64,000 bases of DNA from Orobanche coerulescens (lineage: Eukaryota > Streptophyta > Magnoliopsida > Lamiales > Orobanchaceae): the NCBI GenBank assembly GCA_033398695.1, contig CM065817.1, positions 67,692,001-67,756,000 of the forward strand, in the 5' to 3' direction. Under the pieces are notes generated by a model. The model was not told the origin of the DNA, made no database searches, and was given only the letters and a program-made list of their open reading frames with translations. Made by a program: the position numbers and the translations under genes. This document shows positions 1 through 64,000 of this stretch, piece after piece (the first letter of the stretch is position 1; the number at the start of each line of letters is the position of its first letter).

Positions 1-1090
1 TGCTTAAATATTTCGCAAGGAAAACGACACTACGGTGATTCGGTTTAAGTTCAAGGACCTAGTCGATACATATATGTATTACCTCAAGAACATGGAGGAC
101 ATTGTTATAACAATTTCTTCTACCATATATGAATTTCTCCAATGGAACATAAAAAGGAATCGGAGAATATAACTGAAATCATGCTTATCACTCCCACGAA
201 TTAAGGATGCTACAAGTTAAGGTATAATCGGGTTCTAAACTACAAAACATGGTGCTGGACTCAAAAGATCATTATCTAGTCCAAATATTTCCAAAACAAT
301 CTCAAAGTATAGTTCAAGAATGTAAACTCTAGCTTGGTGAATCGTAACATACCTTAAGAGATGAAAGAATAAGAAAATCTTCAATAAACTCTTCACCGGA
401 AGCTTGATCACCAACTCACCCGGCCTAAGCTTCCCAAATTCGGAGGTAATTGATGATATGAGGGATATGAGGTGAAGGATAGTCTAAAGAACACAAAAAT
501 CGGCCAAGGCAAAAGTGGGAAATGAAGTGAGGGTCATGTTCTATAAATAGATTTCTAAGCATTACGTACGTTATGCAATAACCCCTTACGTACGTAACAA
601 GCTTAACGTACGTTATACCCTAGCCTTTAGCGTACGTAATCGCCTGACCAGAGTTCCCTGGACTGATTTCGCCATTTCTTTACGTACGTAATCACACGGG
701 TTTTACGTATGTAATACTCATGTCTCTAGCGTACGTAACACATGCACCATAGCGTACGTAACGCCTATGTCCAGGTTCATGCGGGAATCACACGAATCTT
801 CCCCGGCCCTCTCTTCGGCCCCCACAAGCCGACCCTTATCCGAACCCAAGTTGACTTAGCTTACGTACGTTAAGAACATCAGATAACGTACGTAACACAG
901 CATCCTTAGTGTACGTTATGAACGCCTGTTAACATACGTTAGTACGTGCAAAATCATGCATGCAATGCTTAAAGATATAAAAACATAAGGGCACAAATAC
1001 GGGAAACGAATCTACGATTTATAACATCACGAAGTCGAAATAATACAAGGTTGAGTACAAGGTAAATACACCATTTATTCGGGCATTACA
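1..1090 (-). repeat. Element A 3' LTR (partial)
   Basis: This is a direct repeat of 7202-8291. On the minus strand it begins TGTAATGCCC. About 1.24 kb of this LTR lies left of the window. It carries a TATA box (541-551) and a palindrome cluster (563-936). Several differences from the other LTR are CpG transitions inside the palindromes. Confidence 0.93.
541..936 (-). promoter_or_regulatory. A 3' LTR: U3 palindrome cluster and TATA box
   Basis: About twelve sites of the form TTACGTACGTAA, TTAACGTACGTTA or TAGCGTACGTAA lie between 563 and 936 with irregular spacing. The TATA box CTATTTATAG (minus strand, 541-551) follows the last site by roughly 15-25 bp. I infer this is the U3 promoter. The palindromes contain ACGT and GTAC cores known as plant bZIP and SBP binding cores, but no binding factor is shown here. 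Confidence 0.7.
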
Positions 1091-1127
1091 TACTTCCCCT
1101 CTAAAAAGAAGTTTCGGCCCGAAACTT
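1091..1127 (-). other. A polypurine tract and adjacent hairpin
   Basis: On the minus strand an inverted repeat, AAGTTTCGGGCCGAAACTT, is followed by the purine-rich TTTTTAGAGGGGAAG directly before the 3' LTR start. The tract would prime plus-strand DNA synthesis. The same hairpin plus tract occurs in E, P and L. Confidence 0.75.
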
Positions 1128-2401
1128 AAGACGAAAATAATTCCGGGTATCTCGACTTCATACTCTCCTCCGTCTCCCAAGTTGCTTCTTCGACTCCATG
1201 CCGAGACCACTGAACTTTTACCAAGGAGATCGGTTTATTCCTCAACTGCTTGACTCGACTCTCGAGTATTTTTATTGGTCTCTCTTCGAAGGTGCCGTCA
1301 TTAGCTATCTCGATCTCGTCGAAATAAATAATATGACTGGGATCTGGTACATATTTCCGCAATTGGGATACATGAAACACGTTGTGAACGTGACTCAGCG
1401 ATGGCGGTAAGGCCAACCTGTATGCTAAATCCCCAACTCTCTCGAGGATCTCAAATGGTCCGATATATCTCGGACTTAGCTTGCCTTTCCTCCCAAAACG
1501 GAAAATTCCCCGTGTAGGAGACACCTTCAATAGTACGTGATCCCCAATGTCAAACTCCAGAGGGCGACGACGTACGTCTGCATAAGACTTCTGTCGACTC
1601 TGGGCAGTCAACAGTCTTTCTCTAATCAAAGCTATTTTCTCTTGAGTCTGAACTATCAATTCCGGTTCCGTCCCGATCAAATCCGAAGAATCATCCCAGC
1701 ACAGGGGTGATCGACATCTTCTCTCGTACAAAGCTTCAAACGGTGCCATCTTAATAGAAGCATGTCAACTGTTATTGTAGGTGAATTCAATCAATGGCAA
1801 ATGGACTTCCCAATCAGTTGACCAATCCAAAGCGCAAGCTCTAAGCATGTCTTCTACTGTTTGTATAGTCCTTTCGGACTGACCGTCCGTCTGAGGATGA
1901 TAAGCCGTGCTAAAGTTTAGCTCGGTCCCCAAAGCCCTGTGAACTGCCTTCCAGAAGTGCGACACGAAGCGACCATCTCGATCCGAAATAATGGTCTTCG
2001 GCGTCCCATGCAATCTGACTATCTCCGCAATAAATACTCGCGCCAATATCTCGGGTCCCCAAGTATCTTTAATTCCTAGGAAATGAGCCGACTTGGTTAG
2101 TCGATCAACTATAACCCAAATCATGTTCATTCCCGTCCTAGTCCTTGGCATACTAGTGATGAAGTCCATCGAGATATCTTCCCACTTCCATTCAGGGATC
2201 GGAAGCGGTTTTAACATTCCGGCAGGTCGTTGATGTTCAATCTTAACTCGCGACAAGTTAAACACTTCAAACGTACTCCACACGTCCTTCTTCATATTCC
2301 CCCACGGAAGTTTTGCTTTAAATCCTTATACATCTTACTACCGCACGGGTGAATAGAATAGGGCGCCATGAGCTTCCTTCAAAATTGTCCGTCTCAAATC
2401 A
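1126..2401 (-). pseudogene. A integrase with chromodomain-like C-terminus, interrupted
   Basis: This is the integrase part of the A polyprotein, which inserts the cDNA copy into the host genome. The core is readable at 1765-2295 with all three catalytic acidic residues: Asp in SMDFIT, Asp in IISDRDG and Glu in GQSERTIQ. A TGA replaces an expected Trp just after this segment (YNNS, stop, HAS). The remainder, at 1126-1749, runs through the KLSPRYIGPF motif to a chromodomain-like tail (VQWSRHGVEEATWE). The frame also shifts near 2300-2402, at the junction with RNase H, where the His-containing N-terminal motif is read in another frame. The catalytic core therefore looks intact, but the protein cannot be made from this copy without readthrough. 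Some breaks could be assembly errors. Confidence 0.85.
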
Positions 2402-4495
2402 TCATCCTCGAACGCAAAGTCGACTCAAATCTCGTAACTCCATCGTCTTGTACCACGAATCCCGGGCTTTTCCCTTCTTTACTTCATCACATAATCGAAG
2501 GATCAGAGAATCGTTCAATTGTTTTGACTTGATCTCCTCGACTAGTGATGAAGTCAGTTCCATCACATAAAGTTGCCCTTGGATTCCTGGTGCCCATACT
2601 TCGATCCCTTCGCGGATCAGTTCTCGTTGAATGCTGGTTTGGGACGTAAGTGCTTCCAACACTCGAAGAGAAACAGGTTTTCGGCTCAAGGCATCGGCTA
2701 CTACGTTTGCTTTCCCCGGATGATAAAGAATCTCCAAGTCGTAATCCTTGATCAATTCCAACCACCTTCTCTGCCTCATGTTTAATTCTTTCTGACTGAA
2801 AATGTACTTGAGGCTCTTATGATCGGTAAAGATCTGACAATGAGTGCCGTACAAATAATGTCTCCAAATTTTCAGTGCAAAGACTACAGCTGCTAACTCC
2901 AGATCATGAGTCGGGTAATTAACCTCATACGGCTTCAATTGCCGAGAAGCATAAGCAATCACTCTATCCTTCTGCATCAATACACAACCCAGACCCTGAT
3001 TCGAAGCGTCGCTGTATACCATGAATCCATCAGTCCCCTCTGGCAGCGCTAATATAGGTGCTGTCGTCAGCCTCCTCTTAAGTTCGTCAAAACCAGCCTG
3101 GCACTTCTCATTCCACATGAATTTTTGAGTTTTCTGTAACAGCTGAGTGAGTGGACGAGCAATTTTGGAAAATCCTTCTACAAAGCGGCGATAATATCCA
3201 GCAAGTCCTAAGAAGCTTCGGACTTCTTTCACGTTTTTAGGAGCTTCCCAATCCAAGATTGCTTCGACTTTCTTCGGGTCCACCTGAACTCCGTCGGCTG
3301 ATATCACATGCCCAAGGAAGGTTACTTCCTTAAGCCAGAACTCGCATTTTGAAAATTTTGCATACAGCTGTTCCTTCCTCAAGGTGCTCAAAACCACACG
3401 CAAATGCTCGGCATGCTCCTCTGAGTTCTTCGAATATATCAGGATGTCATCAATGAATACGACCACAAATTTATCCAAGTATTCCAAGAATACCCGATTC
3501 ATCAATTGCATGAATACTGCAGGAGCATTGGTAAGTCCAAACGGCATCACTACGAATTCATAATGCCCGTACCGGGATCTGAAAGCAGATTTCGGTATAT
3601 CCGATTCCTTAATCCTCAACTGGTGGTATCCTGATCGCAAGTCAATCTTCGAGAACACCCTTGCCCCTTGCATTTGATCAAACAAGTCGTCGATCCGAGG
3701 TATAGGATACTTATTCTTGATCGTCATTTTGTTGAGCTCCCTGTAATCAATACACAGTCGGAGGGATCCGTCTTTCTTCCGGACAAAGAGAACGGGCGCT
3801 CCCCAAGGAGAAACGCTAGGTTGGATATAGCCCTTCTGTAACAATTCCTCAAGTTGCTTCTTGAGTTCATACATCTCGGTTGGTGCCATGCGGTATGGTG
3901 CTCTGGAAATAGGAGCTGCTCCAGGCTCTAATTCGATAGTGAATTCCACTCCCCTCTGCGGAGGTAACCCAGGTAGTTCTTCAGGAAATATATCTGAGAA
4001 CTCATTCACAACTGAAATAGACGAGAGATCTACTCCTTCCTCTTTCCTCATGGCATAGCACCAAAGTCCGTGACATCCCTGCTTCAGCAATTTCACGGCT
4101 TTCATTGCTTTGATCAATTTTCCCGAGCTTCCTGGTCTCCATCCACGGAATAAGTGTTCAGATCCGTCATCAGCAATGATAGAAATGACTCTCTCTCGGT
4201 AATTCAGCACAGCTCCATAACGGTTGAGCCAATCATCCCCGAGAATTAAATCGTCACCGTAGATGTCAACTACAATAAGATTCGATGGCCAATCTCTTCC
4301 TTCTATAGATGCTGGGAAATCCCTAGCTTCTAGGGTTTCCACAATTTTCTCTCCGCTCGGTAATCCCACAACATAAGGTTCACAGTTATACAAGCACGAG
4401 ATTTTCAAACGATTAACACAGTTCAAAGATATAAAAGAATGCGTGGCTCCTGAATCGAACAAGACACTAACTGGTTGCAAAAGGATCTGAATCAT
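2402..4495 (-). CDS. pol: A pol: aspartic protease, reverse transcriptase and RNase H (697 aa open frame)
   Basis: This is the longest open frame in the window. The protease has the DSG active-site motif at residues 14-16 and an ILGDDW segment near 85. The reverse transcriptase spans about 180-360, with LCIDYREL near 247-254 and the catalytic FIDD at 347-350 (the YxDD position). RNase H covers about 480-610 with the expected acidic residues D496, E533, D558 and D601. The product would mature gag-pol and copy element RNA into DNA inside virus-like particles. It lies downstream of gag in a single polyprotein layout, and the Met at residue 1 is only where the open stretch begins, since a real start would lie in gag. 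The last 15-20 residues are out of register, so a frameshift ends the frame before integrase. RT sequence favours the Tekay clade. Confidence 0.9.
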
Positions 4496-4499
4496 ACCT

Positions 4500-5723
4500 G
4501 ATGCAACAAATTGTGTTCGATCTCGATTTCCTCATTTCAGCAAAGCGAGGAACGGACCCAAAGACTGGATGCCTCTCTCTTCCCAAAGATTCTGCTGAAA
4601 TCCACTCTGTTGTCTGGTTCACACTCGTCTCCTCGGATCGAGCCGAGTACGAGTACCAAATGATCGGGTCGCATTCCCACAAAATGTTGCACGATGTCCT
4701 TCCCGCCCACACTAAACAGTCAAAGCAGCGAAACAATCACGTCGAACATGTCCCGCTTTGCCACAGTTATAGCACTTCTTCCCCGTGTCTCAAACAGTTG
4801 GTGCTGCCCGGAACTTCTTTCCACCTCGAGAAGGATGCGGAGGTCTCCTGGATGAATGAAAAGAGGACTGACCCCTGCGAGGCCCGCTGCTCTTATCCTC
4901 CGTGAAGTTGCCAGACACCTTCTGTTTCTTTGCTTCCGTCGATTTCTCTACTGCTGCCTCTTTCATATCATAGGCTAACGCCTTGTCCTGATACTGTCGC
5001 AAGGTGGTACATTCAAATCCGGACATATACTGCTGAATTTCCGGCTTCATTCGCATGTCAAAATGAACAATCTTCTCCGCCTCGGTCCTGACCAAGTGGC
5101 GCACATAAGTCAGCTGGTGATTAAAAGTCTTAATCACGTCCGTCACAGATACTCCCGAATCTTGTGGTGAGAAAAACTCCCGAACTCGGGCTTCTCTAAC
5201 TGGGTGAGGACAATACTGCGCCTCCATCATCAACTTGAATTCCGTCCAGTCAACATTGTGCTCCTCCGGTCGAATGGCCTCCCACCAGTCGAAAGCCTCC
5301 CCTGTCAGAAGATACTGGGCGACCGGAACCTTTCTGTCGTTGGGACAGTTAATCCCTGCAAAAATCTTCTCCAACTCCTTTAGCCAGTGATCCCAAGAAA
5401 GCGTCTCAGCCGAACCATCAAATTTCGGAGGATGCAATTTGATCACCTCGGTAAGCCATCTATCTCCTCGATTATCCACGTTATGCTGTTGTCCCATCGC
5501 CGTCTGCATGCGATCCACAACTTGAGCAAACCGGTTTATCTGGCAACCACTCGAAGCACTCCCGCACGTTAGGATCTGCATTATTATTTGCCGATCTCGC
5601 TCGTCCCCTAATGGGAATCCGCTCGACTAGCGGTTATCTCTGGGGTAGATACCGACTCTTCTTGTCTCGCATTTCCACGTCGCGTCCACGACCAAGCCCG
5701 CGTCCACGACCTCCTCTCAACAT
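4500..5723 (-). pseudogene. gag: A gag: capsid and zinc-knuckle nucleocapsid, broken by stops and a frameshift
   Basis: Gag forms the particle that packages element RNA. The ATG at 5723 opens an Arg/Gly-rich leader (MLRGGRGRGLGRGR) typical of plant gypsy gag. A frameshift follows within about 90 bases. The capsid region is open at 4790-5581 (PPKFDGSAETLSWDHWL, AFDWWEAI, EAEKIVHFDMRM). After an in-frame TGA come a CCHC knuckle CYNCGKAGHVRRDC, a TAG, and a second knuckle-like stretch CGREGHRATFC. The frame then leads towards the protease. The breaks mean this copy would need Gag from elsewhere, unless they are sequencing errors. Confidence 0.85.
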
Positions 5724-5946
5724 ACCGTAAACATAAATATTCAATATCCAGTGCAAACTTTCTAAAAATACAACCAACAATGCTCACAAAACATGAATTA
5801 AATAAAACGGTAGTATTTGAGATTAGGAAGCTTACAACCACGGTCCACACGACGATCTTTGGCTCAGCAGTTGATGTTACGAACGACCAATAATCAAATA
5901 ACGTAAATGCACTCCAACTAACCCGATTGCCAAGATATCCATGAAT

Positions 5947-5961
5947 CTTAGCTCGATACCA
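5947..5961 (-). other. A primer-binding site (initiator tRNA-Met type)
   Basis: The minus strand reads TGGTATCGAGCTAAG, four bases inside the 5' LTR end. It resembles the complement of the initiator tRNA-Met 3' end with one base missing relative to TGGTATCAGAGC. It fixes the inner edge of the 5' LTR at about 5966, where the terminal base pair is mutated (TTACG instead of TTACA). Confidence 0.85.
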
Positions 5962-6419
5962 TATTCGTAACACCCCGAGATATTCGAATAATTACAGCGC
6001 CGTAAACCCTTTAAGTAAGGATTTACAAGGCCGATTAAAAGAAAATAAATATAATCCAACCGTACATAACCGAATTTCAAACATAGAACTTATTCAACTG
6101 ATCCAAAGAGTTTAAACTTTTACAACCATATCGAATATGACACTATTAAAACAGACGTACTCGAGTACTAAATAGACCAAGGAAACACATCACAATAACA
6201 ATAAACATCAACCACATCACTGAGCCATTTCATCGTCTCCGCTTGCATCGTGGTTGCCTTCCCGCTCCTCGGCTACGAACATCAAAACAATGTCCACCCC
6301 CGAAGGGGTTAGCAAAACAATGCTAGTACAAGTATCATAATACATAATCGTCAATACATCATAAACCAGCAATACTGACTTCCGTCATCGGAATCCAACG
6401 ATGCGAATCCTCAAGATTC

Positions 6420-6605
6420 CATCCTCATAATACAGGTAATCCAAATGATCCAGCTTCTTGGTATAGATCCCCATGATGATCCCGCTGACCAACGCATGGT
6501 GGAAAACCGTCCAACGATCCGGCCCTCAAGATAGATCCCCATGATGATCCCGGACCAACGCATGGTGGACATTCGATCCAGCCTCAAGATAGATCCTCAT
6601 GATCC
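6420..6605 (-). repeat. Direct repeats in the A LTR, shared with L
   Basis: Two to three imperfect units of about 70 bp contain AGATCCCCATGATGATCCC followed by GACCAACGCATGGTGGA. A related pair of units lies in each L LTR (for example 10275-10412). The region lies downstream of TATA on the minus strand, so in the transcribed R/U5 part. Confidence 0.65.
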
Positions 6606-7740
6606 CCTGATCATTTAAACCATAAATCAATCAACTGTGCATACACATATGCACTTCAATATGTTCATCAATACGAACAATTAACAACGAATATCACGAG
6701 AATTTTAGAATTTCATCTTATATTCAACAACATGAACAAAACCACAAGCATGATCAACGTTTCAATATAAATCGAACTCGACATATGATACTTGCCTCGG
6801 AAATGGCAAGAATGTAATACTCCGACAAACGTCACGCGTCCGTATGTCACCGCCCCACGATCGACCCCTATGCAAGGCTCGCACCTTTGTTCAAAAAGAG
6901 ATACAAGGAACTTAACATACCACTCGACACTAACATACGCTCACCGAATACTAATATTAAGATCGTAAAGTAGTGACACTAGGTTGGTTCACGGTTAGAA
7001 CACTAGGTAAGAACTAAACCGGGAACGATAAGGTACTCTATAAGGGCTGAACGATCATTTCGAAAATGAATTACCGTTGTTTAAAAGTTCATTGTTTCAC
7101 AAGGTGTTGAGGGTTTCGTGTTAAATAAGGAAATGAATGTCAAATCCCCATATGATCGGCCAAGATGATTCGACCCCCAATATTACTCAAGACGACAAGC
7201 ATGCTTAAATATTTCGCAAGGAAAACGACACTACGGTGATTCGGTTTAAGTTCAAGGACCTAGTCGATACATATATGTATTACCTCAAGAACATGGAGGA
7301 CATTGTTATAACAATTTCTTCTACCATATATGAATTTCTCCAATGGAACATAAAAAGGAATCGGAGAATATAACTGAAATCATGCTTATCACTCCCACGA
7401 ATTAAGGATGCTACAAGTTAAGGTATAATCGGGTTCTAAACTACAAAACATGGTGCTGGACTCAAAAGATCATTATCTAGTCCAAATATTTCCAAAACAA
7501 GCTCAAAGTATAGTTCAAGAATGTAAACTCTAGCTTGGTGAATCGTAACATACCTTAAGAGATGAAAGAATAAGAAAATTTTCAATAAACTCTTCACCGG
7601 AAGCTTGATCACCAACTCACCCGGCCTAAGCTTCCCAAATTCGGAGGTAATTGATGATATGAGGGATATGAGGTGAAGGATAGTCTCAAGAACACAAAAA
7701 TCGGCCAAGGCAAAAGTGGGAAATGAAGTGAGGGTCATGT

Positions 7741-8137
7741 TCTATAAATAGATTTCTAAGCATTACGTACGTTATGCAATAACCCCTTACGTACGTAACA
7801 AGCTTAACGTACGTTATACCCTAGCCTTTAGCGTACGTAATCACCTGACCAGAGTTCCCTGGACTGATTTCGCCATTTCTTTACGTACGTAATCACACGG
7901 GTTTTACGTACGTAATACTCATGTCTCTAGCGTACGTAACACATGCACCATAGCGTACGTAACGCCTATGTCCAGGTTCATGCGGGAATCACACGAATCT
8001 TCCCCGGCCCTCTCTTCGGCCCCCACAAGCCGACCCTTATCCGAACCCAAGTTGACTTAGCTTACGTACGTTAAGAACATCAGATAACGTACGTAACACA
8101 GCATCCTTAGCGTACGTTATGAACGCCTGTTAACGTA
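7741..8137 (-). promoter_or_regulatory. A 5' LTR: promoter with palindrome cluster and TATA box
   Basis: This is the counterpart of 541-936, with all palindromes better preserved. TATA lies at 7741-7751 (CTATTTATAGA on the minus strand), and about twelve CGTACG-core palindromes occur upstream up to 8137. This LTR would drive the element's transcript towards lower coordinates. Confidence 0.72.
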
Positions 8138-8948
8138 CGTTAGTACGTGCAAAATCATGCATGCAATGCTTAAAGATATAAAAACATAAGGGCACAAATA
8201 CGGGAAACCAATCTACGATTTATAACATCACGAAGTCGAAATAATACAAGGTTGAGTACAAGGTAAATACACCATTTATTCGGGCATTACATGTTTGACC
8301 TTGGACTATCACCACGACCTTTGGTTTGATAACCGTAGCCTTGGGCGTTTGTCGGACCATCACTATAACATTGGCCTTTGAGCTTTATCGCTCTCACGCT
8401 TAGTGACGTGCTGCCTTATCTCTTATCTGGACTCGATATGTCTTTAGCTTGGGTCTATGCCCGGATCATATCATAATCGCGACTATACCCGAATTCTACG
8501 ACCCAGTCACCTTAGGATCACTCCGTCCTTCGGCTTTAAGGGAATAGGATACGACGGTAGCTTTGCCTAGAACCGCAGCCACGCTGCTCGATTCATGACT
8601 TAGACTAGCTACCCCTCATGCATATAAATAGAAAAAGGGACTCTAGAGGTACTTGTACGGACTCTAGTGGTGGCTTCCGCCTGAAGGTCGTAGTACTTAG
8701 CTCCGCACAGCACTTACTCCCTATTTCTATTGAATAACAATTATTGTCGTGATTAACGACGATTATGCATATTATAAGATACTAATATGATTATTTGATA
8801 ATAAATGGACTAAGGTAAAGTAGAGGAATTAGTTCAACCGGTTGATGATTAGATTGCTATTGTGCGAGTCTTAGCATAATCTTATAATAAACTCATAAAC
8901 TTAAATAGTTCGGTATGGATTGATTATACGTCCGAAAATTACCAACTT

Positions 8949-9240
8949 TATTGAGAAAAGTCCGTTATGATATGAGGATTGAAGGTCAGAAGTCGCATGA
9001 AAGTTTAACTTTGGGAAATTACAATTCTGCCCTTCCGTCTTTTAAGTACTATCATTATTATTTTTACTATAATTGTATACATTTGGATAATTCGGTACGG
9101 GTTGGTCATACGTCCGAAAATTACGAACTTTATTGCGAAAAGTCCATTATGATATGAGAATTGAAGGTGAAAAGTTGCATGAAAGTTTACTTTTCGAAAA
9201 TTATAATTCTGCCCTTCCGTTTTTTAAGTACTATCATTAT
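8949..9240 (-). repeat. 182-bp tandem repeats in the O 3' LTR (interrupted by L)
   Basis: Units begin with TTATTGCGAAAAGTCCG-like sequence at 8949 and 9131. The third resumes after L (about 25490), followed by a degenerate unit at about 25667. Each unit includes a Met-initiated short reading frame, but these are by-products of the repeat. Confidence 0.8.
9236..9240. repeat. Target-site duplication of L, left copy (ATTAT)
   Basis: ATTAT directly precedes TGTAACACCC. The same five bases follow the third L LTR at 25414-25418, and the O LTR sequence rejoins smoothly there. This marks the whole three-LTR array as one insertion site. Confidence 0.85.
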
Positions 9241-10274
9241 TGTAACACCCCCAGATCCGACCGGGAATATTACAACGCCGTGGGCCCCGAGATGGAACCC
9301 ACAAGGCTGAATGAAATTTTCGCAAACATTTACAAACGCCCAAGAGGCTAACGACGGTATTATCTATTAAAAACATTCGAAGATATATAAAACTCATTTA
9401 TCAAACCGTCGTAAAAACTTATTTGAAACCACAAGGCCCAAAATGCCAAAACTCAACAGTTTAAAAACATACGTTAAGCTATCGCTTACACGTACCGACA
9501 GAATATATTTAAAAAATAATTGCCAAAGTAACCTAAGTTACCAGATACCAAAAAGGCCATTTAAAAATACTCACGCAGCGGATAAAGACAAACAATTAAA
9601 ATACTCTAGCAGCGGAATACAACAACTGATCAGAAACTCAAAACACAAATACATGCCCTTGCCAGTATCCTCCGGGAAGTTCATCTCTCCACGACCGCTA
9701 CAAGCTTGATAATCCAAGAACCTAAAAAGAAAGCCCACGACGGGATCAGCCATAATATCCAACAATGAAAACCATCACATCTCGTCAATAATTACATATC
9801 AATGGAAATACTAAGTAAGAATACGACCAATGTAATCTTACCGTCGTAACTTTACGAGAATCCACGATTCGTATCCTTAACAACGCATTAAAATAATACC
9901 GAAATATCTGTACGGTATCTCAACAATACTCAAGGTTCTCAAAACATTATCATAACTCGCGATACGGAAATTATACCAACTCTGGCCAATTCAATCCATC
10001 GGATAACATCGACAATTCCAATACGATAATCGATTGTCCATCAAAGACAAGTATCAAGGAAATACGGAACATACCTCAAGATACGAAATACCATGACAAT
10101 CACGTCAGTCTAATCCAAGATCATATCAACATAACATACGGACATGGTCCTAACACAAGACCTATAAATGCATACTCATATGACAACGTCAATATGATCA
10201 CAACAATAACGACAATGTATACTTATGGCAAACCCATAATATACATATGCACAACAACAATACCTGGTAATCCG

Positions 10275-10412
10275 ATGATCCAGCGTTCACTGCCTAGATC
10301 CCCCGATGATCCCGTCAGACCAACCCGAGGTGGAAAACCCGTCCGATGATCCAACGACGCTAGCATAGATCACCCGATGATCCCGTCGGACCAACACGAG
10401 GTGGACATACAA
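10275..10412 (-). repeat. GATGATCC repeat pair in L LTR copy 1
   Basis: Two units of about 65-70 bp contain CCCGATGATCCCGTCGGACC and CGAGGTGGA. They repeat in copies 2 and 3 (about 16,410 and 22,568) and resemble the repeats of the A LTR at 6420-6605. Confidence 0.6.
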
Positions 10413-11573
10413 CAACAATGCACAAATGCATATAACAATGATACACAATGCATGACAACAACGATACATGCATGTATCACAACATGAAATGACAAAAATG
10501 ATTAGAGTACTTGCCCCGAGTCCTTTGAGAGCAATATCGATGTCCAGACCATCACAAACCATTATTCTGAATATTCGACGATCCGAAATGTCACGGATGG
10601 TAAATAATTCATGCCTTTGTCTATACCATGATGTATCCTCGATACCAAGTATGCCAACAAGAATGTAAATCATATACATTATGATTTAATTACCAAAACT
10701 CAAATACAACCTATAATCTCAACTCTCGTGTGATTACGATTTATAAACATTGCTATACGAATTATAAACGAATGAAACTGAAACCATTCATTAAATCTTA
10801 TAAACTGAGCAAGTAATAACTTGCCTCGATACCAATGAAGCCGTTACCAATTCCTTGTCGTCGTCTACATGTCCCTCGGCCCTGATCAAAGCAATCTACG
10901 AACATTCTTGAATACGACCGCAAAGCATGGTTCTAAACATCGATCAATAATCTCAACCTATTACAATAATCGATTTAACATACATTCGATAACAATCAAC
11001 AATCGATATAACTAATCCACAAACCCAACAATTCCAAAATATCTCGATTAAACACAAGTCCGAACAATCTAACTCAAACAATTACGAATTCATTCTCATG
11101 ATTCCACAAAGCCCACATATCGATTCGATAAGGCGAGAATACAAACTTAACCGAAATATTCCAATCAATTTCTCTTTCAAAACTTCAATCGAACACTTTG
11201 AAGGTGGAATTCAAAGGTATATTCGAATCATCAATCAACAAACACCAACCACATCAAGAACACGAAGAACATAATCACAAACATATATATCCTTCGACAT
11301 TACATGATTCTAGCCATCGATACAAACTAAACCACCAAAATATATCAAGAATCTCAAACATCCCAAAATATTAGAGTTCAAGCCAATTACCTTCAATCCG
11401 GCGAAAGAATCAATAATGATGTTATAATCCTTGTTCCAAGCTTTCCTAGATGTTATCACTTGATAAACCAACTCAAAAGCTGAGGTTTAGGGGTTAAAAA
11501 CCGAGTTTGGGTGATTTGGGACGAAAGGGGATCGTGTAGGATGGGTTGGGAAATGAAATTCCCGACTGCTTTA

Positions 11574-12880
11574 CGTTTTTATACGCCTGTGCATGTTAGC
11601 GTCGCTAACTTCATCAATAGCGTGCGCTACCTGCTCCTTAATACAGACAATATAGTTTTTGCCATTTTGAGCATAACTCACTCATCCGGACTCCGATTAA
11701 CTCACCGTTTGAACCATTAGAAAGCTAACTCGATGCTCTATTATACTGTTATGTTTCAGAATTTTTGGAGTTTTCAAGAATCGGTGGTGATTTTCCAAAG
11801 TGGAACCTTATACACATTACTTTCCAAACAAGTGTCCAAATCTTATTTCCACTAACATTTCAACATATAGTCTTCTTAATCATATCATATGCACCAAGAA
11901 TCATAATCACCTGCATGTTCATCATCATACGAAGTAAACAATAACAACAATATTAAAAACCCGAAATGAAGGGAGATATTAACCAACATATCTCTTGAAG
12001 AAAAACAACACCGTTCAAAACCACACGAATCATATCAATATCCGCATATCAACCATATTATCAACATAACTCAGTAAACCATCTCATAACCATACTCATC
12101 AACTCATAAACATGACGATCATCAACTCAAGAACATCATATACAATTCAAAATGAAATCCCAAAGTGGAGAGTAATTACCTCTTTGAAGGAATGGATTGA
12201 ATCCCAAGGTTGAATCCGTTTCAACCACTTCCAAGCTTCAAATGTTGTTAGGAATGATCAACTCAAGTGTTTGGAACCTCAACTTCTATCTATGACCTCT
12301 ATCTATCGTTTCACATGAAGAAATGGACGGAAATGACGAATAATGGCCAATCAGATTTATATATATATCAGACATTATTAACGACGCTAACATCTTCGCT
12401 AACGACGTTACACACTTAGCGTGCGCTAATCGCCTTTGTTAGCGTGCGCTATCAAGTCCGTGAGGCAAATCGTCTTATCCGCATGAAGTGATTTACGACG
12501 CAATGCCCATGCAATAACGTACGTAAATGCCTCTATTTAGCGTACGCAAGTGTCCTACCTTAGCGTGCGCTACTCATAGTTGACTCGTTTGTCTGTATGC
12601 TTCCGAAGACAGGTCCACACGCCAAAAGTGTTGACGAGGATAAGATTCCTTTTTGTCCGATATACAGTTAGCGTGCGCTAATCAACATGCATTAGCGTGC
12701 GCTATCACTACATTACAAGATCCGTTGACTTATCGAACGTGCGTCGAAAGTGGCTCGGTCCACACGCAGATTCCTTCCGATCCGATCGCATTAGCGTGCA
12801 TTATCTTATATCCGTAGCGCGGCGCTAAACTCGCACGATAGCGTGCGCTACTCATGATTATTAGCGTGCGCTAATAATGT
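11574..12880 (-). promoter_or_regulatory. L LTR copy 1: TATA box and palindrome clusters
   Basis: On the minus strand a TATA box (CGTATAAAAACG, 11574-11585) is preceded by two palindromes at about 11598-11632. A dense cluster follows at 12,380-12,880, mainly TTAGCGTGCGCTAA type. Several sites are damaged in this copy only (for example CGACG in place of CGTACG). Confidence 0.65.
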
Positions 12881-13118
12881 TACACTTAGCCATTTTCAGC
12901 TATTCTTGTCCAACGTCTCAACATACAGAATACGAACATACGACATACTGAATACATATACTTCTTACATCCAATTGTCGACCAAGTACGACAATTACAC
13001 CAATACAGATGTCTCGGTCCTTCAATTATTTTACCCATACTGTACAGATTCCACGCTGTACAACATAACTCGGATAAAATAATATTAAACAACAGTAGTG
13101 GAAATTCCGGATATTACA

Positions 13119-13158
13119 TACTACACCACTTAAAATAAGTTTCGTCCTCGAAACTTGC
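13119..13158 (-). other. L polypurine-tract region and hairpin (internal 1)
   Basis: The minus strand reads AGTTTCGAGGACGAAACT, then TATTTTAAGTGGTGTAG, then the LTR start TGTAATATCC. The hairpin matches the one in E base for base in its stems, although L has no pol frame for it to encode. Confidence 0.65.
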
Positions 13159-15354
13159 AATCCGTCATAGAAAACAAACTAACGGTTCAACCAAAATATC
13201 CCGAAATAATCACGACAACGATTAATCATCATTATTACCGAATAACCAAAATAGCATACTTACATATGCGCCAAGTCGACGATCTCCTGAGATACTAGCA
13301 AGTGACTTCACTGAAAAGCCTCAACACGCTTACAATAACAATTCCATAAGTCCCAACCAGATATATTATCGTCAGATGAAATAATCTATCCGTGTCGATC
13401 TTTGTCTCGATCGCACAATCAAATCCCAATCCGGATACAAATCAATAATACACGATACAACTGTGAAACAACTGTCTAAAACAATGACAACAGACCCCGA
13501 AATATCAATATAACGTCCGAACGCTCATACGATCGTTAACGATGATTAATCAACAAACTAGCCAAGAATATCATCGACATGATAAACTCTAATTCGACCA
13601 TCCAAAGGTCAAAACACACTTCGAGAATACTTTCACACGGTAAGCTCCAACATGGTCAACACGGTAACCACTAAATAGATATACGAAAGAATAACATTCT
13701 CAAAATGACACACCAATCACGCATAAGAAATCTCAATAAACATACCCCACTGGCGAACATATCTAATCCTATATGGAGTGGGAACGACTACTCAATATTC
13801 AAAGCAACCAAAGATGGGGTCACCATCTCCAATGTCTTGGTTTCACAAAACCCACGCCCAAAATTACATCCTCGTGCATGAATTCTACATCCCGTAGCAT
13901 ATTCTTCTTATCCGATCAATCGACCGATCATCCCTAGATAACCAACTACCATACTTAAGTTAGAATCTTTATTCATCGTACCGTACTGATGCCTTATCCA
14001 GTTTGTGAGTCACACTCATAACTCCATCATGATATGCATTATGCACTAAATGCGTATTTATATCGATCATATTTTCAAAACCAGTTTGAAATCATAGTCT
14101 CGTCAAGAGACAAATTTCCAAAGTTCTTTCAAACATTTCAAAACTCAAAACATAAATTTTCGTAAGTCCACGAAATCAATTTTCAAAAAATTAAATCGGC
14201 TTGGTGCCAAGTATTCGATAACAGCTTCCTTCGATTCTACACGATTTCAAGTTTCAAATGAAAACTATGCAAATGCCGGACTACATCCATATTACTGTAT
14301 ACCAATTTGATTCGCTATTCCATCGGAAAACCACACGATAAAGTTCCGAAATTTTCAATATATAAACTCCGACTAAAACTCCTTTTCCACATATGACTCG
14401 CAATGTCAATCATTTTCCATCCTGGATCACCTCAATTATGCTATGACAATGCATTGAAACAAATCAACACAAATAAAGACTTCCCGAGAAGTTTCTTTTG
14501 AACAAGTAATCCGTAACCCCGAAAGGCAGGAACGACATAGATAAATGATTGATAAAGTGTTTTACAAGTCTCGGGAGTTTTTAAGAAACAAAAGTCTTTT
14601 GAAATATTAGGGTCTCACCCGTATCTCGCTCCGCATTACAAGAAGTTTAAAAAGTAGGAAACTCTTTTTCGACCCCAAGTCCCGAGTTATAAAACAATTT
14701 CAAAAATCTATTGGGTCTCGGCCCAAAATCATTTACGATAAAACATCCGTAAAACATTCATTTTGAAAAGTATCATTTTCAAATGCTCAAAAACAGCTTC
14801 ATATATCTCAAAATGAACTAACATGACTACATGTTCTCTGAACAATCCACAATATTTCTCCCAAATGCACAAATTGCCAAAACTTAATCGACATATTGAT
14901 TTCCAAAATCATAACTTCTCAAGATCATCAATCCTGTCCCAACTCGTCATCTTATACTATAACGCATAATATCTTTCTCAACCTCGTAACATATCAACTT
15001 AGAACGACAATAAATCTCAATGCAATTCAAAATTCAATACTTACAGATCGTGAAGCCGACGATTCCCGTGATACTGGCACATGTCTCGACTCAAGAAAAT
15101 ACTGACGTATATTTTCAAAACACACATTTTGCAAACTCAGTTCAACTCGAGAAAACAACACAGCTCTATCTGAAGAAACACGTTAACACCATTTGAAAAA
15201 GTTACAACAATCCAGTATCACACTAGTAAATCACATAACGCACAAGCCCGAGTGAACAACAAAAACCCAGAGCTCAAACACTTGTCAACCGACAACTCGA
15301 ATGACACGACAAAAGCACGACCCAACTCGACCCGACTGCCTAGGTTTTCACAAC

Positions 15355-15370
15355 CTAAGCTCTGATACCA
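15355..15370 (-). other. L primer-binding site 1
   Basis: The minus strand reads TGGTATCAGAGCTTAG, complementary to the initiator tRNA-Met 3' end, five bases from the LTR. The leader that follows (GGTTGTGAAAACCTAGGCAG) closely matches the P leader. Confidence 0.85.
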
Positions 15371-15375
15371 TATTC

Positions 15376-18300
15376 TGTAACACCCCCAGATCCGACCGAG
15401 AATATTACAACGCCGTGGGCCCCGAGATGGAACCCACAAGGCTGAATGAAATTTTCGCAAACATTTACAAACGCCCAAGAGGCTAACGACGGTATTATCT
15501 ATTAAAAACATTCGAAGATTTATAAAACTCATTTATCAAACCGTCGTAAAAACTTATTTGAAACCACAAGGCCCAAAATGCCAAAACTCAACAGTTTAAA
15601 AACATACGTTAAGCTATCGCTTACACGTACCGACAGAATATATTTAAAAAATAATTGCCAAAGTAACCTAAGTTACCAGATACCAAAAAGGCCATTTAAA
15701 AATACTCACGCAGCGGATAAAGACAAACAATTAAAATACTCTAGCAAATGAATACAACAACCGATCGAAACTCAAAACACAAATACATGCCCTTGCCAGT
15801 ATCCTCCGGGAAGTTCATCTCTCCACGACCGCTACAAGCTTGATAATCCAAGAACCTAAAAAGAAAGCCCACGACGGATCAGCCATAATATCCAACAATG
15901 AAAACCATCACATCTCACAATAATTACATATCAATGGAAATACTAAGTAAGAATACGACCAATGTAATCTTACCGTCAGAACTTACGAGAATCCACGATT
16001 CGTATCCTTAACAACGCATTAAAATAATACCGAAATATCATGCGGTATCTCAACAATACTCAAGGTTCTCAAAACATTATCATAACTCGCGATACGGAAA
16101 TTATACCAACTCTGGCCAATTCAATCCATCGGATAACATCGACAATTCCAATACGATAATCGATTGTCCATCAAAGACAAGTATCAAGGAAATACGGAAC
16201 ATACCTCAAGATACGAAATACCATGACAATCACGCTACCTAATCCAAGATCATATCAACATAACATACGGACATGGTCCTAACACAAGACCTATAAATGC
16301 ATACTCATATGACAACGTCAATATGATCACAACAATAACGACAATGTATACTTATGGCAAACCCATAATATACATATGCACAACAACAATACCTGGTAAT
16401 CCGATGATCCAGCGTTCACTGCCTAGATCCCCCGATGATCCCGTCAGACCAACCCGAGGTGGAAAACCCGTCCGATGATCCAGCGCACGCTAGCATAGAT
16501 CCCCCGATGATCCCGTCGGACCAACACGAGGTGGACATACAACAACAATGCACAAATGCATATAACAATGATACACAATGCATGACAACAACGATACATG
16601 CATGTATCACAACATGAAATGACAAAAATGATTAGAGTACTTGCCCCGAGTCCTTCGAGAGCAATATCGATGTCCAGACCATCACAAACCATTATTCTGA
16701 ATATTCGACGATCCGAAATGTCACGGATGGTAAATAATTCATGCCTTTGTCTATACCATGATGTATCCTCGATACCAAGTATGCCAACAAGAATGTAAAT
16801 CATATACATTATGATTTAATTACCAAAACTCAAATACAACCTATAATCTCAACTCTCGTGTGATTACGATTTATAAACATTGCTATACGAATTATAAACG
16901 AATGAAACTGAAACCATTCATTAAATCTTATAAACTGAGCAAGTAATAACTTGCCTCGATACCAATGAAGCCGTTACCAATTCCTTGTCGTCGTCTACAT
17001 GTCCTCGGCCCGATCAAAGCAATCTACGAACATTCTTGAATACGACCGCAAAGCATGGTTCTAAACATCGATCAATAATCTCAACCTATTACAATAATCG
17101 ATTTAACATACATTCGATAACAATCAACAATCGATATAACTAATCCACAAACCCAACAATTCCAAAATATCTCGATTAAACACAAGTCCGAACAATCTAA
17201 CTCAAACAATTACGAATTCATTCTCATGATTCCACAAAGCCCACATATCGATTCGATAAGGCGAGAATACAAACTTAACCGAAATATTCCAATCAATTTC
17301 TCTTTCAAAACTTCAATCGAACACTTTGAAGGTGGAATTCAAAGGTATATTCGAATCATCAATCAACAAACACCAACCACATCAAGAACACGAAGAACAT
17401 AATCACAAACATATATATCCTTCGACATTACATGATTCTAGCCATCGATACAAACTAAACCACCAAAATATATCAAGAATCTCAAACATCCCAAAATATT
17501 AGAGTTCAAGCCAATTACCTTCAATCCGTGAAAGAATCAATAATGATGTTATAATCCTTGTTCCAAGCTTTCCTAGATGTTATCACTTGATAAACCAACT
17601 CAAAAGCCGAGGTTTAGGGTTAAAACCGAGTTTGGGTGATTTGGGACGAAAGGGGATCGTGTAGGATGGGTTGGGAAATGAAATTCCCGACTGCTTTACG
17701 TTTTTATACGCCCAGGCATGTTAGCGTACGCTAACTTCATCAATAGCGTGCGCTACCTGTTCCCAGAATACAGACAATATAGTTTTTGCCATTTTGAGCA
17801 TAACTCACTCATCTGGACTCCGATTAACTCACCGTTTGAACCATTAGAAAGCTAACTCGATGCTCTATTATACTGTTATGTTTCAGAATTTTTGGAGTTT
17901 TCAAGAATCGGTGGTGATTTTCCAAAGTGGAACCTTATACACATTACTTTCCAAACAAGTGTCCAAATCTTATTTCCACTAACATTTCAACATATAGTCT
18001 TCTTAATCATATCATATGCACCAAGAATCATAATCACCTGCATGTTCATCATCATACGAAGTAAACAATAACAACAATATTAAAAACCCGAAATGAAGGG
18101 AGATATTAACCAACATATCTCTTGAAGAAAAACAACACCGTTCAAAACCACACGAATCATATCAATATCCGCATATCAACCATATTATCAACATAACTCA
18201 GTAAACCATCTCATAACCATACTCATCAACTCATAAACATGACGATCATCAACTCAAGAACATCATATACAATTCAAAATGAAATCCCAAAGTGGAGAGT

Positions 18301-19248
18301 AATTACCTCTTTGAAGGAATGGATTGAATCCCAAGGTTGAATCCGTTTTCAACCACTTCCAAGCTTCAAATGTTGTTAGGAATGATCAACTCAAGTGTTT
18401 GGAACCTCAACTTCTCTCTAAGACCTCTCTCTATCGGTTCACATGAAGAAATGGACGGAAATGACGAATAATGGCCAACTGTACTTATATATATACTGTA
18501 CATTATTAACGTACGCTAACATCTTCAGTTAACGTACGTTACACACTTAGCGTGCGCTAACTGTCTTTGTTAGCGTGCGCTATCGAAGTCCAGAGGCAAC
18601 TGTCTTACTGCATGAAGTGATTTACGTACGCAATGCCCATGCAATAACGTACGTAAATGCCTCTATTTAGCGTACGCAAGTGTCCTACCTTAGCGTGCGC
18701 TACTCATAGTTGACTCGTTTGTCTGTATGCTTCCGAAGACAGGTCCACACGCCAAAAGTGTTGACGAGGATAAGATTCCTTTTTGTCCGATATACAGTTA
18801 GCGTGCGCTAATCAACATGCATTAGCGTGCGCTATCACTACATTACAGCATCCGTTGACTTATCAGAACGTGCGTCGAAAGTGGCCTGGTCCACACGCAG
18901 ATTCCTTCCGATCTGACTGCATTAGCGTGCATTATCTTATATCCGTAGCGTGCGCTAAACCTGCACGATAGCGTGCGCTACTCATGATTATTAGCGTGCG
19001 CTAATAATGTTACACTTAGCCATTTTCAGCTATTCTTGTCCAACGTCTCAACATACAGAATACGAACATACGACATACTGAATACATATACTTCTTACAT
19101 CCAATTGTCGACCAAGTACGACAATTACACCAATACAGATGTCTCGGTCCTTCAATTATTTTACCCATACTGTACAGATTCCACGCTGTACAACATAACT
19201 CGGATAAAATAATATTAAACAACAGTAGTGGAAATTCCGGATATTACA
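15376..19248 (-). repeat. L LTR copy 2 (3873 bp), the middle LTR
   Basis: It runs from TGTAACACCC to the GGATATTACA end. It is mosaic: up to about 17.65 kb it shows the CTG/CAG and homopolymer changes, and from about 17.70 kb it matches copy 3. The switch lies at nearly the same LTR offset (about 2.34 kb) as the opposite switch in copy 1. Confidence 0.88.
17699..18995 (-). promoter_or_regulatory. L LTR copy 2: TATA box and palindrome clusters
   Basis: TATA lies at 17699-17710 (CGTATAAAAACG, minus strand). The near palindromes are at about 17,720-17,756 and the distal cluster at about 18,508-18,995. Sites are well preserved here. Confidence 0.67.
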
Positions 19249-21531
19249 TACTACACCACTTAAAATAAGTTTCGTCCTCGAAACTTGCAATCCGTCATAG
19301 AAAACAAACTAACGGTTCAACCAAAATATCCCGAAATAATCACGACAACGATTAATCATCATTATTACCGAATAACCAAAATAGCATACTTACATATGCG
19401 CCAAGTCGACGATCTCCTGAGATACTAGCAAGTGACTTCACTGAAAAGCCTCAACACGCTTACAATAACAATTCCATAAGTCCCAACCAGATATATTATC
19501 GTCAGATGAAATAATCTATCCGTGTCAGATCTTGTCTGCCTGATCGCACAATCAAATCCCAATCCGGATACAAATCAATAATACACGATACAACTGTGAA
19601 ACAACTGTCTAAAACAATGACAACAGACCCCGAAATATCAATATAACGTCCGAACGCTCATACGATCGTTAACGATGATTAATCAACAAACTAGCCAAGA
19701 ATATCATCGACATGATAAACTCTAATTCGACCATCCAAAGGTCAAAACACACTTCGAGAATACTTTCACACGGTAAGCTCCAACATGGTCAACACAGAAC
19801 CACGGAAATAGATATACGAAAGAATAACATTCTCAAAATGACACACCAATCACGTACAGTAAATCTCAATAAACATACCCCACTGGCGAACATATCTAAT
19901 CCTATATGGAGTGGGAACGACTACTCAATATTCAAAGCAACCAGCATGGGGTCACCATCTCCAATGTCTTGGTTTCACAAAACCCACAGTTCCAAAATTA
20001 CATCCTGTGCATGAATTCTACATCCTGTAGCATATTCTTCTTATCCGATCAATCGACCGATCATCCCTAGATAACCAACTACCATACTTAAGTTAGAATC
20101 TTTATTCATCGTACCGTACTGATGCCTTATCCAGTTTGTGAGTCACACTCATAACTCCATCATGATATGCATTATGCACTAAATGCGTATTTATATCGAT
20201 CATATTTTCAAAACCAGTTTGAAATCATAGTCTCGTCAAGAGACAAATTTCCGAAAGTTCTTTCAAACATTTCAAAACTCAAAACATAAATTTTCGTAAG
20301 TCCACGAAATCAATTTTCGAAAAAAAATTAAATCGGCTTGCTGGTGCCAAGTATTCGATAACAGTTTCCTTCGATTCTACACGATTTCGAAGTTTCAAAT
20401 GAAAACTATGCAAATGCTGGACTACATCCATATTACTGTATACCAATTTGATTCGCTATTCCATCGGAAAACCACACGATAAAGTTCCGAAATTTTCAAT
20501 ATATAAACTCCGACTAAAACTCCTTTTCCACATATGACTCGCAATGTCAATCATTTTCCATCCTGGATCACCTCAATTATGCTATGACAATGCATTGAAA
20601 CAAATCAACACAGCGAAAGACTTCCCGAGAAGTTTCTTTTGAACAAGTAATCCAGAACCCCGAAAGGCAGGAACGACATAGATAAATGATTGATAAAGTG
20701 TTTTACAAGTCTCGGGAGTTTTTAAGAAAACAGAAAAGTCTTTTGAAATATTAGGGTCTCAGCCCGTATCTCGTTCCGCATTACAAGAAGTTTAAAAAGT
20801 AGGAAACTCTTTTTCGGACCCCAAGTCCTGAGTTATAAAACAATTTCAAAAATCTATTGGGTCTCGGCCCAAAAATCATTTACGGTAAAACATCCGTAAA
20901 ACATTCATTTTGAAAAGTATCATTTTCAAATGCTCAAAAACAGTTCATATATCTCAAAATGAACTAACATGACTACATGTTCTCCTGAACAATCCACAAT
21001 ATTTCTCCCAAATGCACAGCTCCGTTCCAAAACTTAATCGACATATTGATTTCCAAAATCATAACTTCTCAAGATCATCAATCCTGTCCCAACTCTGTCA
21101 TCTTATACTGTAACGCATAATATCTTTCTGAACCTCAGAACATATCAACTTAGAACGACAATAAATCTCAATGCAATTCAAAAATCCAATACTTACAGAT
21201 CGTGAAGCCGACGATTCCCCGTGATACTGGCACATGTCTCGACTCAAGAAAATACTCGACACAGATATTTTCAAAACACACATTTTGCAAACTCAGTTCA
21301 ACTCGAGAAAACAACACAGCTCTATCTGAAGAAACACGTTAACACCATTTGAAAAAGTTACAACAATCCAGTATCACACTAGTAAATCACATAACGCACA
21401 AGCCCGAGTGAACAACAAAAACCCAGAGCTCAAACACTTGTCAACCGACAACTCGAATGACACGACAAAAGCACGACCCAACTCGACCCGACTGCCTAGG
21501 TTTTCACAACCTAAGCTCTGATACCATATTC
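19249..21531 (-). other. L internal region 2, no coding capacity
   Basis: The region is 2283 bp, about 26 bp longer than internal region 1 mainly through small indels. It has the hairpin and polypurine tract at 19249-19288 and a primer-binding site at 21511-21526. No protein similarity was found; a 100-codon plus-strand frame at 19712-20014 has no recognisable motif and is not kept in copy 1. Confidence 0.85.
21511..21526 (-). other. L primer-binding site 2
   Basis: The minus strand reads TGGTATCAGAGCTTAG, identical to the site in unit 1, five bases from LTR copy 3. Confidence 0.85.
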
Positions 21532-24500
21532 TGTAACACCCCCAGATCCGACCGGGAATATTACAACGCCGTGGGCCCCGAGATGGAACCCACAAGGCTG
21601 AATGAAATTTTCGCAAACATTTACAAACGCCCAAGAGGCTAACGACGGTATTATCTATTAAAAACATTCGAAGATTTATAAAACTCATTTATCAAACCGT
21701 CGTAAAAACTTATTTGAAACCACAAGGCCCAAAATGCCAAAACTCAACAGTTTAAAAACATACGTTAAGCTATAAACACACGTCAAATAATATATTTAAA
21801 ATTTAATTGCCAAAGTAACCTAAGTTACCAGATACCAAAAAGGCCATTTAAAAATACTCACGCAGCGGATAAAGACAAACAATTAAAATACTCTAGCAGC
21901 GGAATACAACAACTGATCAGAAACTCAAAACACAAATACATGCCCTTGCCAGTATCCTCCGGGAAGTTCATCTCTCCACGACCGCTACAAGCTTGATAAT
22001 CCAAGAACCTAAAAAGAAAGCCCACGACGGGATCAGCCATAATATCCAACAATGAAAACCATCACATCTCGTCAATAATTACATATCAATGGAAATACTA
22101 AGTAAGAATACGACCAATGTAATCTTACCGTCGTAACTTTACGAGAATCCACGATTCGTATCCTTAACAACGCATTAAAATAATACCGAAATATCTGTAC
22201 GGTATCTCAACAATACTCAAGGTTCTCAAAACATTATCATAACTCGCGATACGGAAATTATACCAACTCTGGCCAATTCAATCCATCGGATAACATCGAC
22301 AATTCCAATACGATAATCGATTGTCCATCAAAGACAAGTATCAAGGAAATACGGAACATACCTCAAGATACGAAATACCATGACAATCACGTCAGTCTAA
22401 TCCAAGATCATATCAACATAACATACGGACATGGTCCTAACACAAGACCTATAAATGCATACTCATATGACAACGTCAATATGATCACAACAATAACGAC
22501 AATGTATACTTATGGCAAACCCATAATATACATATGCACAACAACAATACCTGGTAATCCGATGATCCAGCGTTCACTGCCTAGATCCCCCGATGATCCC
22601 GTCAGACCAACCCGAGGTGGAAAACCCGTCCGATGATCCAGCGCACGCTAGCATAGATCCCCCGATGATCCCGTCGGACCAACACGAGGTGGACATACAA
22701 CAACAATGCACAAATGCATATAACAATGATACACAATGCATGACAACAACGATACATGCATGTATCACAACATGAAATGACAAAAATGATTAGAGTACTT
22801 GCCCCGAGTCCTTCGAGAGCAATATCGATGTCCAGACCATCACAAACCATTATTCTGAATATTCGACGATCCGAAATGTCACGGATGGTAAATAATTCAT
22901 GCCTTTGTCTATACCATGATGTATCCTCGATACCAAGTATGCCAACAAGAATGTAAATCATATACATTATGATTTAATTACCAAAACTCAAATACAACCT
23001 ATAATCTCAACTCTCGTGTGATTACGATTTATAAACATTGCTATACGAATTATAAACGAATGAAACTGAAACCATTCATTAAATCTTATAAACTGAGCAA
23101 GTAATAACTTGCCTCGATACCAATGAAGCCGTTACCAATTCCTTGTCGTCGTCTACATGTCCCTCGGCCCTGATCAAAGCAATCTACGAACATTCTTGAA
23201 TACGACCGCAAAGCATGGTTCTAAACATCGATCAATAATCTCAACCTATTACAATAATCGATTTAACATACATTCGATAACAATCAACAATCGATATAAC
23301 TAATCCACAAACCCAACAATTCCAAAATATCTCGATTAAACACAAGTCCGAACAATCTAACTCAAACAATTACGAATTCATTCTCATGATTCCACAAAGC
23401 CCACATATCGATTCGATAAGGCGAGTATACAAACTTAACCGAAATATTCCAATCAATTTCTCTTTCAAAACTTCAATCGAACACTTTGAAGGTGGAATTC
23501 AAAGGTATATTCGAATCATCAATCAACAAACACCAACCACATCAAGAACACGAAGAACATAATCACAAACATATATATCCTTCGACATTACATGATTCTA
23601 GCCATCGATACAAACTAAACCACCAAAATATATCAAGAATCTCAAACATCCCAAAATATTAGAGTTCAAGCCAATTACCTTCAATCCGGCGAAAGAATCA
23701 ATAATGATGTTATAATCCTTGTTCCAAGCTTTCCTAGATGTTATCACTTGATAAACCAACTCAAAAGCTGAGGTTTAGGGGTTAAAAACCGAGTTTGGGT
23801 GATTTGGGACGAAAGGGGATCGTGTAGGATGGGTTGGAAAATGAAATTCCCGACTGCTTTACGTTTTTATACGCCCAGGCATGTTAGCGTACGCTAACTT
23901 CATCAATAGCGTGCGCTACCTGTTCCCAGAATACAGACAATATAGTTTTTGCCATTTTGAGCATAACTCACTCATCTGGACTCCGATTAACTCACCGTTT
24001 GAACCATTAGAAAGCTAACTCGATGCTCTATTATACTGTTATGTTTCAGAATTTTTGGAGTTTTCAAGAATCGGTGGTGATTTTCCAAAGTGGAACCTTA
24101 TACACATTACTTTCCAAACAAGTGTCCAAATCTTATTTCCACTAACATTTCAACATATAGTCTTGTTAATCATATCATATGCACCAAGAATCATAATCAC
24201 CTGCATGTTCATCATCATACGAAGTAAACAATAACAACAATATTAAAAACCCGAAATGAAGGGAGATATTAACCAACATATCTCTTGAAGAAAAACAACA
24301 CCGTTCAAAACCACACGAATCATATAAATATCCGCATATCAACCATATTATCAACATAACTCAGTAAACCATCTCATAACCATACTCATCAACTCATAAA
24401 CATGACGATCATCAACTCAAGAACATCATATACAATTCAAAATGAAATCCCAAAGTGGAGAGTAATTACCTCTTTGAAGGAATGGATTGAATCCCAAGGT

Positions 24501-25413
24501 TGAATCCGTTTTCAACCACTTCCAAGCTTCAAATGTTGTTAGGAATGATCAACTCAAGTGTTTGGAACCTCAACTTCTCTCTAAGACCTCTCTCTATCGG
24601 TTCACATGAAGAAATGGACGGAAATGACGAATAATGACCAACTGTACTTATATATATACTGTACATTATTAACGTACGCTAACATCTTCAGTTAACGTAC
24701 GTTACACACTTAGCGTGCGCTAACTTTCTTTGTTAGCGTGCGCTATCGAAGTCCGTGAGGCAAGCTGTCTTATCGCATGAAGTGATTTACGTACGCAATG
24801 CCCATGCAATAACGTACGTAAATGCCTCTATTTAGCGTACGCAAGTGTCCTACCTTAGCGTGCGCTACTCATAGTTGACTCGTTTGTCTGTATGCTTCCG
24901 AAGACAGGTCCACACGCCAAAAGTGTTGACGAGGATAAGATTCCTTTTTGTCCGATATACAGTTAGCGTGCGCTAATCAACATGCATTAGCGTGCGCTAT
25001 CACTACATTACAGCATCCGTTGACTTATCAGAACGTGCGTCGAAAGTGGCCTGGTCCACACGCAGATTCCTTCCGATCTGACTGCATTAGCGTGCGTTAT
25101 CTTATATCCGTAGCGTGCGCTAAACCTGCACGATAGCGTGCGCTACTCATGATTATTAGCGTGCGCTAATAATGTTACACTTAGCCATTTTCAGCTATTC
25201 TTGTCCAACGTCTCAACATACAGAATACGAACATACGACATACTGAATACATATACTTCTTACATCCAATTGTCGACCAAGTACGACAATTACACCAATA
25301 CAGATGTCTCGGTCCTTCAATTATTTTACCCATACTGTACAGATTCCACGCTGTACAACATAACTCGGATAAAATAATATTAAACAACAGTAGTGGAAAT
25401 TCCGGATATTACA
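21532..25413 (-). repeat. L LTR copy 3 (3882 bp)
   Basis: This is the outer 5' LTR on the minus strand. It is followed by ATTAT (25414-25418). A short patch at about 21,770-21,815 differs from both other copies. The rest is close to copy 1 in its left part and to copy 2 in its right part. Confidence 0.88.
23862..25172 (-). promoter_or_regulatory. L LTR copy 3: TATA box and the densest palindrome cluster
   Basis: TATA lies at 23862-23873. I count about 16 palindromic or near-palindromic sites: two next to TATA and about fourteen at 24,668-25,172. Types are TTAGCGTGCGCTAA, TTAACGTACGTTA and TTACGTACGCAA. Spacing is irregular, 20-100 bp, so these are not a tandem array. Confidence 0.7.
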
Positions 25414-25418
25414 ATTAT
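25414..25418. repeat. Target-site duplication of L, right copy (ATTAT)
   Basis: It follows the third LTR directly and matches 9236-9240. Confidence 0.85.
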
Positions 25419-27497
25419 TATTTTTACTATAATTGTATAAATTTGGATAATTCGGTACGGGTTGATTATACATCCGAAAATTTCGAACTTTATTGCGAAA
25501 AGTCCGTTATGATATGAGGATTGAACGTTAGAAGTTTTATGAAAGTTTCACCTTTCAGAAATTACAATTATGCCCTTCCGACTTTAAGTACTATTATTAT
25601 TTTACTAAAATATTATAAATTTGAATAATTCGGTATGGATTTATTATACATCCGAAAATTTCAAACTTTATGGCGAAAAGTTCGTTATAATATAAGGTTC
25701 TGAGATCAGAAGTTGCATTGTGGTTTTTCCTTCTATAAATTAGAATTATGCCCTTTCAAAATTAAAGTACTATTATTATTATTTTTATTTAGTTTTGTCT
25801 ATAATTTTGATTAATTCGTTTGGATTCATTTAAAATCCGAAAATTATGAATTCAGTTGCGATTTGAACCTTAAGACTTTTAATTTTTGGTTATGTTCAGT
25901 TTTAATTTTTATTCTTTTATAATTTATGATTTCACCTCTTTGTTTTGTCTTAATCAATATTTTAGTATTCGCGTCATATCTTTTTCGTTTCTTGTCGGAT
26001 TGACCTAAAATTTTCAAGGTAGTCTCTTTATGTTATTATGAGTACGTAGAGTTCAACTTTTCTGGAAATTTTATTTTCAAAACAGTAAGTTTCTGTAAAT
26101 TACATTTTTGAAATTTACATTTTTGAAATTTACATTTTTGAAATTTACATTTTTGCCCCGATTTTCTATTTTAGTAAATTCCGATTTAGGTGAAATTTTA
26201 TAGAGAACTTATTTTTTATATTTTAAAACTTAATTTTAAGATATAAGACCAGAATTATGGATTTTAACAATTTTACCCCAAATTTATCTTATTTAAACTA
26301 TTTTAGTTTATCCTTCGAACTTAGGTTCGAATTATCAAATTTTCCGGTAACTAATTATCCTCTTACCATAGTCCAATATATATACTCATGTTTTTGGGAT
26401 TTTAATTCCCAAATATCAGGTTTGTCATATTCAACCAAATTTTCCATCAATGAATTAATTTGCACATATAATCAAAATATGACAAACTAAAATTCAACAA
26501 ATATCAAGACCATTACATGCATAGTAATGAATGTTAATGAAGTATAGTTATATAAAGTTTAAATTACTTGCATGCACCATATATTTAACTTGTATAAATT
26601 TTGAATAAGAGAAAAAAAGAAAAACAACTTTACCCACCTTGATATCTTGTCGGAAGTAAATGGTTCTAGGTCTCGGAGGTTGGAGACGATCTTCCCCTTC
26701 ACCACTACTAGGTTCGACCGAAACATGCATTCCATGGTGTATATGTTGTTTGCATGTTTAGATATTTGAGTTAGATTAGGGGAATTTGGATGATAACTAG
26801 TATATTGAAATATAAGAAATGAAATTACCTATTCTCTTGTTGAATTTTTCCCTTCCTCCTTCTTCTCTTCTTATTGGCTCGGTCCTCTCTCTCTAGTCTC
26901 TCAATTTTCAGATTTTGCTTTGTATTGAAATGTAAGGGTGGTGTATATTTTAAGTGTTAAAAAAGGTGGTCAAGGCATGGGAAAAGGGAAGAATAATGGT
27001 AGAGGTCTTGTTACATGTGTCAAGTTGTCTTGCATGCAATGAAAGGTCTAGAGACAGACTTCTTCCCTCCCATGTGGCCGTCCGACATGTGTGTGTGTGT
27101 GTGTATTATTATTATTATTATTTTTTAATTTAAGAGTATAATTATAGTTGTAAATGATTTAATTAGTTGGGTTGGGCTTTAAATTGCAACTTCAAGTCTT
27201 ATGATTTTATTAAGTTGGGTTGGGCCTTCACTATAATTTCAAGACTTAGGAATTTTATTAGGTTGGGTTTAAGTCCATTAGTGAGTTTATATTAGTAAAT
27301 GTTGGTACACATAGCCCAATTAGGTGAATCAATATTCTACTTTAACTTTCAATTAATTTATTATTTATGAAATAATCAAGTAAAATAAAATAAAACTAGA
27401 TGTAGTTATATCATATTATAACAAATGTTATTAAAATTACATCACGATATAATAGACCGTACATGTACTGATGCTGTCAAATTTATGGGGTTCTACA
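25414..27497 (-). repeat. Element O 3' LTR, right piece
   Basis: It continues the O LTR after L and matches about 33.5-35.6 kb. It ends at TTCTACA (minus-strand LTR start TGTAGAACCCC). It holds the remaining 182-bp units, a (TG)n(TTA)n microsatellite near 27,089-27,121, and no coding sequence. Confidence 0.87.
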
Positions 27498-28906
27498 TCC
27501 TCCCCTCCTTAGAAGAATTTGGTCCCCAAATTCCTTCTCAAACAACTCGGGATATGATTTCTTCATTTCTTCTTAAGCTTCACATGTAGCGTCTTCCTCT
27601 CTACTGTGATTTGTCCGGACGACCTTGACCAATGGTATCTTCTTGTCTCTTAGTTCGCGCACTTGTTGATCCACGATCCTAATCGGCTTTTCGAATAAGT
27701 TAAATCTTCCTTGATTGGCGGTATGTCATGCGTGATAACATGTTCAGGATCTGGATGGTATTTCTTCAATCTTGGGACATGGAATACGTCGTGCATTCTG
27801 GTAAGATCGGTTGGTAGATCGAGACAATATGCTAATTTTCCAATTCGTTCTAGGATTGTGAAAGGTCCGACATATCTAGGGCTAAGCTTCCCTCCCTTCT
27901 TCGAGTTGATCAATCCCTTACGCTGTGATAAACGAAGGAATACTTTGTCGCCCATGTCGGATTCTAAATCTCTTCTCCTCTGGTCTGCATAACTCTTCTG
28001 TCGGCTCTGAGAAGTGCGAATTCGATCTCGAATGATTCGAACCTTATCCATGGCATCTTCTACTAGATCAACTTTTGTTATCGGGATTCGGTTCTGCTTA
28101 GTCCTTTATGTCCATCGGTCGTCAATCTCCCAATGTATTGGTGATCGGCACTTTCTTCCGTATAATGTTTCATATGGAGCTATCCCGATAGTTGCCTGAT
28201 AGTTGTTGTTGTAAGCAAACTCAGCTAAGGGTAGGTGGTGACTCCAACTCTTTTGAAAATCCAGTGCACATGCCCGCAACCTATCCTCAAGGACTTATAT
28301 CATTCGCTTGGATTGTCCATCCGTCTGAGGGTGTGCAGCAGTACTAAAACTTAATGCCGTCCCAAGTTCTTGATGAAGACTCTTCCAAAATCTAGAGACA
28401 AATCTGGGGTCACGGTCTGACACAATGTCTACAGATACTCCATGCAATCTAATGATTTCTCGGATATACGTCCTTGCTAGTTTCTGCAGACTATCATTCT
28501 TTCTTATGGGTAGGAAGTGAGCTGACTTTGTAAGTCTATCCACGACTACCCAGATTGTGTTATATCCTCCACTGGTTGTTGGTAGATCCATCACGAAGTC
28601 CATCGTGATTAGTTCCCATTTCCATTCAGGAATCTTGAGTGGTTGCAGCAATCCTGATGGTCTATGGTGTTCAGCCTTCACTCTTTGACAGGTTAAACAC
28701 CTTGCTATGAATTCTGCAACTTGGTTCTTCATATTCACCCACCAGTAGTGTTTCTTTAGATCCTTATACATCTTATTACCACCTGGATGAATTGTATACC
28801 GAGAGCAGTGAGCTTCTCCCAAAATTTTCTTCTTGAGTTCGTCATTATCGGGAACACATATATGGTGTTTAAATTTCAGTGTTCCATATTCCGACATGCT
28901 AAACAT
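27498..28906 (-). pseudogene. O integrase and chromodomain-like tail, decayed
   Basis: This integrase remnant is related to that of A. The zinc-binding N-terminus is visible at the start of the 28295-28906 segment (GEAHCSRYTIHPGG, CLTCQRVKAEH). The catalytic core keeps Asp in MDFVMD and Asp in IVSDRD, but the third catalytic residue is changed: GQSKR instead of GQSER, a Glu to Lys change. An in-frame TAA follows at 28295. The same frame resumes at 27650-28051 with KLSPRYVGPF and is then frameshifted near 27,690. The polypurine tract (AGGAGGGGAGGA) precedes the LTR. It is not functional. Confidence 0.85.
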
Positions 28907-28946
28907 AGATTTCTCACCTTGTGCGACCCTTTCTCTTAAGTTTACA

Positions 28947-30990
28947 TTATTTCCCGTCTTGTGTCTGTGCTTCTTGGATTTCCTTTAGTAAGTCCGGGGT
29001 CATTGACAAATTAGCGCACACAACGTGTGCCATAGACTGTCTTGGGTTCCATTGGGTTATTTCTCTTAGGGCATCCCATTCCCTTATCATGAGTCTAGCC
29101 ACACTCGCTTTCCTACTTAAGGCGTCTGCTACGACATTGGACTTGCCCGAATGATGCTGAATGGTGAGGTTATAATCCTCAAGAAGTTCTATCCACCATC
29201 TCTGTCTTAGATTCAACTCCTTCTGAGAGAACAAATATTTGAGACTCTTGTGGTAGGTAAAGATGGTGAATGTAGCCCCATACAGGTAGTGTCTCAATTT
29301 CTTCAAAGCAAACACTATTGCTTCTAGTTCAAGGTCATGGGTCGGCTAATTCATCTCGTGGATTTTCAGCTTTCGTAATGCATAAGCCATAATTTTGCCG
29401 TTTTGCATCAGCACAGCTCCTAATCCTTCATTGGATGCATCGCTGTAAACCACAAATCCTTCACTCCCTCCGAGAAGTGTTAGTACAGGTGCGGTAGTGA
29501 GTTTTATCTTGATTTCATGGAAGCTCAACTCACACTTATCATTCCACTCAAATTTGACGTGCTTCTGCGTCAGTTTTGTGAGTGGTCCTGCGATTTTGGA
29601 AAAATCTTTAATGAATTTGCGGTAGTAACCCGCAAGTCCAAGAAAGCTTCGTATATCCGTGACTATTTCTGGCCTCTTCCAGTCCAAAATAGTCTCCACC
29701 TTTGATGGATCTACTGCGACTCCATCTCCAGATATTATGTGTCCTAAAAACGCTACCTCTCTTAACCAGAATTCAGACTTGCTGAATTTGGCGTACAATT
29801 TATGCTTCCTTGTTATCTATAGCACCAATCTCAAGTGAGTTTCGTGATCTTGATCCGACTTGGAATAAACGAGTATGTCGTCGATAAATATCACTATGAA
29901 TTGATCTAGATACGGTTCGAATACGTGGTGCATTAAATCCATAAATGCAGCCAGTGCGTTGGTCAATCCAAAAGGCATTACCACGAATTCATAATGACCA
30001 TACCTATTTTGGAAGGCAGCCTTTGGTATGTCATTCTCTTTGATCCTCAATTGGTAATATCCTTGTTGAAGATCGAACTTTGAGTAAACTGTTGCTCCTT
30101 GTAGTTGGTCTTCGATCCTAGGAAGTGGATACTTGTTCTTAACAGTAATATTGTTAAGTTCTCAGTAATCGATGCACAATCTTAGTGTGCCATCTTTATT
30201 TTTTATGAATAGCACTGGTGCTCCCCAAGGAGATATACTCAGTTGGAAAAATCCAACCTCTAGTAATTTCTGCAACTGAACCTTCAGTTCTTGCAGTTCC
30301 AGTGGTGCCATTCGATATGGCGTTCTAGCCATAAGTGCCTTTCTCGGCAAAATCTCAATGTTGAATTCAACTTCCCTATCTGGAGGTAGAGAAGTGAGTT
30401 CCGTGGGGAAAACATCACGGTACTCTGATACTACCGGTGTAGCTTCAATCTTTGTTTTACTCTTGGGTTTGTTAATGACAAAAGTCAAATATCCCGTTGC
30501 TCCTTTCGAGATGGCCTTTCTCACCTTCATGTCTGATATGATTGGGGCCGAGTTAATTCTAGCATCCCCGTGTAGTTCAACTACTGGGTGATCATGTTTG
30601 CATAATCAAACTATTTTAGAATGGCAGTCGAGTTGTGCAAAATGTTTAGATAGCCAATCCATCCCAAGTATGAGGTCATACTCAAGTATAGGGAGAAGAA
30701 TTAGGTCGGCAGGAAAACAGTGACCTTTAATGATCACTTCACAATCTCTAAATACTAAATCTGTTTCTCAGCTCGCACCCATAGGTGTAGATACTTCTAA
30801 GCTTATGGGTAGTGACTCCATGCCGACATTCAATATTTGTGCATAATGAGGTGCAACAAAAGAATGTGATGGTCGTGGATCTAACAATGCATTAGCAGAG
30901 TGGTTTGACACAAGACATGTACCTTTCACCACGTCTGATGCGTTAGGGGCTTCTTGTCCAGCTAAGGCAAAAACTCTTGCTGGGGAATGT
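28947..30990 (-). pseudogene. pol: O protease, reverse transcriptase and RNase H, decayed
   Basis: One frame runs from the protease to RNase H with several stops. The protease active site, DPG in the relative O2, reads DPR here (near 30,880), and there is at least one stop within it. RT has LCIDY followed by a TGA where Arg is expected (30162), a readable [10 protein letters not shown] catalytic segment (29817-30050), and then RNase H with [12 protein letters not shown]. Further stops fall at 29817 and 29346. The FIDD motif survives, but the chain of domains cannot be translated. The pol type is again Tekay-like. Confidence 0.86.
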
Positions 30991-31025
30991 GTGAGGATTT
31001 ATGGTCTTATGTGGAATTATTAGTA
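30975..31025 (-). other. O gag-deletion junction
   Basis: The leader sequence ending CTCACACAT joins directly to the gag-protease spacer (CCCAGCAAG...). In O2 the same two points are about 1.04 kb apart (near 61,410 and 62,452) with gag between them. A few C residues are shared at the junction. Confidence 0.75.
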
Positions 31026-31736
31026 TTCTATGTTGTCATGTAGAATTAAACACATAATTAACTACTAATTATTCATGATTAACGGACTTATCGAATAAGA
31101 ATAGAAAATATAATTGATTCTAATTACGAGTGGCTTAACCGCCAAATCATTCATTTCGAGTTAGGGGTATTCTGATTTTCCTTTGTCAAATCTTTGTTAT
31201 TTGTGGGGTCCATCTAATTATAAAACTAAGTCAGTATCTCGCAAGATCTAATATCCAACACAAGACTCTATTAAGCATAAATAATTATTAAGGCAGTGAA
31301 CTTAATGATTCAACAAATATGCTTTTATGATACTAACGACAAAGGAACAATAATACTTCATTTTTAAGAAGACAATGAAGTTTAGGGGAGTTTAAAGTAA
31401 CTTCATCAATTTCGAATGAATAGTTATATGACTTTGAGAAATAGATAAGTGAAATAATCTATATCCGTTTCAAGAGTTCAATAGAAGGATTGATTCAATC
31501 GGGGAAATGCCATGGTTACTTAGTCAAGTACCTTGGCCAATGACTTAGGAATTTTGAATTTGACTATGCATATTCCAAGTGAATAGCGACAAGTCGAAAG
31601 AGATCTTAATGAGAGTTGACTCGAGAAATCTACCTTAGGTCTCAGTCCTATGGTTCACTTCGTCCTAGGTGGAATTACCATCTATGTCCGAAGAATCTTA
31701 TCCTGGTTAGCCCGTTGTAAGTGTCCTTCTCACAAA
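31026..31736 (-). other. O 5' leader
   Basis: This non-coding leader lies between the primer-binding site and the former gag start. It aligns with 60,669-61,424 of O2 on the opposite strand. Apart from a conserved 20-codon frame I see no gene. Confidence 0.75.
31151..31213 (-). CDS. Conserved 20-codon leader ORF in O
   Basis: A short frame begins MDPTNNKDLTKENQ and ends NTPNSK. O2 has a frame of identical length at the same place with only two amino-acid changes and one visible silent change. It lies about 240 bp upstream of where gag begins in O2. It may be an upstream ORF that tunes gag translation, or simply conserved leader RNA. Confidence 0.35.
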   Translation of the reverse strand: MDPTNNKDLTKENQNTPNSK

Positions 31737-31752
31737 CCGGGCTCCGATACCA
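31737..31752 (-). other. O primer-binding site
   Basis: The minus strand reads TGGTATCGGAGCCCGG, four bases from the 5' LTR end (GGGGGCGTGACA). It is of tRNA-Met-like type and is shared with O2. Confidence 0.85.
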
Positions 31753-31756
31753 CTCT

Positions 31757-34700
31757 TGTCACGCCCCCACACTGGGGTTGGACGAGAACGCGACAGTTAA
31801 CATAATAAATAACGTTTGTGATAATACATTCCAGTAAAGCATACATATACCAGATCTCAGCCCGGCGAACTAAGGCTGGTCATTCCATAGAAAAGAAATA
31901 TTCAAGAGTACAACGGAATTATTACATCAAGTGTAAAAGAGTACATCAGAAACCAAAATACATTTTGACACAGGAATAAAAGAAGCGTTAAAGCAGCATC
32001 CTAATTCCTACGTCTTGGAAATTCTTTGAGGACGATCTTCAGTGGTCGTCAGCATCTGTCTCAACTTCTTCTTGGTTCTCTTCATCTAGTGGGTTTTAGA
32101 AAAATAATTAAAATGGGGTGAGAATAATGGATTCTCAGTGAGTTGGAGTTTGATATTTAATGAGTTTATTAGTTAATAAACATTATATTTCTCCCAAGTT
32201 TGAAAAAGTAGTGTTGTTTAGAAATTGGTGCAACTTTTCAAGAAGAATATTATGAATTATGACATGAATGTACAGTCAATCTCCGTAGATTGCGGTTGAG
32301 TATGAAGAATGCACGACGTCCAATGGGTATTTAGCTTTCGGATGCCGTCTACATGACTAATCACTTAGCCTTCTTATAACGTCTTAGATCGTTATCAGTG
32401 TTTGACCTTGGACTATCACCACGACCTTTGGTTTGATAACCGTAGCCTTGGGCATTTGTCGGACCATCACTATAACATTGGCCTTTGAGCTTTATCGCTC
32501 TCACGCTTAGTGACATGCTGCCTTATCTCTTATCTGGGCTCGATATGTCCTTAGCTTTGGTCTTTGCCCGGATCATATCATAATTGCGACTATACCCGAA
32601 TTCTACGACCCAGTCACCTTAGGATCACTCTGTCCTTCGGCATCAAGGGAATAGGATACGACGGTAGCTTTGCCTAGAACCGCAGCCACGCTGCTCGATT
32701 CATGACTTAGACTAACCGCCCCTCATGCATATAAATCGAAAAAGGAACTCTAGAGGTACTCGTACGGACTCTAGCAGTGGCTTCCGCCCGAAGGTCGTAG
32801 CACTTAGCTCCGCACAGCAATTACTCCCGATTTCTATTGAATAACAATTATTGTCGTGATTAACGACGATTATGCATATTATAAGATACCAATATGATTA
32901 TTTGATAATAAATAGACTTGGGGTAAACTAGAGGAATTAGTTCAACCGGTTGATGATTAGGTTGCTATTGTGCGAGTCTTAGCATAATCTTATAATAAAC
33001 TCATAAACTTGAATAGTTCTGTACGGACTGATTATACGTCCAAAAATTACCAACTTTATTGCGAAAAGTCCGTTATGATATGAGGATTGAAGGTCAGAAG
33101 TCGCATGAAAGTTTACCTTTCGAAAATTACAATTCTGCCCTTCCATCCTTTAAGTACTCTCATTATTATTTTTACTATAAATTGTATAAATTTGGATAAT
33201 TCGGTACGAGTTGGTTATATGTCCGAAAATTACAAACTTTATTGCGAAAAGTACGTTATGATATGAGGATTGAAGGTCAGAAGTTGCATGAAAGTTTACC
33301 TTTTGGAAATTACAATTCTGCCCTTCCGTCTTTTAAGTACTATCATTATTATTCTTACTATAATTGTATAAATTTGGATAATTCGGTACGGGTTGGTTAT
33401 ACGTCCAAAAATTACGAACTTTATTGAGAAAAGTACGTTATGATATGAGTATTGAAGGTAAGAAATTGCATGAAAGTTTACCCATTGTAAATTACAATTC
33501 TGCCCTTCCGTCTTTTAAGTACTATCATTATTATTTTTACTATAATTGTATAAATTTGGATAATTCGGTACGGGTTGATTATACGTCCGAAAATTTCGAA
33601 CTTTATTGCGAAAAGTACGTTATGATATGAAGATTTAAGGTTAGAAGTTGTATGAAAGTTTCACCTTTCAGAAATTACAATTCTGCCCTTCCGTCTTTTA
33701 AGTACTATCATTATTTTACTAAAATATTATAAATTTGAATAATTCGGTACGGATTGATTGTACGTCCGAAAATTTCAAAATTTATGGAGAAAAGTCCGTT
33801 TTAATATAAGGTTCTGAGATCAGAAGATGCATGGAGGTTTTTTCTTCCATAAATTACAATCCTGCCCTTTCGAAATTAAAGTACTATTATTATTATTTTT
33901 ATTTAGTTTTGTCTATAATTTTGATTAATTCGTTTGGATTCATTTAAACTCCGAAAATTATGAATCCAGTTGCGATTTGAACCTTAAGACTTGTAATTTT
34001 CGGTTACATTCAGTTTTAATTTTTATTCTTTTATAATTTATGATTTCACCCCTTTGTTTTGTCTTAATCGACATTTTAGTATTCGGGTCATATATTTTTC
34101 GTTTCTTGTCGGATTGACCTCAAATTTTCGGGGTAGGCTCTTCATGTTATTATGAGTACAGAGAATCAACTTTTCTGGAAATTTTATTTTTGAAACAGTA
34201 AGTTTCTGTAAATTACAGTTTTGGCCCCGAATTCTTGAAATTTATATTTTTGCCCCGATTTTCTATTTTAGTAAATTCTGATTTAGGTGAAATTTTATAG
34301 AGAACTTATTTTTTATATTTTAAGACTTACTTTTAAGACATAAGACCATAATTATTTATTTTAAAAATTTTACCCCAAATTTATCTTATTTAAACTATTT
34401 TAGTTTAATTCTTCGAACTTAGGTTCGAATTATCAAATTTTCCGGTGACTAATTATCCTATTACCATAGTCCAATATATATACTCATATGTTTTTGGTAT
34501 TTTAATCCCCAAAGGTCATATTTTTCATATTCAACCAAATTTTCCATCAATGAATTAATTTGCACATATAATCAAAATATCACAAACTGAAATTCAACAA
34601 ATATCAAGACCATTTCATGCATGGTAATCAATGTTAATCAAGTATAGTTATCTAAAGTTTTAATACTTTCATGCACCATATATTTAACTTGTATAAATTT

Positions 34701-35596
34701 TGAATAAGAGAAAAAAGGAAAACAACTTTACCCACCTTGATATCTTGTCGGAAGTAAATGGTTCTAGGTCTCAGAGGTTGAAGATGATCTTCCCTTCACC
34801 ACAAATAGTTTCGGCCGAAACATGCATTCCATGGTGTATATGTTGTTTGCATGTTTATATATTTGAGTTAGATTAGGAGAATTTGGATGATAACTAATAT
34901 ATTGAAATATAAGAAATAAGATTACATATTCTCTTGTTGAATATTTCCCTTCCTCCTTCTTCTATTCTTCTTGGCTCGGATCTCTCTCTCTAGTCTCTCA
35001 ATTTTCGGATTTTGCTTTGTATTGAAATGTAAGGGTGGTGTATATTTTAAGTGTTAAAAATGGTTGTCAAGGCATGGGAAAAGGGAAGAATAATGGTAGA
35101 GGTCTTGTTACATGTGTCAAGTTATCTTGCATACAATGAAGGGTCTAGAGACACACTTCTTCCCTCCCATGTGGCCGTCCAACATGTGTGTGTGTGTATG
35201 TGTGTTATTATTATTATTTTTTTGTTAATTTAAGAATATAATTATAGTTGTAAATGATTTAATTAGTTGGGTTGGGCTTTAAATTGCAACTTCAAGTCTT
35301 ATGATTTTATTATGTTGGGTTGGGCCTTCACTATAATTTCAAGACTTAGGAATTTTATTAGGTTGGGTTTGAGTCCATTAGTGAGTTTATATTAGTAAAT
35401 GTTGGTACACATAGCCCAATTAGATGAATCAATATTCTACTTTAACATTCAATTAATTTATTATTTATGAAATAATCAAGTAAAATAAAATAAAATTAGA
35501 TGTAGTTATATCATATTATAACAAATGTTATTAAAATTACATCACGATATAATAAACCGTGCATGTACTGAGCTGTCAAATTTAGGGGGTTCTACA
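31757..35596 (-). repeat. Element O 5' LTR (3840 bp)
   Basis: On the minus strand it runs from TGTAGAACCCCC (35596) to GGGGGCGTGACA (31757). It has four clear and one degenerate 182-bp unit at 33057-33790, one more than the other O LTR. It contains TG/TTA microsatellites near 35,187-35,222. No CGTACG palindrome cluster is seen, unlike in A, L, E, F and C. Confidence 0.88.
33057..33790 (-). repeat. 182-bp tandem repeats in the O 5' LTR
   Basis: Units start at about 33057, 33239, 33421 and 33602, with a degenerate one near 33780. Each contains TTCGGTACGG and a TTTTTACTATAATTG stretch. Confidence 0.82.
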
Positions 35597-35626
35597 GATA
35601 TCCCTGAGCGGATTGGGGGTATTACA
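35597..35626 (+). repeat. P 5' LTR, last 30 bp
   Basis: GATATCCCTGAGCGGATTGG and the following GGGTATTACA match the end of the P 3' LTR (41,199-41,228) with a few changes. The rest was displaced by the insertion of O. Confidence 0.8.
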
Positions 35627-35630
35627 TAAA

Positions 35631-35646
35631 TGGTATCGGAGCTTAG
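35631..35646 (+). other. P primer-binding site
   Basis: TGGTATCGGAGCTTAG lies four bases after the LTR. The following GTTTGCGAAAACCTAGGCAG is almost the same as the L leader. Confidence 0.85.
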
Positions 35647-37318
35647 GTTTGCGAAAACCTAGGCAGTTGGGTCTTGTCGAGTCGTGTCTTGTCGGAGTCG
35701 TGTCTTGTCATGTCACCCAGGTGAGCAATTGTTAACAAGCGTGATCATTGTGATTCGTTATGACCAATTGTGATTCGTCGTGATTAGTATCATGGTGTAG
35801 CAATCATCTCCGTGCGGCCTATGGACGTAAGTCTCCTCTTTAAGCGAGGTAATGGCATTTCATGATTTCCTGTATGTACGATGATTGTGGTATGCAATTT
35901 TGTTTGTGTAGTATTGTGAAATGAAATCCATGTTTGATACTTATGGTACATCGTGTCTATATTTGAGATGAATGTATTGGTGGTTAGACACCGATTGGTG
36001 CAATACGATGTGAAAACTATGAATCTTGACATATTCCAGAGAAGGTATCGACGGTAGAGTTCGTGAGGAACTCAGATGGTTAGTTTTGACGTATGTTTGA
36101 ACTTGGTGTTCGCGAATTATGTTTAATTGAATTTGTGATCTCGTTGCCGAGTGGGGCATGTGGTTTCAAGTTCGATTATTTTTGGATAGTTGTACTTATG
36201 TCGGCTGCGTGTAGGTTTGAAAACGGTTTTCTTAATTGCAATTATGAGCCTGAGTATGTTTGTAAAGAACCGATTTTTGAAAACATTTCGATGGTGCGGT
36301 TAACCAACAGTTTTGCATGGATTTCGAAACCGGTTAAACTTTGACGAGTTAGTCTTTTATTTTCAGGTGACACCTTCAGACGGTATCTGAAGTAGGCGTT
36401 TTAAAGTATTTTGGACATTGTAAAATATTACCATCATTTTTTGATCGAGGGGATATTGGAAAATTTTTGCTAAGATTCGAAAGTTTCGCTTTGAAACGGA
36501 ACGGGATGTTGATGATTTCAAAAAAAAATTCTAGACTGAGTTCTTTCAGATTTATGAGAACGACAAGTCTTCTAAAATATTTTTCACACTTTTCCAAAAT
36601 TTTGAAAATAAGAAATCCTTGATCCGTTTAACGAAGAATCAATAATTACAAGCATTTTTGTGGGTTGAGAAGGAAATTTCATTTTTTTTGTGTACGTTCG
36701 GCAATTATGTTTGAAAGATACGTGTGCTGACTAATATCATTACCCGTATTGAATGATGCTCGAGTTGTGGTCATTAAACTATTTTTCCGTGACTCTTGTT
36801 AGAAAGTTTGAACTTTAATAAACTTCGAAAAATTCAGTGCTTTAACTCAGAGATTTTGACTTGAGGTTTTCAAAAGTTCAATGGAATTGGAATGTTCTTG
36901 ATTATTGGAAAATCGATGAGTTTTGTCAACTTTAGTGTAGGAGTTTATGACTATTTTATGAGAGTTTGGTTTTGTTTCGAAAACGATGGTAACAGTTGAG
37001 AATGGTTCGAAACTTGAATGATATTGTCGTATATACGGTGATAGCTGCGCTTAACGCCTTGGTCATGTGATGAATGTTTCGGGTGGGTGACCCATGTGCT
37101 TGGTTCTAATGTGTGATGACTTGATAAATGTTGTCGGAAATATTCGTTTTCGAATCTATGAGAACTATCAGATATGAGTTTATTGTGTGAACACTCTATG
37201 GTAACTCTTGTTAGCAAGTATATTTCTGTGCATCGCAGAGTGTCTTGTATGGACCTCCTTTGTGATTGATTTTATGTGTTGTTATGTCTCGTTCTAGCGA
37301 ACGGTTGTTTAGTTTAGG
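35647..37318 (+). other. P leader, no gene
   Basis: About 1.67 kb of non-coding sequence precedes gag. Only short spurious frames are present. Its beginning matches the L leader, and packaging signals would be expected here. Confidence 0.7.
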
Positions 37319-38322
37319 ATGTCGAGGGCCAGAGGTCGGGGCCGTGGCAATCAGTCGCGCGAACAGGATCATGCTGCCGGTGATGGCGTTGGTATTGGTG
37401 TCGCTACTATACTTCAGCAGGTGGAAAACTAGATGACTCATTTGACCCAAGTTGTTCAATGTAATGCTGTTGTGACTGAGAACGTCGGGTCGACTCAGTG
37501 GCTTAGAGAGGTGGTTCATATGCGTCCTCCTCGTTTTGCAGGTGTAGGCGATACTTTGGGCTGAGACGGTTGGCTTTTCCAGTTGGAGAAGATTTTCAAG
37601 GTGATTGGTTGTCCAGAGGAACAGAGGATTCCTATCACTCAGTTCCTCCTCGATAGTGACGCTGCTGATTGGTGGGAGGCCATTGAGCCTCAGGATCATG
37701 CTGTTACTTAGGAAGAGTTTAAGAAGTTGATAGAAGCGGAGTTCTGTCCGGAGTCGATTCGAGAGCAGAGGATCCGAGATTTTTATCTAGCCGAGCCGCA
37801 GGATATACCCGTGTTGCAGGCTATTATCGATTATAGTCGACAACTCGCTTACGTGAAGGGGTAGGTAAGGACCGAGGAAGACAAAATCCGTCATTTTGAT
37901 ATTCGGATGAGATCAGAGATTCGACAGTACATGTTGGGTTCCACTTGTGCTACCTTGAGAGAGTATCAGAATCGAGCCATGGCATACGAAATGGCATCAT
38001 TTTCTACTAGGCATTTGCATGAGCCGAAGAGGCAGAGGACGTTTGGATATTTTTTGAATAGTGTGGGAGTCGGAACTTCTTCTCGTCGAGTTTTGCGTAG
38101 TCCTTCGGTGAAACCTTCATTTTCTTCGTTCGGTAGAACCAAGAGTTCTAAGTCATCTTCTTTGACTCCTAGTCAGACTGGGAGGGGTTTCAATTGCAAC
38201 GTTGCGGGTCATGTGCAAGCTAATTATCCTTCGCAACCGATTACCTGTTATAACTGTGGACTCGAGGGCCACAGAGTTCAGTATTGTGAACTATTACATG
38301 AAGTTTCCCAGAATCGTGCTTA
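37319..38322 (+). pseudogene. gag: P gag remnant with one intact zinc knuckle
   Basis: The ATG at 37319 opens an Arg/Gly-rich start (MSRARGRGRGNQSRE). Capsid landmarks follow: HMRPPRFAGVGDT, AADWWEAIEP and KIRHFDIRMRSEI, matching A gag in order. At least four in-frame stops (about 37430, 37562, 37708, 37862) interrupt it; the one at 37708 replaces an expected Trp. The final open stretch, 37907-38322, contains a knuckle that has lost Cys residues (CNVAGHVQANYP) and an intact CX2CX4HX4C knuckle (CYNCGLEGHRVQYC). No protease follows. The protein would have been a capsid; this copy cannot make it. Confidence 0.85.
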
Positions 38323-38409
38323 GGCATCAGTATCAGGGTCGATTCGTCGGGACCGCTGAGACTTTGTCGTCCGTGCTTTGTTGTTTGTGACTTCACCCCT
38401 TCCCTTATT

Positions 38410-38448
38410 TTAAGTTTCGGGATGAAACTTCTTTTTAGAGGGGTAGAA
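38410..38448 (+). other. P hairpin and polypurine tract
   Basis: AAGTTTCGGGATGAAACTT is followed by CTTTTTAGAGGGGTAGAA and the 3' LTR. The stem is kept as in A, E and L although the pol frame that normally spans it is gone. Confidence 0.7.
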
Positions 38449-38954
38449 TGTAATACCCGTGATTTTCCCTTTCGGTAATTTTTCGTTTTTGGCATTTTCT
38501 GATTTCCAGAACTCGCTTGCGAGCGTTTTGACATTTGGATAATGTTTTGTTCTGCGTATTTGGTCATCCGAGTTTGTTTCAGGGCTGTTTTACACGAATT
38601 CGTGTTTTGGGCGACTTTTTCGTTATTTGGTCCATTTCGTGTGATGGTGGTTCGAAACTATTATTTCATGTTTCCGTAAGTCCGTTTAGCATTGTTAGAT
38701 GTGTTGCGAACTTTTATTGGTGTTTTGATCAAGTACCGTGTTGGATCATTCCGTAATATTCCAAAGTTTTGGGTTTCCATTGCGTTCATTCTCTTTTCGG
38801 ATCATTAGATGTTACCGTCGTGTTGGGACCGACTTTGTTTGATGTTAATTCACCATACTAGGGTTTGTGATAGTTCATTCAGGCCTTTAAATGTTGGGAT
38901 TATGCGTCTATCGATTATATCATGTTTGGGGGTCGTTTTTCGTCATTTTGGGCC

Positions 38955-39116
38955 CGAATAGTGTGCGTCGCGGCACAAGGGAGTATGCGCCGTGGCACAC
39001 ACCTTGTGTGTTTTGTGCTGGAACCGGCTGTACCACGGGCCACGGCACTAAGCCATTGCTGGGCACTGTTTTTGCCGCAGGTCTCGGCACACTTAGTCCG
39101 TGCCGCGGCACGCGAA
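38955..39116 (+). promoter_or_regulatory. P LTR: GTGCCGCGGCAC palindrome cluster
   Basis: One perfect 12-bp palindrome (GTGCCGCGGCAC, near 39,101-39,112) and about four near copies (GTCGCGGCAC, GCCGTGGCAC, GGCCACGGCAC, TCTCGGCAC) lie within 160 bp. No clear TATA box follows. Its position in the LTR resembles the CGTACG clusters of the other families. Confidence 0.5.
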
Positions 39117-40070
39117 GCTGTTTACCCCTTTTTCAGCGGGTTTGTGAGGGGAGAAGCTCATTTCATCCCCTACCTTTTTCCTCCTCTCCTTGGGCGATTT
39201 GTGGGCTATTTCTTGGGCGATTTAGCATCATCAATCTTAGAGATATAATCTTCCTTGAGATCTTGGTGTTGATTAACATCATCAATCCATGTCCTTCGTC
39301 TTTGATTCGAGGTAATCATCTTGTAAACCCTTCCTTTATATTTTGTGAATCTTCAAGACTCGGTTTGTTCTTCATGAACCGTGTTGTCGTAAATCATCAA
39401 CCGGTTGTATTGATTCTATCCCTATGATATGATTCGTACCTCTTGTCGTATTCGGGTTCGAGTGATGTTCTTGATGTTCTTGGGGAAGTATTGAACCCCA
39501 AGTGTTCGATCTTTTGTTTCGACAAATTCTTGTTGGGAATTTCGCATATTTTCCATCCTCCTTGTGATCGACTTCATAGTAATTATGTTGTTCTTGTGTT
39601 TTCACCCTAGTTGGAGGATTCGAGGGTTTCCGATCGAGCTTTCCGGTTGTTTCGCGTGCTTTGGACTTGAGGCGAGTATCTCGTCTATATTCCTTATACC
39701 TTGAGAATGTGATTTGTCGTGAAGTTAACATGGACTTGTTAGTTATTGAATATTGAACCATAACTTACTTTTAAATGAATATGTGATTTCTATGAAAGTA
39801 ATTACGAACGTAAACTTGAGTTTCACGAAGAATGATAACAACCATTTTATGTTATTTTGTGCTTAAAACGGATACTAGAAATGAGTAGTTACCCGAGGAA
39901 TTGTGGAATCGCGTAATACTTATATTATTCGCTAGTTAGCCTTTTCCCCGAATGATGGTGTACTGTGAATGTTGTGCCTTTGTTGAAATTATGATGCGTT
40001 AACTTATGCGTTACGTGTTTGCGGATGGTGGTGAATATTGCACCTTTGTTGTTGTGTGTCTTCGTGAATT

Positions 40071-40405
40071 GATTGATGTTATCCGGGTAGGGTCCGTCAA
40101 GGCCTCCGGAGGCGCGTGCTTGCGAGTATGGCCAGACGTTACGTTCTGACCATAAGGTTATCAATTCGGGTAAGTCTGGAGGGGGCTCCGAGAATCGTCA
40201 CTTGCGAGTCCGATGTCATGATAACTTATGGGCGTGATTGATTGATGTTATTCGGGTAGGGTCCGTCGAGGCCTTCGGAGGCGCGTGCTTGAGAGTACGG
40301 CCATACGTTATGATTTGACCATAAGGTTATCTAATCGGGTAGGTCTGGCGAGGGCTCTGAGAATCGTTACTTGCGAGTATGATGTCAAGATAACTTATGG
40401 GTGTG
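40071..40405 (+). repeat. 169-bp tandem duplication in the P LTR
   Basis: Two units start with GATTGATGTT at 40071 and 40240. Both contain GGGTAGGGTCCGTC and GGAGGCGCGTGCTTG. They are diverged by many substitutions, so the duplication is not recent. Confidence 0.75.
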
Positions 40406-41228
40406 TTTGAGTTTGTTTTCGATGAACTAATCCGGGTGGGAGCCTTCGGCGCAACGGAGATGATTTGACTGTTGATTTGATACCCCTGAATTGTGAATGT
40501 TTGAATCTTGGATTCTGGTTATATTGGTGGATATGGTTTTGCCTTTGAGGTTTGGGTTGAGAATTGAATCAATTACATGATTTTGAAAGGAAACCTTTTT
40601 GAAAAGGAAAAATATTCATATTTCATGATTTTACACTGAGACCCCGACGTCTCTAAATAATCTCTTAAACTGACTTCTGGAGTAATTCGCATGATTCGTT
40701 TTAAAGGAAATAATTTTTGAAAGACTTTAGACTCGGGAATCGTGTTAGTACCTTGTCGAAAGGTTATTTTCATAACGGTTGTATTCTTGATGTATAATTG
40801 TATAGCTTGGTTACTCGCTAGCGATTTCCATCGCTAACCCCTCGTTGGGGGATTATGATATGTTTTTCAGGTATTCCGTTTTGAGGGAGAGCAACCAAAG
40901 GATCGGCTTGGAGGATGATGTAAAGCAGCGATACTAGTCACAGTTGTAGTCGGTTGTCCGTCAGTGATATGTCGGTCCGAGTATTTATTTCTAGTTTCCT
41001 TGTCATCCTTAAAAGGATGGACATGTTGTGTAAATTGTGATCGAGTTGTATTTTGGTTTATTAATTGTACTGCTTTGTTGTGTTTTGAGAGACCTAATCG
41101 GTGTACGATTTTATGTTTTGGTCGTGTTGACCACATAGGAGTTGTGTTTTTTAGCTTTTTGCCTGGTAGATCCTTGCGGAAAGGGATCTACGACGTGTAA
41201 TATCCCTGAGTGGATTGAGGGTGTTACA

Positions 41229-41545
41229 CCATCCACGTGCGGAAGTCAACTGATGTCCGATTCCCTCCTAACGTATGCAACGGATGACATGTTACGTACG
41301 TTAAGACACAGGATTAACGTACGTTAATCTATCTGTGCGTACGCTAACGCCACCAGAACAGGTCAAAAATGAAATTCCCCAATTAACATCTAACCATCAA
41401 ACATGAAGTGAATAACAAAATAAGTAACTCAATTCTATAACATCTCAACAGTATAGTCATATACTAAATGCAACATGATTCAACGATATTCAAATTATCT
41501 AAACAATACAACAGTAAGGATGAAGAATTACAGTCGGATATTATA
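41229..41545 (-). repeat. Element E': inverted LTR fragment of the E family
   Basis: Its minus strand aligns with the first about 320 bp of the E LTR (46,244-46,565), including its palindromes at 41,265-41,350. The outer end reads TATAATATCC instead of TGTAATATCC. It is cut by P; the remainder would lie left of P, outside the window. Confidence 0.8.
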
Positions 41546-42796
41546 TATAGGAGAACATAAGATGTATTTACTTATTATGTTGTGTAGATTCGATTTTCCT
41601 TAAAAAGACGGTCCCTCTTTCGAATGTCAAAACGCACCTTATATATTGAATCAATCCACTATATTTCTATGTTGATTGGCTTCAATACATAGCATTAAGT
41701 TTTATGAAAATAACTCAAAGAATCATCTAACGTCTAGAGGTATATTTCTATCCTCTAGAACAACTTAGAGTGAAAATCATTTGATCTAATCAACATATTT
41801 TCTTTCGAAATATATGAAGACCATAAATATCATCATTTATTGGCCAGATAAATAAAGATTTGTAAAAAATGAAAATCACACACAATAATAAGTAATCCAT
41901 AATAGATCTTTATACAAACTTAAATAACATGACAAACCTTGTTTATAATCCCAACTAAGGATAACTTAGCCCATGAAGGGTTTATTCAACATATTACAAG
42001 TTTGAGTGGTCATTATTAGTTGAAAAAGGGAAAGAATTGATCCGAATTCCCTTAGTAGATAAAGGAGAAAGAAGCAATAAACTCCCTCAACAACATAAGC
42101 TTAACCACTATTGCATACACTCTCTCAAGAACACAAGTGTGTTCGTCACACACAAAAATATTACAAAGTGAGAAAATAATAAGATGAATGATGATTAATG
42201 ATGGATATAAAAGGTCTATTTATACACCTAAAGTCATCTAATAGCTCCAAAACTCCAGCATTATTACATTAGATCAGATCAAGGTCAGCCATCCCCTCAA
42301 TAATAGAGATTACGGCCGTGTGAGTTACGGTCGTAACTTTATAGCTTGTGTATATTGTTTATAACTTCGTCTTTTTGCACATTAGTTGCTGTGTGAGTTA
42401 CGGCCGTAACATTATTTGTACGCCCGTATAGAGTTTCAGACTTCATTTTGAGCCCATAATTTCTTAGACTTGCGTTTTCGCCCTAAATCTTCTTTGGATG
42501 ATAACTTTGATATATAACTCTGATTTTGAATCCGAAAAGACTGCCGAACTCGTCTCGAAAAGCTCTACAACATGAATACATAAAAACTCAATATAGAGAA
42601 TATTTTATAAACATATTATTTCTTGAGTAAATCAGTAATTCAATCTGATTAAGGCTAAATTTGCATCTTCATCCTATAAAAATAAAATTATTAAAAACTA
42701 ATTAATTTAAAACAAAAACGACTGGACTAGCACATAATTATGGGTGAAATATATCAATACCAATCACGGATAAGTGTATAAAACTGACACTTATCA
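41546..42796 (-). repeat. T 3' LTR (partial)
   Basis: Only its 5' end (TGATAAGTGTCAGTTTTATA, at 42796) is clear. The left end is cut by E'. No genes. It carries TATA and palindromes at 42,216-42,430. Confidence 0.6.
42216..42430 (-). promoter_or_regulatory. T LTR: TATA box and TTACGGCCGTAA palindromes
   Basis: On the minus strand GTATAAATAG (42216-42225) lies downstream of a perfect TTACGGCCGTAA (about 42,389-42,400) and of near copies (TTACGGCCGTG, TTACGGTCGTAA, TACGCCCGTA). The core differs from the CGTACG type but the frame TTACG-NN-CGTAA is the same. Confidence 0.55.
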
Positions 42797-44576
42797 CACC
42801 CCCAAACTTGAATTCTTGCTAGTCCTGAGCAAGACTCTTTATTATTCACGCTCAAAATATAAGTAAAAAATAAGACACAAAAATTAATAAAACACACATA
42901 AATAAAGAAAAATACTTATATATATATAAATAGAAAAATAGATCAAAATGCCATTTACACAACAACCAGCTTTATACAGTAGATAGAAAAGAATCAAGAT
43001 CCAAAATAAATCTAGTAATGATTTTTAAGTTAAAACACGGTTTTATTTTTGTAATTCCAAAATGCAAGGTTTCCCCCCAAAAGGTTGATTATTTCTTTCC
43101 CACTCGTGACACACACGACTCCCTTTAATGTTTGCTCGATCACTCATTTATTTTTCGACTCAATATGAAAAAAATTAATCGGCGTCATCAAATATTGTGA
43201 TTGTTCACGAAATTGAGTGTACTGAAATTCAGCCACCAATTAATTCAAATCTACTCATAATCTACATCCCTTTTAGTGATAGCTTTCACACCATTATTTG
43301 CTAACGTGTAGCTCTTTTCACCAACACATTTTCTATTTTTTTTAGCTGATAGCTTTCACACCGTTATTTGCTAACGTGTAGCTCTTTTCACAAACACATT
43401 TTCCATCTTTTTTAGGTGATAGCTTTCACACCGTTATTTGCTAACGTGTAGCTCTTTTCACCAACACATTTTCCATCTTTTTTTAGGTGATAGCTTTCAC
43501 ACCGTTATTTGCTAACGTGTAGCTCTTTTCACCAACACATTTTCCATCTCATGTGAGACGGCAGCTACGCACCTATAATGGGTTAGTCCTTTATTTTTCG
43601 TTGTTATTTTTTTTCACAATATTTTAGGACTCCCAAAATGAGGCAGCTGTTGCTGCTCAACACCTCTCCCTTTTTTTCAACTAGCCTCTTTTCACCAATG
43701 ACTTTTTCTAGGGAATATAATTTTTGCAGAAAAATCGTTTATTAGCTAAGCATGAAAAATCAAAAACTCCTCAAATTAAGTAAATTTCAGTTCTATTTTT
43801 CATCAACCGATTGATTCTTCTTTTCTCAAGGTAACGAATGACTCGATTTACATGATAACTACAAGGCTTGGAAAGAGAGATTAAGGCTCAAAAATTTTGG
43901 AATATATAATTTTTAACCGGTTAAAACAATTTTAGAAGCTTCTATATAGCTAATTTATTGGTGTTATGACCATATCTAGAAATCTCACAAATCAAAATAA
44001 ACAATATATATATATATATTTATATATATATATATACACACTAAAAAAATCAGAGGCAAATAACAAAAATAATCAAACCACACCAAAATAATCAAAACAC
44101 ACCACCCCCAAACTTGAAAAAATAAATTTGTCCTCAGTTTAAAAAAATAATAATATAAAGCAAGGGAGAAAAGCAGAATACTCCCTGTTATGAATGTTGA
44201 TGCTTGAGCTAACGTCTTTTTGAATCTGCAAGAGAAAAAAATATATACGCGGCAAACAACAAAAGAAAAAAATACAATATACCGGGAAGTATAACACAAT
44301 TTTTAAGATGCGCTTCAGGAAAGTCCGAAGAGTCGCCTTACGCTACCAACAATGCTTTTATTAAAAATAAATAATAAAAATTACAGCAATAAAAATAATA
44401 ATAAATAAATCGTGAATAAATGCGCGTCAAGAGATTAAAAAGGAACTCCTTAAGCTGCCATCATTTAGCATGATTTTTACACAACAGAAAGTAAAAAGTA
44501 ACAAGAGGTCCGATATGGGTTATCAAAGGGAGAGAAATGAATCCACTTTTCATTTTCTCACGGTCAAATCTTCCAT
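42797..44576 (-). other. T non-coding 3' part, with polypurine tracts
   Basis: No gene is visible. The tract CAAGTTTGGGGGTG abuts the LTR at 42797-42812, and a second copy (CAAGTTTGGGGGTGG) lies near 44,100-44,118; a second internal tract is compatible with a central polypurine tract. The stretch also holds 70-bp tandem repeats and an (AT)n run at 44,002-44,040. Confidence 0.55.
43277..43558 (-). repeat. 70-bp tandem repeats in T (four units)
   Basis: Units begin at 43277, 43347, 43417 and 43488, each starting TGATAGCTTTCACACC and containing TTTGCTAACGTGTAGCTC. The units are nearly identical, differing mainly in the length of a T run. Confidence 0.9.
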
Positions 44577-45174
44577 TCAGACAATATTAGCTAGAGCTGG
44601 ATCTGGTTGAGGAACAAATTCAATGAGTTTATTGATTAGTTCTTCTGGTGTTGTTGCAACGACTATGATTTGTTCAGCACACTCGGAAATAAATCCTTTA
44701 CCAGCAAAGTAGTCGATGAAAGATAGTAAACCATCAAAGAAACCATTGACATTAAGCAGACCTATTTTTTTTTTATAAACATTTAGCTGGGCTCTGGTAA
44801 CCACATGAAAAAGTTCCTCAAGAGTGCCAAAACCACCGGGAAGGGTGATAAAGGCGTCTGAATTATTTGTCATGTGAGTTATGCAATCTTACATACTTAC
44901 AGCTCTAAACTCATCTCCAATAGTTGCCCCGGTGATTTTACTTTCAGCCAGAGGTTTTGGAATTATTCTCAACACTTTTACTCCTTCCATATAGGCGATG
45001 CATGGCGCGTCCCATTAATCCTAGACTTCCTCCTCCATAAACTAGATGAATGCATTTTTCTCCTAAGGTATGACCCAAGTTGTGGGTTGCTTCAGTAAAG
45101 CATGCCTCTGTTCCATAACTAACTCCACCAAAAATGCAGACTGAGTTAAATCTTTTTGTGGAAGATGATGATTC
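44577..45174 (-). pseudogene. LOG-like cytokinin phosphoribohydrolase pseudogene, intronless
   Basis: The sequence matches the plant LOG family (cytokinin riboside 5'-monophosphate phosphoribohydrolase), soluble enzymes that release active cytokinin bases from their nucleotides. The N-terminal part (MESSSSTKRFNSVCIFGG, VYGGGSLGLMGRAMH) is followed by a one-base frameshift near 44,992. The next part (VLRIIPKPLAESKITGATIG) runs to a TAA near 44,884. The C-terminal part, 44577-44873, carries the family signature PGGFGTLEE and GLLNVNGFFDGLLSFID. The total, about 199 codons, is near the usual length of about 210-220. LOG genes typically have several introns and none is seen, which suggests a retrocopy. 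It occupies the place of pol in T, so it may have been captured by T or may have landed in it later. Either break could also be a sequencing error. Confidence 0.85.
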
Positions 45175-45257
45175 CATTTTTGAAAAGAAACTTATTTGTG
45201 AGAAAAAAAGAAAAGTACAAGTTTGAGGGATGAATAAAAGAAATAAGCACAATGTTT

Positions 45258-45270
45258 ATTTATAGAAGAA
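45258..45270 (-). promoter_or_regulatory. TATA-like box upstream of the LOG-like pseudogene
   Basis: The minus strand has TTCTATAAATAAAC about 90 bp before the ATG, a normal spacing for a plant core promoter with a short 5' UTR. If real, it argues for a copy made from genomic DNA, or for a chance promoter, rather than a plain processed transcript. Confidence 0.35.
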
Positions 45271-45569
45271 AAATAAGGTAAAATTTTTAACAAATCTGTG
45301 ATTGCATTAATTGCACTTCAACTACTCAATAGAACAATGAATGCATTTATTGCGTATCACTTTTTTTATTCAGAAAATCTCCCCATACGACAAAAATAAA
45401 AGATACTTACATGTATGTACAGTAGTTGTGATTGTGGCTCGCATCTTCCTCTGATTTTAAGTTCAGAAACAGCTTAAATGCCTTCTATGAGTCGGGGAGA
45501 AGCTTCCCATCCAATTTTCTTACAAATTGGCAAACTGTGTCTTTTAACGTCACATTCCCAAGACGTTGT
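45271..45569 (-). other. T spacer between LOG-like pseudogene and protease, no gene
   Basis: About 300 bp without recognisable coding sequence. Reverse transcriptase would be expected here in a complete element. Confidence 0.5.
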
Positions 45570-46110
45570 TCATATTCTGGCATCAATTGCATCAATTTTT
45601 AGACAATAATCATATGTGGATGGATGATTCAAAGTTTCTAGGACATTGAAGGTGGCATGTTCGTCTTGCACTCTAAGAATTAGCTTTCCTTCGTAGACGT
45701 CAATAAGAGCATGTCCGGTTGCAAGAAATGGCCGTCCCAAGATAATAGGAATATCCTGATCTTCCTCCATGTCAAGGATGATATGGAAATATAAATTTAT
45801 CAACGTTGATTAGTACATCTTCTATTATCTCATGTGGATATTTGATTGACCGATCAGCTAATTACAGTGAAACTGTTGTTGCTTTTGCTTCTCCCAAGTT
45901 TAGTTTGTTGAAAATTTACAGGGGCATCAAATTGATACTTGCCCATAAATCACAAAGAGCTTTGTCAATATTCACTTCACCAATTGTACACGGGATTGTA
46001 AAAGTTCCCGGATCATTTAGCTTGGGTGGCAACTTCTTTTGTAGTATTGCGCTGCATTCCTCTGTTAGCATGACAGTTTCATATTCTTCAAGCCTTTGTT
46101 TGTTATAAAG
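45570..46110 (-). pseudogene. T gag-protease junction and aspartic protease remnant
   Basis: The right part (45,916-46,110) has LEEYETVMLTEECSAILQ, KLPPKLNDPGTFTIPC and CDLWASINLMPL. OTA proteases usually have CDLGAS at this active site, so the Gly next to the catalytic Asp is changed to Trp. The left part, 45,570-45,803, has DMEEDQDIPIILGRPFLAT, the conserved ILGRPFLAT segment near the protease C-terminus. The two are in different frames, with a shift near 45,790. The gag side is cut by F at 46110. Confidence 0.82.
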
Positions 46111-46243
46111 TGTAATACCCACCTAAACTCTCTTATTTACTATTGTATTCTTCGATTAAATCAAACTTTGTCATACCATATCCGTGTTTATTGTAATGAG
46201 TATATTGATGAGTTATCTTAAATTGAATTGTTGATCTTAGTCG
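46111..46243 (+). repeat. Element F LTR, first piece
   Basis: It begins TGTAATACCC within the T protease region and is interrupted by E after 133 bp. Its last five bases (AGTCG) form the target duplication of E. The sequence resumes at 55943-57473. Confidence 0.75.
46239..46243. repeat. Target-site duplication of E, left copy (AGTCG)
   Basis: AGTCG directly precedes the E 5' LTR and recurs directly after the 3' LTR at 55943-55947. Confidence 0.85.
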
Positions 46244-49052
46244 TGTAATATCCGACTGTAAACCTTCATCCTTACTGTTTTTTTGTTCAGATAATTTGAC
46301 TATCATTGAATCATGTTGCATTTATTATATGACATACGTCGAGACGTTATGGAATTGAGTTAATTATCATTGTTATTCGCCTTATGTTTGTTGATTTGAT
46401 GATTGATTGGAGAGTTGCATTTTTTGAACCTATTCTGTTAGTGTAGCGTACGCTACATAGTGTGATTAACGTACGTTAATCTTGTGTCTTAACGCACGTA
46501 ATTCGTTACCAGTTGCGTACGTTAAGAGAGAATCAGACATCAGTTGACTTCTGCACGTGAGGCTGATACCCGTTGCCATGCACGTGAAGTGTGATTGGTT
46601 GTCGTGTCGGTTAGAGTCAACCCTATTTAACGTACGTAATACCCTATTCGTTAGCGTACGTAAATGGCCTGTGTAATCGATTCAGTAGCCCCTGTAATTC
46701 GATTACGTACGTAACCCTCTACTTGTTAGCGTACATAATAGTGTTAACGTACGCTAATTTTGTTCGATAGCGTACGTTAAGGCTGTACAGTCTATTTAAA
46801 GACACAGCCTGATTTTCATTTCTTCACAACTCTAAACCGATTTTCTCTCCATATATCATCCCTCTGCACCCCCAATTCGATATCAACCTCCTCCAACTTG
46901 TGTTTAAGCCTTAAATCTTGGAGTGGAGCTCATTACCTTGAAGATTAGGAGGTGTTCTTGAGCTTGGAGTGTACTTTCTTGTAGTGTTGAGAGTTGTTCA
47001 TCATTTCTGGAGGTATGTGCGCATCTCTTCTCCGTACTTTTCGTATGTTGGTGTTAATAATGAGGAATAGTTCACCTAGAGTTAAATTAAGCAAGTAAAA
47101 CATGGTTATAATTAAACTTTTTAAACACTTCTTGATGAATATGATAAATGAAGGTTTGTATTAGATGTGTTCTTGATGTTGTAGTGATGGTAACCATGTT
47201 TGTAGTTATCATACTCATCTTGCTTGATGAATTTAGCTCAGTAGAACATTGTTGGATCGGTTAGCTTCATCATAGCTGGATTTAATCAAGAACTTGATAT
47301 CATAGAGTGTTTAAACACCATTTTAGGTATTTAATTAACTTGGGAAGAACTTGATAATGTTAAAGATAGGATTAGATGATCTTGTTCAGAAATCTTAGAA
47401 GCTTTAACAATCATTATGGTTCAGCTTCACAAGTCTTTAAAGAATGATAAGGATCTTGATAATTACAACAATAACTTTTCATTAATCTAATGTGTTGATA
47501 ACTTAGAATGTGTTTGATCATCATGCTAAATAGATAGTTTTCTTAAGAAGGTGATTCTGTTTATGAATGATAATGTCGTGGTAGATTGAGTATCGAATTC
47601 GTTATGACTATCCTTGTATAATAGTATATGTTGTAGAACATAAGAATTTTATTAAACCAATTTTATTGGCGAATTGAAGATGTTTTGTTCATAGAATGAC
47701 AAGAGTATTAAAGGACACTTTTAGTATGGTAATCCGATTTTGGAATATGAATTAGATGTATTGAAACCTTTCATTAATCGTTAAGGTATTTATTAGGGTG
47801 GAATGAATTATTCGAGTAGGTTGCAGGCGTCGTTCCTACGAATTGATATTAATATTATGCGAATATGTTATTGAATGAATTACGTTTCATTGAAGGTTTC
47901 TTGTTCAATTAAGTGTTTAACCGAGGATACCGTCTGTTTGATCATTTGGAGAAGGACTATCTTTCGCTTACAGAATTGAGGCAAGTTATCTTGCTTGGTT
48001 ATAATGATGATTAGATTCTTTTGATGATTATACGTTTCATGTGTATGAAATGTTGATGAATTGGTGACTCTTAAATTGATATTATCCTTGAAGTTGTTCC
48101 ATTTTTCATCATGGGATTGCATTCCCAAGTATGTCACTTTGAATCGTTGATCTCGTTGGTCCTCGTTGTAACTTCGGTGAGTTTTTCTTGATCCTTAATC
48201 GGATATGTGATTTATTGAATTCATTGTCATGATGTATCGTGACATATCTGGAATCATATCTGCGTGCCGATTGGTTATTGTGTAGGATTTTTAGCCGAGC
48301 ACTTATATAGTCATACGTCGATGTTTCCGTATTGGACTGTGCACACGAGACGTAGTTCGTGAGGCTAATTAGGTACATTGTCACACGTATATTCTGGATT
48401 CCGTATACGAGGTGGACATGTACACGGACACATTTCGGGATCGGGCGTACTGTGATGTCCATATTGTGCCATATTGTTTAATCGTTCATAGTCCATGTAT
48501 GATTGGATATGTTCGATGATTTGGGACTGATTGTTCATACGCGCGAGGGGTATGTTCAGTAGTCAGGATGTTTTCTTTGAGATCTAATATATGTGGATTA
48601 TATAATGTCAGGAGAATCATTTATCATGTATATCTGACCCTGTGTTATGGGCGAAATACTTGTGTTGTATTTTAGGTTGAGGCAAAGGCAAGGCACGGGA
48701 AGAGCACGGTGACGGCAAAGGGTTCGAGGGATACTAGTTCGGGGGGGCCATGTCTTTTTGTCCGGTTATTGTTCAAACCGCGTAATATCACTTTAATTCC
48801 GCTTTAGTTATATTATCGTTCAGTTGTATTTTGAAGTATATTCCATCTCCATATGGTTTGTACTTGTTTTTCAGATCCTGTGTATTATAAGGCCGCTGGC
48901 CCTACTATTAGTGAACTCCTAATCGGAGTAATGACTATATATTGTGGTTCGGTATCACAAGTAATACTTATTTAATCTGTATTTTGATATCGCCTGGTGG
49001 GTCCCAGTGTGGGGTCCAGGGTACTGTAATAGTCGCCTTTTAGGGTGTTAGA
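46244..49052 (+). repeat. E 5' LTR (2809 bp)
   Basis: It runs from TGTAATATCC to GGGTGTTAGA. It holds palindromes and TATA (46,443-46,801). The part from about 47,696 to 48,772 is missing from the 3' LTR. No genes. Confidence 0.9.
46443..46801 (+). promoter_or_regulatory. E 5' LTR: palindrome cluster and TATA box
   Basis: About eleven sites lie between 46,443 and 46,782, for example TAGCGTACGCTA, TTAACGTACGTTAA and TTACGTACGTAA. The TATA-like TCTATTTAAAG (46791-46801) follows the last site by about 11 bp. Confidence 0.7.
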
Positions 49053-49057
49053 GAAGA

Positions 49058-49072
49058 TGGTATCGGAGAGTG
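49058..49072 (+). other. E primer-binding site
   Basis: TGGTATCGGAGAGTG follows five bases after the 5' LTR. It is a degraded initiator tRNA-Met-type site. Confidence 0.78.
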
Positions 49073-49464
49073 TGTTGTTTTGTCTTTAAAGAGTCATTGT
49101 AGAATGAACTAGTATCCAAAGACCTTCGTGTCACGTGTGACCTGTGCAAGCGCCTGACCTTACGAGCCAAATACGGTATGTACTTTTCGAGTCATGATTT
49201 AATATTGGCATGATATTGATATCGGAATGGATCTCTTTGTTGATCTTGTTATTTCGAGGATCTATGGCAGGATTTATCTGATTGATAATTCGAGGTGAAT
49301 GCTGGATTGATTATATGATTAAAATTTCTCGCCTTGACGTCGATGTAATATTCTGTGTGACATCCGTGGTGTCGATAATTAATTATGAACCGTTTTCTTG
49401 AATATGTGATTCCTTGTTGCTATTAACTTAGCATGAATTTTAAATAGTATCTTGAACTTTACTT

Positions 49465-50760
49465 ATGGTTATCATTATGATTGATTCTTTGAGTATGGAA
49501 AGAAATCTGAGAGGTCGTGGCAAAGGGGGACGAGGCCGCGGAAGGGGCCGAATCCCGATACCTCGAGCCAACCGATGCACAAATGTGGATCATAGTTCCG
49601 CAGACAGTGGTTCGCCTTCTAGGGACCAATTGCACCACAGTGGGCGTGAGGATGCGTGTGTCGATCTTTACGTTGTAATTCAGGGCATGATGACTCAGAT
49701 GACCCATATGGGTCAGTTAATAGAAGCTATGCAGAGGGCCACTACTGGCCAGCAGCAGGGGCCTCAACTTCCACCTCTTGTTCTCGGCGGACCCATGAGT
49801 CGGATCATCAACGACATCCCTCGCCATCGACCTCCGTCCTTTGAAGGCTCCTCTGAGCCTGCTGACATTGTGCATTGGATCGAGCATTTTGAAAAATTAT
49901 TCGAGATGGTGGACTGCCCGTAGGAGAATCGCATCTCCGTAGCAGCTTACTATCTTACCAAGGGCGCTCACACTTGGTGGCTTTCAGTGAGGCCAGTTGA
50001 TGGTGCTTATACCTGGGAGGAATTTAAAAACCTCATGCTAGACCGTTACTATCCAGGGCCACTCCATGAGGCCAAGCTGTCGGAATTGCTAAACTCGGAC
50101 CCGTCCAAGGATGATGTACTATCTGTCACCGAGAAATTTCAGGCACTTCTCCCTTTCGCCTCATCGATTATTCGATCGGAGGCTGAAAAAATCAAATATT
50201 TTCTCAAGAGGCTTAAACCCCGAATGAGAATGCAGCTGTTGAATCACCACTATACGACCCTGCTGTAGTTCATCGAGAAAGCTCTGGAATACGAGCTCAC
50301 CGCGAAGGAGATTTCTAAGAAGCAACCACATTCCAACACCAAAACATACAGGAACCAGAACCATACTAACAATAACTGGGCGACATTCAGGAAGCCCCAG
50401 TCGTTGCCGAACCCTTCTAAACGACCACCCATGGCATCGAAGCCATCTGGATAGCACTCTCGAGCGGCCAGCTCATCTGTTGTGTGCTATAACTGCAGAG
50501 ATCAGGGACATGTCAGCTCCAAATGCCCGAAGCCGGCCGTCGCATGCCATACTTGTGGGAAGAATGGGCATCGTGCTCGTTTTTGCAGGAATGGACGCGG
50601 ACATGAACTAGTAGCATCTCATGCACTAATTCAGTATGCTGTCCAGGACCGTGTGCCTCTGTCCGCTTCTTGTCAGACTACCGCGGCAAACAGGGGAATG
50701 GGTCATGGGAATCAGAGTGGTACACATGGTGCAGGAGCTGCGAAACCCAGGATTTACGAG
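49465..50760 (+). pseudogene. gag: E gag with two zinc knuckles, interrupted by stops
   Basis: The frame opens at 49465 or at a later Met such as that of MERNLRGRGKGGRGRGRGR, which resembles the usual basic gag start. Capsid landmarks are HRPPSFEGSSEPADIVHW, GAHTWWLSVRP and EAEKIKYFLKRLKP. Stops occur at 49921, 50266 and 50452, all TAG. Two intact CCHC knuckles follow: CYNCRDQGHVSSKC and CHTCGKNGHRARFC. The protein would package RNA, but this copy is not translatable as a whole. Confidence 0.87.
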
Positions 50761-53700
50761 ATGAAGAAAGCTGACGATCCCGAGGCCAGCATGATCGCAG
50801 GTATACTCGAGATCCACTCTCAGCCGGTGTGTGTTCTTTTTGATACCGGCGCTTCATAATCTTTTATATCTACTTCTTGTTTAAGTTGTTTGCCTCTCAA
50901 CCATGTTATAAATTGTGAGCCTTATATGATTGGTCTACCCGATGGTAGAAGAATTATTAGGAATCGTGAAGTCCAGGACTGTCCGATTTGCATGAACGAC
51001 AGTGAGTGGTTGTCAAATCTGATTGTAGTCGATTTACCTAAGGATGATATAATCTTGGGTATCGATTGGATGGATCGTCATGATGCCATACTTAGTGTCC
51101 GCAAGCGAATGTTAACCGTCACTTCTGATGATGGTTTCGAGTGTATTTTTCGAGGTGATAATCCCAGCCGTTCCGGGAGAGTCATCAGTGCTATAAAGGC
51201 AGTGAAACTGCTTAATCAAGGGTGTATTGGTTATTGGTGCTACATGACCAAAAAACAGATCGACCAGTCAAATTGGCCGACATTCCGGTAGTCCGGGACT
51301 ACCAAGATGTATTTCCAGATGAGTTGCCAGGCTTACCTCCACATCGTGATGTGGAGTTTATTATTGAGTTAGAGCCAGGTACGTCCCCGCTTTCAAAAGC
51401 ACCGTATCGTATGGCTCCGAGTGAGATGCAGGAGTTGAAGAATCAACTTGAGAAGTTGTCTGAAAAGGGCTATATTCAACCCAGTGCGTCCCCTTGGGGA
51501 GCACCAGTATTATTTGTACGAAAGAAAGATGGATCTCTGCGATTATGTATTGATTACCGTGAGCTGAACAGGGTAACCATCAAAAAAATATCCTTTACCT
51601 CGTATTGATGATTTATTGGACCAACTTCAGGGAGCTGTTGTGTTTTCTAAGATCGAATTGAGGTCCGGTTATCATCAGTTGAGGATTCGAGAGTCCGACA
51701 TTTCGAAGACGGCCTTCCGTACTCGCTATGGACATTATGAGTTCGTGGTGATGCCATTTGGATTAACAAATGTACCAGCTGTATTTATGGAGTTGATGAA
51801 TCGAGTTTTTATTAACTATCTAGACCGCTTTGTAGTCATTTTCATTGACGACATTCTGATTTACTCTCGTAACCATGAAGAGCATGAACGTCATCTCCAC
51901 CAAGTTCTCGATGCGTTGAGGCGGGAATAGCTTTTTGGGAAGTTTTCTAAATGTGAATTCTGGATTCCTGAGGTTATCTTTCTTGGGCATGTGATATCAT
52001 TCGAAGGATTCAGAGTGGACCCACAGAATACAGAAGCCATTCGAGACTGGCTACCCCTGAAGAACGTGAAGGAAGTTCGTAGTTTTCTTGGCTTAGTAGG
52101 TTACTACCGACGGTTCGTGGAAGGATTTTCCGAAATTGCACAACCGATGACTAACCTACTGAGGAAGGATAAGAAGTATTTGTGGTCAGAAGCATGTCAG
52201 CAAAGTTTTGATAATCTCAAGAGTCGATTGATTTCAGCACATGTCTTGGTTCTACCAAAAGGAATGGAAGGATTTGTAGTGTATAGTGACGCGTCGAGGC
52301 AGGGCCTTAGATGTGTACTAATGCAGGAGGGGAAAGTGATTGCCTATGCATCGATACAATTGCGACCCTATGAACTTAACTATCTGACCCATGACTTGGA
52401 ACTAGCAGCAGTAGTGTTTGCGTTGAAGATTTGGTGTCACTGTCTGTACGGAGTTACCTGTCAGATCTTTACCGATCACAAGAGCCTGAAATACATTTTT
52501 ACTTAGAAAGAGTTGAACATGAGACAGAGAAGGTGGCTAGAATTGATCAAAGATTATGATATCGAAATCCTTTATCATCCAAGCAAGGCAAATGTGGTTC
52601 CCGATGCCTTGAGCCGTAAGGCAGTGCAGGAGCAGATGCTTAGCCGCTTGACAGCTCAAAGGGAATTGCAGTTGGAGCTTATGAGGCCAGAGATTGAAGT
52701 TTGGTTACAGCGTGTTCAGGGACAACTTTGCACACTTGAGATTTCTTCGTCTCTTGATGATATAATCAGATCAAAACAAGTTACGGACCCATTCCTATCT
52801 CGAGTTTGGGATGAAATCACTCAAGAGAAAGCTCCTGGATTTGTGATCCATGAGGACGGATTGATACGCTTCGGGAATCGAACGTGTGTACCAGCAGACG
52901 AGGAGTTGAGGAACTCTATCATGAGAGAAGCCCATGCTACCCCGTACTCTATTCACCCGGGGTCTAGTAAGATGTATAAGGATTTGAAACAATATTATTG
53001 GTGGGGGAATATGAAACGTGAGGTTGCCGAATTCGTTTCGAGATGTTTAACCTGACAGCAGGTTAAGATTGAGCACCAGCGACCTGTAGGAATGCTGAAA
53101 CCGCTCCCGATTCCCGAGTGGAAATGGGAGGACATATCGATGGATTTTATCACTATCTTGCCGACAAGTCGTCGAGGAATGAACCCGATTTGGGTGATTG
53201 TAGATCGGCTGACCAAATCAGCCCACTTCTTGGAGATTAAAGACACATGGGGTCCCGAGAGACTGGCGCAGCTTTTTATTAAGGAAATTGTGAGATTACA
53301 TGGTACCCCCAAGAGTATTGTATCGGATCATGACGGGCTATTCGTGTCGCACTTATAGAAGGCGGTTCATCGTGTAATAGGCATGCAGTTAAATTTCAGT
53401 ACGTCTTTCCATCCGCAGACCGATGGTCAGTCCGATAGAACCATACAAACTCTAGAGGACATGTTGAGAGCATGTGCTATCGATTGGAAGGATGATTGGG
53501 AAACCCAGCTACCTTTGGTAGAATTCACTTATAATAATAGTTGGCATGCTTCGATTCAGATGGCTCCGTATGAGGCATTGTATGGCCGTCGCTGTAGGTC
53601 CCCTTTGTGTTGGGACGAACTGTCAGAATCTCTGGGTACGGAACCCTATATGTTGTTAGCAGCCCGTGAAAAGATTGCCCTGATTAGGAGTCGTTTGTTA

Positions 53701-54190
53701 ACGGCTCAAAGTCGATAGAAGTCCTACGCAGACCACCGTTGACGACCGCTTGAGTTCGAGGTGGGTGACCATGTGCTAATGAAAGTGTCTCCCACCCGAG
53801 GTATTTTTCGTTTTGGGGAGAAGGGCAAGCTGAGCCCGAGGTACATTGGGCCATTTGAGGTTTTGGAGCGTGTAGGTGATCTGGCTTATCGACTGGATTT
53901 GCCACTGGCTTTAAGTCGTATTCACAACGTGTTCCATGTCTCCCAGTTGAGGAAGTATGTTGCTGATCCGAGCCATGTACTTCAGTTCAAAGAGATCGAA
54001 ATAGCGGAGGATCATTCGTACGAGGAGCGTCCTGTGCAGATACTCGAGAGGAGGATCAAATAGTTGCGGAACAAGACGATTCCCCTACTGAAGGTTCAAT
54101 GGTCATGACATGGAGTCGAGGAGGCTACGTGGGAAACTTAGGATAGCATGTGAGCGAGATATCCCGAATTATTCGCCCCTTAGTTTCGAG
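50761..54190 (+). pseudogene. pol: E pol: protease, RT, RNase H, integrase and chromodomain-like tail, decayed
   Basis: In order: protease with FDTGAS followed at once by a TAA (50857) and with DIILGIDWMD; a frameshifted stretch at about 51,250-51,600 covering the start of RT ([18 protein letters not shown]), compensated at a poly-A run; RT with [10 protein letters not shown]; RNase H with [11 protein letters not shown] and IFTDHKSL; integrase with IHPGSSKMYKDLK, MDFITILP and IVSDHDG. The third catalytic integrase residue reads Asp (GQSDRT) where A has Glu. Stops lie at 51928, 52504, 53053, 53356, 53716, 53740, 54061, 54106, 54139 and about 54,149. Compared with A, at least seven fit single C-to-T or G-to-A changes. 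Confidence 0.9.
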
Positions 54191-54218
54191 GACGAAACTC
54201 CTTTTAAGGGGGGGAGTA
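54182..54218 (+). other. E hairpin and polypurine tract
   Basis: AGTTTCGAGGACGAAACT is followed by CCTTTTAAGGGGGGGAGTA and the 3' LTR. It is nearly identical to the corresponding L sequence. Confidence 0.8.
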
Positions 54219-55942
54219 TGTAATATCCGACTATAAACCTTCATTCTTACTGTTGTTTTTTTCAGATAATTTGACTATCGTTGAATCATATTGCATTTAT
54301 TATATGACTTACGTCGAGACGTTATGGAATTGAGATAATTACTGTTGTTATTCGCCTTATGTTTGTTGATTTGATGATTGATTGGAGAGTTGCATTTTTT
54401 GAACCTATTCTGTTAGCGTAGCGTACGCTACATAGTGTGATTAATGCACATTAATCTTGTGTCTTAACGTACGTAATTCGTTACCAGTTGCGTACGTTAA
54501 GAGAGAATCAGACATCATTTGACTTTTGCACGTGAGGATGATACCCGTTGCCATGCACGTGAAGTGTGATTGGCTGTCGTGTCGGTCAGAGTCAACCCTA
54601 TTTAACGTACGTAATACCATCTTCGTTATCGTACATAAATGGCCTGTGTAATCGATCCAGTAGACCCTGTAATTCAATTACGTATGTAACCCTCTACTTG
54701 TTAGCGTATGTAATAGTGTTAACCTACGCTAATTTTGTTCGATAGCGTACGTTAAGGCTGTACAGTCTATTTAAAGACACAGCCTGATTTTCATTTCTTC
54801 ACAACTCTAAACCGATTTTCTCTCCATATATCGTCCCTCTGCACCCCAAATCGATATCAACCTCCACCAACTTGTGTTTAAGCCTTAAATCTTGGAGTGG
54901 AGATCATTACCTTGAAGATTAGGAGGTGTTCTTGATCTTGGAGTGTACTTTCTTGTAGTGTTGAGAGTTGTTCATCATTTCTGGAGGTATGTGTGCATCT
55001 CTTCTCTGTACTTTTCGTATATTGGTGTTAAAAATGAGGAATACTTCACCTAGAGTCAAATTAAGCAAGTAAAACATGGTTATAATTAAACTTTTTAAAC
55101 ACTTCTTGATGAATATGATAAATGAGGGTTTAGATTAGATGTGTTCTTGATGTTGTAGTGATGGTAACCATGTTTGTGGTTATCATACTCATCTTTCTAG
55201 ATGAATTTAGCTCATTAGAACATTTTTGGATCGGTTAGCTTCATCATAGCTGGATTTAATCAAGAACTTGATATCATAGAGTGTTTAAACACCATTTTAG
55301 GTATTTAATTACCTTGGGATGAACTTGATAATGTTAAAGATAGGATTAGATGATCTTGTTCAGAAATCTTAGAACCTTTAACAATCATTATGGTTCAGCT
55401 TCACAAGTCTTTGAAGAATGATAAGGATCTTTATAATTACAACAATAACTTTTCATTAATCTAATGTGTTGATAACTTAGAATGTGTTTGATCATCATGC
55501 TAAATAGATAGTGTTCTTAAGAAGGTGATTCTGTTTATGAATGATAATCTCATGGTAGATTGAGTATCGAATTTGTTATGACTGTCCTTGTATAATAGTA
55601 GATGTTGTAGAACATAAGAATTTGATTAAACCAATTTTATTGGCGAATTGAAGATGTTTTGTTCAAACCGTATAATATAACTTTAATTCCGCTTTATTTA
55701 TATTATCGTTCGGTTTTATTTTGAAGTATATTCCATCTCCATATGGTTTGTACTTGTTTTTCGGATCCTGTGTATTATAAGGCCGCTGGCCATACTATTA
55801 GTGAACTCCTAATCGGAGTAATGACTATTTATTGTGGTTCGGTATCACAAGTAATATTTATTTAATCTGTATTTTGATATCGCCTGGTGGGTCCCAGTGT
55901 GGGGTCCACGGCACTGTAATAGTTGCCTTTTGTGGTGTTATA
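54219..55942 (+). repeat. E 3' LTR (1724 bp, internally deleted)
   Basis: Both ends match the 5' LTR, but about 1.08 kb is absent. The join near 55,660 lies at TTGTTCA, a short sequence present at both deletion borders in the 5' LTR (about 47,690 and 48,768). Palindromes at 54,415-54,750 are more decayed than in the 5' LTR. TATA is at 54,767-54,777. Confidence 0.9.
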
Positions 55943-57473
55943 AGTCGTTCACACTATAGTTGATTGTTAGATGTTAAGTGGAGATTTTTTTTTACTTGTT
56001 GTTGCCCTTAGCGTGTGCCAGCACATTAACCTTACATACGCTATGTACATAGCATTACGTACGTAACACTTCTATGTTAACCTACGTATTGGAATCAATC
56101 AGCAGATTACCTTTCGGCGGGTGGGGCCGAGCATGTAGGCAGTGGTCGGGAGTCGATCGTGACAGCTTAAGTCAACAGCCATTACGTACGTATGCCTTAG
56201 CGTACGTAATGTACAAGAGATTTACGTACATTCATTTTGGCAACGTACGTAAGAACAGTGTATTTTGAATCAGTAGCATCTGGGGATCTGTTACATACGT
56301 AATACTCGTAAGGTTACGTACGTAATGTTGTAACGTACGTTAATTTTTATCTATAGCATACGTAATGCTGAATTTGGGTTATAAAAGTATGGGTTGCCTT
56401 TCATTTCTGCAAGACTCTATTTCATCATCCCTCTCTCAGAACCGATCCCCTGCCCCCTTAAGATCATATTATTGTCCTCCAATCTCATGTTAGAGCTTCA
56501 ACACTTGGATTTTAGCTTGGCAACAAGAAGCTAGGAGTGTGTTCTTGGTAGTTGTGGTGCTATACTTCATCCCTTTCTTGAGGTTGGTTATCTTACTCTT
56601 GTTGTTTCATATGATTGTTGTTGTAGTAAGGAGTAGTTCTTGGAGTGTTAAAATAACCTGGTAAATCATGATGAACATTGAAGTTATTTAGTTTGGAACA
56701 TGATAATATTGTTAGAACCATTCCTTGAATGATTGATGAAGTGGTGGAATAATATGTTCAATATAAAACCCTTGGTAATCATGTTAAAAACCAGGAGATT
56801 AGAGTTATGAATATGTTCTTAATTGCTAGTAGGATACTATGGTGTTATAGCCATAAATGGGAGAAAGTTTAACAACTCATTGGGAAGAATTTGATGATGT
56901 CTTTAGAGTTTCAAAAACCCTCAATGATAATTATGTTTTAAGCAAATTTTAAGGGATGATAATGGATTATGAAGAACACAAGTATAACCTTTATATATTC
57001 GAATTAATCGAATGTGTGGATAACTCAAGTAGGTGTTGATCACTAAATTAATATGTTGATAATGTTCTTAGGACAATTATAACGATTATAGGTGATAATG
57101 ATGCGGTAGAATTAATGAACGAATTCAATACGTTGATCCTCGTGTATTATGAGACGTAAATTAGGATGATGTTCTTATTGTGCTTAAAACATAAAGTTAT
57201 GCTTTCATTTCTGGATTTGCTTAACGTAATCATTGGAAAGAAGATGAAGAATGTAGATAAACACAAACTTTTAACATGTTCAACGTTAATTGGAAGTATT
57301 GATGGATTGAGAGTATGTTTAATCATCATAGTATTACATTGATAATGTTATTGACTTCAAATGCTTGACATTAATGTTAGAATATGTGGGCGAATCTAAT
57401 AAACTTGATATATGATAATTCGTAATTGGAGCGTTAGAATGTTTGATAAGATAGTTGAACTATTCGAGTAAAG
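55943..57473 (+). repeat. Element F LTR, second piece
   Basis: It continues F after E. Its distal part (for example ATTCGAGTA near 57,464) aligns with the inside of the E LTR, so F is a distant E relative and the LTR does not end here. O2 cuts it at 57474. No gene. Confidence 0.72.
56010..56388 (+). promoter_or_regulatory. F LTR: palindrome cluster and TATA box
   Basis: About twelve sites (TTACGTACGTAA, CATTACGTACGTATG, TAACGTACGTTAA) lie at 56,010-56,366. The TATA box TTATAAAAGT (56379-56388) follows the last one by about 15-20 bp. Confidence 0.68.
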
Positions 57474-60400
57474 TGTAGAACCCCCTAAATTCGATAGCTC
57501 ACTACATGTACAACTTATTATATCATGATGTAATTTAATAATAGTTATTTTATGAAATGATATAATCTACATCTAGTTTCATCTTAGTTTACTTAATTGT
57601 TTCGGAAATAATAAATTAATTGAAAGTTAAAGTAGAATATTGGTTCACCTAATGGGCTATGTGTACCAGCATTTACTAATATAAACTCACTAATGGACTC
57701 AAACCCAACTTAATAAAATTCTAAAGTCTTGGAATTATGATTGAAAGTCCAATCCAAACTACTTAATCCATTTATAATTTAATAAATACCCAACTAAATA
57801 TATTAACATTCTACACATTTAAAATACAAAAAAAAAATATATACACACACACACATATTGGGGCGGCCAAATGGGGATAAAGGGAGGGGGAATCAACATT
57901 TTTTTAAAGCCCATGTCTCCCCATGCAAGAGACATAGTTACTACCCCATTTCTCATGCCTTGACCATACTTAAAAATACACCATTTTTAATACTTACACC
58001 CAACATACTTTCTCCCACACATACCAACACAAAATCTGCATTTGAGAGTCAAGAGAGAGGGAAGGGCCGAACCAAAAAGGAAGAAGGAGGAAGAAGAAGA
58101 AAATTCAAGCAAAGAAATAGGTAACCTCACTTTCTACTTCCATTTCCATAATTTCTAGTAATAATCCTTTTAATCTAACTTTAAACTTAAAAAATGCAAA
58201 CAAAATACTCACCTTGGCGTGCATGGTGATAGCCAAACCATATAGTGTGAGAGGGGAGGTCATTTTCCAACTTCCGAGACATATAACCGACTAAATCCGG
58301 CAAGATCGAGGTGGGTGAAAACTCTTTTAAACCTTTAAAGTAGAATCTCTAATTTTACTTGTGATGCATGTGTTAAATCTGAAGTATTTAGAGATTTTAT
58401 TTATATGATCTATGTTAAAATCTTCATGTCAAAATTACATATTATGATATTGCGTATAGCTATGTATAATTCGTTTTTCTTAAATTTAACTCTCAAATAT
58501 TATGAAAAATGTGGAAGCATGTACTAATCTGAAATTCTTGTGTAAATGCATGTTTTCAAAGATGTATGTTATGGTTATAACAATATGCAATATGATTTAT
58601 TGAATTTAAATGACAACCGATTTGGTAGTCGGATGTCGATTTTGTGATAAATTGAATGTTATATGTTTTCTTCTAAATGTTGTTGAAAACCCTACCAAAA
58701 TCTAAAATCTTGTGTTATATGATTATGTTATGATATATGGATAATTTATTTACGGCCAAAACGGGACTTGAAATGAGTAAACGGAACTTTTATGCATAAT
58801 TTGTAATTTCTTAAAGTTTGGGGACTAAACTGAAATTTGCGAAAATAAAACATTCTGGACCTTGGACAGTATATATTATACCATGTATAGGCTGTCCATT
58901 AAGTTTCAAGTGATTCGGAGTTCGATATCTAAACTAAATAGTCCAAGTCACAATTTTAAAATAATTTCGGGGTCAAAATGCAAGAATTTCAAACTTATAG
59001 ACCAAGTCAGAAATTTTCTGGAATTTTCACAAATCTTGAATTCCAGGTTCATCACGAGTCATCTCGTAAAATTTCGTTAAATTCCGAGCTAAATTCATAG
59101 CTCTATAAGCCTCGGAACGATTTCCTTAAGTTTTGGGGCAATGTCGTAATTTCTGGAAATTTCAGTCCCGAAACTGGAAATTTCCGAATTTTCCTTCAAT
59201 CTGGAGTCGAGGAAGTATTTTTGGCTTCCACATAAAATTTCATAACCATCCAATTTTGTTTCATACTCCAAATGCTTAGGTTTGAACCTAAGGGTAAAAA
59301 TGTCCTTTCGAACTATTTCGGAAACTCTCGTTTCGTCGAACCTACCCATTTAATATATCTGACCTGAACCCATTAGACCGTTAATAAATTATTGAGAATA
59401 TTTTCGAATTTATATACAAGTCATATTCCGTATTACCGGGCCACAAATATAATTAACCATATTCCATACTTAGTCAAAAGACGCTATTAACCTTACTGAG
59501 CGAACGTTTACGTGATACTTGTGAAATGCGGGAACTAAGTGCTATACAAACAAAGTGCCACGGACAGGTCCGCCTCTGACTCTATCGGGACAAAGTGCCA
59601 CGTCGACGGACGGGGGCCACCTCTTGAGCCCATACGAAACAGAGAGCCGACCTACAATCCAGGGGCCACCTCTTGAGCTGTAGGAGCCACCTCTAGAGTC
59701 CCAAATCGAGTCGGGACGGTTAGACCGAGTCTTGGATCGAGCAGCACGGTTGCGGTTCATGAACGAGGCTACCATTGTTTTCTATTCCCATAACCGAGGA
59801 ACAGAGTGTTCCGAGGGACTTGGGTCGTAGACTTGGGGTATAATCGCGATTATGGTGTGATCCGGGTATTGACCCACATCTAGGACATACCGAGCCCAGA
59901 TAAGAGATAAGGAAGCACACGCTAAGTGTGAGAGCGAAGGCTCAGCTATTGGGGCAACGGTCCAAATCTTGAGGCGACGGCCTATATTGCTAGGAGTAAT
60001 AAGGAGAGTCTAGAATCCAATGTCCACATCGGCAGGATTCGAAACTGGATTGACTGATCGACTGATTGACTGAACGCTTGACTTGACATCCATCCACGGG
60101 GATAGGATTATAATATTACAACTACATAATGATTATTGTTTTATAAAAATTCCGACATAATAGTACTTGTTCCCACTTTTTCATAATTGATAAAATCATG
60201 CATCACTTAAAAATTTTCAAAGGAAAGAGCCACACTCGCACACGATCACCCACTCACTGAGACCTTTTGTCTCACCCCACCATTTTCCCTTTTAAACCAG
60301 AGAATGAGCAAACAGCAGAGGACGAAGAAGGCTTCGTGGAAGAGGCCGAATAAAAGACTGCTGTCAAGATTTCGGACTTTTGTTTCTGTTGTTATCCCAA

Positions 60401-60648
60401 ATTATAATAGTTAATTTTGTCTCGTAATCGGATCATTTAGTATTTGGAAAAATTTCCGCTGCAAACTTTGAACAGTGTAATTTCGATTATCAGCTTTGTC
60501 ACAATGAATCTTAGAACATCGGGCTAAGATTGTTGTTTTGAAATATTATCCAATCGTTATGTTGCTTCCGCGATTTATTGTTGCATTTTGATTGATTGAT
60601 TGGCCGATGCGTCGCACCCTCGTCCTTCCCGATGTTGGGGGCATGACA
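57474..60648 (+). repeat. O2 5' LTR (3175 bp)
   Basis: It runs from TGTAGAACCCCC to TTGGGGGCATGACA. It is homologous to the O LTR but lacks the 182-bp tandem repeats. Two copies of GGGCCACCTCTTGAG and a variant lie at about 59,604-59,700. An ACAC microsatellite lies near 57,840. No CGTACG palindrome cluster was seen. Confidence 0.85.
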
Positions 60649-60652
60649 GGAG

Positions 60653-60668
60653 TGGTATCGGAGCCCGC
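60653..60668 (+). other. O2 primer-binding site
   Basis: TGGTATCGGAGCCCGC lies four bases after the LTR, matching the O site but for the last base. Confidence 0.85.
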
Positions 60669-61424
60669 TTTGTGAGAAGTACACTTACGACGAGCTAACC
60701 AGGATAAGATTCTTTTGACTCATATGGGAATTTCACCTAGGACGAAGTGAACCGTAGGATTGAGACCTAAAATAGATTTCTCGAGTTCATTCTCCAAAAG
60801 ATCTCTTTCGACTTGTCATTATTCACTTGGAATATGCATAGTCAAATTCAAATTCCCTAAGTCATACTTGATTAAGTATCCACGGCATTTTCCCGACCGA
60901 ATTAATTCTTCTATTGAACTCTTGAAACGGATATAGTTTATTTCACTTATCCATTTCTAAAAGTCATGACAGTATTCATTCAAAATTGATTAAGTTCCTT
61001 AAACTCCACTAAACTTCACTGTCTTCTTAAAAATGAAGTACTATTGTTCCTTTGTCGTTAGTATCATATAAGCATATTTGCTGAATCATTAAGTTCACTG
61101 CCTTAATGATTATTCATGCTTAATAGAGTCTTGTGTTGTATATTAGATCTTGCGAGATACTGACTTAGTTTTATAATTAGATGGACCCCGCAGATAACAA
61201 AGATTTGACCAAGGAAAATCAGAATACCCCTAACTCGAAATGAATGATTTGGTGGTTAAGCCACTCGTAATTGGAATCAATTATATTTTCTATTCTTATT
61301 CGATAAGTCCATTAATCATGAATAATTAGTAAATAATTATGCGTTTAATTCTACATGACAACATAGAATACTAATAATTCCACATATGACCGTAAATCCT
61401 CACACATGCCCTAACTTATAATAG
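60669..61424 (+). other. O2 leader
   Basis: About 750 bp of non-coding leader align with O. Only the 20-codon frame at 61181 stands out. Confidence 0.7.
61181..61243 (+). CDS. Conserved 20-codon leader ORF in O2
   Basis: The frame begins MDPADNKDLTKENQ and ends NTPNSK. It has the same length as in O, without indels, with differences at residues 4 and 5 and a silent third-base change at residue 10. It ends about 180 bp before the gag ATG. Confidence 0.35.
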   Translation: MDPADNKDLTKENQNTPNSK

Positions 61425-62443
61425 ATGGCTGACCGAAGACGCGGACGCCCTCGCATGAATCATGACGAGCAGCATCAACGCGATGATCGCTCACGCTCTC
61501 CTCTACGAGGAGGAATTGGGAATGATGCCATGGCCCAAGCCCTCACTCAACTGACAAACTTCCTACAACAGCAGACTGCTAACAACGGGAACAACAACGA
61601 AACTCATGATCGCACCTTGGAAAGGTTCTTACGCTTCAACCCGCCTACCTTTGACGGGGAACCCGACGATATCAAAGTTGAACTCTGGCTGGAGAAAATT
61701 GAGGTAATTTTCAACGCCCTTCAGTATACTAATGAACAACGGATATCACTGGCTGCATTATGACTCGAGGCCGCAGCTCATGACTGGTGGAGGAGTGTCA
61801 ACGAGCGCTGGACGAGAGAAAACCATGTCAGGACATGGGCTAACTTCCTGACCGACTTCCGAACTCAATACATGTCAGCAGCATCCAGAGAGGCTAGACG
61901 AGACGAGTTCTACCACCTGAAGGAAGGATCCATGACAGTCGCTCAATATGAAGCCCAGTTTAACAGGTTGTCTAAATACGCACCGGGATTGGTAACAACT
62001 GAGAGGACAATCTCTATAAATTCACTAGAGGATTGAGGCAGTCGCTTCAAAAGAGTCTTCTAACTGTCCAGTTGACGACACTTACCCAAGCAGTGGAAGC
62101 CGCCACCCGGGTCGAGAGCGGAACTGTGAGGTTAGCTCAACAGCAAAGCCGTTTCTCCAACAACGCCAAGAGGCCTGCTACCTGACCAACATCAATGCCA
62201 CCACAGAAGTTTAAGAGGACGGGGACTCAAGAAAGCTCGAGTGGAACAAAGGCACCAGTTCTCAACAAACCAACAACGCCTTGTACCCACTATGGTAGGA
62301 AAGGGCATAAGTCAGAGTTGTGTTGGAGAAAGCTCGGAAAGTGCCTACGTTGCGGCAACCCAGATCATCAAATTCGAGAATGCCCAGATATGAACACCCC
62401 GGCGATCAAACCAGCCACAGCAGCTAAGCCAGGAAACAAATGA
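61425..62443 (+). pseudogene. gag: O2 gag with zinc knuckles, broken by stops and a frameshift
   Basis: It opens MADRRRGRPRMNHDEQ, a basic start. Capsid landmarks are NPPTFDGEPDDIKVELWL, then a TGA at about 61,761, then AAAHDWWRSVNERW and EFYHLKEGSMTVAQYEAQF. A frameshift near 62,010 is followed by VQLTTLTQAVEAATRV and another TGA near 62,183. The nucleocapsid has one knuckle missing its second Cys (CTHYGRKGHKSELC) and one intact (CLRCGNPDHQIREC). It is typical of the Tekay-like gag family but not functional. Confidence 0.85.
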
Positions 62444-62977
62444 GGGAAAGCCCCAGCATGAGTATTTTCTCTAGCTGGCCAGGAGGCACCGAAAAACAAC
62501 GATGTGGTGGAAGGTACACTCCTGATATCTAATCAACTTGCACGAACACTTATAGATCCAGGATCGTCCCATTCGTTTGTTGCACCACATTTTTCTAAGA
62601 AACATGATAGACCGTTAGAATCCTTGCCATTATGTCTAGAAGTATCTACCCCGATTGGAGTTAGTCAGCTAGTGGATAAAGTCCATTCTGCGTGTGATGT
62701 GATCATCAGTGGTAACTGTTACTCTGCCGATTTAGTAGTGCTTCCAATATTAGAGTATGACATCATCCTAGGAATGGATTGGCTGTCTAAGCACTACACA
62801 CAATTAGATTGTCATTCTAAGATAGTTAGGTTTTGCGAACCTAACAAGCTAATTGTGGAATTAATTAGAGACGCTAGAGTCAACCTAGCACCTATAATAT
62901 CAGCTATCAAGGCTAGGAAGGCATTTGCCAAAGGGGCAACTAGATTTTTAGCCTTCGTCATTAACAAGCCCAAGAGT
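62444..62977 (+). pseudogene. pol: O2 protease, truncated by C
   Basis: Separated from gag by a TGA and another stop, the frame resumes at 62504. The active site reads LIDPGSSHSF; O2 keeps DPG where O has DPR. The distal segment YDIILGMDWLSKH and the linker [16 protein letters not shown] follow, matching O up to the point where C is inserted. The RT domain is absent from the window. Codons past 62978 in the same open stretch belong to C. Confidence 0.85.
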
Positions 62978-64000
62978 TGTTGGAACATTTTGTTCCATAC
63001 ATATATTAATAATGTTTTGATGATTAAAGTTGAAAAGCAAAATAAAACAATGAAGAGGCGAAGCAAGAATCGAAGAAAACGAAAACTCAAAAAAGGTGTT
63101 CTGGACTAAGCTAACATACGCAATGAGTATTGTATAGCGTACGTAATATTTGAATCATAACGTACGTAACAGCATGTTTATAACGTACGTAATGAGAAGA
63201 TTCTGAGTTCAAACAAGATGAACTTTGGAAATGATGTCATGGCATAGGTCAGCAAGCAACGGACATATTGACCTATTATAACGTACGTAATGATGTCTTA
63301 TTAACATACGTAAGAAAAAAAACAAAAGCTACTGGACTCTTACTGGGAGATGCTAACGTACGTAACAAGGTTATATTAACATACGTAAGACGGCTAATGG
63401 CCGTAATGGGAAGGAGATAGCGGCCGTAATGAAGTGTCAGATTGCTAACGGCTACTTTGATCAAGAAGGCTATAAATACCATGCCTATGGTATTGATTCA
63501 GAACAACAACTTCAAGCATACTACACATTCACCTGAGATTGATATTCATTGTATTGTTGTTGTAATATTGAGCTTACATTGAGTGATTGAGTGTTATACA
63601 CAAAATCATACACGAGTGGTAAAAGAAAAGATACGATTGGATTCGGTGTTATTAGGATCAAGGATCCGGCATTGTTAGAATCGCAATCACTATCTTCGTG
63701 AGGTTTATCTAGTACCGATAGAAAGCTAGAGCGGTTGATTCCTTGTCCTACGAAAAGGATAACGGTTTAACTTGGACCGACACAAAGACAAGTACGAGTG
63801 GTTTATCACGTACCAATAGAAGACGTATTGTAACGGTTATACCTCGACCGATAGAATAGAGGAGAAGAGGTTTTTATTTAGCCTATTGAAAAAGATACCG
63901 AGAGAGGACGTAGGCTCGTTTATAGCCGAACCTCTATAAATCCTTGTGTGCTTTAAATTTCCGCACTTGATATTTACGCTTCCGCAACATGGCGCAAATA
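62978..64000 (+). repeat. Element C: LTR of a probable Copia (SIRE-like) element
   Basis: It begins TGTTGGAACATTTTGTTCC inside O2 protease, followed by AATGTTTTGATGATTAAAG, a start typical of SIRE/Maximus-type Copia LTRs. The presumed target duplication AGAGT (62973-62977) has no visible partner. The LTR runs to or near the window edge; an end within the last 15 bases is possible but unproven. Confidence 0.6.
63108..63480 (+). promoter_or_regulatory. C LTR: palindrome cluster and TATA box
   Basis: About eight sites of TAACGTACGTAA, TAGCGTACGTAA or TTAACATACGTAA type are followed by two TACGGCC-type half-sites (AATGGCCGTAATG, AGCGGCCGTAATG). The TATA box GGCTATAAATACC (63468-63480) lies about 36 bp further. 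Both palindrome types thus occur in one LTR. Confidence 0.65.

Follow-up and report, generated by a model that had tools for sequence, protein, structure and literature searches.

What accounts for the clusters of CpG-rich palindromes that an earlier note had picked out close to the TATA boxes of otherwise dissimilar LTRs in a 64-kb stretch of the Orobanche coerulescens genome (hereafter the window, taken at its full 64,000 nucleotides)? The clusters themselves are borne out. A motif recovered without prior choice of sequence, P1 (TWRCGNNCGYWA), is such a palindrome: the window contains 91 exact copies, compared with 0, 0, 0, 0, and 1 in five dinucleotide shuffles. P1 is likewise strongly above shuffled sequence in a 200-kb sample (20 stretches at round coordinates elsewhere in the genome), where 148 exact sites compare with 0, 1, 3, 2, and 2 in five dinucleotide shuffles. 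Genome-wide, TWRCGYRCGYWA has 2,337,506 sites versus 21,793 for the reversed pattern, and a stricter 14-mer was counted at 189,507/191,017 versus 38/45 reversed. A palindrome control, WTRCGYRCGYAW, gave 203,119 versus 22,737 reversed, but its pattern overlaps that of P1 and a single one of its listed places is not a P1 site, so that it carries no weight here. At no more than one mismatch to TWRCGNNCGYWA, the families of the window hold 12 and 12 (A), 10, 14, and 14 (L), 10 and 8 (E), 9 (F), 10 (C), and 2 (T) sites, and both copies of the O family, as had been claimed, hold 0. The core is CG-YR-CG in most arrays, with a GC center in 2 of 10 sites of C and 7 of 8 sites of L014a, and the flanks carry at most 0.12 bits. 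To our knowledge, no known plant motif fits all three P1 spellings (NAC, SBP, bZIP, BZR, CAMTA, and VOZ were considered), and neither the motif nor its grammar was found described in the literature searched.

The elements bearing these sites include members of both Ty3/gypsy and Ty1/copia. A and E are Ty3/gypsy elements. C is a Ty1/copia element, with a PF14223 gag match (E 1.6e-13) between its two LTRs and five Sirevirus-like GGGGAG/GGGGGA tracts ahead of the second, and L012 is a further P1-bearing copia element. Thus, of the gypsy chromovirus, OTA, and Copia-like hosts that had been named, gypsy (A, E) and copia (C) stand, but no OTA element was found. The L family, with LTRs of about 3.87 kb, has no match to gypsy pol and no ORF longer than 111 aa wholly within its internal part, and therefore looks non-autonomous. 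Downstream of copia RT matches, three stretches, which may stop short of the LTR, have 0 P1 sites, indicating that the P1 module is not general in copia.

The arrays hold 6 to 22 P1 sites (Table 1 gives those of the window), and their layout is far from the irregular spacing that had been described. In 17 arrays, one copy each, which also furnish the polarity and long-gap counts below, 125 of 189 site-to-site intervals measure 22 to 24 bp, and the order of intervals is common to arrays; among the first 100 P1 places listed for C1, 41 of 82 intervals fall in the same range. Nine arrays, A, L, E, F, and C among them, end in intervals of 50-53, 22-24, 16-18, and 22-24 bp followed by TATA, a terminal order that C does not have in common with L012. 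The site center is polar in the sense orientation (CA 82, TG 7). TATA begins 9 to 14 bp past the last P1 site in 15 of 23 arrays, or 15 of 46 array ends as against a shuffled mean of 0.5 and maximum of 4 of 2000, with a TATA pattern that included TATAGA after L006 had been seen. The 23 arrays comprise five from the window, four motif-fetched loci (L001, L003, L005, L006), and fourteen from the 200-kb sample; L002, L004, and L007 (same places), the second copies of A, L, E, L014a, and L020, two small L020 clusters, the four-site fragment at 41269, and L017 were excluded. A TATA at this distance is lacking in 8 of the 23; L014b has none, and the distance is 41 bp in C and 38 bp in L012. The last site had been placed about 11 to 25 bp upstream of TATA, which is right for A, E, F, and the second and third copies of L (11 to 14 bp) but not for L copy 1, where the TATA-adjacent sites are lost.

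The wider gaps between P1 sites hold further elements common to the arrays, both chosen by eye ahead of counting. P2 (CAGTAGCTACTG), a second palindrome often followed by GACT, was counted at 9,970/9,727 places versus 0/0 for the reversed pattern, and 24 of 39 loose P2 matches lie near P1 arrays, versus 2 of 30 for the control. TTGAC/GTCAA occurs in 14 of 14 long gaps, against a shuffled mean of 2.2.

Table 1. Positions of LTRs, P1 arrays, and accompanying elements in the window
Feature	Position	Strand	Remarks
LTR of A, copy 1	1-1091	-	perhaps begins before window; 99.3% identical to copy 2
LTR of A, copy 2	7202..8292	-	99.3% identical to copy 1
P1 array, A copy 1	562..941	-	12 sites; sense spacing 23,23,23,111,23,24,23,52,24,18,24
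TATA, A copy 1	542..549	-	12 bp past last site
P2-like palindrome CAGGGAACTCTG, A copy 1, 52-bp interval	649..660	-	coordinate by hand
Long gap with GTCAA box, A copy 1	762..860	-	
P1 array, A copy 2	7763..8142	-	12 exact sites; TATA 7743-7750
LTR of L, copy 1	9241..13118	-	array 12417-12873; sites closest to TATA lost
LTR of L, copy 2	15376..19248	-	array 18507-19003, 14 sites; TATA 18488-18495; tRNA-iMet-like PBS just outside 15376
LTR of L, copy 3	21532..25413	-	array 24670-25168, 14 sites; TATA 24651-24658
Four-site fragment of E-like LTR	41269..41346	-	
T, two exact TTACGGCCGTAA-type sites	42310..42409	.	42398-42409 and about 42326-42337
P1 array, E copy 1	46444..46779	+	TATA 46793-46800
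P2-like palindrome CAGTAGCCCCTG, E, 51-bp interval	46683..46694	+	
P1 array, E copy 2	54419..54754	+	TATA 54768-54775
P1 array, F	56009..56365	+	TATA 56380-56387; P2-like CAGTAGCATCTG at 56271-56282
LTR of C (Ty1/copia)	62978..64000	+	ends about 19 bp past window; second LTR L039:3090-3395
P1 array, C	63112..63429	+	spacing 23,23,23,98,23,52,23,18,23; TATA 63471-63478
P2-like CAAAAGCTACTG then GACT, C, 52-bp interval	63323..63334	+	

The sites are conserved (0.775) and the spacers are not (0.456), although in 125 of 144 cases spacer length differs by no more than 1 bp. Across A, E, F, C, L008, and L016, spacers in the same slot agree at 0.441 and those in other slots at 0.421; random 11-mer identity is 0.394, and the short spacers are nearly down to this chance level. 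The claim that the sequence between sites differs thus applies to the 9- to 12-bp spacers across families, but not to the wide gaps, which hold common elements, and it fails for related L-type arrays, whose spacers keep some similarity (0.584 versus 0.464).

We consider it fairly probable, on the pattern of the DNA itself, that the arrays represent a composite promoter module, inherited and on at least one occasion exchanged, that is cooperatively bound by a putative dimeric factor. The U3 cis-regulatory region of these LTR retrotransposons would consist of a P1 array on a 23/24-bp lattice, broken at set places by P2 and also by a longer TTGAC-box segment, with TATA starting about one lattice step past the last P1 site. 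A putative dimeric DNA-binding protein would occupy successive P1 sites and contact its neighbors at 23-bp steps, and the directional row of bound factor may position the transcription machinery at TATA and so activate transcription; with so many redundant sites, the promoter could tolerate CpG decay. That the sites form a promoter module for factor binding, as the earlier note had put forward, fits well with the TATA register, the lattice, the polarity, and the retention of sites as spacers drift; where that note also offered cruciform-forming DNA, the polarity and spacing lock argue for protein binding. Its alternatives of convergent and transferred modules fare differently. For A, E, F, and L, the ordered grammar and the P2 and TTGAC boxes common to their wide gaps make common descent likelier than convergence, which is not the simplest reading there; inheritance from one ancestor, which that note had held to count against its proposal, is what these LTRs point to. 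Hence the module would have been inherited among gypsy-type LTRs. For the copia element C, which differs from them in TATA distance and downstream sequence, sharing of the nine-interval grammar, together with a P2 match, supports transfer, suggesting an old exchange with a copia (Sirevirus-like) lineage.

Methylation had been raised as another role of the sites. Between LTR copies, CpG transitions occur about 3 to 36 times as often as other transitions, yet CpG changes are equally common inside and outside P1 sites (11/195 versus 15/220, p 0.69; the L23 pair was kept out of the pooled counts), hence P1 sites are not shielded from such change, nor do they stand out. Loss of DNA methylation from the genome, a thought prompted by a CpG observed/expected ratio of 1.06 in the 200-kb sample, is not supported, in view of the raised CpG transitions and a chromomethylase-like coding sequence in the genome. 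The same transition bias implies that idle CpG-rich sites would vanish before the spacers. This bears on the extremely improbable reading of the arrays as a relic of a single ancestral LTR with no present role: the order common to gypsy-type LTRs and the residual spacer similarity of some pairs agree with it, but sites that outlast spacers are the opposite of idle decay, and we disfavor it. Scarcely more can be said for a host protein that recognizes the arrays so as to silence the elements, which is very improbable; the LTR sites are CpG-rich and their CpG transitions raised, but elements under such silencing should shed their sites, whereas these are kept while the spacers change.

Of the readings that grant the sites a use to the element, recruitment of a sequence-specific anti-silencing protein, host-borne or transposon-encoded, that unsilences any bearer of the array is unlikely. 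Its model is the VANC arrays of VANDAL DNA transposons, dense short motifs (YAGTATTAY or AGTTGTMC) bound by VANC in many copies in non-coding parts, and VANC6 is described as acting also on an unrelated element bearing its motif (PMC5735166). Like these, P1 is a short motif in many copies in non-coding transposon parts, and its several spellings would suit several related readers. However, the lock to TATA indicates promoter function, TWRCGNNCGYWA is neither YAGTATTAY nor AGTTGT(C/A)C, and VANC arrays are reported to grow by tandem repeats and to have a known anti-silencing reader (PMC5735166), whereas P1 units are not alike beyond the motif, as the flanks and the near-random other-slot spacers attest. 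Separate gain of sites by each family, with a host factor favoring the spacing, is distinctly unlikely. Same-slot spacers barely more alike than others would be expected from it, and heat-response sites are described as having arisen repeatedly in Brassicaceae copia elements, where, in ONSEN and others, their number and spacing govern strength (PMC5059998). Yet an interval order of nine in gypsy and copia, plus a second motif in the same gap, is much to gain twice, and some gypsy-type pairs retain spacer similarity (E-F 0.57). The heat-response elements resemble our arrays in lying in LTRs of several families, and theirs bind a host factor; they are nGAAn units in copia, with no comparably long shared order in the published account as far as available (PMC5059998), and the P1 matrix lacks an adjacent nGAAn/nTTCn core. 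Quite improbable is a role in RNA, whereby palindromes pair within the U3 copy of the 3' LTR and so fold it, for dimerization or small RNAs. RNA folds of the arrays exceed shuffles in stability (z -4.45 for the A array, -5.35 for the E array), and a small-RNA excess has been reported at maize Sirevirus palindrome clusters (PMC10760457, citing a 2016 paper); but any self-complementary sites fold likewise, whatever their role, and pairing needs neither a fixed 23-bp step nor a fixed TATA distance. The composite promoter module bound by a putative factor accordingly remains our preferred reading.

Arrays of sometimes palindromic repeats are described as a common layout in transposon cis-regulatory regions (PMC10760457). 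The nearest known system is that of the Sirevirus RM boxes: at least eight CpG-rich palindromes with a CGG-CCG core cluster within the LTR's first half, ahead of a conserved TATA, and the sequence separating them is divergent. No function is assigned to them in the account available, which describes them as specific to Sireviruses when set beside classic Ty1/copia elements (Bousios et al. 2010, PMC2829016). Our arrays likewise have at least eight palindromic boxes per LTR (A 12, L 10 to 14, E 8 to 10, F 9, C 10) and a TATA shortly downstream, at 9 to 14 bp in most (C 41 bp, L012 38 bp). In contrast, A and E reside in Ty3/gypsy, a Sirevirus host fitting at best C and L012; the core here is CG-NN-CG; and the 23-bp lattice, P2, and TATA register have no counterpart in the RM-box description as far as available, which gives no lattice or ordered grammar (PMC2829016).

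Both main P1 spellings occur in each superfamily, and the spelling therefore seems to have changed in parallel. We tentatively raise the possibility, itself doubtful, that one cis-regulatory code serves two retrotransposon superfamilies, with its spelling changing in parallel to track a diverging family of trans-acting factors; if true, a genome-wide arms race would be legible from more than 2 million sites. Palindrome clusters, so far a Sirevirus feature, are here extended to Ty3/gypsy with a defined grammar, and finding one ordered design in both the gypsy chromoviruses and the copia elements of a single plant suggests that a strict LTR promoter grammar can be shared across superfamilies. 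P1 and P2 on the 23-bp lattice offer a concrete probe for fishing out the candidate factor, and the arrays make a well-defined example in which to study how promoter modules pass between unrelated elements. In this parasitic broomrape, two very different kinds of retrotransposon carry the same spaced series of palindromes upstream of the promoter, which looks like a switch common to both and read by a putative DNA-binding protein. Repeats are reported to make up 86% of the host genome (PMC11219998), and the code may therefore bear on how its transposons multiplied.

The palindromic arrays of these LTRs, rows of sites upstream of TATA, are built on one CpG-rich dyad, P1, whose usual form is TWRCGNNCGYWA. 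In an open count over a 200-kb sample (20 stretches taken at round coordinates), the commonest 5-bp inverted halves around a 2-bp center, AT repeats aside, were TAGCG (74) and TTACG (30). Exact P1 occurs 148 times in this sample and 91 times in the window, against 0 to 3 and 0 to 1 times in dinucleotide shuffles, which bears out the enrichment; one control palindrome count was faulty and was set aside. Columns flanking clustered sites carry at most 0.12 bits. Across the 3.646-Gb genome, TWRCGYRCGYWA is found at 2,337,506 places, or roughly one per 1.56 kb, versus 21,793 when the pattern is reversed. Genome-wide figures are word counts only; about 330 kb, window included, was read as letters. 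The host, Orobanche coerulescens, is a holoparasitic broomrape, for which the available text of PMC11219998 gives 19 chromosomes, an N50 of 195,125,857 bp, and a longest sequence of 237,001,669 bp; the window spans 67,692,001-67,756,000 of contig C17. Three P1 spellings recur, with mixtures possible within one array: the ACGTACGT type (families A, E, F, and C in the window; loci L008, L016, and L021 outside it), the GCG(CA/CG)CGC type (family L; L001, L006, L011, L012, L014b, L018, L020, and L025), and the TTACGGCCGTAA type (L014a and family T).

The spacing of the sites, described as irregular in the earlier note, proves to be ordered. Among 189 P1 intervals in 17 arrays, 125 measure 22 to 24 bp, and the others fall at 16 to 19 (12), 20 to 21 (6), 50 to 54 (14), 63 to 67 (8), 72 to 76 (8), and 96 to 115 bp (14), with two elsewhere. 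On C1, among the first 100 places listed for TWRCGYRCGYWA, 41 of the 82 intervals below 150 bp are likewise 22 to 24 bp. Nine arrays (A, L, E, F, C, L006, L008, L016, and L020) share the terminal order 50-53, 22-24, 16-18, 22-24, read toward TATA (sense). When each array's own spacings are reordered, this ending appears with a frequency of 0.002 to 0.010, a measure of tightness rather than a blind test, as the nine were grouped post hoc and several are related. The copia element C reads 23,23,23,98,23,52,23,18,23 in sense, and L008 and L016 read 23,23,23,105,23,51,24,18,23. L001, L011, L012, L014a, L014b, L018, L021, and L025 keep the lattice without the exact terminal order.

When the nine arrays are compared pairwise over their last five sites (36 pairs), identity is 0.775 within sites and 0.456 within spacers; the spacers differ in length by no more than 1 bp in 125 of 144 comparisons. 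Spacers in the same slot are barely closer than those in other slots in A, E, F, C, L008, and L016 (0.441 versus 0.421); the values are 0.584 versus 0.464 in the related L, L020, and L006 and 0.456 versus 0.418 for all nine pooled, with random 11-mers at 0.394.

The wide gaps hold elements of their own, spotted by eye and then counted. CAG-N6-CTG is present in 8 of 14 intervals of 50 to 54 bp, 5 of 8 of 63 to 67 bp, and 3 of 8 of 72 to 76 bp (shuffled mean 0.1 each), and TTGAC or GTCAA in all 14 gaps of at least 84 bp (shuffled mean 2.2, maximum 6, 300 runs). The full form of the former, P2, is CAGTAGCTACTGGACT; CAGTAGCYACTGGACT occur at 9,970 and 9,727 places genome-wide versus 0 and 0 reversed. 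When as many as 4 mismatches are allowed, the sample and window contain 39 P2 matches, of which 24 fall close to clustered P1 sites, in 7.7% of the DNA; the reversed control places 2 of its 30 matches there. In this count one dyad may score on both strands. P2 stands 23 bp from P1 in L012 and L025, 21 in C, 20 in E and L016, and about 32 in others. By eye, the long gaps of gypsy-type arrays look similar around TTTCGGC...GTGGGG and GGAATCTTATCC.

The clusters do end close to TATA, as had been noted: TATA starts 9 to 14 bp past the last P1 at 15 of 46 ends (23 arrays), and no array has it at both ends; 2000 runs with shuffled flanks yielded 0.5 such ends on average and 4 at most. Counted from where the last site starts, the distance to TATA is thus 21 to 26 bp, roughly a single lattice step. 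In C and L012 it lies at 41 and 38 bp, and the downstream sequence differs. CATTT follows TATA by 22 to 32 bp in 12 of 17 arrays (a raw count, without shuffled control). The P1 center is asymmetric in sense (CA 82, TG 7, TA 91, CG 14, GC 9, others 3) over 17 arrays, eight of them (F, L001, L006, L008, L011, L014a, L016, and L020) oriented by TATA only; a hand count of the nine whose orientation comes from pol, gag, or PBS (A, L, E, C, L012, L014b, L018, L021, and L025) gives CA 43 and TG 5, with L018 and L025 alone at CA 4 versus TG 5.

The likeliest mechanism, judged from this anatomy, would be one putative dimeric factor per P1, with neighboring bound factors touching at 23-bp steps and the directed row ending at TATA; the three spellings suggest more than one such factor. 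Alternatively, the arrays could act in RNA, where the folds of the A and E arrays are stabler than shuffles (z of -4.45 and -5.35), but any self-complementary set of sites would fold stably.

Both main spellings occur in each retrotransposon superfamily, as judged from the elements that could be assigned: A, E, and L021 versus L014b, L018, and L025 in gypsy, and C versus L012 in copia, F and L not being placed by coding sequence. A codes for gag, protease, RT, RNase H, and SH3_Tf2-1, with a chromodomain match of 21.9 bits, under the Pfam cut-off of 25.1; E codes for protease, RNase H, and an integrase zinc domain and is 72 to 73% identical to A in DNA over two stretches of pol. The arrays L014b, L021, L025, and L018 start 264, 504, 523, and 2,180 bp past a same-direction gypsy pol match. 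Between the LTRs of C lies a copia gag (PF14223, E 1.6e-13), and five GGGGAG/GGGGGA tracts, a Sirevirus-like trait, precede its second LTR; L012 is its kin (tblastx 68% over 167 residues; gag E 5.2e-32). No OTA element, a type that had been listed among the bearers, was found, and the O family indeed lacks P1 sites.

Locations of elements and accompanying features in the window and in loci outside it
Feature	Location	Observation
C, first LTR	window 62978 to about 64019	
C, second LTR	L039:3090	94.8% identity over 307 bp
Region directly before C	window 62189-62977	gypsy-type protease region; C thus seems inserted into a gypsy element
L	window 9241-25413	three near-identical LTRs of 3.87 kb alternating with two short internal parts (LTR-internal-LTR-internal-LTR); an order that recombination of adjacent copies could have produced
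L, sites off main array	window 17722-17755, 23885-23918, 11618-11629	1-2 P1 sites about 750 bp downstream of TATA
L020, small P1 clusters	L020:725-806 and 6734-6812	similar to those of L
L014, triple array	L014:2812-5240	three TTACGGCCGTAA-type arrays about 1.1 kb apart, all having TATA at 10 bp; resembles a promoter unit repeated in tandem
E	window 46244-49050	first LTR apparently interrupted between 47691 and 48765; second LTR reaches about 55940
Repeats linked to O family	window 8895-9241 and 33003-33715	about 182 bp
PF03641 fragment	window 44577-44888	LOG-type lysine decarboxylase; sole host-gene match among the window's scanned ORFs
CMT2-like reading frame	L028:1375-2691	438 aa; closest named relative Sesamum (80%); unbroken where the genome's other chromomethylase matches are split; perhaps a retrocopy

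Arrays of repeats, sometimes palindromic, are common in transposon cis-regions according to the accessible part of PMC10760457. The RM boxes of Sireviruses, at least eight palindromes rich in CpG that precede a conserved TATA, have a CGG-CCG core and are termed Sirevirus-specific relative to classic Ty1/copia elements in the available text of PMC2829016. P1 arrays are the same kind of thing; unlike RM boxes as that text describes them, they also occur in Ty3/gypsy chromoviruses, have another core, and follow an ordered grammar. As far as these descriptions reach, they are therefore a variant of RM-box-like arrays, differing in gypsy presence, core, and grammar, and no Sirevirus feature as such.

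Transitions between LTR copies are commoner at CpG positions than at others, such an excess being the usual mark of methylation. In L008 to L027 pooled, CpG observed/expected is 1.06 despite these fast transitions, which suggests rapid repeat turnover. CpG positions have changed similarly inside P1 sites (11 of 195) and outside them (15 of 220; p 0.69), so the sites of inserted copies are not protected. As they are nonetheless conserved across families, this conservation points to selection among active copies.
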